Part shown: piece after piece, positions 1 to 64,000 of the stretch
Layout of the letters: the number at the start of each line of letters is the position of its first letter
How positions within the stretch are numbered: the stretch's first letter is position 1
Assembly: GCF_029542785.1 (NCBI RefSeq)
Contig: NC_083378.1
Coordinates: 248,001 to 312,000, forward strand
Direction of reading: 5' to 3'
Origin: Malassezia japonica
Taxonomy: Eukaryota > Basidiomycota > Malasseziomycetes > Malasseziales > Malasseziaceae
Length of the DNA stretch: 64,000 bases
Notes under the pieces: model-generated
What the model saw: the letters and a program-made list of their open reading frames with translations, nothing else
Databases searched by the model: none
Told to the model about the DNA's origin: nothing
Made by a program: the position numbers and the translations under genes

Positions 1-1004
1 GGTGCTGCGCGACGAGCCCCGGATGCGTCGGCACGAGCTTGGCGAGCGCGAGCAGCGCAATGTACTTGAGGTTCTGGTCCGAGTCCTCCAGAAAGCGGCC
101 GAGGTTGTCGACGCAACGCAGCGCGAGGTCCTCGCTGCCCGCCCCCTCGAGCATGCCTCCTATAATCGCCGTGTGGATGCACTCGTACAAGACGCTCATC
201 GCCGGCGTCGTCGAGATGATCTCCGAGATTGGCCGCAGGAGCTTGCGGACGAGGCGCGGCTCGACGCGCGCGAGCGCGCCAAATAGCTTCACGACCTTGA
301 TCAGGAGCCAGTTGTTGCTCGTGTTCGTCAGGATCTCGAAAAGCTGCGGCGACAGCGGGACAAACGGCGCCGGGTTCCTGCGGGCCAATTCGCACACGGC
401 GTTCACGGTCGCGGTGACGACGCCCTGGTCGGGGTCGCACAAGAGATCACGCATGCGCTCCCAGGTGCGGTCCAAAATTTGCGGGTACTTGACGATCGCC
501 GAGTAGAGCACGAGCACGGCGCGCTTGCGGACGCGCGCCCGGGAGTGGGTGAGCATCACGGCGATGTCTTCCGAGAGGTGCTGAGCGAGTTCCTGTGTAA
601 TGACATGCGAGAGACCATTCAGCGCCGCGAGCACGTCGAGTGGAGCGGCCGAATGCAGGTCCTGTGTGAGTCGATCGGCGTACCTTTTTGATCAAATTGG
701 TCGCGAGAATCAGCACTTCTGTGTCTTCCGAGAAGCACAATGCCGCGGCGAGGTAGCCGATATGCTTCACATGGTACTTGGACGAGGCCATCGCCTCGAG
801 CATGCTAAACGACGCGCTCTTTACCTCGTAGCCGAGCATGCGGAGGTAGGCGAGCTTGAGCACTGCTTCCGCCTTGACGTCCATGTCGGCGCTTTTCACC
901 TCGGTGCGGATTTCGTCCAGCATACTGGCAATGTACTTCGCCTCATCCTTGCCGCGGTGCGAGCGCAGCCCCTTGATGAGCGTCGTGAGCGACTTTTCGA
1001 ACAT
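1..1004 (-). CDS. APL5: AP-3 adaptor complex delta subunit, N-terminal part (cut by window edge)
   Basis: Large subunit of the AP-3 adaptor that sorts cargo from Golgi/endosome to the vacuole. The first 107 codons (1004-684) begin MFEKSLTTLIKGLRSH and contain the family signatures DEAKYIASMLDEI, LAYLRMLGYE and HIGYLAAALCF, typical of the delta-adaptin trunk. A 22-nt intron at 683-662 joins ...ATNLIKK to DLHSAAPLDVLAALNGL. The second exon continues open to base 1 (VTATVNAVCELARRNP, NNWLLIKVVKLFGALAR), which is the HEAT-like adaptin trunk. About 327 residues are visible; the rest lies left of the window. The start is the first ATG of the conserved N-terminus. A TATATAAG sequence at 1091-1098 lies about 90 bp upstream, but on the opposite strand, so its role is doubtful. 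The gene reads in the same direction as the betaine-lipid synthase behind it, 118 bp away. Confidence 0.9.
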
Positions 1005-1122
1005 CGTCCACGCCCCGGGCGACGGTGCGAAGCGAAGCGAGCGCGACGAGCACGTGGTAATGTGGAGGTTGACGGACGTGCGCCGATTCGTATATAAGCT
1101 CGATGGAGTCTACTTGGTGTGT

Positions 1123-3521
1123 CTACTGGCGCACGGCGCGGTAGAAGGAGGCGTACATGTTCACGTTGTCAATCGGCTTGTTCGTCTCGCGGATGTGCAC
1201 GGGCGAGACACGGAAACCAGCCGCCTCGAAGCGCTCCGAGTACCAGGGGTGCTTCGCAGCGCTGCGCCAGAACACGATGCCGCCCTTGGCAATGACGCGT
1301 GCAAGCTCCACGACCTCGCGGTCGAGGTCCGAGATGGACTTGTCCTCCTCGTCGCGCGCCTTTTCGAGGCTCGGGAGCGCGACCGAGGCCGGGATCGGGT
1401 CGAACCAGTCCATGTGGTCCATGAGGATGGCGCGCGTCAGCGAGCTGTCCTGCATGCCGCGCAACACCGACACGATCGAGTCGGTGTGCAGGCGGAACGA
1501 GTCGAGCGCCTCGCTGTTGTTCGCCTTGAGCTTTTCGAAAGCGTCCCGCTTGAGGTAGAGCGGGCAGCTCTCCTTGGTGTAGTTGCCCATCAGGCAGAGG
1601 CGGTAGTGGTAGTTTTCCGTCGAGAGCAAGGAGCGCGCCGGGACCGCGTCCAGCGTGTCGATGGCAAACTGCTCCACACTGCCCTCCTTTTTGAAGATGT
1701 TGAGCTGGTTCATCGGGACGCCGAGCGCGTTCCAGAGGAACGCGGGGTTCGCCAAAAAGAGGCGAATCAGCGTCTCGTTGATGATCGTTTTGCGCACCTT
1801 GGTGTCCCAGATCTGCTTTTGCTCCTCAATGGAACGGGTGGTGCACATCTTGTCCACGTCCTTGCGCACGCCCATCAGCTGGAACGCGGCCTTAGCGAGA
1901 CGAAGCGCGTGACCCGAGTAACCACGGAAGTAGAACGCCTTATCGAACGACGAGTTGTTCGTGCGCCAGAACTGGTATGCGTGCGAAGACAGGTTCGGCG
2001 AGATACGCTCGTCGAGCAGCTGAGGGAAGTTGGGGGCCTTGCCGTCGCCAAACATCTGCCAGAAGGTTTCGTAGTCGAGCGTCGCGATCGCGGCGAGCTT
2101 CAGCTCGAGCAGGTGACCCTGGCAAGGGTTCATGTCCACCGCATGGATGCGGCGGGGCTTGGACGTGCACGCGTAGTGCAGCGCATTATCGCCGGCACTC
2201 GTAATGCACAGAATCGAGTCCTCGGGGCCGAGATCGAGGTGCTCAATGTCCACGTAGGGGTCCTCCCACGTGAAGCCGTAGATCCACGTGCGGAACATGT
2301 CGCTGAAGCGATCGTCCACGAACGGCAGGCGCCAATGGCGCTGCTGGTAGTGGAAGGAGCTCTGGGGCCACTGGATTGCGAGGTCCTGCTTCAGCTCGGC
2401 CACCTTTTCGGTCGAGGGCTCGGCCTTGGCGGTTTGGAGGCGCGCACGTGCCACATCCGGGAACGACGGCGGGACCGCGACATTGTTGCCCGCCTCGACC
2501 TCAAACGCCTGGACGGCCTTGGTGGTGTCGCGCTCGCGCGACACACCGAGCCAGATATAGTAGGGGATGCGCACCAGGTACGGCACGATAAAGTGGTTGC
2601 GGCCGTTGAAGCACTTGATCGTACCAAACTTGTGCTCGAGGTAGTCGCGACGCGCGGGGTGCAGCTCGATGTGGTCGAGCGAGAACCAGTTGCGCCAGAA
2701 CCACGAGTTGAGCCAGTGGCACTTGCGCATCACCGAGCCGCCCACGAGCGTGCTCTGGTCCGAGGTCGACTCGGCGCTCGACACGTAAAAGTCGGCGACA
2801 CCAAACACACCGACCTTGGTGTCGAGGAACTCGTTGATCCGGTCGAGCACCGCAAAGAAGGGCGGGATCATCGAAATCGAGTAGGAGCAGGTGAACAGGT
2901 CGACCTTCTTGTCGTCCGGCAGGCCCGGCAGCTCAAAGTCCTTGGCGTTCTGGCAGAGCGCCTTGACGTTCTTGAAGCCGAGGCGCTGGAAGCGCTCGCG
3001 CGCGACCTCCAGCAGCGGCTCGCACAAATCGATCAAGAAGACCTGGTCGAACTCTGCGACCGGAAAGTACTTGTCCATCTGCTCAATGTTCCAGCCGGTG
3101 CCGCCGCCAATGTCGACCCAGATGAGCTTGCGGTGCGGCTCCTTTTCACGCAGCTGGCGCATCTCGGCAGCGCAAAGCCTGCGTTAGTTGTGCGACGTAC
3201 TTGAGCATGGTCTTGCGGCCACGAAGAAGACCGGTACGCGTCGCATCGTAGACTAAATTAGCATTTCGGAGACATACCCGAAGCCTGGTGTTGGTAGAAG
3301 CGGTCCAGGCGCTCGGCCTGGTTGTTGGTCTTGCCGAGCGGCTGGAGGAAACAGTTGTACGAAAAGACGAGCATCTCCCTGAACGGGCGGTACACCACCG
3401 CAAGTAGGGCAACAGCTGAGATCGAAACGGCCGCCGTGACCGCGACCGGTCCGAGCGACTCGAAACGGTGCAGCAGCGAGGGGGGGATCTGGCCACTGAG
3501 GCTCGAAAGTTTATCCAGCAT
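1123..3521 (-). CDS. BTA1: Betaine lipid (DGTS) synthase, BtaB-BtaA fusion
   Basis: Predicted to make the phosphorus-free lipid diacylglyceryl-trimethylhomoserine. The 783-residue product has a hydrophobic N-terminal segment (about residues 24-45) and a SAM-dependent methyltransferase domain with motif I VDIGGGTGWN near residue 117 and FLIDLCEPLLEVA. The C-terminal half is BtaA/DUF3419-like, with FTWEDPYVDIEHLDLGP, ITSAGDNALHYA and HAVDMNPCQGHLLELK. The methyltransferase-first order is that known for eukaryotic BTA1. Two introns, 25 nt (3277-3253) and 22 nt (3200-3179), give VYDATRTGLLRGRKTMLK then LCAAEMRQLREKEPHR. The start at 3521 is the only ATG that keeps the membrane segment. It diverges from the Sec39 gene. 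Family membership is clear; the lipid product is inferred from homology. Confidence 0.92.
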
Positions 3522-3790
3522 CCTAGTTCAATAAATCGAGTACGTCGCTACACGACGGAAAATGCACCACCTCAATTAAGACAGACTCTCGTCGTAGTAG
3601 TGGGTGAAGCGCTCGCGCCCCACGCGATCTGAAGCCCTACCGGCTACGTGTATCTTTCGCCTCCCGCTGCCACACGGCGCTGCTGCATGGCTCGTGCACG
3701 CACGTGCCATGCGCGCTGGCACGCGCGGAGCGTCGATTTATGTCCACGTGCGCCGCCTTGCATACGGGCGGCTCGTTTGCGTCACATCCA

Positions 3791-6514
3791 ATGGCTGACA
3801 AACGAGAAGGAGGCCGTGATCGAAGGAGCACGGACCGGAGGCAGACGCGCGCGATGGAAGAAGATCGGATGGGCGAGCAGCGGCGCGCGCTGCTCGCAGC
3901 ACTCCCGGCGCCGGCCGCAAGCGTCGCACAGCAGCTCGAGCAGGAACAGGACGCGTGGTGGGTCGCGGCGGCCGCGGTTGCCGCGGTGCGCGCGGCGGGC
4001 GACGCATGGACCGCCGACGAGGCCGCGCACGTCCTCGCGACAGGCACCGCGCGTACCGCCGCGTTCGACGGCGAGGTGCAGACTGCGCTGGAAAATGGAT
4101 CGCTCAAGGAATGGCTCCAGGGGCAAGACCGCTGGCCGCGTCTCTTGCTGCGCCGCCGCTTGTGGCACATGCAGTGGCTGCTCCGCATTCCCCTGGCACG
4201 CGGCAGCACGGCACACGTCGCTGGCGACCTCGCGGCACTCGCAGAGCTGCCACTGCTCGAGCACGCACACAATGTATGCCTCGCGGGCAATGCGGTGGCA
4301 CTCCGCGCGCTGCTCGGCGCGCACGTCGGCATCGCACGCGCGCTCTTTCCGTACCGCTTCCTGCTGCTGCACGCGCTCCTCACTGCAGGCGGCGTCGGGG
4401 CGGACGAGCTGCTGGAGCTGCGCCTGCTCCCGGGCACAAAACTCCCTGTAGAAGACTGCGAGAGCGGCGCGTGGATCGAGCTTGCGACCAAGGCCATGTC
4501 ACCCGCGGCGGCGGCTGCGCTCTGGGTCGAGCACCCACACGTCCTCGAGCTGCTTGCCGAGCGGGGCTACGCACCGCCCCCGGCCGCACCGCCTGCACCG
4601 CCGGCGGGCCTCTCGGAATGGTACTTGGACGTGGTGCACGAGCTCGAGGCGCGTCTCGGCCTCGTGGCCCAGGCGCGTGCGCTCGCCGAGGCCGGCGTGC
4701 GCCTGAGCCTCGTTCCGCTGCGGGCCGTTGCGCACGAGCTGCGCTTCCTTGAAATGCTCCTTGCGACGCTCGGCGCGGGTGCGCGGCGCTGGAACGCCGC
4801 GGCGCTGCACGCCGCCGACGCCAGCACGCTCCTCCAGTGCGTCGTCCAGCAGCCGCTGCCGGTGCCGGACGTGGTGCGCATGCTCGAGGAGCACGTTGCG
4901 CCGTTCCTGCGCAAAGGCACGTACGCCTCCCCCGGCGCGTTTCACATGGCGTCCCAGAGCGACGCCGGCGTGCTCATTGTCCTTGCGGTGCTCGACCTTG
5001 CCGCACGCGCCATCTCGATCGACCGCGCCCTGCAGATTGCGGCGCAGATCATCGCGTCCTCGTGGATCGAGGCGGCGGCGCAGAAAGAGCGACTCGCCCT
5101 CGCGATCCTTGCGACGTGCGACGCAAGTGACGACGCGGCGTATGTCGCGATGCACACGGTGAGCCGCGTCCCGTCGCCGACCGAGCGCGTGCCGCTCGTC
5201 GAGGTGCTGGGCGCGTCGCGCGACACGTCGCCCCGCACGCTGTACGAGCGGCTGCGTGTCGCCTCTCCGGGCGAGGTGCATGCGGCGCTGGGCGCGGCGG
5301 CGCAGTGCGTCGACCTCGGCCAGGTGCTGCTGCGCGACGCGCTGACGCACGCCCCCCGTTTCTACCTCGCGCTCGACGAGAAGCGCACCAAGGCGCTCTG
5401 CGCGTCGCTCGTGCGTACCGCACGGGGCAGCGACGCGGCGCTTGTGCGCCTCGTCGACGACATTGCGCCGTACGTCGCCGGGCCGAGCGAGCGTGCGCCG
5501 CTCCCGAGCGAGACGCCGCGGTGGGTCCTTACACAGCTCCTAGCCCACCGCGAGTTTGCGCAGTTCCACGCGCTGGCCGCGCATATCGTGCGCCATCCCC
5601 GCCTCGGCGTGTGCCTCGGCGAAGAGGATGCGACAGCGCTTGTCCTCGACGCTGCGCGGACGTGGATCGAGCAGGCAACGACGTGCGACCCGCTGCACGC
5701 CCCGCTGCAGCGCGCGTCCGAGTGCCTGACCGTCGCGCCGCACACGCCCGAGGCCGACGAGGAGCGTGCCTTTCTCGCGATGCTGTCGCAGCTCGCGCGC
5801 TACCCCATTCCGTCGCTGGCCAATGCGACGCAGCCGCTTACGCCCCGTGAGCTGCGTGCGATCGACGACAAGCTGCTGGTCCTCGGCCGGATCCTGGCAC
5901 TGCACTCGAGCGCGTACCGTGCGCCGCAGATCCGCACGCTCGCGCGGGCGCTGACGCCCGGCGTGCCCCCCAAGGTCGCTGAGGTGCGCATCGACGCGAT
6001 GCTAGCAGACGCTGCGGCCGCCAACGGCGACTTTGCCGCTGCGCGCGACTTGTGCGACCGCACGGCCAAGGCCGCCAAGACGCTGCCGCGCGACACGGCG
6101 CACGACGCGGCGCACGATGCGGCGTGGCGCGCGTGCTTCCAGCTGGCCAAGCACCCCGAGTGGCACGACGAGCGCGCGCGTGCGCTCGTCTTCGGCCAGG
6201 CCATGGCGCTTGCGCCGCCTGCGCAGCTCCCCCGCCTCCTCGACGCATGGCGCGCACGCGGCGCGCACTCGGGCGTGCCGCCCGCGCCGAGCCAGCGGCC
6301 GCAGCGGACACTGGCGCGGTTCCTCGGCGCGCCGACGCGCCCCGAGGCGCCGGATCCCTCGGCGCGTGCCACGCGCTCGCTCTTTGACCACCTCGGCCAG
6401 GACGCGCCGAGCACGCTGCTGCCGTCCACCACGTCGCTGCGCGACGTGGTCAACACCTCCTTCACGCGCGGCATGGGCTGGTGGATGGGCGAGAGCGAGC
6501 ATGAAGCGCGGTAA
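3791..6514 (+). CDS. SEC39: Sec39-domain protein of the Dsl1/NRZ tethering complex
   Basis: An intronless frame of about 907 residues, alanine- and leucine-rich and mostly helical in appearance. The C-terminal third carries the best family signature: FAAARDLCDRTAKAAK, DAAWRACFQLAKHPEW and LVFGQAMALAPPAQLPRLLDAWRA. This matches the Sec39/NBAS pattern of a helical solenoid ending in a conserved 'AL..CPP..I..LL..W' element. Sec39 proteins tether Golgi-derived COPI vesicles at the ER. The start is uncertain: ATG at 3791 (MADKREGG) is preferred, with in-frame alternatives at 3704 and 3854 (MEEDRMG). The stop ends at 6514, only 3 bp from the stop of the convergent Rsc4-like gene. Identity rests mainly on the C-terminal motif, because the N-terminal half is poorly conserved in this family. 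Confidence 0.72.
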   Translation: MADKREGGRDRRSTDRRQTRAMEEDRMGEQRRALLAALPAPAASVAQQLEQEQDAWWVAAAAVAAVRAAGDAWTADEAAHVLATGTARTAAFDGEVQTALENGSLKEWLQGQDRWPRLLLRRRLWHMQWLLRIPLARGSTAHVAGDLAALAELPLLEHAHNVCLAGNAVALRALLGAHVGIARALFPYRFLLLHALLTAGGVGADELLELRLLPGTKLPVEDCESGAWIELATKAMSPAAAAALWVEHPHVLELLAERGYAPPPAAPPAPPAGLSEWYLDVVHELEARLGLVAQARALAEAGVRLSLVPLRAVAHELRFLEMLLATLGAGARRWNAAALHAADASTLLQCVVQQPLPVPDVVRMLEEHVAPFLRKGTYASPGAFHMASQSDAGVLIVLAVLDLAARAISIDRALQIAAQIIASSWIEAAAQKERLALAILATCDASDDAAYVAMHTVSRVPSPTERVPLVEVLGASRDTSPRTLYERLRVASPGEVHAALGAAAQCVDLGQVLLRDALTHAPRFYLALDEKRTKALCASLVRTARGSDAALVRLVDDIAPYVAGPSERAPLPSETPRWVLTQLLAHREFAQFHALAAHIVRHPRLGVCLGEEDATALVLDAARTWIEQATTCDPLHAPLQRASECLTVAPHTPEADEERAFLAMLSQLARYPIPSLANATQPLTPRELRAIDDKLLVLGRILALHSSAYRAPQIRTLARALTPGVPPKVAEVRIDAMLADAAAANGDFAAARDLCDRTAKAAKTLPRDTAHDAAHDAAWRACFQLAKHPEWHDERARALVFGQAMALAPPAQLPRLLDAWRARGAHSGVPPAPSQRPQRTLARFLGAPTRPEAPDPSARATRSLFDHLGQDAPSTLLPSTTSLRDVVNTSFTRGMGWWMGESEHEAR

Positions 6515-6517
6515 CTC

Positions 6518-8482
6518 CTACTTGTTCATATAGATACATACGCGCCCGGCTGGGCTTGTTTCGAGCGTGTGCGCCTCGAGCGCGTGCGATGTGCCGTCGA
6601 GCGCGACGTGCATGGCGTACGTCGCTGTCCCGTCGAGCCATGCGCCGCCGACCTCGCGCTGGTTGAGCGTGACTCGGAGCGCGCGCTGCTCCTCCTCGCC
6701 AAGCACCAGGCGGATCATGGCGCTTGCGGTGCGGCGGGGCAGGTGGATCGCCTGCGGCACCGCATCGGCGCCGAGCGCGATGCGGACGTTGGCGAGCAGC
6801 TCGGACGCGTCGGGATCCGCGTACAGCTGCAGGCTCACGGCCTCCGCAAAGCACGGCAGCGGCTCGTGCGCCGGCTTGGCCGTGGCGGCCGCCGGCGCAG
6901 TGAGCGCGGCAGGGTGCGTGGGCCACGTCCGGTTCTCGACGCCCTGCACGACCTGCTCCAGCGTCACGGCAGGCGCGGCAGGCGCGGCAGGCGCCGGCGG
7001 CGCCGGGGGCCGTGGCGCCTCAATCACCGGCGTGGGCCGTGCCGGGGGCGTCGCGACCGGGCGTGGCGCCTGGGGCGCGACGTTCGCCACGCGCACGATC
7101 GGGCGCGCGTGGACCGGCGCCGGGCTCGCCGGCGAGCTCTGCGGCGGGCTCTCGCTCACCGGGGAGCCCGCGCTGCCCGGCGGCGGCACGGCGCCCGGCG
7201 TGCCCGGCGGCAGCGCCGCCTGGCGGTGGTCGTTCGGATCGAGCGTAAAGCCCTCGGCGAGCAGGGCGGGAATAATCACCTTTTCGAGGTGCGTGCGCAG
7301 GACCTGGGCGTCTTCCCACACCTCCGAGTGCTCCTCGTTGTAGAACTGCGCATTGCTCAGCATGCGGTACAGGTCCGAGACCAGCGCGTGGGGATTAATG
7401 TACTCTTTCTGGTCGAGCTTGCGGTCGATGTCGTGAAAGCTGATCGGGTGCTGGATGAACTGGTAGTAGTCGGGGTAATCCTGCCGCGACGGCAGCTCCA
7501 TAAACATTTCTGCATGTTTGCGGCCGCTGGGTAAGAGGTGCGACGTACCTGTCGTCCTGGAGCGAAGTAATGCTCTGCACGGCCCAGCGCAGCATGACCT
7601 TGAGGCGCTTGCCGCGCGGCGCGCCACGCCGGCGTGGCTCGGTAATGTACGGCGTCGTGATGGGGCGGGGAACGACCGGCGAGGTGTACGGCGGCACGAC
7701 GCGCGCAATCGGCGTCGATACAGGCGCAGGCGATGACTGTGCTGGCGTCGCATGCGTCGCGGGCGTCGCGGGCGTCGCGGGCGCCCCCGGCGCCGCGGTT
7801 TTGGGCGCGGGCTTCGCTTCCGGCTTCGCCTCGGCCTCTTTGCTCTTGGGCGTCTCGCTCTTTGGCGCACGCAGCGTGATCTTTTGCACCTTGGGCGTCT
7901 CGCGCTCTTCTTTCGGCACGGCCGAGCGCACGACCGACTCGGCGAGCTTGCGGCGCTTGGCATCGGCGCTGTCGTCGGCTGCGGCGCGCTTCTCGGCGCG
8001 CTTGGGCTTGTCGGTCTGCTCGGCGGCCCACGCGTCGTAGACATCGGTCGTTGCCTCTTTGATCATGCCCTGTGTTAGCCGAGATACGCACATGAAGGTC
8101 GCGCGCCTTGAGCCAAATGTCGCTGTCTTTCATATTAAAGCGCTTCGCATTGTTGCACATCAGCTCGAGATCCGCGCGAAAATCCGCGAGCGACGCGTAT
8201 TCCTGCTGCTTCACACGATTGCGCACCTCGCTGAGCGTCACAGGCTTCTTGATTACCACATAGTACTCGGGGTACTGCCGCCGGCTCGGCAGGCGCATAA
8301 ACGGCTCCGCGAGCGCGTCGCCGTCCGCGTCTTTTGCGTGGAGGAGCTGGTCGAGGACCTGCTGCCCCAGCTGTGCGACCTGCTCCGCACTCGGCACCGG
8401 CGCATCCGGGCCTGTACCCCGCCGTGCACTCTTGCGCACCTCGTCGGCCTGCGTCAGACACGCGACGTACCTTGCCGTGCAT
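6518..8482 (-). CDS. RSC4: Tandem bromodomain protein, RSC complex Rsc4-like
   Basis: A 632-residue chromatin protein with two N-terminal bromodomains. The first contains LPSRRQYPEYYVVIKKPVTL and LELMCNNAKRFNMKDSDIW; the second contains MELPSRQDYPDYYQFIQHPI and MLSNAQFYNEEHSEVWEDA. A lysine-rich linker separates them, followed by a proline/alanine-rich stretch and a conserved-looking C-terminal domain (MIRLVLGEEEQRALRVTLN). Two bromodomains without BAH or ET domains fit Rsc4 best, but a Bdf-type reader cannot be excluded. Three 22-nt introns lie at 8470-8449, 8091-8070 and 7548-7527. The first coding exon is only 12 nt (Met-His-Gly-Lys, 8482-8471). The promoter is a 63-bp stretch shared with the SCAMP gene and holds one CACGTG. 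It would read acetylated histones. Confidence 0.8.
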
Positions 8483-8545
8483 CGTTGGGAAAGCGCGGCG
8501 CCACGCGCCTCCCACGTGGCATTCGGCGGTGCGTCTCCATCCATC

Positions 8546-9503
8546 ATGGCGAGTGCGCGCGCGGCGCTGGACTCGAACCCGTTCGATGACCCGAGCGTGC
8601 AGAGTGCGATGCACAGCGGCGGGGATGACTTAGAGAACCCATTTGACACCGAGTCGCTGCGTCCCGGAAGCGTCGGCGGATACGCGCCGCCGCTGGACGA
8701 GGACGAGGACGAGGTGTACCCCACGAGCACGCACGGCACCGCTCCCGCGCATGCGATGCACGACGACGACCTTGCGCGGCGCGAGCGCGAGCTTGAGGAG
8801 CGTGAGCGCGAGCTCGATGCACGCACGGAGCACATGCGCAAGTTTGGGCGCAACAACTGGCCGCCGTTCTACCCACTGATCTACCACGACATTGACAGCG
8901 AGATCCCGCCGGACTCGCAGGAGGTGATGAAGCATCTGTACTATCTGTGGCTGCTCTGGTCCGCGACGCTCGTGTGGAATCTGCCGACCATGGTGTTGAT
9001 GGCGATCTACGCGGGCGGCAACTTTATTGGCGCCGTGTTCTACCTCGTCCTGCTGATCCCGCTGAGCTTTGTGCTGTGGTACCGCCCGGTGTACAACGGA
9101 CTAATGAAGGAGCATTCGCTCTTTTACTACGTGTACTTCCTCTTTGCAGGCTTCCACCTGCTCTTTTCGGCGTACGCCATCATCGGCTACCCCTCGAGCG
9201 GCTGCGGCGGCATCTGGAGCGTCGTCCACGCCTTTTCCAACAAGAAGATCCTCGCGGGGGTCTTTGCGGTAATCTCCACGGCGGGATTCTCGGTGCAGGG
9301 TCTCGGCAACCTCTGGTACTACCGTGTGGTACGTGTTTCCTACTCACCCAGATTTATGAACACAACAAGCAGAGTGCGTTGCGCGCGACTCACCGCAGAG
9401 GGACACACGTTTGCGCAGGCCAAGGCCGAGCTGGCTTCGCATGGCATGCGCGCCTACTTGTATGTATTCCCACTAACGCAGTATGCGCGGCTCTCAGGTA
9501 TAG
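8546..9503 (+). CDS. SCAMP-family secretory carrier membrane protein
   Basis: A 295-residue tetraspanning membrane protein of the post-Golgi/endosomal system. The N-terminus has the NPF-type repeats of SCAMPs (SNPFDDP, ENPFDTES), then a charged coiled coil (REREL-rich), the conserved FGRNNWPPFYPLIYHDI motif and four hydrophobic segments. Three introns are needed: 23 nt (9329-9351), 25 nt (9374-9398) and 22 nt (9460-9481). They isolate a 22-nt micro-exon (9352-9373) encoding about seven residues (IYEHNKQ). Downstream the frame gives KGHTFAQAKAELASHGMRAY and ends FMRGSQV-stop. Without splicing this conserved tail falls out of frame. The gene diverges from the Rsc4-like gene and converges on CDC10, with 64 bp between stops. 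Confidence 0.88.
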
Positions 9504-9567
9504 ACTGGATAGTAGGACTCTCGTTGGCAAAGAAGCTGCGCACTGCGGAACTTGCTACATACATCTA

Positions 9568-10622
9568 TTACGCACCCGGCGCAGCGACAGGCGCACCCTG
9601 CGGCGCGCCACCCTGCACAGGCGGTTGCGCACTTGTGTACTGCTGCTGTGCGTGCTGTGCCTGCTGCTTGGCGCTGCTCTCCTTGAGCGCCAGGAGCTGC
9701 TTCGAGCGGAAGGACTCGTAGTACGTGTTCGACGTCGTCTCGATCAGGTCGTGCAGGTTCGTGCGCAGCAAAAAGTCGCGCAGCTGCACAAACTCGCAGT
9801 GTGCCTTGTTTTCGACATTGATCAGACCGCTGCCGACCTGGCGGCCACGGATAAGCTGGCCGTCGGCCTCAAACGTCTTTTCCGCGCTCACCACCGCAAA
9901 GGGGAGGAGGCTCTGCACCAGGCTGTTCGCCTCGCGCTCCTCCTCCTCGTAGTCCTCGTGGTCAAAGGGGTACACACGGATACCGTTCGACTGCAGCGAG
10001 GCGCGGATGCGCTTCTTGAAGAGCTCGCGCTCGCCGAGCGTCAGCGAGTCCGACTTGGCAATGACGGGGATGACGTTCGCAATGTCGCCGAGCTTCTTCA
10101 GCACCTGGATGTCGATCGAGCGCAGCGAGTGGCCGGAAGGGTTGATAAAGAACAGCACAGCGTGCACGCGCGAGTCGGGGATGTTGCGCTCACGCACGGC
10201 AGTCAGCTCCTTGCGCAGGTAGATGCTGTACTGGTCCTTGATGTACTTCACGATGGGCTCCCAGCAGTGCTCGTTGTTGATCAGATCACCGTAGCCGGGG
10301 GTGTCGACAATGTTGAGCTTCAGCTTGACGCCGTTCTCGATAATGTCTGGGTTAGATAAGAAAAAAACGTACTGTGAGAGGTGGCATTGATGCTCGTCGT
10401 CTGGCGCACCTCGTCCGAGGGGTCCACACGGCCCTTGGTCGTAAGCAGGTTCGACGAAAAGAGCGTGTTGATCATCGAGCTCTTGCCGAGGCCCGACTGG
10501 CCCACAACCATGACATTGAACTGGAAACCACGACGAAGGAGCTTCGTCTCGATTTGCTTCGTAAGAGTGTCGAAACCGACGTAGCCCGAAAGGGGCGTGG
10601 CAGCAGACTCGCTGGCGGACAT
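9568..10622 (-). CDS. CDC10: Septin, Cdc10 type
   Basis: A GTP-binding septin of 342 residues that assembles into filaments at the bud neck or septum. The polybasic region and P-loop near residues 27-49 read KLLRRGFQFNVMVVGQSGLG followed by KSS. G3 is DTPGYGD and G4 is AKSD. Septin-unique element patterns include EPIVKYIKDQYSIYLRKEL and DLIETTSNTYYESFRSKQLL. The C-terminus is short, glutamine- and proline-rich and without a coiled coil, as in Cdc10 rather than Cdc3, Cdc11 or Cdc12. One 26-nt intron at 10372-10347 joins ...INATSH to NIIENGVKLKLN. It has a long T-run and the branch-like CTAACCCAG. The start at 10622 (MSASESAATP) is the only ATG ahead of GYVGFDTLTKQIE. Its promoter, shared with the next gene, contains TCACGTGAC. 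Confidence 0.95.
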
Positions 10623-10685
10623 GGTCGCTTGCTGTGGCAGTTCCAGCGCGGAACGGACGGCGCTCCACGCCCCCCGACGCGCTTG

Positions 10686-10694
10686 TCACGTGAC
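10686..10694. promoter_or_regulatory. TCACGTGAC box, CDC10 / mitochondrial protein divergent promoter
   Basis: A near-palindromic E-box with flanking T and AC (bHLH/Cbf1-type core CACGTG), in the 125-bp gap between two start codons. Confidence 0.6.
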
Positions 10695-10747
10695 ACTCCA
10701 CTCGCACGGGCGGACCCCGGGGGGGAAGACCCTGAACTGCGAACGCC

Positions 10748-11431
10748 ATGTCGATGCTCCGCCAGACGCTGAAGGCTGCCCGCCCTGCCCTGCGTGCCCG
10801 CGCCGCTGCTGTGAGCGAGCGCTCCGCTCTGCGTAGCGCGCGCGCCGTGCGCTCGTACGCGAGCCACGCCGGGAGCGCGGCGCCGCCGAAGAGCGACGCT
10901 CCGTGGGCGATTACTTCGCTCCTCGTCTTTGGTAGTCTCTTTGGCTGGGTGACCGTGCAGGACCCCGGATCGGAGGACCACGGTGACCACGAATCGCATG
11001 GACACAAGGAGAAGGAGCCCAAGGAGGAGGAGCCCAAGGAGGAGGAGCCCAAGGAGGAGGAGCCCAAGGAGGAGGAGCCCAAGGAGGAGGAGTCCAAGGA
11101 GGAGCCCAAGGAAGAGTCCAAGGAGGAGTCCAAGGAGGAGCCCAAGGAAGAGTCCAAGGAGGAGTCCAAGGAGGAGCCCAAGGAAGAGTCCAAGGAGGAG
11201 TCCAAGGAGGAGCCCAAGGAAGAGTCCAAGGAGTCCAAGGAGGAGCCCAAGGAAGACGCTAAGGAGTCTACGGACGAGGCCCCCAAGGACGAGCCCAAGG
11301 ACGACGCCAAGGAGGAGCCCAAGAAAGACGCCAAGGAGTCTACGGACGAGGCCCCCAAGGAGGACGAGTCCAAGAAGGACGAGTCTAGCGAGTCCAAGGA
11401 CGCCGAGTCCAAGGACACCAAGGACGAGTAA
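10748..11431 (+). CDS. Mitochondrial inner-membrane-like protein with acidic KEE(P/S) repeat tail
   Basis: I do not recognise a named family. The 227-residue product begins with an arginine/alanine-rich amphipathic stretch without acids (MLRQTLKAARPALRARAA...RSARAVRSYAS), a typical mitochondrial presequence. One predicted membrane segment follows (APWAITSLLVFGSLFGWVTV, about residues 55-74), then a histidine-rich hinge. The last two thirds are low-complexity Lys/Glu/Pro/Ser repeats: five 15-bp EPKEE units, then three perfect 36-bp units plus one shortened unit, then degenerate Asp/Ser-rich repeats. The pattern (presequence, single anchor, long charged tail) is seen in several fungal proteins of unknown role. 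The reading frame is supported by the presequence and by its single uninterrupted frame. The antisense frame across the repeat is a by-product of the repeat. Confidence 0.75.
   Translation: MSMLRQTLKAARPALRARAAAVSERSALRSARAVRSYASHAGSAAPPKSDAPWAITSLLVFGSLFGWVTVQDPGSEDHGDHESHGHKEKEPKEEEPKEEEPKEEEPKEEEPKEEESKEEPKEESKEESKEEPKEESKEESKEEPKEESKEESKEEPKEESKESKEEPKEDAKESTDEAPKDEPKDDAKEEPKKDAKESTDEAPKEDESKKDESSESKDAESKDTKDE
11015..11245 (+). repeat. In-frame minisatellite coding KEE(P/S)
   Basis: Five 15-bp units (GAGCCCAAGGAGGAG, 11015-11089) are followed by a transition unit. Three 36-bp units then start at 11105, 11141 and 11177 with identical sequence, and a 33-bp shortened unit runs from 11213. 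All unit lengths are multiples of three, so copy-number changes keep the frame. Confidence 0.9.
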
Positions 11432-13453
<2,022 letters not shown>

Positions 13454-13676
13454 ACGCCCGCAGCCGCTACTCGACGATAAGACGTTCGCGTCTCGCGCGT
13501 GTGTATCACGCATAGACTAGCGTTGCTGTCATGCATTGCTGCTATGGATAGGCTGTGCCGTTTCATTTGTGCCGCCTAGAATAGGTGGCATCAGCCTAAG
13601 TAGCCTGATCCAGTATCGACGAAGTCTCTCTTCCATTATATCGTGGGTATGTATGTATGTATCGTGGGGGTATGCT

Positions 13677-15107
13677 CTAGTCGACCGACAGGTCCTGCGC
13701 GTGCGCCGCGTGCGGATCGGGCGTGCCGCGGGGCGAGGGGAGGGGGGCAAGCCCGTCCTCGTCCGCCTCCTCGCCGTCGTGCGCAATCTCCGAGGGGTGC
13801 AACACACGGCTCTTGGACTGCTCGCCGTCGGGCCGCGCAAGGATCGCCGCACGCGCCTCTTCCATCAGCGTGTCGATGGTCTGACGGCATCGTGCGTGCA
13901 TCTCGTGCAGCTCCTCGTCCTGCTGCGCAAAGGCGCGCGCAACCTGCGCGGGAAGACTCTCCTTGTCTTGCATCTTGGTAGTCTGCAACAGCTCGGCCAG
14001 CTCGCCGCCGACCGCCTGCGACTCGAGGCCGTACACCTCGGTCGGGTCCGAGGCCTGCTCGACCTGTGCGTGGAAGATTTGCTGGCGCAGCATACGTAGC
14101 TCTTTAGCCTGCTTGAGCTTGGCCGACTCGAGCGTCGCATTGATCACCAGCAAGCTTTTGTTGGAAATCTCCAAATCCAGCAGCTTGCGTTCGTTTTTCG
14201 CATCGAATTGCTCGTTGGACGGCCGCACCTCGGGCGTCGCATGCGCGACGTGCGGCGTAAAGGGGTGTGCGTGCTGCCCGGCCGGCGTGCCGAGCGCCGA
14301 CGCGGGGGACCGGCCGTGTTCGAGGAACGAGCCGCTGAGGTCGGCCGCGCGCGGCGTCACGTCGCTGCGCGCACGCTGCACCACGGGCGCCACGGGCGCC
14401 GCTCCGACGCGGCTCTCTGGGCGCTGCTTGGAGCGGGGGGGGCTTGGCGAAAGGCGCGCATTGCGCACTTCGCTCGTCGGCGAGGTCGGCGAGCGCCGCA
14501 CGCGGGCCATGCGGTCGCTGTCTGCGGTGTTTGGCGTAGCGGACGCCGCCCACGGCCGCCCCCGGCCCTCGGGCGAGGAGCCGAGCTGGACCGGCGAGGC
14601 GCTCCGGGGCCCGTCGCCGATGCGCGACGGGCACCGCGTTGTCGTCGCCGACCGTGCCGCACGCGACGGCGCGCGCGACGGCGCGACGACACGCGCGCCT
14701 GTCCCGACGGTCGTCCCACCCGTGCTGGGCGGCGTGTCGGTCTGTGTGCGCCGCATCCCCGCCACACGTACGGTGCCCTGAAAAGCGGCGCGTCGCCCCG
14801 ACGTGTTGGCGCTTTGTGCGCGCGGCTGCGCCGGGGGCGTGGTCGTGCTAGCCGCCGCGTCTCTTGTTGTGGATGCGCGCAGCACCGGCGACGGCTGCCG
14901 CGTCTCTTGCGGCGACGCCTGGGGCGTCGGCTGTGTCCGCGCGCGGATCGGCCGTATGGAAATCGGCGCACGCGCGCGCGGCGCGGCGGGAGCTGGCGTG
15001 CTGCTCTTTCCCAGCACGCTCTGCGCTCTAGGAACGCGCACTACGTTTGTATCCACCGGCGCCGGTGCGCTCGGCGACGCGCGTGCGTCGTACCGCGTCC
15101 GCTCCAT
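13677..15107 (-). CDS. Unrecognised coiled-coil protein with Ser/Pro/Arg-rich N-terminus
   Basis: A 476-residue intronless frame. The first 300 residues are disordered in appearance, rich in Ser, Pro, Arg and Ala, with many SP/TP sites (candidate Cdk or MAPK targets). The C-terminal third holds a helical block, EQFDAKNERKLLDLEISNKS then LLVINATLESAKLKQAKELR, continuing into a second coiled-coil section (AFAQQDEELHEMHARCRQTI). The 'NKSLL.IN..LE..K.KQAKE.R.LR' pattern resembles uncharacterised fungal proteins, but I cannot name a family. The start is taken at 15107 (MERTRYDARASP); an upstream in-frame ATG at 15152 would add a cysteine-rich leader and leave only 14 bp to the previous stop. The codon pattern and coiled coil support a real gene. 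A CACGTG at 15137-15142 lies just upstream. Confidence 0.7.
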   Translation of the reverse strand: MERTRYDARASPSAPAPVDTNVVRVPRAQSVLGKSSTPAPAAPRARAPISIRPIRARTQPTPQASPQETRQPSPVLRASTTRDAAASTTTPPAQPRAQSANTSGRRAAFQGTVRVAGMRRTQTDTPPSTGGTTVGTGARVVAPSRAPSRAARSATTTRCPSRIGDGPRSASPVQLGSSPEGRGRPWAASATPNTADSDRMARVRRSPTSPTSEVRNARLSPSPPRSKQRPESRVGAAPVAPVVQRARSDVTPRAADLSGSFLEHGRSPASALGTPAGQHAHPFTPHVAHATPEVRPSNEQFDAKNERKLLDLEISNKSLLVINATLESAKLKQAKELRMLRQQIFHAQVEQASDPTEVYGLESQAVGGELAELLQTTKMQDKESLPAQVARAFAQQDEELHEMHARCRQTIDTLMEEARAAILARPDGEQSKSRVLHPSEIAHDGEEADEDGLAPLPSPRGTPDPHAAHAQDLSVD

Positions 15108-15166
15108 CCTGGCCACCGGCAAGGCACAACAACAGCCACGTGTCCTCCACATTCTAGCGCTACGCC

Positions 15167-17020
15167 CTACGAGTCGTGTTCCGATTCGGCTTCGCTGGCA
15201 TCCGAGCGGGAGCCGAGCGATGTCTCGGTTCCGGCAGGTGCGGGGATGTTGTACTTTTGGCGCACTGCCTCGAACGTCTTGAGCATTTTCCGGCGGGCGC
15301 CGAGCGCGGCGACGCCCTTGTCAATCAGCGCCTGCTCGTTCATCTGGACCATCTCGCGCCAGTTGCTTCCTTCAAAGTTCGGCGTGTACTTGTGCAGGCG
15401 GAGATGGCGCAGCCATGCGGGCACATCGTTGAGCACCGAGATGTCTGCGACCTCCTCCTCGCCCTGTGGCGTGGCGGTCACGGGCGAGCCGACGGGGTGC
15501 CGCGGGAGCGTGTTGCTGCCGGTGCTGCGCGACGGCGTTTGCGCGGGGTTGTTGAGCATCGGTGGCACGCCCGCACGCGATCCGCCGCGGCCCATGCGTG
15601 CCGACTGCTGGAATCCTGACAGGTTTTGCTGCTGCTGCAGGATCTGCTGCTGGAGGGCCAGCAGTTGGGACGAGTTCATGTTGTTCAGTCCGCCAATGGC
15701 GGCCATCGTATTCATCATTTGCAGGTTCGCGGGGTTGGACATGCCACCCGACGGGCTCTGCAGCCCGGCGAGGGTGTTGGGGCTCATGGTCGGAACGGAG
15801 AAGTTGTTAAATTGGGGGCTGCCCACGTTGGGGGGGCTGTTGGGCAGGCCGCCGGCCTGGTTATGCCAGCTCTGGCTGCCTTGGTCGTACATGGAGCTCA
15901 GCACGCCTTGCACGTTGGACTGGCTCGCGCTGCTGCGGCGCGCGCGGCTGGTGTCGCCCTCGTGCTGCGCGTCGAGCTTGGCGCTGGTATCGCCGGTCTG
16001 CGCCTGGTTCTCATCGAGCATCGACATGATCGGGGTGTTGACCATGCTCGCCCAGCTCCCGCCACCGACGCCCATCGGGGACAGCGCGTCGTCAATCGGA
16101 CCGCCGCGTGGCGAACGGGCGAGGGTGCTGTGCTCGGTCGAGCGCGGGCGTTCGCGTTGCTGGCCGCTGGGCTTCTCCTGGACGTGGTCGAGGTTGCCAC
16201 CGGTGTAGCTCATCGAGTCCATCGGGAGCGTGCCCGGCGCCGAGGTGCGGTTGTTCTTCATTTTGCTGCGCTGCGCCGCGAGCGCCGCCGAGACGTCCGG
16301 GCTCGACCCGTAGAGCGACGCCGAGTTCGGCGAGAGGAAGCCCGTGCTCTGGCGCTGGAAACCGCGCGTGCTCGGCGATGCGGCGACCGACGTAGGCGTC
16401 TTGATACCGAGCGACGCCATCTTGGACTCCAGCTGCTCGCCCACCGAGCTGTTGGCGGTGTTGGGCGAGAGGAACGCGCCCACCGGGTCGTTCCGGGCCA
16501 TTTGCTGGAGGACGGTGATAAAGAAGCGGATTTGCACCTGCGTCGACTCTTGCAGCAGGCTGTAGAGCGCTGCGGTGCGCTCCGCCTCCGACAGCACGCG
16601 GAACCACTGCTCGATAGCGCTCAGCTCCTCCTTAAAGTTTTGGTCGAGGGAGGCGGCAGCCATTTCCTCGAGCGTCGCCTCGTAGTTTTGCAAGTCCTCG
16701 AACCACTTGTCAATGACCTCCGTCTCGGGCGTGCCTTGCTGGCCCATGGGCAGCATCTCGCTGCTGGGGCGGAGGTTGCGGCTCGCCAAATTTTGGACCT
16801 GCGCATTGCTCAGACGCCCAGCGTCCGGGGTAACCTGCGCAGGCTGCGGAATACGCATGATCCCGTCGTTGGGGAGGCCCATCTTGCCATGCGAGTAGCG
16901 CATCGGGTTGCCCATGGGATTCCGCGGCGACCGCTGGTGCTCGGGGGGGTTGGGAGACGGCGTGCGATGGATCCCCGTGCCGCTAGGAGAGAATGAAGCG
17001 CGCATGCGATAGTCAGACAT
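15167..17020 (-). CDS. VTS1: Vts1/Smaug-type SAM-domain RNA-binding protein
   Basis: A post-transcriptional regulator that binds Smaug-recognition hairpins and recruits deadenylase. The 617-residue intronless product has a conserved N-terminal alpha-helical domain (VIDKWFEDLQNYEATLEEMA, AIEQWFRVLSEAERTAALYS, IRFFITVLQQMARNDP) that matches the Vts1 N-terminal module. A long Ser/Pro/Asn/Gln-rich linker has poly-Gln-like segments (LLALQQQILQQQQNL). A SAM domain sits near residues 530-600 (VPAWLRHLRLHKYTPNFEG, LIDKGVAALGARRKMLKTFE). The basic GARRK patch is where SAM-domain RNA readers contact the hairpin loop. The start at 17020 (MSDYRMRASF) is the first ATG of the frame. Confidence 0.93.
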   Translation of the reverse strand: MSDYRMRASFSPSGTGIHRTPSPNPPEHQRSPRNPMGNPMRYSHGKMGLPNDGIMRIPQPAQVTPDAGRLSNAQVQNLASRNLRPSSEMLPMGQQGTPETEVIDKWFEDLQNYEATLEEMAAASLDQNFKEELSAIEQWFRVLSEAERTAALYSLLQESTQVQIRFFITVLQQMARNDPVGAFLSPNTANSSVGEQLESKMASLGIKTPTSVAASPSTRGFQRQSTGFLSPNSASLYGSSPDVSAALAAQRSKMKNNRTSAPGTLPMDSMSYTGGNLDHVQEKPSGQQRERPRSTEHSTLARSPRGGPIDDALSPMGVGGGSWASMVNTPIMSMLDENQAQTGDTSAKLDAQHEGDTSRARRSSASQSNVQGVLSSMYDQGSQSWHNQAGGLPNSPPNVGSPQFNNFSVPTMSPNTLAGLQSPSGGMSNPANLQMMNTMAAIGGLNNMNSSQLLALQQQILQQQQNLSGFQQSARMGRGGSRAGVPPMLNNPAQTPSRSTGSNTLPRHPVGSPVTATPQGEEEVADISVLNDVPAWLRHLRLHKYTPNFEGSNWREMVQMNEQALIDKGVAALGARRKMLKTFEAVRQKYNIPAPAGTETSLGSRSDASEAESEHDS

Positions 17021-17182
17021 TACCGCGACCGACGAAGAGGTACACAGACGTCACGAGGATCCGTGCTCACCGCTCAACCAGATCTGCTTCACGCTCTCGC
17101 AGCGTGGGCGGTGTTCGTGGCGAAAATCGGTCCTGTCAGCCCGGCGGCGTTGCCACGCGTCGCTCTGTTTGGGATCTATGCA

Positions 17183-18721
17183 CTAAAAAAGACCCTGGAC
17201 CTGGCCGGAGGCGTCCAAGTCGATGTCGTAGTAGCCGGGGCGCGTGCTCAGGCCGGGCATGGTCTGCATCGCACCGCACAGGGGGTACAGGAAGCGCGCA
17301 CCGGCCGCGAGGCGCACCGAGCGGATCGGCACCGTAAAGCCGGTCGGCGCGCCTTTCAGCAGGGGGTCGTGCGAGAGCGAAAGGTGGGTCTTGGCCATGC
17401 AGATAGGCAGGTTCGCGTAGCCTTGGCGCGTGTAGGTATCGATCTGGTGGCGCGCCTCGGGTAGGACCTCGATGCCGTCCGCACCGTACATCGCCTTGGC
17501 AATCGTCTCGATCTTGGCGTCAATCGGCTGTTCCACGTCGTAGAGGAACTGGAACTGGGAGTCGGTGTCCTGGAGCTGCTCAATGACGGCCTTGGCGAGG
17601 TCCACGGCGCCTGCACCGCCGTTCGCCCAGTGGTCGGACGGGACGGCAGCGTCGGCGCCGGCCTTGAGCGCCTCTTGCACCACGAGCTGCGTCTCGGCGG
17701 GGGTGTCGGTCGCAAAGGTGTTGACGGCCACGACAACCTTGAGGCCGTGCTTCTTGGCATTGTCAATGTGCTTGGCGAGGTTCGAGCAGCCGGCACGCAG
17801 GATCTCGAGGTTCTCTTGGGTGTACACCTCGCTGAGCGGCTTGCCGGGCGACACGTCGGGGCCACCACCGTGCGACTTGAGCGCACGCACAGTCGCCACG
17901 AGCACGGTGGCATCCGGCACCAGCCCGCTCTCGCGGCACTTGATGTTGCAGAACTTTTCCATGCCAATGTCCGCGCCAAAGCCGGCTTCGGTAATGACGT
18001 AGCCGGTGCGGCTGCTCGGCTCGTTTTCCTCGCGGCCGGCGAGCTTGAGCGCAACGGCGTCGGCGAGGATCGACGAGTTGCCGTGCGCAATGTTGGCAAA
18101 GGGGCCCGCGTGCACAAAGACGGGCGTGCCTTCGAGCGTCTGCATGAGGTTCGGCTTAATCGCGTCCTTCATGAGCACGGTCAGCGCGCCGCCGGCGCCA
18201 ATGTCGTCGGCCGTGACCGGCTCGCCGGCGCGGCTCGAGCCAATGACCATGTTGCCGAGACGCTCGCGCATGTCGGCCACGTCGCGGCTGAGCGCCAATA
18301 CCGCCATGCACTCGGACGCGACGGCAATGTCAAAGCCGGTGCGGCGCGTAAGCCCTTTTTCAGTCGGCGCCTGGCCGACGGTAATGTCGCGCAGGTAGCG
18401 GTCGTTGGTATCCGTCACGCGGCGCCACGTCACCGTCTCGGGGTCGATGTCGAGACGGGCGAAGCGCGCTTTTTCCTCGTCGGTCAGCGCGTCGGGGTCC
18501 GTCTTGTCAATGCCGAGCTTGGAGAGGCGCTTGAGCATGACCGGCGCAAACGTGCGCACGCCCTTCTTCTTGGGGCACAGGCGGTCAAACAGCGCGGCGT
18601 CCTTTTGCGTCGCCTCGTGGAACATGCGCGTATCGATCGCAGCAGCCAAAAGGTTGTTGGCCGCCTGCACCGCGTGGTTGTCGCCAGTGAGGTGCAGGTT
18701 GAACTCCTCCATGGGAATCAC

Positions 18722-18757
<36 letters not shown>

Positions 18758-20060
18758 ACCAAACGTAGGGCCCTGTGATGGCTGGCGCACACACGCAAAC
18801 GCGGGCTTGCCGAGGTGCGCACCGAGCGCCTGCGCGAGACCAATCGTGGTCGTCGACTTGCCCTCGCCGAGCGGCGTGGGGGTGATGCCCGCGACGACAA
18901 TGTACTTGCCGTTGGTGCGGTGCTGCAGGCGTTCGAGCACACTGAGCGCGACCTTGGCCTTGGTGTTGCCGTAGAGCTCGAGCTCGCTCTTCAACAGGCC
19001 GATTTCTTGGGCGACGGCCCCGATGGGCTTGGGCGTCTGTGCGCGCGCAATCTCAATGTCGCTCGGCACCGGGCGCACGAGCTCGAGCGGGTTCGGCGTG
19101 GTGACCGCGCGCGGGCGCTCGGTCAGGCGGTCGGCGCGGCGCTCGGCGGCAATGTACGTATTGTCCATGAGCATCGCGACGGTCATCGGCCCGACGCCGC
19201 CCGGCACCGGCGTGATAGCCTTGGCGACCGGCTCGGCGGACGCGTAGTCGACGTCACCGACGAGGCGCTGGCCCGACTTGCGCGTCGAATCCGGCACGTA
19301 GTTTGTGCCCACGTCGATCACGACCGCGCCCGGCTTGAGCCACTCGCCCTTGACAAATTTGGGCACGCCAATCGCGACGATGAGCACGTCGGCGAGGCGA
19401 ATCAGGCTCTCGACGTCCTTCGACTTGGAGTGCACCTGCGTCACGGTGCAGTTTTTCCCGCGCAACAGGCTCACCATGGGGTTGCCGACAATATCGCTGC
19501 GGCCCATCACGACCGCGTGCAGGCCCGAGAGGTCGTCGAGGCCTGCGTCTGCGAGCAGGCGGATGATGCCCGCCGGCGTGCACGGGAAAAAGTAGGGATC
19601 GCACGCGCGCGACGAGAGCTGGCCGATGTTGAGCGTGTGGAAGCCGTCGACGTCCTTCGCCGGCTTGACCTGCTCGAGGATGCGGCGCTCCGCGTCGGCG
19701 CTGATGTGCTCGCCAAGCGGGAGCTGGATCAGGATACCGTCCACGCCGTCGTCGTCGTTCAGGCGCTCGACCTCGGCAGAGAGCTGTGCCTCGGTCGCAT
19801 CCGCCGGAAACTGCACATGCGTCGCACGGATGCCGCACTGTTCGGCGGCCTGGCGCTTCATGCGGATGTACGTCGACGAGGCGCTCTGCTCGCCCACCTG
19901 GATGATGACGAGGTGGGGCACAATTCCCTCATGCTTCGCCTTGAGCGCCGCAACGCGGTCCGCAACCGAGGCGCGAATCGAGCTGGGTGAGCAGCGATAC
20001 GTACGTAGCGAGGCGCGTGCCGTCGATCCGCTTCCCGCTAACAGCGTCTGTCGCAGACAT
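17183..20060 (-). CDS. ADE3: Trifunctional C1-tetrahydrofolate synthase
   Basis: Carries methylene-THF dehydrogenase, methenyl-THF cyclohydrolase and formate-THF ligase in one 951-residue chain, feeding purine and methionine synthesis. The N-terminal FolD-like part has [14 protein letters not shown] (with the conserved Tyr/Lys region), [25 protein letters not shown] and [16 protein letters not shown]. The ligase part has the ATP-binding [38 protein letters not shown] and [19 protein letters not shown] at the C-terminus. A 22-nt intron at 20004-19983 links [19 protein letters not shown] to [19 protein letters not shown]. No mitochondrial presequence is visible at the 20060 start, so the cytosolic enzyme (Ade3-like) is more likely than Mis1. 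Confidence 0.96.
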
Positions 20061-20244
20061 GATCGGTCTTTGAAATGTACTAGCTACACGAGTCCACGAC
20101 CCTGTCCAACGTGGCCGGGCGTAGGAAAGAGCAGTCCGAAGGAACGCGGTTGGCACCTGCAGCATGCAGCTCGCCAAGCCGGCGGGTATGTGCCGTTGGG
20201 GAATTATGAAATGCGCCGGCCGTGCCCGACGGCCGCGGCTATGG

Positions 20245-20713
20245 CTAGTTCGCCGCGTCGAAGCGCGCCTTGCTCGCGGCAAAGAGCTGCTCCTGCTGGC
20301 GCTGCAGCTCCTCTTCCGATAGCCCAGATAGCTCGAAGCGGGATGCTTTGCGTTCGCGTTCCTGCGTCAGAGAAAAGCAAAACACGCACCTTTTGGTGCT
20401 GCTTGTGGTCGTTCAGCACGTCCTGCACCTCGCGTGTGTATTTCTCAAAGCCGAGATCAATGAGCGCCTTGACGACGTGATCCGGCGCAATGGTCTTCTT
20501 CGAGTCCTTCTCGCACGCCTCGTTCGCCTCTGAGGACACGAGGTGGATAAACTCCACACAGCACTCGATCAGCAGATCGCGCGTGTCCTTCGCGCAGCTC
20601 ATGTCCGAGGGCAGGTAGTCCTGGATGAGCTTCTGGATGGTCGCCTTGGGGAGCGAAAGCTCCTCATCATCAGGCGCCGTGCTGCCACCAAAGTCCCGTT
20701 CGTCGTCCGACAT
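20245..20713 (-). CDS. NCB2: Negative cofactor 2 beta (Dr1), histone-fold TBP regulator
   Basis: A 146-residue histone-fold subunit that with NC2 alpha clamps TBP on DNA. The fold spans LPKATIQKLIQDYLPSDMSC, ARDLLIECC-type helix 2 (here DTRDLLIECCVEFIHLVSSE) and IAPDHVVKALIDLGFEKYTR. A 28-nt intron at 20389-20362 splits NDHKQHQK from ERERKASRFELSGLSEEELQ, giving the typical Gln/Glu-rich NC2 beta tail that ends ...KARFDAAN. The start is at 20713 (MSDDERDFGG). It diverges from the DAHP synthase gene across 87 bp that contain ACACGTGAC. Confidence 0.93.
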
Positions 20714-20761
20714 GCTGGACCGCGTCGCGTCGTGCGCTTCGCACGTGGGTTGCGTCGGGTG

Positions 20762-20770
20762 ACACGTGAC
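20762..20770. promoter_or_regulatory. ACACGTGAC box, NC2 beta / DAHP synthase divergent promoter
   Basis: A CACGTG core inside the 87-bp gap between divergent start codons, about 31 bp before the DAHP synthase ATG. Confidence 0.55.
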
Positions 20771-20800
20771 GAACGAGCTTCGTAGCATTTGTCAGGCACC

Positions 20801-22079
20801 ATGACGAACGAACCGACGCTGCGTGTGACGGACGCGCTGAACGAGCTCGATGACTGCCACATTAAGAGCATCAAGCCTTGTACGTGGGAAAGGCTAATGC
20901 AGTGATTCCTCCGCAGATTCTCATGGAGGAGTACCCCATGTCGATGCAGGCCGCACAGACCGTGCTCGGCGGCCGCCGCGACACCGAAGCGATCGTCAAG
21001 GGCCAGCAGGACCGCCTGATTGTCGTCATTGGGCCGTGCTCGGTGCACGACGTGCGTGCGGGTCTCGAGTATGCGCGCCGCCTCAAGGAGTACGCGGACC
21101 AGGCCAAGGATGAGCTGCACATTATCATGCGCGTCTACTTTGAGAAGCCGCGCACGACCGTCGGCTGGAAGGGTCTGATTAACGACCCGAACCTCGACGG
21201 CTCGTACCAGATCAACAAGGGCCTGCGCCTTGCGCGTGGCGTCCTGCTTGAGGTCGCCAAGATCGGCCTGCCCGCCGGCACCGAGTTCCTCGACACGATC
21301 TCGCCGCAGTACACGGCGGATCTCATCTCGTGGGGCGCCATCGGCGCGCGCACCACCGAGTCGCAGGTGCACCGTGAGCTGACCAGCGGTCTGAGCATGC
21401 CGGTCGGCTTCAAGAACGGCACGGACGGCTCGGTGACGATCGCCGTCGACGCGATCAAGTCGGCCTCGAGCGAGCACGCGTTCTTGTCGGTGACCAAGCA
21501 GGGCATCTCGGCCATTGTCGAGACTACCGTACGTGCAAAGACTCACACAGGGCAACGACAAGTGCCACGTCATTCTCCGCGGCTCCAACGCCGGCCCGAA
21601 CTACGCCAAGGAGCACGTCGAAAAGGCCGCGGCTGCGCTGGAGAAGGCGTCGCTCCCGGCGCGCATCATGATCGACTGCAGCCACGGCAACAGCGAGAAG
21701 AAGCACCAGAACCAGGTGCGCGTCGTCGAGAGCGTCGCCGACCAGCTCGCCCAGGGCGACGCCAACGCATGGAACCTCGTCGGTGTGATGCTCGAGAGCC
21801 ACCTCGAGGAGGGCAAGCAGAGCATCCCGGCGTCGGGGCCGCAGGACCTCAAGTACGGACAGTCGATTACGGACGGTACGTCGCCCTACTCACGCAGCAT
21901 GCATCGGCTGGGAGACCACCATCGAGGCCCTCGAAAAGCTCCGCGCAGGTGTGCGCGCTCGCCGCGCCAAGACGCCGCCGAACAAGCAGCCGAACGCGCC
22001 GATCAACGAGGCGGTGCTTCCTCCGCAGCACGGCACGCCGGGCTTCAACGACGACGCACTCGCGCACCTCGGCAAGTAG
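20801..22079 (+). CDS. 3-deoxy-D-arabino-heptulosonate-7-phosphate (DAHP) synthase
   Basis: First enzyme of the shikimate pathway, class I (AroFGH/Aro3-Aro4 type), 403 residues. Hallmarks are IVVIGPCSVHDVRAGLEYAR, IMRVYFEKPRTTVGWKGLIN, DPNLDGSYQINKGLRLAR, AGTEFLDTISPQYTADLISW, GFKNGTDGS, CHVILRGSNAGPNY and MIDCSHGNSEKKH. Three introns restore the frame: 23 nt (20880-20902), 22 nt (21529-21550) and 22 nt (21876-21897). The last exon gives ACIGWETTIEALEKLRAGV. Fungi usually keep Tyr- and Phe-inhibited isozymes; I cannot tell which this is. The tail extends about 40 residues beyond the enzyme core. It converges on the kinesin gene with 21 bp between stops. Confidence 0.95.
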
Positions 22080-22100
22080 ACGCATTAGTATACACGGAGT

Positions 22101-24453
22101 CTACGACGAGCCACACGTACGACAAGGGAAGCCGTCATGCGTCGCATTGGGGCACTGGCACTGCTGCACCCAGTGCAGCAGATTGCCCACACGGTTCATA
22201 CTCTCGCCCGTCTTGGGGTCCGAGGGGGGGCTCGCGCTCGCTTCGAGCAGCAGGTTCAGCTGGCGCAGCTCGCGCTCGGCGGCGGCGACCATGTCGAGCC
22301 CATCTTTGCTCGGCTGGAGGAGCATCGAGTCGTCGCTCGTGTCTTGCGTGCGCAGCTGCACGCTGTCCGCCGACACGTCCGGCCGGCTCGCCTGGAGGCC
22401 GGCGGGCGAGCCCTCGGGCGTCTCGTCCGCACTCGCACGCGACGTGAGCGACACGCGGTAGCGCCGCCCGTCGCTCGGCCGCCGTGCACTGTCGCGCGAG
22501 TAGTCGAGCACCCCCCCAAACGAGCGCTCCCCGTCGCTGCTCATGGTACGGCGGGGCGGCGTCGAGGACGGCTGGTCGAGGCCGAGTTTTGGCTCGCCTT
22601 GCACGCCGAGGCGCTCGTGCAGATCACGCACCGTCTGGCGGAGCGCGTCGAGCTGCGCCTCGGCGTGCACCGCGCGGTCGTTGGCCTTGGTCAAGGCGCG
22701 CTCGCGCTCGAGCAGCAGCTCTTCGGACGAGGCGAGCGACGCCTTCATCACGTTCAGCTGCCCCTCGAGCGAGTCGACCGTCTTTTCGTACTCGACAATC
22801 ACCGGCTCGGCGGACGCCAAAAAGTCGGGCGCGCTGCCGGTACGCTGCGCGGCCTGCTGTCGGTCGAGGTGGATGAGCTCGGCAGTGAGCTGCACATTCT
22901 TGCGGCTCAGTGCCGAGTACTTTTCCTGCCACGCAAGCAGCTCTTGCTCGGCGTCCGAGTGCACCATACTCGGCGAGCGCTTCTCGGGCGAGGCCATAAT
23001 CAGCTCGTTCGACGAGCGCACCAGCTCGAGCTCTTTGCGCAGGCGCAGGACCTGCGCTTGCAGGTACTCGACGCTGCCCCACCCCGCCTCGGTCTGGTTG
23101 CGCTCGACCGTGTTGCGGATGTGCCGCGCGCGCTGCGCATAGTGCAGCGTATTCAGCGTCTCGTTCACATTCGCCTCGAGCATCGAGATACAGGCGATCA
23201 TGAGGGTGTGCGCATTTCCTCCCAGGCTGTCCTGCAGCAGTCGCGTCAACTTGCTGTCGCGGTAGGGAATGTGCGTCGCACGCCGCGCCTTGGCGGGATC
23301 ACTCAGCGTGCTAATCACGTTGCCGAGCGCGTGCAGGCCCGAGTTGATCGAGATGCCTTCGCGCACGCGGTCGCCGGTCGCTGCGGTACGCTTCAGACGC
23401 TCCGAGCCGGCCAGGTCGACAAAGTGCAGCTTGCTCGTCGTCACGACAATCTCCTCGTCGCTGCGCCGCGGGCGCGGCGTCTGGGCAGGACGCGTGGGCG
23501 TCATGGGGCGCGTGGGCGTCGCGGCACGCTGGAATCCAAACGCGCTGCGCGCGCCGAGCGTCGGAAGGCCCGAGCGCGGCGTGCGCGGTGCGAGCGGTGT
23601 CGCGGGCGTCTGCATCGCGCGCTCCGGGCTCGCTGCACCGCCGAGGGCAGAGCGTGCGCGATCCGGCCCAGCCTTTCGTTTCCGCGTGAGCGACAATGAA
23701 AAGATGGCGTGCGAGCGCGAGGACTGCGTGTTCATCTCCGTCTCGTGCGTCTGGCGAATGGCCATGCCGTTCTGGAGGAGCGCGACGACGTCCGACGCGC
23801 ACGTCGCCTGGCGCTGGCGCAGTCCCGTCCAGACGATCTCGCCCGCGCGCGTCTCGCGGATCTGCACCTGGTTGGGCGCATCGACGTCTGGATCGGCAAG
23901 CAGGTCGATCAGATCTTCATTGTAGAGCTCGAGAAACGACGCCTGGAGCGTGTACTCGCTCTGGGCGTCGTCGTCGTTCTTGAGGCTCTCGAAAATTTGC
24001 ACGGCAGCGCGCGGAATAATTCCGATGGTCTCGTCGAGCTCGCCATGCAGCGCCTCGTCCTCTGTGATCTCCTCGCTGGCTTCGGACGTGCCCATGGAGT
24101 ACGACTTGCCGCTCGACGTCTGGCCATAGGCAAAAATCGTCGTGTTGTACCCGTCCAGAAACCGGCGCACGAGCGGCTCCACACTCGCATTGTACACAGA
24201 CACCTGCGCAGCCTCTGGCTCAAACACCCGGTCAAACGTAAAGTGGTGCCGCGTCTCGCGCTGCGTCGAGGAGGGGAGGAGCGTCGGTTCCACGACGAGT
24301 GCCGTCGGCGACGTCTGCGCCACAACGGTGCGCAGCGGCCGCGGCACCGGGCGCGACATGTCTCCTACCGCATCTGGGCGGATACGCACAGCTGCATTAG
24401 CGAATACACCTACCGACTTGCACCGCGGTCGACGCCCCGCTGTCCATGGCCAT
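22101..24453 (-). CDS. Kinesin motor protein, kinesin-4-like
   Basis: A 776-residue N-terminal motor kinesin. The motor has AVRIRPD, FTFDRVF, P-loop FAYGQTSSGKSYSMGT, switch I NTQSSRSHAIFSLSL, switch II VDLAGSERLKRTAATGDRV and GISINSGLHALGNVISTLSD. The GQTSSGKS P-loop and 'SERLKRT..TGDR..EGI.IN.GL.ALGNVIS' pattern favour kinesin-4 (KIF4/KIF21). A coiled-coil stalk and a Ser/Pro-rich tail follow. The C-terminus is cysteine/histidine-rich (VQQCQCPNATHDGFPCRTCG). A 22-nt intron (24413-24392) joins MAMDSGASTAVQV to AVRIRPDAVGD; without it the essential first beta strand is lost. The 56-bp promoter shared with LIS1 holds two CACGTG boxes. Confidence 0.88.
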
Positions 24454-24481
24454 CGCCGCGTAACGCGGAGTGTTGCTCTGC

Positions 24482-24497
24482 CACGTGGGACCACGTG
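24482..24497. promoter_or_regulatory. Twin CACGTG boxes, kinesin-4 / LIS1 divergent promoter
   Basis: Two CACGTG hexamers at 24482-24487 and 24492-24497 are spaced 10 bp start to start (one helical turn). They fall within a gap of only 56 bp between two microtubule-related genes. Confidence 0.6.
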
Positions 24498-24509
24498 CTC
24501 ACGGCGTCC

Positions 24510-25868
24510 ATGAGCGCCTTGTCGGAGCGGCAGCGCGAGGAGCTGCACCGTGCGCTGCTCGAGTACCTCTCTCAGAGCGAGTTTCACGAGGCGTACGATG
24601 CGCTGAAGAATTGCACCGCGCTGGAGCACACGCCGGACGCCAAAGGCAAGTATGCGGGCCTCCTCGAGAAAAAATGGCTCAGCACGATCCGCCTCCAGAA
24701 AAAGGTACGTCGTGGGGCTTATGCAGAATATGGAGCTCGAAAACAAGGTGCGGCAGCTCGAGAAGGAGCTGAATGCAGCACCTAGTGCACGGAGAGGTGC
24801 GTCCGTCCAGGACTGGTACCCCCGGAACCCCGCGCGGCACGTCCTGGTCGGCCACCGGCAGGTGGTGACCGACGTCGCGTTCCATCCCCAGTTTAGCCAG
24901 CTGGCGACAGCGAGCGACGACGCGACGATCAAAATATGGGACTGGGAAACGGGCGAGCTGGAGCAGACGCTCAAAGGGCATACAAAGCCCGTGCAGTCTG
25001 TCGCATTCGACCACAGCGGGCAGTATCTGGGTACGTTGCCTTACTCACCCAGTCTCCTGCTCGTCCGACCTCAGCGTCAAGATATGGGACATTGCAGCAG
25101 GCTGGAAGAACGTGCGCACGCTACACGGCCACGAGCACAGCGTGTCGTGCGTCCGCTTCCTGCCGGGCGACCGGCACATTGTCTCTGCCTCGCGCGACCG
25201 CACACTGCGTGTGTGGGAGACTGCGACAGGCTTTTGCACACGCACGCTGCACGGCCATGACGACTGGGTGCGCACGGTGGACGTGTCGGAGGATGGCCGC
25301 ACGTTGGTCAGCGGCTCCAACGACCATACCCTCCGGCTGTGGGACGCGCAAACGGGCGAGGCGCGGCACGAGCTGCGGGGCCACGAGCACGTCGTCGAGT
25401 GCGTCGCATTCGCACCGATGTCCGCCTACGCCAACATCCGCACGCTCGCGGGCATCCGCATGCCGCGCGACGATCCGAGCGCGTCGCTTCCCGGCCAATA
25501 CATTGCTTCCGGTTCGCGCGACAAGACGATCCGCGTATGGAGCCAGCAGGGACAATGCCTGCGCGTACTGGTACGTTTCTCCCCTAACCCAGTCTGGACA
25601 CGATAATTGGGTACGCGCGCTGGCCTTTTCGCCCAGCGGCAAGCACCTCGTCTCGGTCAGCGACGACCGCACGATGCGTGTATGGGAGTTAAGTAGTGGC
25701 CGGTGCGTGCAGACCGTCGATGCGCACAGTCACTTTGTGACGAGCCTTGCGTGGGGCCGCAGCCGCGTCTCGGACGCATCAGACTCCAGCGCCGAGCCCA
25801 CAGCGCATCCCGTGAATGTCGTCGCGACCGGCTCGGTGGATCTCTCCGTCAAGGTCTGGGCGCCGTAG
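24510..25868 (+). CDS. PAC1: Lis1/Pac1 dynein regulator (LisH + WD40)
   Basis: Binds the dynein motor and, with Num1 and NudE/Ndl1, positions nuclei and spindles. The 430-residue protein has a LisH motif (ELHRALLEYLSQSEFHEAYD, residues about 11-30), a short coiled coil (RLQKKNMELENKVRQLEKEL) and seven WD40 repeats, for example HRQVVTDVAFHPQFSQLATA, SDDATIKIWDWETGEL, IVSASRDRTLRVWE, ASGSRDKTIRVWS and GSVDLSVKVWAP at the C-terminus. Three 22-nt introns (24705-24726, 25031-25052, 25571-25592) restore perfect WD repeats, for example GQYLVSCSSDLSVKIWD and RVLSGHDNWVRALAF. The start at 24510 (MSALSERQREEL) is standard for the family. It diverges from the kinesin-4-like gene, another microtubule protein. 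Confidence 0.96.
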
Positions 25869-25899
25869 TGTATTATAGTATTTTGTGGAATTACGTACG

Positions 25900-25915
25900 C
25901 GTCGCGTCGCGTCGC
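25900..25915. promoter_or_regulatory. ACGCGT (MCB-like) cluster before DPB4
   Basis: TACGCGTCGCGTCGCG-type sequence immediately upstream of the DNA polymerase epsilon subunit gene. ACGCGT is the MBF site of fungal S-phase genes. The assignment is by motif only, in GC-rich DNA. Confidence 0.4.
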
Positions 25916-25925
25916 TCTCGAAACG

Positions 25926-26598
25926 ATGGCGGACGTCGCTACGCTGCTGAGCAGTGCCCCGCCGGAAGAGGAGGTTGAGCGGACCGAGGAAGCTGCCGAG
26001 GAGTCTGCGCGTGAGGACCTCTACCTCACGGCCAAGACCATGACGGCGACCAACGCCGCGGGCGGCACATTTGGCCTCGGCATCGACCAGTACGAGCTGC
26101 CCAAGGCCTCCATCTCGAAGCTCGCACGCAGCGAGATTCCCGAGTCGGTGCAGCTGCGCAAGGACACGCTGTCGGCGCTCGTCAAGTCGTCGTCCGTGTT
26201 TGTGAGCTATTTGAGTACGTATCCTCTCTGACGCAGCCGCCGCATCGCACGACGTCGCCATTGCGCGTGGCAACAAGACGATCTCTGCGGCGCACGTCCT
26301 CGACGCATTGCGCGAGCTCGAGTTTCCCGCGTCGATGCGCAAGGAGCTGCGCGAGCAGCTCGAGGCGTACCGCGACCTGCAGAAGAAGTCGGCCGCCGCA
26401 CGCGCCGACGCCGCTGCACGCAATCGCGCCGCGGCCAAGGCGCGGGCCGCGACGGAAAAGGCGGAAGGCGGGGCCGCAGCGGATACCACGATGGAGGCTG
26501 ACGAGATGATCGACAAGACGGACGACGCCGAGGAGGGCGACGTGTCCGTCGACGTGGCTTCTACGCAGGCTATGGACATGGACGCGGCCCAATCGTAG
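25926..26598 (+). CDS. DPB4: DNA polymerase epsilon histone-fold subunit Dpb4 (POLE3)
   Basis: A histone-fold subunit shared by DNA polymerase epsilon and ISWI-type remodellers. The 216-residue product carries [40 protein letters not shown] and, after a 22-nt intron (26215-26236), [20 protein letters not shown] then [11 protein letters not shown] basic, alanine-rich helix and an acidic C-terminus follow. The 57-bp gap behind LIS1 contains an ACGCGT element, the MCB site of S-phase genes, which would fit cell-cycle control of a replication gene. The start is at 25926 ([10 protein letters not shown]). Stops of this gene and the convergent MYST gene are 14 bp apart. Confidence 0.9.
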
Positions 26599-26612
26599 AC
26601 TGTACAAATACA

Positions 26613-28504
26613 TCATGCGTCTTGCTTGATCTCGGGCGCATCGGCGAGCGAGGCCGCGGCGTCGGTCGTGTCGAGCGCAGGCCGGGGGCGGGGCAGCAGG
26701 AACGGCGTCCAGCGCAGCTTGTCTGGCTCGAGACGCACGTAGTTTTTCGCGTCGTGCTTGGCGAGGTACGCCTGGACCGCCTCTGCGTCCCACTCCAAGC
26801 GGTAGTCGTTCAGCGGCGTGTCGGGCGCGGGGTGTGCCTGCGGCTCCGACTGCGTAAAGAACTCGGGCGGGAGGCGGCCGTGCTCCGTGCCGTTGTGGAA
26901 CGGGACGAGGATCGCACGGTCTTGCAGGGTATACAGCACATCCTCCATCTTCATGCCGGTCGCGGCGCACAGGTCTGGGTGAGCAACGAGACGTACCTTG
27001 GAGTGTGGGCGGGCTCTTGGCCTCGTGCAGTAAGCGGTAAATGGCCAGCGTCCAGTAGCTCCGGTAGGTCAGGAAACCGAGATCCGACAGCGGTTTTTCC
27101 GGCGAGCCGAGGCGCCCTTCCTTTTGGGAGAGGAGGTAGCTCATCGCGATCAAAAAGTACCCCCAGCCCCGGCGCTGGTGGATGGGAAGCGTCATAATGC
27201 AGCTCACGTTGTAGTCCATCGGGCTGCGCTTCTCTTTTGAATAATAGCCGACAAAGTGCGAGCCGGTCGCGTCGCTCTCGACAAACACGTAGAACAGAAA
27301 CGGCTCCACGTCGTAGTACAGCGTCTTGTGGTCGAGAAACAGCTTCGCAAGCAGGCACAGGTTCTGGCAGTAGATCTTGTTCTTGCTTCCGTCCACCTCA
27401 AAGACGGAGATGTTGTTCGCACGGTAGATCTCCTGGCCCGGCGGGTAGTGCATGATGCATTTGAGGCGGTGCCGCGTTGCCATGAACCGGCTCTTCATGT
27501 ACTTTAGGCAGAACTCGCACATCCACAGGCGGCCGTCCGGCACCGAGCTGTACTCTTCCGGAAACGGCGCCTGGAACCAGGTATCGATGTCGTACGCGCC
27601 AAAGCGGATCATGCGCACGGGCTGCGCGACACTCGTGTCGTCCGTCGCGGTGCTCGCAGGGCTCGCAAAACGCGCGTCGCTCGCGACCGACGCGGCGCGC
27701 TGCGGAAGGCGCGCGAGGCCGCCGGCCTGCGTGCTCACTGCACCGCCCAGCTGCTCTTCGGCCGCGTGCTTGCTGCTCTGGAAACGCGCGCGGTCGCTCG
27801 CACTGGGGTCGTTTTGGTGCGTCAGCGCGTCGTCGCCGCTCAGGAGGCCGGCAAACGGCTCGTCGTCCTCGACTGCCTCTGCCTCGTCCTCGTCCTCGTC
27901 CGAGTCGGACTCGATGAGCTTGATGCGCTTGCTTGCCTCATCCTTGGGACGGCGCAGGCGCACCACCGTCGGCTTTGGCGAGGCTTCCGGCGTCGCGCGC
28001 GGCGACGGTCGTGCGCTCTTGGCCTTGACCGGCTTCTGCATCTCGCCGGCGCGGCACGTCGGGCAGTACCACATCCCCCGCGGCGGCTTGCTCAGCGCCG
28101 GACGCAAACAGTACAAGTGCCAGCCGCGGTCGCAGCGGTCGCAAAACATGATCTGCTCGTCGTCCCCTTTGTCGAGGCACACTTCGCACGTCTTGCACTC
28201 CATACAGTACCAGTTGTACCCTTGTACGGTCTCCGTCTTTTTCCCGCCCACATCCCAGTGCATACACGACGGATGGCCTGCGTCAGCGACACTACGTACC
28301 ACAGCTGCCGCACTCGGTGCACATGATAAGCGGCTCCGGCTGCTTCGTGATCCTGTTCTCCTCCTCTGTGCCGAGGCAAAACGCACAGAGCTGCACACGT
28401 CCATGCACCTTATTAATACCCTGCGACTTGACTACGCCATGCCGCCGGCGCCCCGCCGCCGTCTTCTTCGAGGCATCCCCCGCCGAGTCCGGCGTTCCGC
28501 GCAT
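26613..28504 (-). CDS. MYST-family histone acetyltransferase with N-terminal PHD fingers (Mst2/Sas3/KAT6-like)
   Basis: A 615-residue acetyltransferase, probably for histone H3 in a NuA3-like complex. The N-terminus is a tandem PHD region: CAFCLG...[18 protein letters not shown], then [20 protein letters not shown]...[17 protein letters not shown] and MWYCPTCR. An acidic linker precedes the MYST domain. The MYST C2HC finger is [20 protein letters not shown]. The catalytic core has [30 protein letters not shown]-binding [20 protein letters not shown] and the catalytic Glu region [11 protein letters not shown]. Two 22-nt introns (28299-28278, 26996-26975) restore GSCGHPSC and [15 protein letters not shown]. 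The start is set at 28504; 28549 is an in-frame alternative. Confidence 0.92.
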
Positions 28505-28556
28505 GCCGCGTAGGAACAAGCGCGACGCGACGCGTCCTTTACTAAACAATGTGGAG

Positions 28557-31500
28557 CTACTTGCGGCGGAGGGCCGTGGCCTTGGCGGCGAGGTCCTGCT
28601 CCAGCCGCTCGTTCTCTAACCGGAGTTCTTCGAGCACCTTGCGTGCGGCCGAGCTCATCTTGCGCTCGGACCGCAGGTCGCTTAGCACGCGGTCGGTGTC
28701 CTGCAGCGACTTGTTGCGCTGAGTGTGGCGCATCTCGTCCTCGAGCTTCTTGATGCGCGTCTCGTACTCGGCGCGCACCTGGCGCAGCGTCAGGTCGGCG
28801 CTCTGCTTGACCTTGCGCAGCTCGTCGCGCGCAGCATCGCGCTCCTTCTCGGCCTGATCGTCGCGCTCGGGCGTCGCACTCGCGGCCTTGGCGAGCTGCT
28901 CATTGTCCTGCTGCAGCCGCTGGCGCGTACGTTCCAGCGACTTGGTGTAGGACGTGAGCTCCTGCAGCTCGGTCTGCACGTCGCTCAGCTGGCGGTCGGT
29001 GTACTTCTTCGCCTCTTCTAGCACGTGCACGTGCTCGACAATCGTCTTGTTCTGCACCGACATCAAGCGCTTGTGCTCGGCCTCGGCGCCGCTCAGGGCA
29101 CTCTGCGCTTTGGCGAGCTCGGCGCCCTTGGACTTGGCCTCGGCCGCGGCTTGGGTGTACTGCGCCTCGAGCCGGCCGACCTTGGCCTCGAGCGACTCGC
29201 GCGCGGACTTTTCTTGCGTTAGCGCGCGCTGCGCAGTCCGGTTTTCGTTCTGCGCGACGTCTCGCGCCTCGATGAGCGCACGCGCGCCGCTCTCGTTCGC
29301 GGCGTGCTTCTCCGAGAGCGACGTGTGCTGCGCCTCGAGCGCCGCCACCTTCTTTTCGAGGTTCGACGCACGCTGCTCCGCCGCAGCAAGCGCGGCGCTG
29401 GACGCATCGCTGCGCTCGGCCACGTCGCGTGCACGCGCTTCGTGCTCCGACGCACGCTGCTCGGCCCGCGCTTGCGCCTCGGCCTTTGCCGCAAGCTCCG
29501 CGTTGACCGCGGCGATCTGCGACTCGAGCGCACGGCGGCGCTCGTCGTGCGCGGCTTCGTTGGTGGACGTCGCACTGCGCGCCGCTTCGAGCTCTGCGCG
29601 GACGCTCTGCAGCTCGTTTTCGTGCCGCGCGCCGAGGTCGCGGACGTGCGCCTCGGCCGCATCGGTGTGCTCGTGCAGCGCCGCACGCGCAGACGCGAGC
29701 GCCTCTTGCAGCTGTGCGTACTGGTCCTCGGCGCTCTCTTTGGCCTTTTCGAGGTCCGCGCGCTCGCTCAGCGCCGCGTCCAGCTGGGTCGAGAGGCCGC
29801 GCAGGTCGGCGGCCATCTCCGACTCGCGCTGCGCGCCTTCCTCGAGCTGCGTGGTGAGGCGCACCACGTCCTGCTCGAGTGCGTCGTGCGCCGCCTGCAG
29901 CTCGGAGAGCTGCTCACTGAGCGCTTTGTGCTCGGCGGCGCGGCTGTCGGCATCCGCACGCAGCGTTGCCGTCGCGCCTTCGAGCGCCGCAAGCGCTTCG
30001 GCGGCCTGCGCCGCGTCGCGTGCCGCCGCGTCGCACCGCTCGCGCTCGGCGGCGAGCTGCGCCTCGAGCGTCGCGAGCGCCGCACGTTCTTGCTCGTCAC
30101 GCTGCGCACGCTCGCGTGCCATGGCCTGCTCGAGCTCGCGGCGCTTGCGTTCCTCGTCGTCCTGCGACGCAGCAAGGAGCGGCAGGAGCTTGGTGTACAA
30201 GCGCCACCACGGCCAGCGCTGCAGCTCGGCGTACGCCCGGCCGTGCTCTTGGATGGTGATCGTGGCGGCGGCGCGGCGCAGGCGCTTTTGCAGGCGGCGC
30301 ATCTCTTTCGCACGGCGTGCGGCCGCGTTGAAGCGCGTAAAGATGTCGTGCAAGCAAGCGTCGCGGTGCTCTTCCATCTCGGCGAGGACGCCGGCCTTGA
30401 AAAAGATCTTGGTAAGACCGATCTTGAACACGTCGTCGGCGAGCGGGAGCGCCTTGGCGATGCGCTGGCTCATTAGGCGGCCGTCCATACCACCCTCGAC
30501 GTCCGGCGCGAGCAGCGCATACCGGCTGCAAAACTCGGAAAAGAGCAGGCGGTTGGGGTAGCCGAGGCGCGCGATGCGGATACCTTCGAGCACACCGTTG
30601 CAGCGCAGCTGGTCGAGTACCAGCGGCAGTTCCATGCGCCCCGGCTTGCGCTCGCTGTTTGGCACGATACAGCGCACAAAGTGGGGCTGCGTCGCATCGA
30701 GCTGCGCCATGAGCGACGCGAGCTGCTCCTTGTGGCGCTGGCCGACGGTGCGGAAAGCGCCGCGGCGGCCGCCGCGCGGCGCCTCGGTCGGCGCCTCGAA
30801 CTCGGCAAAGAGCCCCGCGAGGAACGGCGTGTGCGATGCGGCGAGAACACGCGCCACGTTCTCGTTCAGCGGATCGCGGTTCTTGTCGAGCCACTGCTCG
30901 GTGTTGTACTCGACATTCCCGGCGTAGTGGCGCACGACAAAGCGCTTGACCTGGCGCGAGGCGACAAACTTGGTCGTGTCGCTCTTGGACTGCCACGTCG
31001 CACTCAGTTTGTCGGTAAAGGTCTGGTCGCTGGCCTTGGGCATGATACACTCTTCGTCGAGGCACGACAGAATACCGATCGGACTCGTGGACTCAATCAG
31101 GTCGATCGTCGGCTGCAGATCCAGGCCAAAGTTGACATAGTCCCACTGAATGTGCTCGCGAGCATACTCTTCCTGCTCGAGCATAAACATGTGGTGGTTG
31201 AAGAACTGCTGCAGCCTTTCGTTTGTATAGTTGATGCAGAGCTGCTCGAACGAATTCGTCTCAAAGATCTCAAAGCCGGCAATGTCGAGCACGCCGATAA
31301 AGCGCGACTTGCTCGTCGGGCGGTCGAGCACATGGTTAATGCGGTCGACGAGCCACCCAAACGTCTTTTCGTACATGGTCTTGCACAACGCCGCGATCTC
31401 GTCCGTGACCTGCTTCTTGTTGCGCGCCTGCGTCACCGTCTCGCGGCCCGCACGCACCGTCGGGCGTACGAGCGCGCTGGAGAGCTTGCTCGGCTCCACG

Positions 31501-32640
31501 CCGAGCACGTCACACACCACGTCGAGCTGCCCGGGGTTGGTAATACGCGCCTGCTCCGAGCGGTCCTCGGCGATCTCGAGGTTGCCGAGGTGCAGAATCG
31601 CGGCGACGACGCGGAACAGGTCCTCTTCCTCGTCCTCGCTAAAGCCCATCGTCTGCAGCGCCGAGCGCAGGTGGTGCCACTCGTGCGAGTCGTCCACGCC
31701 TTCGACGTCTTTGCGCGACGACTTAAGAAACGCGTACGAGTCGGGGAAGCTCGTAAGCCGCAAAGCGTCCAGCAGGCCCTTGTCGCGGCTGCGCAAGAGC
31801 TGGTAAAAGATATGAAAGTTGCGCTCGTTGGTGCTGCGGCTGTGCACGCGGCTCTTTTCGAGGAGGTACCACTCGATATGCCCGCCGGCGATCGCGCCGT
31901 GCGCGGTAAACTCGATGCGAATAAACTTGCCGAATCGGCTCGAGTTGTTGTTGCGGACGGTCTGCGCATTACCAAACGCCTCGAGAATGGGATTCGCCTG
32001 GAGGATCTGGCGCTCGAGCAGGCCGAGCGGCTCGTGGGACAGCCGCCGCGAAGCGTGCACCGCATCTGCGTCTGCATCGACCGCCACCGCGGCCAGGTAC
32101 TGGATCACGCGCTTCGTGTTCTCCGTCTTGCCCGCGCCCGACTCACCCGTGATGAGCAGACTCTGGTTCTCCTGCATGTGGATCATGTTTTGGATCGCCC
32201 CGTCGGCGACCGCAAAGATGTGTGGCGGATTCGCCTCGCGCCGCATGCCTTTGTACTGCTCAACCGTCGCCTCCGAGTAGATCGGCAGCGCATGGTACGG
32301 ATTCACGGCGACCAGGAAAAGGCCCGAGTAGGTCTGGGTCAGCTTCGCAACGCACATAGATCAGCGAGCTAAAGTAGCGCTGACGCAGATTGTGCACAAC
32401 CGACGCCTCGTTCAAAAAGGTCAGGTCCGCAATGTCCTCCACCTTGTCAAACTTGATGGGGTTCATCTCGCTCAGCGTCGCGGTCGGCACCGTAAGCACC
32501 GTGCCGTTCGCAAGGCACACCATGCTCTCGCTCCCTTTTTCCTCCACGACATAGGCAGACACATAGCCTTCAGTAGCATCGGGGACCCACACATCCTTGC
32601 GGTCGGGGTCCGTATTGACCAACGGCTTCGCGCCTACCAT
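28557..32640 (-). CDS. MYO1: Class II myosin heavy chain
   Basis: The conventional myosin of the cytokinetic ring, 1353 residues. An SH3-like N-terminal segment (DRKDVWVPDATEGYVSAYVV) precedes the motor: P-loop GESGAGKTENTKRVIQYLA, switch I NNNSSRFGKFIRIEFT, switch II DIAGFEIFETNSFEQLCIN, and actin-binding HFVRCIVPNSERKPG and LVLDQLRCNGVLEGIRI. One IQ-like helix (ATITIQEHGRAYAELQRW) leads to a coiled-coil tail of about 560 residues. That tail is much shorter than the roughly 1000 residues of many class II myosins and is alanine-rich. A 22-nt intron at 32355-32334 joins YFSSLIY to TYSGLFLVAVNPY. The start at 32640 (MVGAKPLVNTD) is the first ATG. Confidence 0.95.
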
Positions 32641-32738
32641 TGCGCACGGTCGACGCGTCCAGCAAGGAGCGAGCGTGTTGATGTGGCGCGTGTTTATCCA
32701 ATCACCGTGCAGGCACTGCCGCCTCCACATGGAACACG

Positions 32739-33474
32739 ATGCCACTGCATCTGGCGCCGAAGAAGAGCTATCGTAGGTGGAGGCGCTGACCCAGATCCGT
32801 ACAACCGCGAGAACGTTGAGCGGGTACGGCGCGACGAGGAGGAGGCGCGTACGAAGGACGAGGCGGAGGCGCAGCGTTTGGCGGATGCGGACCGCAGCGA
32901 CCGCCTCGAGACGCTGCGGCGGCGGCGCGACGTGCGCGACGGCGTCGCGGTCGAGACGAACAACGCGTCGATCACGACGCACGACGGCCACATTAACTTT
33001 TGGCAGGACTGCGAGAGCGGGCACATGCCGCAGGCAAAGGAGGCGCCGAAGCAAGAGTCCCTGTCGCAGTACATGGAAAAGACCGCCCTCGAGCTCAAGC
33101 CGTGGTACGCCAATGCGGACCTGCGCAACGGGCGCGAGCAGCGAAAAACCGAGGATGAGCAGTTGGAAGACTGCTACAAGGATACGGTGCGCAAGTCGTC
33201 ACACGATCCCCTGAACGCCGTGCAGACGTACATGCGGCAAAAAGCGCCGCCACGCACCTGGGGGGCGAAGCGCGCGTCCGAGCCGCAGTCGATGGAGGAC
33301 GAGCGGCAGGCACGCGAGGCGCGCGAACGTGAGCGCGCCGCACAGCTGCGTGCGAAGCGCACGCCAGACCGGTTTTTTCGAAACGAGGCTCGTGCGCGGC
33401 GTGACGCACGAAGCCGAGACGAGTCCCGCACGCACGCCCACGAACGAGCCAAGCAGCGACGGACTCTGGGCTGA
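32739..33474 (+). CDS. LENG1-like protein with Cir_N domain (probable spliceosome-associated)
   Basis: A 237-residue, highly charged protein. After removal of a 22-nt intron (32773-32794) the N-terminus reads MPLHLAPKKSYHPYNRENVE followed by RVRRDEEEA. This is the Cir_N signature (K-S-W/Y-hP.N..N...V.rdE) found in LENG1, CWC25 and related splicing proteins. The middle contains HINFWQDCESG and KTALELKPWYA; 'WY' after a poly-charged region is also seen in LENG1. The first coding exon is only 34 nt. A role in splicing is inferred from the family and not shown here. The stop codon ends at 33474 and the FAN1 start codon begins at 33476, leaving one base between the genes. Confidence 0.78.
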
Positions 33475-33475
33475 G

Positions 33476-35605
33476 ATGGATGAGCCTCCGTTCCTTGCGG
33501 CAGGCGCATCGCAGCCGGATGCCGACGATTCGTTCGCGTCGCTGGACGATACCCTCTTGCACGATACCCCCGAGGCACATGTAGATACCGAGCCTCCCGA
33601 CGGACCGATGCGCTACGGGCGCGAGTCGATGTACGTCGAACTCGTCCAGGAGATGATCTGTGTCGTGCTCGAGCACGAGAGCCATCTCTTTTCGGAGCGC
33701 GAGCGCGACTGCCTGTCGCAGACCTTTCTCCTCCCGTACGACGCACGCTACCTGCTCGTGCGCCTCGTGCAGCGCAAACGCGACTGGCACCGGATCGACC
33801 GCCTCGCGTACGACAACGATGTTCGCGACCTGCACGCCGCATGCACCCATCTCTGCCGCCCGTTTGCCGCCCCGGGCAACGACGACGAACTATACCGCTT
33901 TGCCATGATGGACGCAGAGATGCAAGGAGGTCTCGAGGCGCGCCTCTCGCTCCTGACACTGGATGAGCTCAAAAGCCTCGCGAGGCGACTCGGCGTGCCG
34001 CGCCACACGACGCGCGACGCGCTCACAGCGGCGCTGCTGGCAAAGCCAAAGAATGCGACGCTCCTCGGCCTCGCTGATGCGGGCCGGCGCGAACTGCGTG
34101 TCGACTTCCAGGCGACGCACCGCCGCCTCGAAGAGGAGCTGGAGCGCGCCATGGCGGGCTGCATCAAGCTCGTGCCGGACGTGTGTGCGCTGATCGACCG
34201 CGTGGCCCTCGTCTACTACCGCGGGCGGCCGGCGCTGGGCTCGCTCCTGACGTCCGGCGTGCTGTCCCGCACGCGCAAGTGTCACTTTCCAAGCTACCGC
34301 ACACGTCGCACGCCCGATCTCTTTGCCTCGCGCGACGCATTGCTGCAGTACGAGTACGCACTCCAGCTCGAAGAGGCTATGGACACGCAGATCGAGGCAC
34401 TAGGTACGCCCGACGCCGCCTCGGACGGCGTTGTCGTCCTGGACGAGGCGTGGCCGCTGTGGAAAGCGGGGCTGGCCGACCTGCGCAAAACGTTTCCGCA
34501 CGATATCGACCAGTCGACCTATGTGCGCATGCGCTTCCACCCCGGCTGGGTCCTCACGCGCGTCCTGTACAAAGGGTGTGAGTGCCTTGCCCGCCTCGGC
34601 CAGCGCGAGCGAGAACGTAGCATCCTGCGTGCGCTGCTCAGCCAGCGCTTCTTTCGGCGCGGCCGCCGGGGCCAGTGGCACGACCGCCTCGCACTCCTGT
34701 GCGCCAAGGCGGACGGGCGCGGCGCACACGAGGCGAAGCAGGATGCCCTGGCGTGCTGCGTCGCGGCGCTCGCCGATCCGGATACGCACCTCGTCTATGT
34801 CTTTGGTCTGCAGCGGCGCATTGAGCGGCTTGAGGGGCAGCTCAAGATACCCCGCGCCGAGCGCCGCACGTTTGTGCACAACCAGCTGCGCCAGGCGAAG
34901 GAGGTGCGCATTACCGGCGTGCGCCTTCCCCCGGCCACCTCGACGCATGGCCGCAGCGTGTGGCGCAGCGCACGCAACGAGCCGTGCACGGTGGAAGAGC
35001 TGTGCCTCGAAGCCTATGCGCGCCGCCACTTTCGTGGATTCCACTGCGAAGGCAACGTCGTGCTCTTTTTGTTTACGCTGCTCATGTGGGACGTCCTCTT
35101 TATGGATGTGGATGGCGCGTTTGAGACGGCGTACCAGCGCGAGCCGCTCGACTTGCCTACCGATGTGTTTGCAGTAGCGCGGCACGATGCTATCGCCGCG
35201 CGCCTCGCCGTGATCGAAGCGACCGGCGGCCTGGACCTGCTGCGTGCGGCAGACGCACGCGAGCGCCCGCTCAAGACGTACGCAGTCGCGTGCCGCTGGG
35301 ACGATTATTCTCAAAGCGACCTCGAGGAAATCTGCGAGTGCATCGGTGGCCATGCCCTTGCGCTGCTGTGCCGCCTGCTGTGCGAAGAGTGGGCGATGCG
35401 CACGAGCGGATTCCCCGACCTGTGCCTATGGCGCTACGAGGACCGCGCGATCTGCTTTGCCGAGGTCAAGAGCCCCAACGACCGCCTCAGTGAAAAGCAA
35501 AAAGTCTGGATCGATGTACTGCTGCGTGCCGGCATTGCCGTCGAGCTCGCACTGGTTGACGACGAGGAGAACCATCATTCGCCCCCAAAGCGACGGCGCT
35601 CGTAA
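33476..35605 (+). CDS. FAN1: FAN1-like structure-specific nuclease (SAP + VRR-NUC)
   Basis: An interstrand-crosslink repair nuclease of 709 residues with no intron. A SAP-like DNA-binding motif lies near residues 158-190 (LTLDELKSLARRLGVPRHTT). TPR-like helices follow (FHPGWVLTRVLYKGCECLAR). The C-terminal VRR-NUC domain has LCLEAYARRHFRGFHCEGN and LFTLLMWDVLFMDVDGAFET, and the PD-(D/E)XK core GFPDLCLWRYED (Asp near 646) with ICFAEVKSPNDRLSEKQKVW (Glu and Lys near 661-663). No UBZ zinc finger is seen, as in fungal FAN1. ATG 33476 is chosen; the frame is open upstream to 33329 inside the preceding gene, so the start could lie there. The TAA stop ends at 35605, directly against the next gene's stop. 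Confidence 0.92.
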   Translation: MDEPPFLAAGASQPDADDSFASLDDTLLHDTPEAHVDTEPPDGPMRYGRESMYVELVQEMICVVLEHESHLFSERERDCLSQTFLLPYDARYLLVRLVQRKRDWHRIDRLAYDNDVRDLHAACTHLCRPFAAPGNDDELYRFAMMDAEMQGGLEARLSLLTLDELKSLARRLGVPRHTTRDALTAALLAKPKNATLLGLADAGRRELRVDFQATHRRLEEELERAMAGCIKLVPDVCALIDRVALVYYRGRPALGSLLTSGVLSRTRKCHFPSYRTRRTPDLFASRDALLQYEYALQLEEAMDTQIEALGTPDAASDGVVVLDEAWPLWKAGLADLRKTFPHDIDQSTYVRMRFHPGWVLTRVLYKGCECLARLGQRERERSILRALLSQRFFRRGRRGQWHDRLALLCAKADGRGAHEAKQDALACCVAALADPDTHLVYVFGLQRRIERLEGQLKIPRAERRTFVHNQLRQAKEVRITGVRLPPATSTHGRSVWRSARNEPCTVEELCLEAYARRHFRGFHCEGNVVLFLFTLLMWDVLFMDVDGAFETAYQREPLDLPTDVFAVARHDAIAARLAVIEATGGLDLLRAADARERPLKTYAVACRWDDYSQSDLEEICECIGGHALALLCRLLCEEWAMRTSGFPDLCLWRYEDRAICFAEVKSPNDRLSEKQKVWIDVLLRAGIAVELALVDDEENHHSPPKRRRS

Positions 35606-36323
35606 CTACTGAAAAACGAGGGGTGGTGCGTTGGACGTATTGCGATAGAGGTCCAAAGGAATGGTGCCAATGTAGTGCTCGTCGCCGAACCCGCCAACAT
35701 AGTAGATGCGCTGCACTTCAAAGCGCGCCCACTTGGCAAGGTGCGGGCTCATGCGCGATCCCGGCTTCCACGCGGCTGCATCGGGGTGGTATGTGGTGAA
35801 GCACGCCGCGAGCGTGTCGGCGGCCGGCGAGGCGGGCACGAGGTGCATTTTCCCATGGAGGTTGGCGCGCCCTTTGGACGGCATCCCTTTGCGCCACGCC
35901 GGGCGCCCTTCCGCCCAGTGCATACGCCCCGCCGCGCTGATTGTGCTATGCCGCGGATCGACGACATCGGGATCCGGATTTGAGCCGACAAAGACAGAGG
36001 CCGAGGCGTTGGGTGCAAGCGCGTTGCGCCAGTTTTCCGAGACGGGGAGCGCGAGGAACAAGAGATCGCCTTCGTGCGCACCCTCGACTATGCTGGAAAG
36101 CGAGCGATTAAAGCACGGCGCGTAGTATTCCGCACCGATCAACGCGATCGGCGGATCGCTCTTGGTCGTCGTGCCCAGGGAGGCGACAAAGTGCGTCGTC
36201 TCGTCGTGCAGTAAAGTACGCACATGCGAAGCCGCTACATCAGTCTCGGCACATACCTGTCTCTACCTTTTCCCATGCAGCCACCGCGCCGAGGCACGCG
36301 AGCCACAGGTTAAAGAACCGCAT
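35606..36323 (-). CDS. Secreted CREG-like (split-barrel, PNPOx-fold) protein
   Basis: A 231-residue protein with an apparent signal peptide (MRFFNLWLACLGAVAAWEK). A split-barrel flavin-binding-like fold follows, as in CREG glycoproteins: DGETHFV-type strand (here ETTHFVASLG), LLFLALPVSENWRNAL, STISAAGRMHWA, LAACFTTYHPDAAAWKPG and WARFEVQRIYYVGGFGDEHY then IGTIPLDLYR. A 22-nt intron at 36256-36235 joins WEKVET to AASHVRTLLHDETTH. CREG proteins lack the residues needed to bind FMN and are secreted or vacuolar; the exact role in fungi is unknown. The stop codon (35606-35608) abuts the FAN1 stop with no spacer. The start at 36323 is required for the signal peptide. Confidence 0.82.
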
Positions 36324-36359
36324 GGTCGCACGACGCAGGGGCCACTGATTATCGTGCCT

Positions 36360-36393
36360 GGATCGGGGTGAAATCGGGGGTGAAATCGGGGTG
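36360..36393. repeat. Short tandem repeat in the UBR7 promoter
   Basis: Three near-identical copies of GGTGAAATCGGG-like sequence follow one another with a 12-13 bp step, ending about 14 bp before the UBR7 start codon. They sit in the 83-bp divergent gap between the CREG-like and UBR7 genes. Confidence 0.6.
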
Positions 36394-36406
36394 TTTGTTT
36401 CGCACG

Positions 36407-37679
36407 ATGCAGGCGTCAGACGCGCTGCCGGACCCCCAGGCGCCTGCGCCGGAGCTCGCGCCGGAGCTCGGGTTCACGGCACAGGATCTCATTGACCAGC
36501 AAGAGCAGCTCGAGACGCAGGCGTCCGAGGCGCTCCCGTTTCGGATCGACAAGTGCACACACAGCCTCGGTGCGCTTCGGCAGCCGGTGTACGCGTGCCG
36601 GACGTGCGGCGGCGGCGGCGTGTGTGCGGCATGCAGTGTCGTATGCCACGGCGAACATGAGCTTGTCGAGCTTTTTCACAAGCGCAACTTTCGGTGCGAC
36701 TGTGGCACGCCATCGCTGTACCGCGAGCGCGTAGCGAAGGGCGACGTTACCGATACCGGATACCCCCCCGACGCAGTGCCGTGCGCGCTGCGCAAGGGCG
36801 AGAAGAACAAAGGCTGGGACGTGCCGAACGACAATGCGTACTCGCACAACTTCCAAGGGCACTTTTGCGTGTGCGAACGCGGCAAGACGTACGACCCCGA
36901 GACGGAGGAAGAGGTATGCTCGGTAGCTCACCCAGACCATGTACCAATGTCTTGTGTGTGAGGAATGGCTCCACGAGTCGTGTACATCGTTTGATGCGTC
37001 GGTGCTGCGTGCGGGTGATTTTGACGGGATGATTTGCCATGCGTGTTTACAGGCACCGGACGCCGGCGTCTTGCGGACGTATGCCGGGACGGCCGGCTGG
37101 ATGCTGCCTACGGCAAGTGGCCCCGAGGTGTGGGACGGAGTCTCTGTACAGAAAAAAGGAAATGTATGCCTCTATGGCGCTGCAGACGCGGCCGCCGACG
37201 CAGTCGCCTCGGCTTCGCCGCCGCACTCGCCGCCTGCCAAAAAGAGCCGCAAGGATGCGTGCCGCGCACCTGCGTCTCCTCACCCCGCGATCGTCTCGCC
37301 TTTGAAGCGGCACGACGTCTTTCTTGCGCCGTCGTTCCGTGCGCGCCTGTGCCGCTGCAGCGACTGTGCTCCAGCGTGGGCGGCCTACCCCTATGTGTAC
37401 GATGAAGAAGAGACGTACGACCCCCCCGCCGATGCGGACGATGCCGCGTCGGCAACGTCCGGCTCGTCGACGTACGACCGCGCGGTCGCGGCGCTTGGCC
37501 ATCTCCCCCGCCCCCAGATGCTCGAGTCGCTGCGTGCCTACCAAGGTCTGCGCGATGCGCTGTACGAGCACCTGCGCCCCTTTGCCGAGCGGCACGAGCT
37601 CGTGAGCGAGGAGGCTGTCCGCGCGTTCTTCCGCGAGCAAGAAGCACAGCGCCAGAGTCCTACCAAAGCTAGTCGATGA
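36407..37679 (+). CDS. UBR7/Mlo2-type protein with UBR box and PHD-like finger
   Basis: A putative N-degron-type E3 ligase of 416 residues. The UBR zinc domain reads KCTHSLGALRQPVYACRTCG, VCAACSVVCHGEHELVELF and FRCDCGTPS. A PHD-like finger follows: HFCVCERGKTYDPETEEE, then after a 22-nt intron (36914-36935) TMYQCLVCEEWLHESCTSFD and MICHACLQAP. UBR7 is the only UBR protein with a PHD in place of a RING or HECT. The C-terminal region (DVFLAPSFRARLCRCSDCAP) also matches UBR7. The start is ATG 36407. The stop codon at 37677-37679 lies inside the 3' coding end of the convergent p24 gene, so the two frames share 11 bp on opposite strands. Confidence 0.9.
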
Positions 37680-38348
37680 GGTACTTGCGCTTGAAAAAGC
37701 CCCGTAGATGGTACACCTGCCACACGCCCAAGATGGTGACGGCAAACAGGGAGAACCACGCGAATCCGTGTACGCGCTTCAGCGTCGAGGCTGTGTGAGA
37801 CGGGATACGTACTGTTGGTCGAGTTGAGGCGCATCTCGCGCGTTTTGAGGTATTCCATTTCCTCGAGGATCTCGTCGGCGACGTCTGCGAGCTTGCGCAG
37901 CTCCGTCTCCATACCCGACAGAGACTCTTGGTTCGCAATCGCGTTATAGTCAATGGCGTCGCCGCCGAGGTGGACGTCCAAGTCGATGTCTGTGAGGAGG
38001 TGGTCGCCTGGGTGAGTGTCGTCACGTACGCTTTCCCTTGTTCGAGATGCACACGCCGAGGTCCGCATCGTGGTGCGTGTTAATCGCCAGACGCGTCTCG
38101 TCCTTCAGATCCTTCTTGCTCAGGTACACATTGTGGTGCGTCCGGTCGATGACCCTCACGTCGATGCTCTGGTCCGCGGCCGTCCGCTGGTCGCGGGGAA
38201 TGACGTTGATCGAGATCACGGCAAGGGTATCCTCCAGCGCATAGTTCCAGATACAGAACGGCGTCGGATTCTTTGCAGAAGGCAGCTCAAACTTGATCGC
38301 GCTCACCGTCGCGGCCAGCGCCGCCCAGCCAGCCCACGCAACACGCAT
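37669..38348 (-). CDS. p24/EMP24-GP25L cargo receptor, delta (Erv25)-like
   Basis: A type I membrane protein of COPII/COPI vesicles, 211 residues. It has a signal peptide ([17 protein letters not shown]) and a GOLD-domain ([48 protein letters not shown] with the second conserved Cys). A coiled coil ([20 protein letters not shown]), one membrane span ([18 protein letters not shown]) and a cytosolic tail FFKRKYLID with a di-aromatic and basic sorting signal follow. Two 22-nt introns (38029-38008, 37812-37791) give [20 protein letters not shown] and [16 protein letters not shown]. The tail resembles Erv25, but other delta/gamma p24 members are possible. It overlaps the UBR7 coding end by 11 bp. 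Confidence 0.92.
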
Positions 38349-38404
38349 GGCGAGAGCAACGGGCGATGTGCTGACTAAACCTTACTTCGTTTTTTCTTGC
38401 CACC

Positions 38405-38622
38405 ATGCATTTGATGTACTCGACGGGGCCGGACGGCAAGCGGCTGTATACGCTCAAGAAGACGGCGCCGAACGGTGTCATGACGCGTTCTGCTCACCCT
38501 GGTATGTGTTACCTCTAATTCCAGCGCGCTTTTCGCCGGACGACAAGTTTTCGCGCAACCGTATTGTGATCAAAAAGCGCTTTGGTCTGCTGCCGACGCA
38601 GCAGTCGCCGCTGCGTAACTAG
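38405..38622 (+). CDS. NOP10: H/ACA snoRNP subunit Nop10
   Basis: A 64-residue protein, the usual Nop10 length, that with Cbf5, Nhp2 and Gar1 guides rRNA pseudouridylation. The sequence is [19 protein letters not shown], then [20 protein letters not shown], then [20 protein letters not shown], the standard family pattern. A 23-nt intron at 38502-38524 splits the HPARFSPDD motif in phase 1; without it the C-terminal half is lost. The gene diverges from the p24 gene across 56 bp and ends 11 bp from the stop of the giant NUM1-like gene. Confidence 0.97.
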
Positions 38623-38633
38623 CTACGAATCTA

Positions 38634-41600
38634 TTATTTGCGGAACGGGAGACTAAGACGCGACGCGTGGCCAGAGGACAGGGGCTCCTCGGGCGCGTCG
38701 TGCGTGAGCGTCCCACGCACCTCGGGGTTCGCACGCCGACTGGAGCGGGGACCCGAGCGGCTGGGCGCGTGTGGATCGCTGGGGTCGTTCAACACAGAGT
38801 ACACGGGTGTGACACGGGACATGCGCGACGACGTGCGCGTGTTTCGCAGCGTCTTGCTGGGCGACAGATCGCCTTTCGCTTCGTCGGGACGACGGCGCAG
38901 CACGCTCTTGGCGCGGGCCGTCAACGTCCCGCTTTCGTGCTCGTCGCGCCCGCCAAGCTCCAGGGGAACCGAGGGGGGGGCGGGGTCTGCCGACAGCGCG
39001 TCGCCTTTCTGCAGCAGGCACCCAAGCGCGGTGCACCAGATGCGGTGACGCGCTTTGGTCGGCGCCGTGATCTTGATCTCGCGCCGGCCTGTGCCGATCA
39101 CAATGCTCTGGCAGTACAGGCCGGGGGGCTGCTGGTTGTTGTCGTCAGCAAGCGCGACCTGCGCGAGGTGCGCCGTCTTGGAACGGCCGCCGGGCGTCGT
39201 GCTGGGGTCCTTGTCGGTCCAGTGAATCGAGCGGTTGTAGGGGTTGATAAAGAAGTAGCGCTTGTGCCGCTTCTCGGCACCGCCAAAGATGCCGCGCCGC
39301 GTGTACTTGTACATGTACTCGCCGATCATGCACTGCAAAATCGCGTCGGCCACCTCGGGGTCAATGTGCCGCATGTGCGCAGGAAGCGCAAGGGGCGCAG
39401 CAGCCGGACGGCCGACCCACTCGGGAATGTCGTGCTCTTGCTCGGACTCGGCGTCGTGGAAGGACGTGTCGACCGTCATTGCCGACGACGCGTTCGACTC
39501 GCCACGCTGGTGGCGCGAGATGGGCGCAGGCGGCGTCCGCACGGATGCCAGCTCGGCACGGAGCTCGTTGAGCTCGCGCTCGAGCGCATCGGCACGCCGC
39601 GCCGCAGCCTCCTTCTCGGCACGAACCGTGTCGAGCTGCGACTGCGCCGAGGTCGACGCGAGCGAGTGCGCCTCGGACGCAGAGCGGCGCATGCCTTCGA
39701 GCGCCTCGACCTCGCTGTTGCGCAGGGCAAGCTGCTTGCGCAGCTCAGCCACCAGCGCCTCAAAGTGCTCGCGGTCGGCCTGCATCTGCGCAAACACGTC
39801 GCGCTGCGACGCAAGCTCCTCGCGCAACGCCGCAAGTTCGCCATCGCCGGCTTGGTGCTCTCCTTTGAGCGCGTCGAGGGCAGTGGCATGCGCGGTCGAA
39901 CGGTCGAGCATCGCCTCGGCATGCTGCTCCTCGAGCGCCTGCAGCGCCGCGATACGCTCCGCGTCAAACTTCACTCCGAGATCCTCCGTGTGGCGCGCGA
40001 GCGCCGCAGTGTGCTCGTCAGAGAGACGCTGCGCAAGCGCTTCGAGCTGCTCGGTGTGCGCCACATCGCGCTGCGTGAGCAGGTCGGCGTGCTCTTGCTG
40101 CATCGCTTCGATTGCAAGCGCATGCTTTGCGGCCTGCTCCGCCTCGAGCGTCTCGATAATCGAGGCGTGCGTCGTGTTGTACTCCTCCTTGACGTCGTTG
40201 AGCGCCGCGGCATGCTTCGCCTTGTACTCGCTCTCGATATCGGCACGCAGCGCGGCGTGCTTCGCCTCATACTCGCTTTTGAGCGCGTCGTGCGCAGCAG
40301 CGTCTTTCGTGCCTTGCTCCGCCTCAAGTGCCTCGAGGTGCGCGGCGTGCTCGGCGCGGAGCGACGCGAGCGCAGCGGCGTGCTCGGCAGCACGCGCATC
40401 GAGCTCGGTCTGCTGCTGCTTTTGCAGGTCGGCAATGGTGCTTGCTTGGGATGCTTCGGACGCAGAGATCGCCTTGGCATGGTCCTCGGCAAGCTTCGAC
40501 TGCGCCTCGGCATGCTGCCGCTCAAGCTCGCTGGTGAGCGTGTCTATAGCACGTGCATTGTCGAGCTCTTTGGCCATCATGGCGTCGGCATGCGCCTTGA
40601 CGCGTGCCTCGTCGCGCTCACCGTACTGTGCACCGGCGTCGGTGAGCGCCGCAGCGTGCTCGGTCTCGAGCTTCGACAGGGCCTGGGCGTGCTCCTCCTT
40701 GAGGGCATCGAGGACGCTGGTATGCTCGGCATCCTTGGAGGACAGCGCCGCCTCGTGCTCGCTCTTGAGCGCGCCGAGGGCCGCCGTGTGATCGGTGCCC
40801 TTGGAGGACAGCGCGATTTCGTGCTCGCTCCGGAGCGCATCGAGCGCCTTGGCATGCTCGGCCTTGGCAGCTTCGAGTGCCTTGGCGTGCTCGGCCTTGG
40901 CAGCTTCGAGCGCAGCACTGAGCTCGGCCTCTTTGGCCGACAGCGCCTTGGCATACTCGCCATGGAGCGCACTGACCGACGCCTCGTGCTCCGCCTCCTT
41001 GGCAGAGAGAGCAGCGGCCATGTCGGTATCGGACGACGCAAGCGCCGCTTCGTGCGCCTTTTTGAGCGCAGCGAGCTCGTCGGTGTGCTTTGCGTCGCGC
41101 GCGGCCACGGTGCTTTCGTGCTTGGCACGCACCGCTGCGAGGTCGTCGCTGTGCGCCTTTTTGAGCTCGTCCAAGATCGAAGTGTGCTCGGCCACCGCAG
41201 CCGCATGCTTCTCTTCCAGCTCGTGCAGCGCAGAAGCCTTGTCCATAACATGCTCTTCCTGCAGGTTCTCGAGCGCGGCCGTGTGCTCCGACTCTTTCTC
41301 GGAAACGGCCTTGGACACGGCCTCGGCATGTTCCTTCTTGAGTGCATCGAGCGCAGACGTGTGCTTGTCGGCCTGCTTGGCAAGCGCAGCCTTGTGGCTC
41401 GCTTGCAGCTCGCTCTTGGACGCGTCCTGGTCGGCCGTAGCCGAAGCAAGCGCTGCGGCGTGCTCTTTCTGAAGAGCCTCGAGCGCAGCGCGGTGCTCCT
41501 CGTCCTTGTGCGACAGGGCCGAGGCGTGCTCGTCCTTGAGCTGGGCGGCCAATGCGTCCTGGGCAGACTGCGCCTTGGCCAGCGCTTCGGCGTGTTCGCC

Positions 41601-44600
41601 CAGGAGCGCCTCGAGCTCCTTGCGGTGCTCCGACTCGAGCGCGCCCAATGCGCGGCTGTGCTCTTCGCCCTGACCCTTGAGGGTCGTGTCGTGCGAGGAG
41701 CGCAACTCGGCCAGTGCAGACTCCTTGTCGGCAACGGCCTGAGAGAGCGCGTCGGCATGCTCCGTCTTGAGCGATGCAAACGCCGCATCGTGCTCCTTGG
41801 CTTTGTCTGCAAGCGCAGCATCGTGCGCCGCACGCAGCTCGATGACGACAGACTCTTGATCACCCATCGCCGCAGATAGCGAGTCGGCATGCTGCTTCTT
41901 GAGCGTGTCGATAGCAGACATGTGCTCTTGCTCCTTGCTTGCGATCGCAGCCTCGTGCGACTTTTGGAGGTCGCGCAGCGCCGCGTCCTTTTCGGATGTA
42001 GCTGCGCTGAGCGCTTCGCTGTGCTCCTTCCTGAGCCCTTGGAGCAAGGCATCGTGCTCCTTCTGGAGACTGTCCAAGGCGGCAGTGTGCTCCTGGACGT
42101 TCGAAGCGAGCTCAGCCTGGTGCTGCTCGGCCTGCTTGCTTGTGGCCGAGGCAAGGGCTTCGGAGTGCTCTTTGGCGAGGCTCTCGAGGACCGAGGCATG
42201 GTCGCTCTTGAGCGACTCGAGGAGAGAAGTGTGATGCGAGTCTTTGGCCGAGACGGCATCGGCGTGCTCCTTCTTGAGCGACTCGAGGAGCGAGGCGTGC
42301 TCGGTCTCCTTTGCCGCTGCGCTGGCCTTGTGCTCTTCGAGTGCTTTGACCGTAGCGGCGAGGGCCTTGGCGTGTTCCTCCTTGAGCTTCTCGAGCGCCG
42401 AGGCGTGCTCGGCAACCTTGCTGTCCAGAGCGGCCTGGTGCTCTTTCTTGAGCTCTTCGAGGGCCGCGGTATGCTTCGTCGCTTCGCTCTTGAGCGCAGC
42501 GTCGTGCTCCTCCTTGAGCTTGTCCAGGTTCGACGCGTGCGTACCGTCCTTGGCCGCAGCTGCCTCGTCGTGCTCCTTCTTGAGCTGCTCGATCGCGGCG
42601 GTGTGCTCGCTCTTGAGCGCCTCGAGCGAGGTAGCATGCTCCTTGTCCTTGCTTGACAGAGCGGCCTTGTGCTCTTTTTTGAGCTTGCTGGCAGCAGACT
42701 TGCTGTCTTCCTTGGCAGCGGCAAGGGCTTCGCTGTGCTCCTTCTGGAGGGCCTCGAGCGCATCGGCGTGGTCCTTCCTGAGCGACTCGAGAAGGGACGC
42801 GTGCTCTGCCTCTTTGGCCGTTGTCGCCTCGGTGTGCTCCTTCTCCTTGCCCTGGAGGGTGTCGGCAAGCTCCTTCTTGAGGGTCTCGAGAGCAGAAGCG
42901 TGCTCGGCTTCTTTCTGTTCGAGCTTGTCGGCATGCTCCTTGGTGTACGAGGCGAGGGCAGAAGAGTGCTCGTCCTCCTTGCTCTTGAGCGCCTCCTCCA
43001 GCTCTTTCCGGAGTGTATCGAGAGCCGACGCGTGCTCTGTCGCCTTGGAGGAAAGAGCACTCTTGTGCTCGTCCTTGAGCGAGGCAAGAGCCTCGGCGTG
43101 CTTGTTCTTGAGCGACTCGATGGCCGATGTGTGCTCGGCATCACGGCTCTGAAGCGCATCGGCGTGTTTCTTCTCGAGGGCCTCGAGGGCCTCGGCGTGC
43201 TCACTCGCCTTGCTCTTCATCGCGTCGATGTGCTCTTTCATGACAGCCTCGAGGGCCGATGCATGCTCGCTATCGCTGCCCTCGAGTGCCTTGGCGTGCG
43301 TGTCCTTAAGCGAGGCAAGTGCCGTGGCGTGTTCGGCATCCTTGCTCTTGAGTGCCGCGGCGTGCTCGTCCTTGAGCGAGGCGAGGGCCTTGGCGTGCGC
43401 GGCCTCTTTGCCAGTGAGGGCATTGTTGTGCTCATCCTCCTTGCTCTGAAGCGACGCTGCGTGATCCTTCTTGAGCGTGTCGAGGGCCTTGGCATGCTCG
43501 GCCTCTTTGCTCTTGGCTGCCTCGGCAAGCGCCGTCTTGTGCGCCTTGTCCTTGCTCTTGAGCGAGGCCTTGTGCTCCTTTTCAGATGCCTCGCGAGCGG
43601 CCTTGAGCTCGTCCACCTTGCTCTGAATGGCCGAGGCATGCTCATTCTCAAGGGAGGCGATAGCTTTGGCGTGCTCGTCCTTAAGCGAGGAAAGAGCCGA
43701 CTTGTGCTCGTCCTTGAGCGAGGCGAGCGCCGAGCCGTGCTCGGCATCCTTGCTCGTGATGGCATCCGTGTGCTCTTTCCTGAGCGAGTCAAGAGCCGAA
43801 GCGAGCTCGGCACCCTTGGCCTTGACGGCGTCCGCAAGCGACGCCTTGTGCTCGGCGTCCTTACCCTCGAGTGCAGCAGCGTGCTCGTCCTTGAGCGATG
43901 CAAGAGCTGCAGTGTGCTCGTCCACCGTGCGCTGGTGCGCAGCCGCATGCTCGTCCTTGAGAGAAGCAAGGGCCGACTCGTGTTGGGCGTCCCTGCTCTT
44001 GATCGCCTCGGTGTGCTCGTCTTTGAGGGATGCAATGACCTTGGCATGCTCGGCCTCTTTGGTCTTGATCGCCTCGGCCAGCGCGGCCTTGTGCTCCTTG
44101 TCCTTGCTCTTGAGCGAGGCCTTGTGCTCCTTCTCAGAGGCCTCGCGAGCCGCGGCGATCTCGTCGTCCTTGCTCTGCAGGGCCTTGGCATGCTCGTCCT
44201 TGAGCGACGCCAGGGCTTTGGCGTGCTCGGCCTCCTTGTTCTGGATGGACGTTTCGTGCTCCTTTTCGAGCTGCTTGGTAGCTTGCGCCTTGGCTGCCTC
44301 TGCCGATGCAAGCTGCTCGCCGTGCGTCTTCTTGAGCTCGGCAATCTCTGCCGCATGCTTGTCCTCGGTGTCCTTGAGCGCCTTGTCGTGGCTTGCAAGC
44401 GCCGCCTCCAAGTCGGTAGACAGCACAGTGTACGCAGCCTCCTTGTCGGCCAGCGCCTTTTCGTGCTCCTTCTGCAGCGTCTGTACCGCGCTTGTATGCT
44501 CGTCCTTCGCAGCAGCCAGTGCATCGGCGTGTTCCTTCTTGAGCGCGCCGAGCTTCGTAGCAAGGTCGTCGTCCTTGGCAGCGAGCGCCGACGCATGGCT

Positions 44601-46769
44601 GTCGTTGAGCGAGCGCACGCGCTCGTCGTGCTCGGTGCGGTGCGCCGCAAATGCATCGGTATGCGTCGCCTCGAGGGCGGCCAGCGCGGCGGCGTGGGCA
44701 GCGTCCTTGGCAGAGAGCGCCGACTTGTGTTTGTCGTCGAGCTCGGCAGCGTTCGATTTCAGCGCCTTGACATGCTCGCTCTTGAGCACCTCGACCGTGC
44801 TGGCGTGCTCGCGCTTGAGGGTATCGGCCTGTGCGGCGTGCTCCTTCTGGAGGCTCTCGAGGGAGGCCGCATGGTCTTTGGCGAGCTGGTCGACCTTGGC
44901 CGTGTGCTTGGCCTCCTTGGCTTGGTGCTCGCTGGTGAGCGACTGCGTGGCGCGGCGGTGCTCGTCGGCGAGCGTCGCAAGCGCCTGCTCGCGCTCGACA
45001 TCCTTGGCAGCCAGCGCCTTGGCCTGCTCCTTGCTGCGCTCGTCGAGGGACGAGGCGTGCTCGCGCTTGAGCTGGTCGAGGACGCTGTCGTGCTCGGCAC
45101 GCGCGCGCGCAATATCCGCCTCGTGGTCGCTCTGGAGCTTGGCGAGCGCGGCAGTGTGCGTGTCCTGCGCCTCCTTTTGGCGCGTTCCGTGCTCCTCGTC
45201 GCGTTCCGACAGTGCCGACTGCAGCCGTGACGTGTGCTGCTGCTCGAGCGAGGCAAGGACAGCGGCGTGCTGGCCGACCGTGCGCTCGTGTTCGGCCTTG
45301 TATTTTTGCTCTAGCTCGGCAAGGGCCTGAGCGTGCTCCTGGTGTGCCTTTTCGAGCGCTTCTTGCACGATATCGCCCTCGGTCATGATACCGACGTCGA
45401 CCATCTCGGGCTGCGCCGTGTATCCCTCAGCATCGAGTTCGGCGCCGAGGGCACCCGTGTTGATCACGCCGCTCGGCGAGCGCTTCGTGAGCGAGCGCAG
45501 GCCGGCCTGATCGGCGAGCGAGACGTGGCTGCCAAACAGGCCGGGGTCGAGCGGGTGGTCGCGGATAATGACGCTCTCGTCGCCGAGGTCGTCGTCGATC
45601 CAGTCTGCATTCTCCGGCACTTCGGGCACGCTCGGCACCGACAGCTCGCGCGAGACAATCCGCTTTGCGCCCCGGCGGCGCAGCGGGCGCGGCTTGGGCG
45701 GCGCGGCAGAGATCGCCTCGGTGATCCACGCCTCGTCGTCGTTTCCCTCGTCCAGATCGTCGTCGTCGTCGTCCGGCGAGTGCATGCCCGCACTTGCGAG
45801 CATGCGCTTGAGATCTGTCAGCTGCTCGCGCAGGCGGCGCTGCTGCTGGCTATCGCGTCCCATGCGCTTGACGGCGATCGCGAGCTTGGAGCGCAGCTCC
45901 TCGGTCTCGGCGTTCGCGATGGGCATCGCCGGCGCATCGCCCGTGCCCTCGTCCAGCGCAAAGCGGTGCCGGAGGTGCGACGCGTCGTCGGCCGCCGCCT
46001 CCTCCTTTGGCGCCGGCGCCGGTGCCACTTCGGCGGACGGTGTGACGATGCGCTGCCCCCGCTGCCCGGTGCCCTGCATGCGCTTGAGCTGCCCCTGCAA
46101 GTCGGAGACGTTCCGACGGAAGCCGGCGCGGTCGCGGCGAGCGACGGCCTGGTCGGTCTCGTGCTGCTTTTGGAGTTTGCGCACCTCTTCCTCCTTCATC
46201 TCGAGCTCGATGCGCTGGGTTTCGACCGAGTCGCGGATCTGTGCGAGCTCGGACGCGAGGCGCTGGCGCTCGCTCTCTGCCTTGTTCTGCGCCGCGACGC
46301 GCTGTGCGAGCTGCTCCTCGAGCTGCTGGTGTGCCACGTACAGGTCCCAATTTTCCTGCTTGAACGCGTCGTGCTTTGTCTCGAGGTCTGCGACGCGCAT
46401 CTTGACGACCTCGACCTGGCGCGCCGCCTCGTCCTTGTCGTGCCTGAGGCGGTCGACGTCGTCCGACGCGCTGCTGGGCGCGCTCGCAAAGAACGGCATC
46501 GTGCGCGGTGCCGCCTGCTTCGACAGGCTCAGCGCCGCGCTGAGCTGCTCGAGCAGCTTGTCGCGCTGCTCGTGCAGGTCCTGCAGCTCGGCCAGGGCTT
46601 GCTCCTCTTCCTCTGCGCTCAGGCGCCGTGCTGGGTCATTGAATTCGTCGAGCAGCGCCTCGAGGTGGCGCTGGTGCTCGAGCAGCCCCTGCCCCAAGAG
46701 GCCTGCGGCATGCGTCTGCTCCTTCACCACATCGATCCCCTCTTGGATCTGCGCGGCGGGGTCCGCCAT
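38634..46769 (-). CDS. NUM1: Num1/Mcp5-like cortical anchor with giant 11-residue-repeat rod and PH domain
   Basis: A single 2711-residue frame. The N-terminus (residues about 1-330) has coiled-coil segments like the Num1 CC/BAR-like region (EEEEQALAELQDLHEQRDKL, VDRLRHDKDEAARQVEVVKM). A linker holds Ser/Pro/Asp-rich sequence. Residues about 465-2296 form a rod of 11-residue repeats (consensus E-H-A-x-A-L-x-S-L-K-D). The C-terminal PH domain near 2475-2580 (GEYMYKYTRRGIFGGAEKRH, KRYFFINPYNRSIHWTDKDP, PPGLYCQSIVIGTGRREIKI, ITAPTKARHRIWCTALGCLL) matches the Num1/ApsA/Mcp5 PH family, which binds PI(4,5)P2 at the cortex. It should anchor dynein, and possibly mitochondria, to the plasma membrane. 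Several long frames on the opposite strand are shadows of the repeat. Confidence 0.92.
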   Translation of the reverse strand: MADPAAQIQEGIDVVKEQTHAAGLLGQGLLEHQRHLEALLDEFNDPARRLSAEEEEQALAELQDLHEQRDKLLEQLSAALSLSKQAAPRTMPFFASAPSSASDDVDRLRHDKDEAARQVEVVKMRVADLETKHDAFKQENWDLYVAHQQLEEQLAQRVAAQNKAESERQRLASELAQIRDSVETQRIELEMKEEEVRKLQKQHETDQAVARRDRAGFRRNVSDLQGQLKRMQGTGQRGQRIVTPSAEVAPAPAPKEEAAADDASHLRHRFALDEGTGDAPAMPIANAETEELRSKLAIAVKRMGRDSQQQRRLREQLTDLKRMLASAGMHSPDDDDDDLDEGNDDEAWITEAISAAPPKPRPLRRRGAKRIVSRELSVPSVPEVPENADWIDDDLGDESVIIRDHPLDPGLFGSHVSLADQAGLRSLTKRSPSGVINTGALGAELDAEGYTAQPEMVDVGIMTEGDIVQEALEKAHQEHAQALAELEQKYKAEHERTVGQHAAVLASLEQQHTSRLQSALSERDEEHGTRQKEAQDTHTAALAKLQSDHEADIARARAEHDSVLDQLKREHASSLDERSKEQAKALAAKDVEREQALATLADEHRRATQSLTSEHQAKEAKHTAKVDQLAKDHAASLESLQKEHAAQADTLKREHASTVEVLKSEHVKALKSNAAELDDKHKSALSAKDAAHAAALAALEATHTDAFAAHRTEHDERVRSLNDSHASALAAKDDDLATKLGALKKEHADALAAAKDEHTSAVQTLQKEHEKALADKEAAYTVLSTDLEAALASHDKALKDTEDKHAAEIAELKKTHGEQLASAEAAKAQATKQLEKEHETSIQNKEAEHAKALASLKDEHAKALQSKDDEIAAAREASEKEHKASLKSKDKEHKAALAEAIKTKEAEHAKVIASLKDEHTEAIKSRDAQHESALASLKDEHAAAHQRTVDEHTAALASLKDEHAAALEGKDAEHKASLADAVKAKGAELASALDSLRKEHTDAITSKDAEHGSALASLKDEHKSALSSLKDEHAKAIASLENEHASAIQSKVDELKAAREASEKEHKASLKSKDKAHKTALAEAAKSKEAEHAKALDTLKKDHAASLQSKEDEHNNALTGKEAAHAKALASLKDEHAAALKSKDAEHATALASLKDTHAKALEGSDSEHASALEAVMKEHIDAMKSKASEHAEALEALEKKHADALQSRDAEHTSAIESLKNKHAEALASLKDEHKSALSSKATEHASALDTLRKELEEALKSKEDEHSSALASYTKEHADKLEQKEAEHASALETLKKELADTLQGKEKEHTEATTAKEAEHASLLESLRKDHADALEALQKEHSEALAAAKEDSKSAASKLKKEHKAALSSKDKEHATSLEALKSEHTAAIEQLKKEHDEAAAAKDGTHASNLDKLKEEHDAALKSEATKHTAALEELKKEHQAALDSKVAEHASALEKLKEEHAKALAATVKALEEHKASAAAKETEHASLLESLKKEHADAVSAKDSHHTSLLESLKSDHASVLESLAKEHSEALASATSKQAEQHQAELASNVQEHTAALDSLQKEHDALLQGLRKEHSEALSAATSEKDAALRDLQKSHEAAIASKEQEHMSAIDTLKKQHADSLSAAMGDQESVVIELRAAHDAALADKAKEHDAAFASLKTEHADALSQAVADKESALAELRSSHDTTLKGQGEEHSRALGALESEHRKELEALLGEHAEALAKAQSAQDALAAQLKDEHASALSHKDEEHRAALEALQKEHAAALASATADQDASKSELQASHKAALAKQADKHTSALDALKKEHAEAVSKAVSEKESEHTAALENLQEEHVMDKASALHELEEKHAAAVAEHTSILDELKKAHSDDLAAVRAKHESTVAARDAKHTDELAALKKAHEAALASSDTDMAAALSAKEAEHEASVSALHGEYAKALSAKEAELSAALEAAKAEHAKALEAAKAEHAKALDALRSEHEIALSSKGTDHTAALGALKSEHEAALSSKDAEHTSVLDALKEEHAQALSKLETEHAAALTDAGAQYGERDEARVKAHADAMMAKELDNARAIDTLTSELERQHAEAQSKLAEDHAKAISASEASQASTIADLQKQQQTELDARAAEHAAALASLRAEHAAHLEALEAEQGTKDAAAHDALKSEYEAKHAALRADIESEYKAKHAAALNDVKEEYNTTHASIIETLEAEQAAKHALAIEAMQQEHADLLTQRDVAHTEQLEALAQRLSDEHTAALARHTEDLGVKFDAERIAALQALEEQHAEAMLDRSTAHATALDALKGEHQAGDGELAALREELASQRDVFAQMQADREHFEALVAELRKQLALRNSEVEALEGMRRSASEAHSLASTSAQSQLDTVRAEKEAAARRADALERELNELRAELASVRTPPAPISRHQRGESNASSAMTVDTSFHDAESEQEHDIPEWVGRPAAAPLALPAHMRHIDPEVADAILQCMIGEYMYKYTRRGIFGGAEKRHKRYFFINPYNRSIHWTDKDPSTTPGGRSKTAHLAQVALADDNNQQPPGLYCQSIVIGTGRREIKITAPTKARHRIWCTALGCLLQKGDALSADPAPPSVPLELGGRDEHESGTLTARAKSVLRRRPDEAKGDLSPSKTLRNTRTSSRMSRVTPVYSVLNDPSDPHAPSRSGPRSSRRANPEVRGTLTHDAPEEPLSSGHASRLSLPFRK
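39880..45370 (-). repeat. About 5.5 kb of degenerate 33-bp repeats coding 11-residue (hendecad) units
   Basis: The rod of the NUM1-like protein is built of roughly 160 units with exact 11-residue spacing, for example EHATALASLKD, THAKALEGSDS and EHASALEAVMK in a row. Each unit carries an acidic/His pair at positions 1-2, Ala at 3 and 5, a hydrophobic residue at 6 and 9, and Lys/Asp or Lys/Glu at the end. Eleven residues complete three helical turns, so the rod should be a straight or slightly right-handed coiled coil. Unit boundaries are regular but the DNA copies have diverged at synonymous sites. Confidence 0.85.
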
Positions 46770-46813
46770 GTCGGAGAGACGCGACGCGTCGTGTTGCTAC
46801 TTCGGCCGACTAC

Positions 46814-48910
46814 CTATGCCTCCACATCCTGCGTGCCGGTGTAGGCGGGCAGGATCTGGCAGGCGCCCTTCCAGTCGAGGCGGCCGTCGCAGAGCTGCTT
46901 GACCACGTCGACGACCTGGTCGACGGTGCCGATGCGCTGCGAGGTAGTGTCGCGCTCGCGGAGGGTGATTGTTCCCTTGGACACCGACGCAAAGTCGATC
47001 GTGCACGCAAACGGCGTGCCGAGCTCGTCGTTGCGCGCGTAGCGGCGGCCGATCGTCGCGCTGCTGTCGTCGATGCGCGACGCGATGCCGAGCGAGCGCA
47101 GCTTCTTGCTGATCTGCTGCGCGAGCGGCGAGAGCTGCTCGTTCGAGGAAATCGGCACGATCAGCACCTTGAACGGCGCAACAAGCGGCGGGAGCGACAG
47201 GACGCCGCGCTCCTTGTCCTCTTCGCGCGACCAGAACGAGTGCTCGAGGAGCGCGTAAAAGATGCGGCCGATACCAAAGGACGGCTCGATGACGTTGGGG
47301 GTAAAGTTGCGCACGCTCTCCTTGATCGTCTTGTACTCGACGGTGAGGTGCTCGTTCGTAATCGAAAAGGTCTGGCCGTTGGCCTCGAGCGAGGCGTTGC
47401 CGGCAGCAAGGTCCGCCTCGAGCGCCTTCAAAGCGTCCTGATCGAGGTTGTTGATCGTGTCCTCGATGAGCTTGGCGTCCTTCTTAAAGGCGGGGCCGAG
47501 TACCTTTTTGTTGAGGGTCGGCACGTACTTTTGGTAGACCTTGGGCTGCTTGAGCGGCTCCTGGACCATCAGGTCGCGCTTCGTGCGCTGGCTGTGCATG
47601 GTCAGGTCAAACGCGCTGCGGTCCGCACAGCCGACACACTCGATCCAGCCGTAGCTGGTAAAGAGCTCGGCGTCCCAGCAGTCGCTCGCGTAGTGCGCCA
47701 TCTCATTGTCCATGTGCTGGCGGAAACGCAGGCGCTGCGTGTCGATACCAATGGCCTCGAGGAAGAGGTAGATGCGGCCCAGGAAGTAGCCGAGCGTCTC
47801 GTTGTCGACCATGCCAGAGCGAACGGCCTCGCCGATCGTGATGTGCTTCACGGTGGTCTCGCCGGCCTTTTGCACGTCGCGGTGCAGCAGCGGCACGACA
47901 ATGTTCTCCACCTCGTTGAAGCGCGCGTGCGTCTTCTTCTCGGGGTCGACATAGTGCTCGATCTCGGCCATGACAAACTCACGCACACGCAGCAGACCGG
48001 CACGGGGGCTGATCTCGTTACGGAAACTCTTGCCGATCTGCGCACTGGCGAACGGCACGCGGCCGTTGTTGAAGTCGAGCAGACGCTCAAAGTTGACAAA
48101 GTGGCCCTGCGCGGTCTCGGGGCGCAGGTAGCCCTTGGTCTGGCCCGTGGGGCCGATGTAGCTCTCAAACATCAGGTTGAACTCGGTTGGCTCGGACACC
48201 TCGTTGCCGCTCGCGGGCGCGCGGATGTCATACTTCTTGATGAGCTCCGCGAGCTGGGCGCCCGAGTAGTCGTCAATCTGTGCAAGAATCTTGTGGAACT
48301 CGGCGACCTGCGCGTCGTCAAGCTTGACGGCCACCGCCTTGGCCTTCTTCTTGGACTTTTTGTCGTCGGCAGCAGGCGCGGCGGCGGCAGCGGCGGCGGC
48401 GCCGGCGCCCGACTCCTTCGCACGCGCCTCCTCATCGCCCTTGAGGCGCGCCTCGAGCACATTCTCCACCATATGGTCCGCGCGGTAGATCTCACCGGTC
48501 TTGGTGTCCTTCACCATCCAGTCGGCAAACTTGTCGACGTGACCCGAGGTCTTGAGCACGTCGGAAAGCGTCATGATCGTCGTGTCGAGCTCGAGCATGT
48601 CCTCCTCAATGATAAAGTGGCTGCGCCAGTGGTTAATAATGTTCGCCTGGAGCGCCGCACCGCTCGGTCCGTAGTCGTACAGACCCGCGACACCGCCGTA
48701 GATCTCAAAGGCCTGCGTGTAAAAGAAGCGCTTCGTCATCAGGCCCTCGAGCTGCGCACGCTCAAAGGGGTGCGCGTCCTTCTTCACCAGAGACACATCG
48801 GGTGCCTGAGCTGCCATCCTCGTAATGGCACACGTCGAAAAGTGGGAGCGAGAGCTGAGAGGTCGTGCTAGGTAGGGTGCTGCTCGGAGTGCCGTCCAAG
48901 CCTTCCGCAT
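46814..48910 (-). CDS. GRS1: Glycyl-tRNA synthetase with optional mitochondrial presequence
   Basis: A class II synthetase that charges tRNA-Gly. Motifs present are FEIYGGVAGLYDYGPSGAAL, GYLRPETAQGHFVNFERLLD, IGKSFRNEISPRAGLLRVRE (motif 2), IEHYVDPEKKTHARF, VIEPSFGIGRIFYALLEHSF (motif 3) and an anticodon-binding domain (KVLIVPISSNEQLSPLAQQI). A poly-Ala/Lys insertion (GAGAAAAAAAAPAADDKKSK) interrupts the N-terminal part. Two in-frame starts exist. ATG near 48817 gives MAAQAPDVSLVKKDA, the cytosolic form. ATG at 48910 adds 31 residues rich in Arg, Ser and Ala (MRKAWTALRAAPYLARPLSS), a likely mitochondrial presequence. One gene probably serves both compartments. The span given uses the upstream start. 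Confidence 0.94.
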   Translation of the reverse strand: MRKAWTALRAAPYLARPLSSRSHFSTCAITRMAAQAPDVSLVKKDAHPFERAQLEGLMTKRFFYTQAFEIYGGVAGLYDYGPSGAALQANIINHWRSHFIIEEDMLELDTTIMTLSDVLKTSGHVDKFADWMVKDTKTGEIYRADHMVENVLEARLKGDEEARAKESGAGAAAAAAAAPAADDKKSKKKAKAVAVKLDDAQVAEFHKILAQIDDYSGAQLAELIKKYDIRAPASGNEVSEPTEFNLMFESYIGPTGQTKGYLRPETAQGHFVNFERLLDFNNGRVPFASAQIGKSFRNEISPRAGLLRVREFVMAEIEHYVDPEKKTHARFNEVENIVVPLLHRDVQKAGETTVKHITIGEAVRSGMVDNETLGYFLGRIYLFLEAIGIDTQRLRFRQHMDNEMAHYASDCWDAELFTSYGWIECVGCADRSAFDLTMHSQRTKRDLMVQEPLKQPKVYQKYVPTLNKKVLGPAFKKDAKLIEDTINNLDQDALKALEADLAAGNASLEANGQTFSITNEHLTVEYKTIKESVRNFTPNVIEPSFGIGRIFYALLEHSFWSREEDKERGVLSLPPLVAPFKVLIVPISSNEQLSPLAQQISKKLRSLGIASRIDDSSATIGRRYARNDELGTPFACTIDFASVSKGTITLRERDTTSQRIGTVDQVVDVVKQLCDGRLDWKGACQILPAYTGTQDVEA

Positions 48911-49002
48911 CCAATGCCAAGGGCCGCCGTCCTTCGGTGTGCTTCTTTGTACATCACATGACTCGGCGCACGGCCAGCCACGTGGGGCGAACGAGCCACA
49001 CG

Positions 49003-50752
49003 ATGTTCGTGAGGGGGCTCCGCAGCGCCTGGCGGCCGTACGCACGCGCGTGCTGGACGTCGAGCGCGTTGGCAGGCGGCGGCATCGCCGCGTACACAAT
49101 TTCTTCGAACGCATGGAATGATGCGCGCGAAATTCCGCCGCCGACCGAGCACCGCTTTCCGCTGTGCTCGGTGCAGGCCTGGGGCAGCAATCGGTACGCC
49201 GCGCGACTTACCCAGCAACAAGGTAGCAGCACCGCAGAAGAACAAGGCGACGGTAAATGTCCCGCTGGAGATGCCGGCGTTTGACGGCGTCGCGCTGCGC
49301 GATCTCCAGCTCAGCGAGACGTACGGCGCGGCGGTCGACGCCCACGGCGACGTCGTCCAGTGGGGCCTCGGCTTCTCGGACGAGCTCGACCCCAAGACGA
49401 GCCTCACACCGCAGCGCACCCTCACCGGCAAGGATATCGTGCGTGTGCAGCTGTGTGGGCCCAAGATTTATGCCTTGTCGCGCAGCGGCGCCATCTACGT
49501 CTTTGCGTCGCAGCGCATCCACCAGCTCGTCCCGACCTCGTGGCTGAACAAGCTCCCAGGCGCCGCCGCATCGATCGACTACGTGAAGCTAAGCCCGATG
49601 CAGGGTTCACGTAGCGCCTCAGCGTCGTTTGTCGCGATCGCTGCGGGCGAGCACCACTTGCTCGCCCTGGCCAAGAACGGCTCGGTGTGGTCCGTGCCGG
49701 TCGACGAGCACGCGAATGCGTACGGCCAGCTGGGCTACACGCGCACGACGATCAACGCCGCGTCGGCCTCGGATGCGCACAAAGTGCAGCCGATCGACTG
49801 GCGCCTCGAGCCCAAGGTCGTGGCGCGCTCGCCGGCCGGAGGCGCCGCCGAGGTGCCGCTCGACGACCTTCCCGCCGGCTCGGTGTGGGTGCCGCCGAGC
49901 AGTATCCGCTTTGCGACGCAGATCCGCCCGGTTCCGTCGCTCGATGGCGTGGTCTTTGCGCAGATCGCTGCCGGCCTCGAGCATTCGGTCGTGCGCACGC
50001 CCGAGGGCCGCGTGCTGGCGTGGGGCCGCAACGCCAACGGCGAGCTCGGCCTTGGGGCGGGCGTGCACATCGATACCGTCGCCGTGCCGAGCGAGGTTAC
50101 CTGGCCGCGCTCCGTGGTGGGCAAGAATGCGCAGTGCACGAATGTCGCTGCCGGAAGCAACAACACCTTTTTTGTCGTGCAAAGCACCGGCGCACCGGAG
50201 GAGACGGTACCCGAAGCGGCGCGTGCGCTTGCTTCCGTGCAGCAGCGCATCGATGTGCTGGCGGTCGGTGCCGGGCAGCGCGGCACGCTTGGCAATGCGC
50301 AGCGCAACCAGCTGAGCAATGTCCCGGCGCGTGTGCGCACCGTGTCGGGCCTGCAGGAGTACTCCGAGGCGGCGCGGGCCATGACGCCGATCCCTGTGCG
50401 CTCGCTGTCTGTCGGCACCGACGGCCAGGTGGCGGTTGTGATGGACGCGCCGCCTGTGGGTGACGAGACGCGCCGCGATGTCTACGTGTGGGGCGCCAAC
50501 GACCAGTACCAGCTGGGCCTCGGCAAGCGCTCGAACCTCGCGATGCCTGCGCTCCTCACGCTTTCTCCCGAGGGCGACGAGGCGGCGCGCAATGCACCCG
50601 TCCTCAACCGTGTGCTGCTGGTCGAGCGGCAAAAGGTCCCTGGCAAAGCGTACGATCCCCACGGCAACGGGACGCAGCGGGCCTACCATGTCGAGCAAGA
50701 CATTGTGGCGGGCGGCCAAGGCATGGCAGTCTACGGTCGGATTGTTCTCTAG
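49003..50752 (+). CDS. RCC1-repeat mitochondrial protein, Fmp25-like
   Basis: A 575-residue beta-propeller protein. The N-terminus is basic with an apparent presequence (MFVRGLRSAWRPYARACWTS) and a short hydrophobic stretch (SALAGGGIAAYTIS). RCC1 repeats follow, including VVQWGLGFSDELDPK, FVAIAAGEHHLLALAKNGSV, IAAGLEHSVVRTPEGRVLAW then GRNANGELGLG, CTNVAAGSNNTFFVVQ and DVYVWGANDQYQLGLGKRS. A 22-nt intron at 49194-49215 joins CSVQAWGSNR to NKVAAPQKNKA. This architecture fits yeast Fmp25 (needed for complex III assembly), not the nuclear Ran exchange factor. Its stop codon (50750-50752) abuts the stop of the convergent aldo-keto reductase gene. Confidence 0.85.
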
Positions 50753-51698
50753 TTACTCGCCATAGTACTTGGTGTTTTCCCAGCCTGTGTGAGTCAAAAA
50801 GAAACGTACCCATCTGCTCCTTGGTCCAGCCCAGCACCGTGCCGCTCTGCTTGTCGTAGGTGACATAGTTGAGGCGGCCCTGGCGCGAGGGGTCCTTGGT
50901 GATGTCGTGGATGCGCTGCATCTGGGCGTCGGTGAGTGTAACGAGCTGAATGTTCTTGCGCGCACGGCCCGGGTTCGTGCTCTTCGGCAGAACACCCACG
51001 CCGCGCTGCACGTTCCAGGAGAGGACGACCTGCGCCGGGGTAACGTCACCGCCGATCTCCTCGGCGATCGCCAGCACATCCTTGTCCTTAAGGATCGGCG
51101 AGTCGGCCTGGCCAAGCGGCGTGTAGGCCGTGACAAAGATGTTGTGCTTCTGGCAGAGTTCGAGCACGTCCCAGTCCTGGTTGTAGGGATGCGTCTCGAT
51201 CTGGTTGTTCGCCGGGACGACCTTGGCGTGGGCCAGGAGCTCGCTGAGCGTCTTGACGCTGAAGTTGGACACGCCAATCGCGCGCACCTTATCCTTGCGC
51301 GTCTCGAGCAGCTTCTCCATGTCCTTCCAGGTGTCGACGAACGAGACGTTGTCGCCACTCGACTGCGGCCAGTGCATGAGGTACAGGTCGATGTAGCCCA
51401 CGTTCAGGCGCGAGAGGCTCTCGTCGAACGCCTTCTCGACATTGCTGTGGTCGGCGTTCCAGAGCTTGGTCGTGACAAAGATCTGGTCACGGGGCACGCC
51501 GCTGTCGCGGATCGCCTTGCCCACGAGCTCTTCGTTGGCGTAGAGCGCGGCAGTGTCAAAGTGACGGTAGCCCGCGTCGAACGAGACGTTCAGTCCGTTC
51601 TCCAGATCAAACTTGCCGGGCGAGCCCATCCAGCAGCCCATGCCAACGGCAGGGATCTTGGCACCGGTGTTCAGCGTAAAGTACTTCTGGTCCGCCAT
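50753..51698 (-). CDS. Aldo-keto reductase (Gcy1/Ypr1-like)
   Basis: An NADPH-dependent carbonyl reductase of 306 residues. The catalytic tetrad is visible: Asp48 and Tyr53 in AGYRHFDTAALYANEELVG, Lys78 in IFVTTKLWN and His109 in YLMHWP. NADPH-site motifs are IGVSNFSVKTL, NQIETHPYNQDWDVLELCQK, YTPLGQADSP and VLPKSTNPGRARKNIQL. A 25-nt intron (50809-50785) near the 3' end restores QMGWENTKYYGE-stop; without it the tail is frameshifted. The substrate is not predictable. The start is at 51698 (MADQKYFTLNTG). Its 115-bp promoter is shared with CKS1 and contains TCACGTGAC. Confidence 0.94.
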
Positions 51699-51752
51699 CG
51701 TAGGGTAGAGGAGTTGCCACACACCGCACGGGCCGTCTGGTCCCTACGTCAT

Positions 51753-51761
51753 TCACGTGAC
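51753..51761. promoter_or_regulatory. TCACGTGAC box, aldo-keto reductase / CKS1 divergent promoter
   Basis: The same nine bases as in the CDC10 and SMC4 promoters, near the middle of the 115-bp gap. Confidence 0.6.
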
Positions 51762-51813
51762 GCTGCGGCACGAGGGGCTGGCAGGGGCGCGGCGAGCGAG
51801 GCGCGTGCAGACC

Positions 51814-52261
51814 ATGTCGAACGAGCCTTCGTACGAGGAGTACGTGGAGCGGTACGTATCCTGGCTGATGAAAGCATCCACTACTCGGAGAAGTACTCCG
51901 ACGATCACTGGGAGTATCGGTAGGTGTTTGGCGCGCGATTGGGCTTACACAGGCACGTCATTCTCCCGAAACCGTTCCTGAAACGGATCCCCAAGTCATA
52001 CTTTGATCCCGAGGAGCCGGGCGTGCTCCGTATTTTATCTGATGCGGAATGGCGGGGCATCGGAATTACACAGAGTCTCGGTTGGGAGCACTACGAGGTG
52101 CATGGTACGTGCTCCGACTCACCCAGCACCCGAGCCGCATATCCTCCTGTTCCGCCGCGAAAAGGACTATCAGGAAAAGGTAGGTCGTCTATCTAACGCA
52201 GTACGGGCCACATGGGAAACCATCGGACGCGGCCAGGATCAAAGGCGCGCAGGGCGCATAG
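51814..52261 (+). CDS. CKS1: Cyclin-dependent kinase regulatory subunit Cks1/Suc1
   Basis: A small adaptor that binds Cdk1 and phosphorylated substrates, 115 residues. Four introns break this short gene: 23 nt (51852-51874), 33 nt (51920-51952), 22 nt (52105-52126) and 22 nt (52180-52201). The spliced product reads [13 protein letters not shown], then [60 protein letters not shown] and [14 protein letters not shown]. This has the family's HVILP, GWEHY and EPH-LLFRR motifs, including the hinge His-x-Pro-Glu-Pro-His. The last exon is a short basic tail. The 33-nt intron contains an in-frame stop, so it must be removed. Confidence 0.96.
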
Positions 52262-52377
52262 CCGACGGCAGTGCGCGCAGTTCGTCCATAGCTCAGCGGG
52301 GTAGCCAACCTATCGCTCCGACCTGGCCGGATCAGGATCTATGCGTCGAGGATGTATGCGGCTCCACATCCGCCGCC

Positions 52378-54157
52378 ATGGTGCCCACCGAGACGGAATT
52401 CGCGTGCGCGCTCGAGCGGCCGCGCGACGTGGTGCAGGCGACGTACGGTAGGTAGTGAGCCTAATGTAGCTGAGTGTGGCAGTATTCAAGGGACGGCCGA
52501 GCGCGTCGAGGCGCACTACCGGCACCTCTTTCGCGACACGGAGCGGCGCATGCGCGTACGTCTATGCACTCACCCAGATCCCGCTGCTCGACGTGCACAA
52601 TGTAGACGTGCTGCTGGAGAGGGCACAGAGCCCCGAGGGGCGCCGAAATGGCGTGCTCGTCCGCTGGCGGTGCATGGTGCAGGATACTGGCGTAGGTACT
52701 GTGGCTGACGCAGCTGGGCTGTGAGCTGTTCTTGGGCACGTTGCAGGCAAATAAGCAGCCGGTCTGCGGCCTGTACGGTGCCGAGGCGCGGTATGAGGGC
52801 GAGGACGCGGTCGACGCCGCGGCACCGGGGAATATGGCCGAGCGCCTTGCGTTGTTTGGCGTGTCGGTGCCGGGCGAATCGCCGTGGGCACACCAGCTGC
52901 TCGCCGGCCAGAGCGACGAGGACGTCGCGGCGGCACTCGGCAAGATGGCGATTCACAGCGACGAAAAAAAGACGCACGCCTCGGAGCGCACACCGATCCC
53001 AGAGCAGCCGAGTATCACGGCGCTGCTCAAGCTCGCGGACGTCGACAAGGCCGAGCAGCTGCGCACGACCGAGATCGTGGACGTCGTCGGGCTCTTGGAT
53101 CTGAGCTTTATCCCGAATCCCGACCTGCCGCTCGGCGACGAGAGCACAGATGCCGCGGTGCCGCAGCTGCCGTGCATCCATGCGCTCTTCTTTGACAAGG
53201 CGACCGAGCGCGCGTCGCTCCTGCCGCTCCTTGAGCACGCGGCGGTGTCGATGCCGCGCGCGTACGCCACGCCGATCGACGCGCGCACAGCGCTGATTGC
53301 GCACCTGGCCGAGCACCTCGGCGGCGACGCGCTCGCTGCCGAGTTCCTGCTGCTCGCCCTCCTTGCGAAAATGTACGTCGCATGCCTAACGCAGCCATAT
53401 CCGCCGCCCTGGCCTCGCGGTCGGCTCCTTGTCGCTCAATTTGTCGAATGTGCGCTCGACCACGCCGCATACCGCGCTGCGCAGCACGCTCGAGGCGCTT
53501 GTGCCGGCCGTCGTCGAGGAGCGCCTCACGCTCGCCGAGCTCAACGATCCGAAGCGCACCTACTTTGTGCGCAGCACCGATGCGGGCATGACTGCAGGAC
53601 GCCTGCAGCTCGCCGACAACACCTGTGTGCTCGTCGACGAGGTATGCATGGGCGAGGGCCAGCTCCTGGACGCGGGCGTGCGCAACATCCGCGCCCTCGC
53701 GGGCGTGATGCAGAGCCACACGCTCTCGTACCAGTTCCCCTTTTCGGAGATCGACCTGGACACGGACTTGAACGTGGTCGTGCTGAGCACCGGCAAGTCG
53801 CTCCTGCCCGCCGACGTCCACGTGCCGCTGCGGCCGGCGGCCGGCGGCGCAGTGGACCTCGGCAAGGCCGCGCTCTCCGCTTCGCCGGCCGCGCTGCAGG
53901 CGTGGCGCGCGTACCTCCTCACGACACGCCAGGGCGACGCGCGCGTACCGGAATCCATGTCCGCGCCGGTCCAAAACTACTTTGTCGAGCGCCGCCAAAA
54001 CGGGCCGCGCTTCGCGTATACAGAAGTCGACCTGCAGCGGTGTCTCGGCATCGCGCGCCTCGTCGCCGTCTCTTTCGGCCTCGATGAGCTGACCGAAGAG
54101 GCGTGGCAGCACGCGACGCGTCTCGACGAGGCACGCGCCGCCCGCCTCGCTCCGTAG
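52378..54157 (+). CDS. MCM-binding protein (MCMBP)
   Basis: A replisome regulator that binds MCM2-7 (replacing MCM2) and helps unload it. The 563-residue product needs four 22-nt introns: 52448-52469, 52556-52577, 52692-52713 and 53373-53394. Conserved stretches are RWRCMVQDTGLGCELFLGTL, IHALFFDKATERASLLPLLE, HLGGDALAAEFLLLALLAKI, GRLQLADNTCVLVDEVCMGE, GQLLDAGVRNIRALAGVMQS and STGKSLLPADVHVPLRP, all diagnostic for MCMBP. The start at 52378 (MVPTETEFACALERP) lies 116 bp behind CKS1. The stop is only 9 bp from the ATG of the next gene on the same strand. Confidence 0.93.
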
Positions 54158-54166
54158 TACCTCCAC

Positions 54167-55505
54167 ATGGTCCAGGACCGTAGCCAAGACGAGGCGTGGC
54201 GCGCACGGTACGAAGCCAGCAAGGCGAGCGGTGTCGAGCGCGTGCAGCGTGCGTCTGGCATGACTCCGCGGCGCGAGTCGGGGCCGTGGACGCCGCGCAC
54301 GCCGCGCGAGACACCGCCGGCACGGAGCACACTGACGCCCCGCAACGCTACGCCCAGTGCTGCGCATACGCCGTTGCAGCGCAAAGGCGCGTTTGCGAGC
54401 CCGGTACGCGCGCGCGTCGCGGACGATGCGCCGACACTGCATGCAGAGGCGCCGACAGCAAGGACGTGGAAAGAGAGGGCACAGGAATGGTACGTCGCGT
54501 GCCTCACACAGGGCGCAGCAGCTCCCGGGTGCGGCGCAGTCGACCTGGCAAGGCATCGAGATGGAGCTCGAGCAGGCAGTGTACGCGCCCGAGCTGGGTG
54601 TGCCGATTGCTCTTACGCTGCATGCGCTCTCGCTCCTCTCGCAGCTCATGCTGCCCGGCTCGGCATTCGCACTGCCCGGCGTCTCGTCGAGCTACAAGCC
54701 GCCGAGCCAGCGCAGGGGGCACACGCGCCTCTTTTCCGACCGGCGCCGCGGCGACGCGGGCAAGGGGTACTCGGCGTACCTCGGTCGCATGCTCGCGGCG
54801 CAGCGCACGGCTGCGCTCACGTATACAGTACGTCGCTTCTCTTACGCAGTCGCGCATGCTCTCGCTCGCCCTAGTCCTTGCGGCGGCGTACAATGCATAC
54901 CTCTTGTTCTCGCGGAGGCGCGCGTACCGCCTGTGGTACCGCGACGAGAAGGATGTCTTGCAGAATCCCCATGCATCGCTCGAGGAGCCGCCGCGCGACT
55001 CGCCGCCGCCGCCGACGTGGGAAGAGCGCGCTCGGTACGTGACATGGCTGACGCAGCGACCTCGCCCTGTTCTGCGCACGCCAGGTTCCGGTGCTGGAAT
55101 GGTTTGTGCCCCCGCCCCGCACGCGCCCGGCGCCGCCGCCGAGTCAGCGCGTGTACACGCTGCGTGTGTGGGACGTGCTCGAGGCGCCCCTCTATGTCTT
55201 TTCGTACGTTGCCTTGCTCACCAGACTCTACTCGCCCGCACACGCGCTGTGGTGGGCCGTGTCCGGCTCGCTGGGCATGCACGCATTTACGACCTACGCA
55301 CTGACCGCCGTGCTCATGGCCGCGTTCTCGTGCCAGACGTACTTCCTTGCGCTCGAGTATGCGGCGCTGGTGCGCGACCGCCAGGTGCTCTCTGGCGAGG
55401 TCCTCCGCGAGTACGACGAAAAGGTGCGTCGTTCGTCTAATACAGTTTGTCATGCCGCGTGCTATGCCACTTGTGCGCGACGCGTCGACCATGACGGATT
55501 CGTAG
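54167..55505 (+). CDS. NUR1: Nur1/Mug154-type nuclear rim protein (DUF2418)
   Basis: An inner-nuclear-membrane protein that tethers heterochromatin or rDNA, 409 residues. The N-terminal 110 residues are Arg/Ser/Thr/Pro-rich. After splicing, hydrophobic spans include MLSLALVLAAAYNAYLLFS and LGMHAFTTYALTAVLMAAF. The DUF2418 signature appears as LRVWDVLEAPLYVFSLYSPA, then HALWW, and ends EVLREYDEKFVMPRAMPLVR plus a short tail. Five introns lie at 54490-54511, 54828-54849, 55035-55056, 55204-55224 and 55424-55445; four are 22 nt and the fourth is 21 nt. The 21-nt intron interrupts FS/LYSPAH, and its removal gives the best match to the family's 'F.LFSPGH' motif. No promoter space separates it from MCMBP. 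Confidence 0.87.
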
Positions 55506-55519
55506 GCGCGGATATGTAG

Positions 55520-56080
55520 CTACAATGCCTCGGGACTTGGTCCACGGGGCTCGTACGACGGCTCGCGCCGCCAGCCACTGTCGCGCGGAGGCTCGGCGCG
55601 GTCGGGTGCGGGCGGGCGGCCCCAGCCCCGGTCGCGCGTGTCGTTCCCCCAGCCCCGGTCGCGTGCATCACGGCCCCAGCCCCGGTCGCGGGGCACGTCG
55701 CGTCCCCGGCCGCTGCCACGATGCCGCTCGTCGCGCCGCTCGTCGCGCCGGGGCCGCACAGGCACATCGAGCGACGGGTCTTCTTGGAGCACTGCACGAA
55801 TAAGTGCTCCGTCAATTTGGCCATGGTCCATATGTTCCACGGCCTTTTCTGCGTCCTCAAAGAGGTCGTATTCGAGAATAGCGCTGCGCCGCGCCGTGTC
55901 TCTCCGCACGCGAATACGCGCCAGCGGCCCGTACTGCCCGAAAATATCGTCCAGGTGCCGGTCGTCCACATTGTCCGTCAGCCCATAGAGGTACACGTTG
56001 GGCCGTGCATCGCGCTGCGGCGGTGCTTCGCTGTGCGGCGACGCGCTCCTTTCTCGCGACGCCGACCTCCGATCTCCCAT
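55520..56080 (-). CDS. RNPS1-like RRM protein with RGWG repeats
   Basis: A 186-residue RNA-binding protein. An Arg/Ser-rich leader (MGDRRSASRERSASPHSEAP) precedes one RRM (NVYLYGLTDNVDDRHLDDIF, then GQYGPLARIRV, SAILEYDLFEDAEKAVEHMD, HGQIDGALIRAVL). The 'H-M-D-x-G-Q-I-D-G' helix-2 end is characteristic of RNPS1, an ASAP/exon-junction-complex component. The C-terminus is Arg/Asp/Gly-rich with three copies of RDRGWG spaced eight or nine residues apart. RNPS1 binding is an inference from the RRM. Stops of this gene and NUR1 are 14 bp apart. The start at 56080 leaves 73 bp to the divergent PRM1. Confidence 0.83.
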   Translation of the reverse strand: MGDRRSASRERSASPHSEAPPQRDARPNVYLYGLTDNVDDRHLDDIFGQYGPLARIRVRRDTARRSAILEYDLFEDAEKAVEHMDHGQIDGALIRAVLQEDPSLDVPVRPRRDERRDERHRGSGRGRDVPRDRGWGRDARDRGWGNDTRDRGWGRPPAPDRAEPPRDSGWRREPSYEPRGPSPEAL

Positions 56081-56153
56081 GGAGGCTTAGTCAACAAAGA
56101 GCCTTTGTGCGCACAAACCACCTTAAATAGGCGGCGCGCGCCCCAAAGCCGGC

Positions 56154-57795
56154 ATGCGCGCCGCGCCTGGGCTCGTTGCCGTGGCTGCGGCTACGGCGTG
56201 GTACGCATACAAAGGCATAGCAGCCGTCCAGCGGCGTGCGGCGCTGGCGACGAGCCTCTTGGCAGACGCGCGCGCGAGTATGGAGCATGCGTGCACCTCG
56301 GCAGACGCAGCCGTGCACACGCTGCGTAGCCTCCCTGGCGAAGTCACATGGCAGATGGGCGAGCAGAGTCTGCACGGCATTGAGTCGACTGTACGCTCGC
56401 TCGGTAGGATCCTGGTTGCGTGGTAAGTCCTTGTTCTGATCCAGCCTGGCACTGGCCGAGATGGCATTCGATCTCGTCTGCGCGACGTACCGCTCTTTTT
56501 TTCTCTGTACCGTACAGCTGGTCGTGCAAGGGACGCTCGCGGTCCTCGACGCGGCGACCGAGGCGATAGCCGATGCGGTCAAGGCCGCAGGCCAGGCGCT
56601 CGAGCTCGTGCTGCGCACGCTCATGAATGCCGCGCAGGGCACAGCGGACGTCGCTACCGATACCCTGAACGGCGTGCTGGGTCTCTTTGGGCAGCACATC
56701 CAAGCGCCACAGTGGAGCGAGCCGGCTGCCATGCAGGTCCTGCGCAACATCACACTCCCGCCCGCGCTCGTGCACCCGTTCCAGGAGCTGAGCACGCAGC
56801 TGCCGACCGTCGACTCGCTCCGTGCCGCGACCAAGGACACGTTTCACTTGGCTGTAGGCAACGTCCAAGACAATGTGAACCGCAGCGTTGCCATGGTCAG
56901 TCTGCGCATGCCGCCCCGAGCGCCGATAGCCGACGCAGCGCCAGTGTGTGCGCAGATGGACTGGGCGCTGCTCGACGCGTGCCGCGCAGCCGTGCGGCGC
57001 GCCGCCAGCATGGGCTATATTGCCGTGGCTCTCGGGGCTCTGCTTGCATTCGGACTGAGTTTGTGTGCGTATGGCCTTCCGGCGATGCGCACTTCGTACC
57101 CTACGTATGGGCGGCGTGTCGGTGCGCACTTCGTATCGGCCTTGGGCACGCCGCTCGTCGTCTTTCTCCTGGCTGCGCAGCTTCTTCATCTCGGCGTCGT
57201 GCAAGTCCAGCTTGGATCGGTGCATGTGCTTTTGCAGCGGATCCGCGAGCTGCCGACGCTGCCCGACGTCCCGTGGCCACTCGTTCAAGTAGGCAAGGAC
57301 GCGGCCGATGCCGCCAACGCGCAACTCGGCGCGGCGCAGGACGACATAAATCGTGCGCTCTCGGACAGCGTGCACCACCTCGTCCCCGGGGCGCTCGACA
57401 CGCTCAATGCGGTCCTGGATTTATTGTCGGGCACCATCCGCGATTTGCTCGGCAGCACGCCGATGCAAGGGCCTGTCTCGCAGTTTGCCATGTGTGTCGT
57501 CGGGAACAAGATTGCAGCGGCGGAGCATGCGCTGGCCCTTTTGCAGAGTGCACTGCATCTCACGCTGCCGACCCTTGAGGCGCCCACCCTTCCTACTACG
57601 ACGCTGCTGCAGCCAGTTGCGTCCGCGCTCGCCCGCGATGTATTCCAGCCGCTGACACGTGTCCTGGAGTCTGACGCCGCACAACTTTCGCGCGACCGCT
57701 TGGTCGTTGGGCTGATCTTGGCGGGCAGCGTATGTGCCCTTCTTTTCTCCGCCCTGGTCCACGCCCAGGAGCGGTCCCTAAAAATACTACAGTAG
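56154..57795 (+). CDS. PRM1: Plasma membrane fusion protein Prm1
   Basis: A pheromone-regulated multispanning protein that promotes cell fusion during mating, 539 residues. Hydrophobic segments include APGLVAVAAATAWYAYKGI near the N-terminus, FLCTVQLVVQGTLAVL, MGYIAVALGALLAFGLSLCA, TPLVVFLLAAQLLHLGVV and LVVGLILAGSVCALLFSALV at the end. Between them are two long extracellular amphipathic regions, the second with VPGALDTLNAVLDLLSGTIR and a Cys-containing MCVVGNKIAAAEHAL. A 22-nt intron at 56423-56444 removes an in-frame TAA and gives RILVACLALAEMAFDLVCAT. The start is at 56154 (MRAAPGLVAV). The last nine coding bases overlap the antisense end of SMC4. Confidence 0.85.
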
Positions 57796-60700
57796 CGGTG
57801 CGTGCGTTCCGCTCGCCTTGGTCGGCGACGCAAGCACCTTGGCTGGCGACGGGGGCACGGCCGGCGCATGTAGGTCCGTATTGTCGATCGCCAGGCTCTT
57901 GGTACAGTTGGCCGTTTTGTACACACCCACGAGGCGCGACGACAGCTCAAACATGTTGTTGCGCAGCGAAATGATGATGAACTGGGCGCCGCGCGTGCGC
58001 TCTTTGATAATGTTGGCAATAATCGACACATTGCGGAAATCCAGCGCAGCATCGATCTCGTCCATGACATAGAGCGGCGTGGGCTTGTAGGCGTGCAGCG
58101 CAAAGACCAGCGCGAGACTGCTCAGCGTCTTTTCGCCACCGCTCAGGTTGCTGATGTTCTTCCAGCTCTTCTTGGGCGGCATCACGCTAAAGATGATGCC
58201 CTCGCTGAACGGATCAAGGCTGTCGACCAGCTCGAGCTCCGCATTGCCGCCCAGCGTGATCGTCTGGTACATCTCCTTGAGCTTCATCGAGATTTGCGAA
58301 AAGCCCGCCATGAACCGCTCGAGACGCTCTTTGCGCAGCGCCTCGAATTGCTGCTGCGCCTGATCGCGTGCCTCGGTCGTCTGCTCCAGGTCCCTGGCAC
58401 GCGAGAGGAACGTCTCCTCGGTCTTGCGGTACTCGTCAAGAATGTCGATGTTGATGGGGTGCGCGGCCATGCGCGCCTCGAGCTCAGACATGGCCGCCTC
58501 GGTGGCGTGTGCATCGAGCGCCTCGAGCGCGGCTTCTTCGAGTTCTTCGAGGTGCGTCGACTCGGGGCGCAGCGAGGCGTGGGGCGTCGCCGAGGCTGAG
58601 CGGGCCACGTCCTCGGCCTCTCCCTCATCCTCGGCCTTGGTGGCCGCTTGCTCTCCTTCTTGCTCGTCTTGCTCGCTTTGGTCGCCTTCTTGCTCCGCCT
58701 CCTGCTCTGCCTCGGGCACGTCGTGCAGTTCGAGCTGGGCATGTTTCTCCTCCCACGTCCGCAGCTGCTTTTCGTGCTCGGCGACACGGCGCCTGAGGTC
58801 CTCGCGCTTCTGCTTGGTCTCCACCTCGAGCTTGCGAAAGACACGGAGCGAGTCGGTGTGTTCGTCGAGCTGCCCCTGCAGCTCTTTGCGTGCCTCGCTC
58901 TTTTCGTCCGCATCGTACCGCGCCGTGTCGAGCTCCTTGCGTGCCGCATCGGTCGCCGTTTCCTGCGCGCTGATCTTTTGCTGGAGTTCTTCGAGCTCTG
59001 CATCGATCGCTTGCAGTTGTTCCTCGCTCGACGCATGCGTCTTCTCGAAGCGCTTCAACTCGTTCTCCGCCTTGGACTTGGCGAGCTCGACCTTGGCCTG
59101 ACGCTCGGTAGCGAGTTGGATCTTTTCGCGCGCGCCTTCGACCTTGCTTTGGAGCGTGCGCAGCTCGACACCGCCGACCTCGAGGATCTGCTCCTGCAGC
59201 TCGCGGATTGCCTGCTCGATCGCACCACTCGTCGCCTCGAGCTCGGCCAGCGCGGAGGCGTGCTCGTCGAGCTCCTCGTCGAGCTCGGCGATGCGCGCCT
59301 CGTCGCTGTCGTTGCGGTCCGGTGCAGACTGCAGCGCTTTGAGGTGCTGCGTTGCATCGGCGACACGCTGCTCGCCAGCCTGCACGTCCATCTCGAGCAT
59401 CGCAAGCTTGCGCTGGATCTCGGGACCACGCTGCTCGCTCGCGCTGTGCATTGCAACAAGCTGCTGCAGCGATCTGCTGTGGCTCTCGAGCTCCTGCTGC
59501 GCGAGTTGTGCGTCTTTTTGGAGACGCGCAGCCTGCTCGCGCGAGATTTCGCCCGCGCTCAGCTTGGAGGACATGAGGCCCTGACGCGGTTTGCCGCCTC
59601 CGCCCGACATGGTACCGCTCTTGTCGATCAGCTGGCCATCCTCGGTGACGACGCGCCAGCGGCGCTTGCCGTACGCGATGCGGGTCGCCTGTGCGAGGTC
59701 CTTGGCGACGAGCGTATCGCCCAGCTCCGAGTAAAAGACGCGCGCGTACCGCGGATCCTTGCACGTAATCAAGTCATAGAGGCGGGGCACGTTCTCTGGC
59801 GTGGTGATTGGCGCCATGCCCTTGGTGTTCTCCTTGACCTTTTCCAGGACAAGGAAACGCGCGCGGCCGACATTATGCTTGCGCAGGTGCTCGATGCTCT
59901 GCTGACCTGCCTCGACAGACTCGACCAGGATATCATTCAAGGCACGGCACGCCGTGCTCACCGCCCGGTCGTACCGGTCGGGAATCGTGCCAAGGCTACC
60001 GAGGCGGCCGTGCAGGCCCTGCAAGAGGCCCAGCTCTGACTGGCGCATAAGGCTGTTGAGCACCTCGTTCTGCGACTGATTCGACTCCACTGATGCGATC
60101 GCGTCCTCTGCCGCGCGCTTGGCCGTCTGTGCTTTGATACGCAGCTTGTCTTCTTGCAGGCGCATCGACTGGGTAAGAAGGAAGACGCACCTCGATCATC
60201 TCTGCATCGTCCGCGGCCTTGTCCGAGAGCGATTCGTGCTCGGTCGTGAGGCGCTCCATTTCGGCACGCTGCATTAGCCACAGTTACATACCCGTTCCTC
60301 GGCCTCGCGCTCGAGGTCCCCCAAGCGCTCTTCCGCATCGATACGGCGCTGTGCGACCTCGTCGCCCCGCCCGGCCAGCAGCTCGCGCTCCTGCTGTGCG
60401 ACATTCCGCGCGGCCGTGCGCTCCTGGATCTTGGCGGCCCACGGCGCGAGCTCCTGCTGCTTTTCCTCGATCGCATCGTTAAACACGCGCGTCTTGCTTT
60501 CGAGCCCCTCGCACATGGTCTGCAGAGCCGCTTGCTCGCGCTCGAGCGACGACTCGTGCGCGGCGAGCTCGGCAAGGATCTGCTCGAGCTCCTCGCCCGC
60601 CTGCTGTGCGGCATCCCGTGCTTCCGACGCGCTTGAGCGGCCGTCGGCGAGGCTCGTCGCGAGCTTTTTGCGTTTTCCGTTCAGCAGCTTGGAGCGCGCA

Positions 60701-61884
60701 CTGAGCTCGACGTGCTGCTTTTCCTCGCGTGCAAGGTCCTTGGCCAGCGCCTGCACCTTTTTTTCGAGCTCCGTGCCGGCTGCGTGGAGCGCGTCGAGCT
60801 CGGTTTGGAGCGACGCCGAGGCCTCTTTGGCGTGGCTGTGCTTTTGCGACTCGGCCTCAAAGTGCGCGTCGAGCGCCGTGTGCTCCGCGGTGGCGGCGGC
60901 GAGCGTGTTGCGCGACTGCCACATGAACTTTTGCCATAGGGCCGACTGGTGTCGCATCAGTGCATTGTGGTCGCGCAGGTACTGCTCGGCGGCGCGCCGC
61001 TTGGGCTCGAGGAGGTCCATTTCGCGCTGCACAATCTTGACGCGGTGCAGCTTCTCTGAGCGGGCCTCATTGGCGGAGTCGACTGCCTGTGCGTGTTCCT
61101 GGATCGGCTGCTTGAGGTCGCTTGTGCCAATTATATCCTCGAGATATTCGAGGAGCCCCTCCTCGTGCTCCGTCTTGGCCTTGGGCGGCATCTGTGCGAT
61201 GCTTTCGACCTCGCCCTGGAGGATGAGGAAGCGTTTGTGGTCCAAGTCGATGCCGCGCTGCTTGAGAAGCGCCGTGACTTCTGTGAATGACGAGCGTTTT
61301 CCGTTGATTGTGTACTGCGACGTGTTATTGCGCATCGCGGTGCGTGCCACAATCAGGCGGCTGTTTGGCACAACGGTAAACGCCTCCGAGTCGGGTGTGT
61401 CGACGATTTCGCGGAACCACACCTCCACCGTGCACTGGGGCGGGGCCGCGATGCCCTCGCGGTTATGGATCAGCTCGCTCAGGCGCCCCTGGCGCATCTT
61501 GTTCGCGCGCCAGCCAAAGACAAAGAGCAGCGCGTCGATCACGTTGCTCTTTCCGCTGCCGTTGGGCCCCACGACGCTCGAAAAGGACTTGTGAAACGGC
61601 CCAATTTCCTGGCGGCCCGCATACGACTTAAAGTCCTGCAAAATGAGCTTGTGAATGACCAGCCGCTGCTGCGGCGGCGCCGGAGCGGCCGGCGTGCGCA
61701 CCGGACGCGAGACGGTCCTGCCCGGCGTCTGCAGGGCCGTGCGGCGCGCCGGCGTCGCAAACGGATTCGAGAGCATGCGTCCCGGCGTCTGCATCATACG
61801 CGCGCGTGCTGGCGTCTTGGCCGACGCCGGTGTGGCCGGCACGGCGCTCGGCCCCGCCCCCCCGCGCGACGCGTCCGGGTCCAT
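57787..61884 (-). CDS. SMC4: Condensin subunit Smc4
   Basis: A core ATPase of condensin, 1350 residues. The N-terminal head has LVIHKLILQDFKSYAGRQEI, Walker A VVGPNGSGKSNVIDALLFVF and SELIHNREG. A long coiled coil leads to the hinge (LHGRLGSLGTIPDRYDRAVS, NVGRARFLVLEKV), a second coiled coil with an acidic insert, and the C-terminal head with signature NLSGGEKTLSSLALVFALHA and Walker B TPLYVMDEIDAALDFRNVSI. The Arg/Thr/Pro-rich leader (TPGRMLSNPFATPARRTALQ) has TP sites expected for Cdk1. Introns of 23 nt (60291-60269) and 22 nt (60190-60169) isolate a 78-nt exon. The start is at 61884 (MDPDASRGG). It converges on PRM1 with a 9-bp coding overlap. Confidence 0.97.
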
Positions 61885-61922
61885 GGCGTACGGTGCAACA
61901 CCTCCAACACACCACGCGTCGC

Positions 61923-61931
61923 TCACGTGAC
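61923..61931. promoter_or_regulatory. TCACGTGAC box, SMC4 / C2H2 factor divergent promoter
   Basis: The same nine bases, 39 bp upstream of the SMC4 start codon. Confidence 0.6.
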
Positions 61932-62084
61932 ATGTCCCGTTGGTATGTGCTTTTCGGCCGAGTGCTAAGTCGCAAGGGGGCCTGTGCACTGCGTTTTGCT
62001 CTGCAACGCCGGGGCCAGCTGCTTTTCGGCGCGGGCATGTGCAGTCGTCTGGACGGACTTGCCCCTGGAATCTGTCTGTAAAAT

Positions 62085-63920
62085 ATGAGTCGCTTGCCGC
62101 CGATCCTGCCGCCGCCACCTGGCGGGCAGTCGAGTGGCCATTCGTCCAACGTGTCGAAACTAGCCGTGCCTGAGGGGTACGGCCCGAACTCGCCGGCAGG
62201 ATCGCCGCGCATGATGCTCTCCCACCACCTTCCCGGAAAGATGTCGCCGTACCGCGACTCTTCTGCGCGCTTTCAATCACTAGGAAGTCCTAGGACGAGC
62301 AGCCCGCGCATCAGTGCTTTGGCACGCGACGCCGCGATGAACACGTCGCATTACCCGACCTCGTCCTCACGGCCGTCGTCCCCGTCGGCGCAGGCGTCTG
62401 AGCGCTCCTTCTCGCCATCGCCCAGCTCGGCTGCACAGAGTGCAGCTGCGCGTATGAGCAGCCGGCCACCACTGCGTCGTGGATCCGACGCCCAACCCAT
62501 GCCACGCAACCTCTCGGGAGACGGCGCGGTGTTTGACGAACTAATGCACACCTCTCGCTCAAACTCGCCCGCCACCGAAGATGCCCGCCGCGGCTCGAAC
62601 CCCTTGGTACAGCCTGCGCCCCAGCGGCCGTACGGCGGCGAATTTAGCGGCAGCGGCCGCTACGGCGACGCGTACGGGACATCATCCAAGCGCGACTCGC
62701 TCCGCGAAGGCTATCGCTACGGCGCCCCAGGCGCGTGGCGGCCCCAGAGCAACCTCGGTGGCCGCGAGAATGCTTCATGGCTGCAAGAGAATAGAAACTC
62801 GCCCTTTGCCTCGAGCGCCGTGCGCGGCGGCGGAGAGGGGCAGGAGGAGGAGCGCGGCTACGACGGCGCGCCCGAAGGCACGCCACGGCCTACGCTGCGC
62901 ATCCCGGACGAGCGCCGGATGGACACGGGCTCGGCGCACTCGTCGCCGGGGCCATCACCCTACGCGAGCGCCGCGCCGACGCCGCCGCCGGGCATCACCT
63001 CGTTTTCGCGCGCGGGAATGCGCCCGGGCGAGCGGTACGGCGAGTACGGCAGCGGGATGTACCGCTCCTCGTCGTTCACCGGCGCACAGGCCTACTCGCA
63101 CGCGCAGCTGCCGTATCCCCGCGGCATGGCCTACCGCCCGCCAGAGTGGCAGGGCGAGGGCTACGCATCGGACTCGGTGGCGGGCGAGGGCGAGTACCGC
63201 AAGCCGAAGTACGAAGAGGCGTACGGCGAGTATGCGGACGCGCCGCCTGCGCCTTACTATCAGGGCCAGGGCTATGCGTACGGCCGGGGCCACGACGCTG
63301 CATACAAGTACGGTGCGACGCGCGGTCAGCCCCATGCGGATATGGACGTGTCGTCGGAAGAGGAGGCGAGTGACACCGAAAAGGTGGCCGCCACCGCGGC
63401 TCCAGCACGCTACACGCCGAAGCAGGCCCCGGCGCAGGTCACCGAGAGCGACTCGGGCGGGCCGAAGCTGCATGTGTGCGATGCATGCAGCAAGACCTTT
63501 AGCCGGCGCTCGGATCTCGCGCGCCACCGGCGTATTCACACCGGCGAGCGCCCGTACCCTTGCGACTTTCCGGGGTGCGGCAAGAGCTTTATCCAGCGCT
63601 CGGCTTTGACGGTGCACTCGCGTGTGCACAGCGGCGAGCGGCCACACCAGTGCGAGTTTGAGGGGTGTGGCAAAAGCTTCTCGGATAGCAGCTCGCTCGC
63701 GCGTCACCGCCGCACACACACGGGGCGCCGCCCTTATGTGTGTGCGGTGCCGTCGTGCGGCAAAATGTTTACCCGCCGCACGACACTCAACCGCCATGTC
63801 CGCAGCCACCAGCTTCCGCTGAAGAAGAGTGCCGCTGACGACATGTACAAAGACGACGACGAGAACGCTGAAAGCGATGAGGAGGATCCCTCGGACGAAA
63901 GCAGCGAAGAACGTGCGTAG
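62085..63920 (+). CDS. C2H2 zinc-finger transcription factor with four fingers
   Basis: A 611-residue intronless factor. The first 460 residues are disordered in appearance: Ser/Pro-rich ([16 protein letters not shown]), then Gly/Tyr/Arg-rich. The DNA-binding part near residues 462-580 has four adjacent C2H2 fingers joined by TGERP-type linkers: [60 protein letters not shown] and [20 protein letters not shown]. An acidic C-terminus follows ([20 protein letters not shown]). Finger spacing and 'CxxxxCGKxF' loops resemble fungal regulators of the Azf1/Zas1 kind, but the target is unknown. It diverges from SMC4 across 200 bp containing TCACGTGAC. Only 80 bp without an evident gene remain to the window end. 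Confidence 0.85.
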
Positions 63921-64000
63921 TTTGGCTAACCGCAGAGTAGTGTCTTTTTGCATAGGCTTTGCCGCCATAGATCGAGTTATGAGCATGTTGTGGATACAGA

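What the first reader, a model, noticed from the sequence alone, without database searches (positions are those of the whole stretch)
662..60291. A quantised intron population: 35 of 48 introns are exactly 22 nt
I reconstructed 48 introns in 26 genes from conserved protein sequence. Lengths: one of 21, thirty-five of 22, five of 23, three of 25, and one each of 26, 28, 33 and 34 nt. The 22-mers share one layout: donor GTACGT (or GTATGT, GTGCGT, GTAGGT, GTAAGT, GTACGC), a 7-nt spacer, CTNAY branch site, then NCAG or NTAG. The branch A is thus at position 17 of 22 nearly every time. Typical fungal introns are 50 nt or more; lengths near 20 nt are otherwise known mainly from ciliates and nucleomorphs. 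Most excisions are needed to keep a conserved protein in frame, and each fully contained spliced gene then has a length divisible by three. This implies a spliceosome adapted to a fixed donor-branch distance. I recall that Malassezia introns are short, but I cannot say whether this quantisation has been described.
Basis: partly seen in the sequence, partly recalled or inferred. Interest (0 to 1): 0.88.

Follow-up and report, generated by a model that had tools for sequence, protein, structure and literature searches.

The report
Yeast introns pinned at 22 nucleotides
In the skin yeast Malassezia japonica more than half of the introns examined here are exactly 22 letters long and almost none are shorter, which looks like the shortest length its splicing machine can handle, so the genome itself marks where that limit lies.

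Summary
In 264 kb, 46 of 46 informative 22-nt motifs shift the coding frame by +1 (random gaps 2.2%). A GT..AG-only model puts 41 of 105 calls at 22 (decoy 3 of 90), 40 of the 41 with the unscored branch motif at 14-18. Genome-wide, consensus matches with spacers 0-6, 7, 8-37 number 5, 1784, 457 (controls 3, 0, 15). It is a one-sided minimum with two floors (branch A at 17; 5 nt after it), not a fixed length.

Species: M. japonica (403/403). U2, U6, Cwc25, Isy1, Slu7, METTL16 look ordinary, so a specially adapted spliceosome is not shown; compaction to a steric limit fits better. Narrow tiny introns are known elsewhere; I found no report for Malassezia in the searches made.

New: one M. brasiliensis protein carries three in-frame read-throughs fitting 21-nt introns with branch A at 16, two at M. 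japonica intron sites: the floor may differ between sister species.

The parts
662..683 (-). intron, 22 nt
   Evidence: frame-based models
3179..3200 (-). intron, 22 nt
3253..3277 (-). intron, 25 nt
7527..7548 (-). intron, 22 nt
8070..8091 (-). intron, 22 nt
8449..8470 (-). intron, 22 nt
9329..9351 (+). intron, 23 nt (SCAMP gene)
   Evidence: spliced protein matches Pfam SCAMP 1-171/172
9374..9398 (+). intron, 25 nt (SCAMP gene)
9460..9481 (+). intron, 22 nt (SCAMP gene)
10347..10372 (-). intron, 26 nt
11966..11999 (+). intron, 34 nt
19983..20004 (-). intron, 22 nt
20362..20389 (-). intron, 28 nt
20880..20902 (+). intron, 23 nt (DAHP synthase)
   Evidence: spliced protein identical 403/403 to database M. 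japonica protein
21529..21550 (+). intron, 22 nt (DAHP synthase)
21876..21897 (+). intron, 22 nt (DAHP synthase)
24392..24413 (-). intron, 22 nt
24705..24726 (+). intron, 22 nt (WD40 protein)
25031..25052 (+). intron, 22 nt (WD40 protein)
25571..25592 (+). intron, 22 nt (WD40 protein)
26215..26236 (+). intron, 22 nt
26975..26996 (-). intron, 22 nt
28278..28299 (-). intron, 22 nt
32334..32355 (-). intron, 22 nt
32773..32794 (+). intron, 22 nt
36235..36256 (-). intron, 22 nt
36914..36935 (+). intron, 22 nt
37791..37812 (-). intron, 22 nt (Erv25/p24 gene)
   Evidence: spliced protein matches Pfam EMP24_GP25L 2-182/182
38008..38029 (-). intron, 22 nt (Erv25/p24 gene)
   Evidence: read through in database protein P0034
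38502..38524 (+). intron, 23 nt
49194..49215 (+). intron, 22 nt
50785..50809 (-). intron, 25 nt
51852..51874 (+). intron, 23 nt (ends AAAG)
51920..51952 (+). intron, 33 nt
52105..52126 (+). intron, 22 nt
52180..52201 (+). motif of a 22-nt intron, not verified by frame
   Evidence: motif; a stop follows if it alone is spliced; frame open if retained
52448..52469 (+). intron, 22 nt
52556..52577 (+). intron, 22 nt
   Evidence: one search merges it with the next one
52692..52713 (+). intron, 22 nt
   Evidence: one search merges it with the previous one
53373..53394 (+). intron, 22 nt
54490..54511 (+). intron, 22 nt (nuclear rim protein 1 gene)
54828..54849 (+). intron, 22 nt; M. brasiliensis protein has a 21-nt read-through at the same residue and phase
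55035..55056 (+). intron, 22 nt
55204..55224 (+). intron, 21 nt (branch A at 17, 4 nt after it), not called by the gene models
   Evidence: its 7 residues are a gap in the 7 readable Malassezia homologs
55424..55445 (+). intron, 22 nt; M. brasiliensis protein has a 21-nt read-through at the same residue and phase
56423..56444 (+). intron, 22 nt
60169..60190 (-). intron, 22 nt
60269..60291 (-). intron, 23 nt

Best explanation
These are ordinary major-spliceosome (U2-type) introns of Malassezia japonica that have been shortened until they rest on two separate minimum distances: 16 nt from the first intron base to the branch adenosine (A at position 17) and 5 nt from that adenosine to the end of the intron. 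The sum gives the 22-nt mode. U6 (ACAGAGA box) holds the donor and U2 (GUAGUA) holds CTNAY; below this spacing both duplexes probably cannot be held at once, so shorter alleles fail to splice and are lost, while deletion pressure in a compact genome removes anything longer. Shown: the segments change the coding frame as excision predicts, the one-sided floors, the absence of trade-off between the two distances, intact U2 and U6 pairing sites, conserved Cwc25 and Isy1 N-termini. Inferred: the steric cause, the deletion pressure, and the removal itself (no RNA data here).
For: Frame test: of 106 22-nt motifs 46 are informative and 46 shift by +1; 6 of 7 informative 23-nt motifs shift by +2, 3 of 3 26-nt by +2, 2 of 2 25-nt by +1; at most other lengths there are 0-5 matches with mixed results, as for chance. 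Random 22-nt gaps shift by +1 in 266 of 12,046. Model with only GT..AG, uniform penalty, lengths 15-200: 41 of 105 calls are 22 nt, 40 of the 41 with CTNAY at 14-18; decoy TG..GA gives 3 of 90 at 22. Genome-wide matches for spacers 0-6 / 7 / 8-37: 5 / 1784 / 457, reversed controls 3 / 0 / 15. Joint distances in 159 calls under 60 nt with a branch motif: branch A at 17 in 108, below 17 in one, which one search shows to be a 22-mer with a donor 6 bases earlier; 5 nt after A in 123; minimal on both sides 96, donor side only 11, acceptor side only 26, neither 24, two others (odds ratio 8, p 5e-7), so no trade-off. U2 and U6 pairing sites match the consensus. Cwc25 starts MGAGDLNMKKSWHP against MGGGDLNLKKSWHP in solved chain 5yzg_X; the Isy1 N-terminus aligns to solved Isy1 chains from residue 1. 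DAHP synthase spliced at three such introns equals the database protein 403/403.
Against: No RNA reads were available. The M. brasiliensis 21-nt read-throughs with A at 16 suggest that a relative's introns go 1 nt lower, so the limit is not one universal number. The 21-mer at 55204-55224 is one below the second floor. Five genome matches have spacers 0-6 (control 3). The gene models also invent jumps (the decoy makes 90 calls), so individual off-peak calls, above all the 9 of 173 at 60 nt or more, are unreliable. U1 was not found; Prp8, SF1, U2AF35, Prp18 and SNRNP27K were not examined. Deletion pressure was not measured.
Confidence: 0.68

Rival explanations
1. The spliceosome of this lineage has changed so that it measures, and prefers, a set donor-branch distance (an evolved ruler that differs between species), rather than introns falling passively to a general limit.
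For: M. brasiliensis protein P0241 holds three in-frame 7-residue inserts that fit 21-nt introns with branch A at 16, two at exactly the sites of M. japonica 22-mers with A at 17; M. japonica has almost no consensus matches at A16 or below (5 against control 3). 1784 of the 2246 consensus matches counted sit at one spacing.
Against: U2, U6, Cwc25 and Isy1 look ordinary; longer spacings are not excluded; in-frame inserts reveal only introns whose length is a multiple of three, so the M. brasiliensis sample is biased, and it comes from one gene.
Confidence: 0.25
2. A recently multiplied family of short inserted elements (introner-like copies of one 22-nt unit), not independently shortened introns.
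For: One length and one layout in 1784 consensus matches.
Against: Mainly the splice-signal positions are conserved; spacer positions 7-13 carry 0.02-0.56 bits each. Two sites are shared by position and phase with M. brasiliensis, so those two are not recent inserts.
Confidence: 0.04
3. Artefact of gene modelling, assembly or motif choice.
For: The models do make errors: a 16-nt call was a 22-mer, a 156-nt call swallowed a 22-nt unit, and a decoy run invents 90 jumps.
Against: Peak present with GT..AG only and absent with the decoy; database protein agreement 403/403; resampled windows 0.125 against 35.
Confidence: 0.01

Closest known systems
Stentor coeruleus introns (PMC9505925: passages and section 10 seen)
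   Same: 15-16 nt, branch A at position 10 in 90.9% of introns, hence 5 nt from branch A to the end of a 15-mer.
   Different: M. japonica: 22 nt, A at 17, strong CTNAY branch motif (none strong in Stentor), a tail of longer introns, conserved Cwc25 plug and Isy1 N-terminus (both reported not conserved in Stentor).
Mikrocytos mackini introns (PMC10245619: passages seen)
   Same: Narrow tiny size class with conserved sequence (217 of 224 are 16 nt). The same passages give 18-21 bp for another extremely reduced genome, which I take from recall to be the Bigelowiella nucleomorph.
   Different: That is a reduced parasite with a reduced spliceosome; here a skin yeast with far more introns (about 5,200 by extrapolation) and the factors examined present.
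Fixed branch-to-AG distance in Yarrowia, Giardia, Trichomonas (Irimia and Roy, PMC2483917: passages seen)
   Same: Branch site anchored at a set distance from AG.
   Different: There the whole intron is not short (Yarrowia median 204 nt); here the donor side is pinned as well.
Other Malassezia introns (PMC9241646, PMC6473144, PMC4634964, PMC7426719: passages seen)
   Same: Described as very short; median 30 nt in M. restricta and 40 in M. arunalokei as annotated; the M. restricta annotation allowed introns down to 15-20 nt.
   Different: No 22-nt mode or branch geometry in the passages seen; M. globosa mean 76-79 nt.

Membership tests
U2-type (major) spliceosomal introns | GT..AG ends with donor GTRNGY | tested here: met
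   164 calls under 60 nt: +3 A/G 164, +5 G 162, +6 T/C 162 (GT..AG ends were required and donor letters weighted by the model)
U2-type (major) spliceosomal introns | branch site complementary to U2 GUAGUA, and U2 and U6 present | tested here: met
   CTNAY at 14-18 in 67 of 67 22-mers without branch scoring; U2 and U6 found with intact pairing sites
U2-type (major) spliceosomal introns | removal seen in RNA | not testable with these tools
   no RNA reads; frame shifts and one database protein stand in
U12-type introns | donor RTATCCTT (recalled) | tested here: not met
   +5 is G in 162 of 164
Narrow-size tiny introns (Stentor, Mikrocytos kind) | one dominant length near the floor | tested here: met
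   96 of 173 calls are 22 nt; 1784 of the 2246 consensus matches counted genome-wide
Narrow-size tiny introns (Stentor, Mikrocytos kind) | practically no longer introns | tested here: not met
   a tail, mostly 23-36 nt
Stentor-type spliceosome changes | Cwc25 glycine plug and Isy1 N-terminus not conserved | tested here: not met
   both conserved
Yarrowia-type fixed branch-AG distance | branch at a set distance from AG | tested here: met
   5 nt after A in 123 of 159

The most novel reading that the evidence does not exclude
The minimum donor-branch distance is a heritable, species-specific setting of the Malassezia spliceosome that differs by single nucleotides between sister species (A at 17 in M. 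japonica, A at 16 in M. brasiliensis), so that a genome-wide intron count reads out a structural parameter of each species' spliceosome.
Probability: 0.3. Interest if true: 0.75.

Novelty: new member of a known kind. Interest (0 to 1): 0.6.

Why it matters
Well over a thousand introns pressed against one lower limit give a natural measurement of how close the 5' splice site and branch point can be in a spliceosome whose examined parts look ordinary. If sister species differ by 1 nt, the cause could be mapped by comparing a few proteins. Practically, such introns get misread: database proteins of M. furfur and M. brasiliensis, and the unnamed-source protein P0034, contain peptides that fit intron read-through.

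Tried and rejected
U12-type introns: donor does not fit. Inserted repeat copies: spacers carry little information. Loss of second-step or branching factors because the branch lies so near the AG: Slu7, Isy1 and Cwc25 are present. A U1 change to match donor +4 C could not be tested: the Rfam U1 model and a U1 pattern found nothing, which does not show absence. Avoidance of lengths that are multiples of three was not pursued: in-frame introns are hard to see by frame. The species was first narrowed by clade, size and GC (note, M. japonica likely) and then settled by one identical protein; a last protein search with the nuclear rim protein model listed no M. japonica record, only relatives and fragments, so that gene's annotation could not be compared.

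Rows dropped: from the window set the 100-nt call and the 28-nt call at 37562-37589 (no branch motif; both also made); the 156-nt call was recounted as the 22-nt unit 52180-52201, which stays unverified. From the geometry table calls of 60 nt or more (9 of 173) and 5 calls without CTNAY, leaving 159. The genome count for spacers 8-37 is not cleaned: at least 3 of the 100 listed places span two neighbouring motifs.
Full report
What was checked. The window is C9:248001-312000 of an 8,433,779-base, 9-contig genome. A motif of donor GT[AG]NG[TC], variable spacer and CTNAYN[CT]AG shows a spike at total length 22 on both strands, 35 copies against a resampling mean of 0.125. I fetched 200 kb of contig C1 (20 stretches) and worked on that plus the window (264 kb, about 3% of the genome).

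Are they introns? The frame test looks at flanks, not at the motif: codon preferences learned from 68 long ORFs give the coding frame in the 90 bases on each side. Of 106 22-nt motifs 46 were informative, and 46 shift by +1, as removal of 22 nt demands; 6 of 7 informative 23-nt motifs shift by +2, 3 of 3 26-nt by +2, 2 of 2 25-nt by +1; at most other lengths there are 0-5 matches with mixed shifts, as expected of chance. Random 22-nt gaps shift by +1 in 266 of 12,046. A gene model knowing only GT and AG, with one flat penalty and lengths 15-200, makes 105 intron calls, 41 of them 22 nt and 11 of 23 nt; 40 of the 41 have CTNAY at 14-18, although no branch was scored; the same model with TG..GA makes 90 calls, 3 at 22. 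So such models invent some jumps, but not this peak. With learned donor and acceptor weights but no branch and no length term, 67 of 128 calls are 22 nt, all 67 with CTNAY at 14-18. With a branch bonus that does not depend on position but falls by about 2 bits from 22 to 52 nt, 173 calls: 96 of 22, 21 of 23, median 22; 34 of 49 in the window.

Homology. Four spliced window proteins give Pfam matches (DAHP synthase, SCAMP, WD40, EMP24). The DAHP synthase, spliced at introns of 23, 22 and 22 nt, is identical over 403 of 403 residues to a database protein of Malassezia japonica. This names the species; nine chromosomes and 62.35% GC are given for M. japonica in PMC7025860 (passages), and 8.3 Mb in PMC4634964 (passages). 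It also shows that for this gene the public annotation already removes these introns. The METTL16-family gene on C8 is interrupted by a 22-nt intron, and the family match continues in the shifted frame. Database protein P0034 (99% identical over 51% of my Erv25) holds a peptide at the site of intron 38008-38029 that, among the layouts tested, fits only this 22-nt one.

Genome-wide geometry. Exact consensus GTACGT-N7-CTNACNCAG: 922 + 862 = 1784, reversed control 0. Spacers 0-6 together: 5, control 3. Spacers 8-37 together: 457, control 15 (a few places span two neighbouring motifs); of the first 100 listed, 45 are 23 nt, 16 are 24, 14 are 25. So 1784 of 2246 matches (79%) sit exactly on the floor. 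In the 264 kb, 59 of 173 calls fit the exact consensus, which extrapolates to about 5,200 introns in the genome (an estimate). In 159 calls with a branch motif and under 60 nt, the branch A is at 17 in 108 and 5 nt follow it in 123. The single call below 17 has a donor 6 bases earlier and is then a 22-mer; the one 20-nt call ends in AG|CAG, so a 23-nt reading is equally possible. The two distances do not trade off: introns longer on one side tend to be longer on the other (odds ratio 8). Hence two separate minima, not one preferred total length.

The machinery. U2 and U6 are found with GUAGUA and ACAGAGA intact. In Stentor, whose 15-nt introns have the branch A at 10, the Cwc25 glycine plug and the Isy1 N-terminus are not conserved (PMC9505925, passages and section 10). 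Here Cwc25 begins MGAGDLNMKKSWHP and Isy1 MAQNQEKAQAVLYRFR, close to solved Cwc25 and Isy1 chains. Slu7 is present, a U2AF-large-subunit-like gene too (224 bits, below the TIGR01642 cut-off of 310.3; Pfam shows only an RRM), and a METTL16-family gene. U1 was not found by the Rfam model or a pattern; neither is evidence of absence. Reading: an ordinary core spliceosome may suffice, and the floor is where donor-U6 and branch-U2 duplexes can still both form. That last step is inference from recalled spliceosome structure.

A species difference. In the nuclear rim protein 1 gene (54167-55505) I aligned 8 of the 9 named Malassezia homologs. That supports it as an intron with the branch A at 17 and 4 nt after it. 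The M. brasiliensis protein P0241 carries three 7-residue inserts (VRETLIQ, VCYVLTQ, VCGWLMQ) absent from the other aligned proteins. Each fits, among the layouts tested, only a 21-nt intron with spacer 6 and branch A at 16, and the peptide pattern occurs nowhere else in the 256 proteins held (80,848 residues). Two of the three lie exactly where M. japonica has 22-nt introns (after residues 213 and 397, phase 0); at the third (after 247) my model calls none; a fourth 7-residue insert, in the poorly aligned N-terminus, does not fit the pattern. Such inserts reveal only lengths that keep the frame, so the sample is biased, but M. japonica has practically no consensus matches at A16. A M. furfur Erv25 record likewise fits read-through of a 23-nt unit with A at 18.

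What is known. Malassezia introns are called very short (PMC7426719, passage); annotated medians are 30 nt in M. restricta and 40 in M. arunalokei (PMC9241646, passages), with minimum lengths of 15-20 nt allowed for M. restricta (PMC6473144, passages); M. globosa mean 76-79 nt (PMC4634964). Narrow tiny introns are known from Stentor (15), Mikrocytos (16; PMC10245619, passages), Nyctotherus (21-29) and Paramecium (20-33; both PMC2633312, passages). Fixed branch-AG distance is known from Yarrowia and others (PMC2483917, passages). I found no statement of a 22-nt mode or a donor-branch floor in Malassezia in searches; of these, 14, 55 and 75 listed all papers found, the others only the top 20-30, and I read passages of a few. 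Three Malassezia genome papers that I asked for are not held and were not read, so it may be in print there.

Verdict. Observation confirmed and strengthened.

Noticed in passing
264 kb examined (window and L009-L028): Donor position +4 is C in 113 of 164 introns and A in only 4, although a METTL16-family gene with NPPF is present. In Saccharomycotina, loss of METTL16 goes with a switch from +4 A to +4 U (PMC10581693, abstract seen).
   Followed up: partly
96 22-nt introns, position +9: Pyrimidine in 83 of 96 and G in only 1; could reflect longer pairing with U6 beyond the donor hexamer (inference). Weaker in 61 longer introns.
   Followed up: partly
P0241, P0245, P0247, P0010, P0011 (relatives): Database Malassezia proteins look truncated, frameshifted, exon-skipped or carry 7-residue inserts at tiny-intron sites (by eye), so automatic annotation of the genus seems unreliable there.
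   Followed up: partly
52180-52447: Perfect 22-nt motif whose excision alone leads to a stop, while retention leaves the frame open; maybe an assembly indel or a further unusual intron.
   Followed up: partly
genome spacers 8-37 (one search list): Extra bases in longer introns are often runs of T or C (by eye), as if grown by slippage.
   Followed up: no
L009-L028 versus window: GC is 61.3% in 200 kb of C1 and 65.0% in the window.
   Followed up: no
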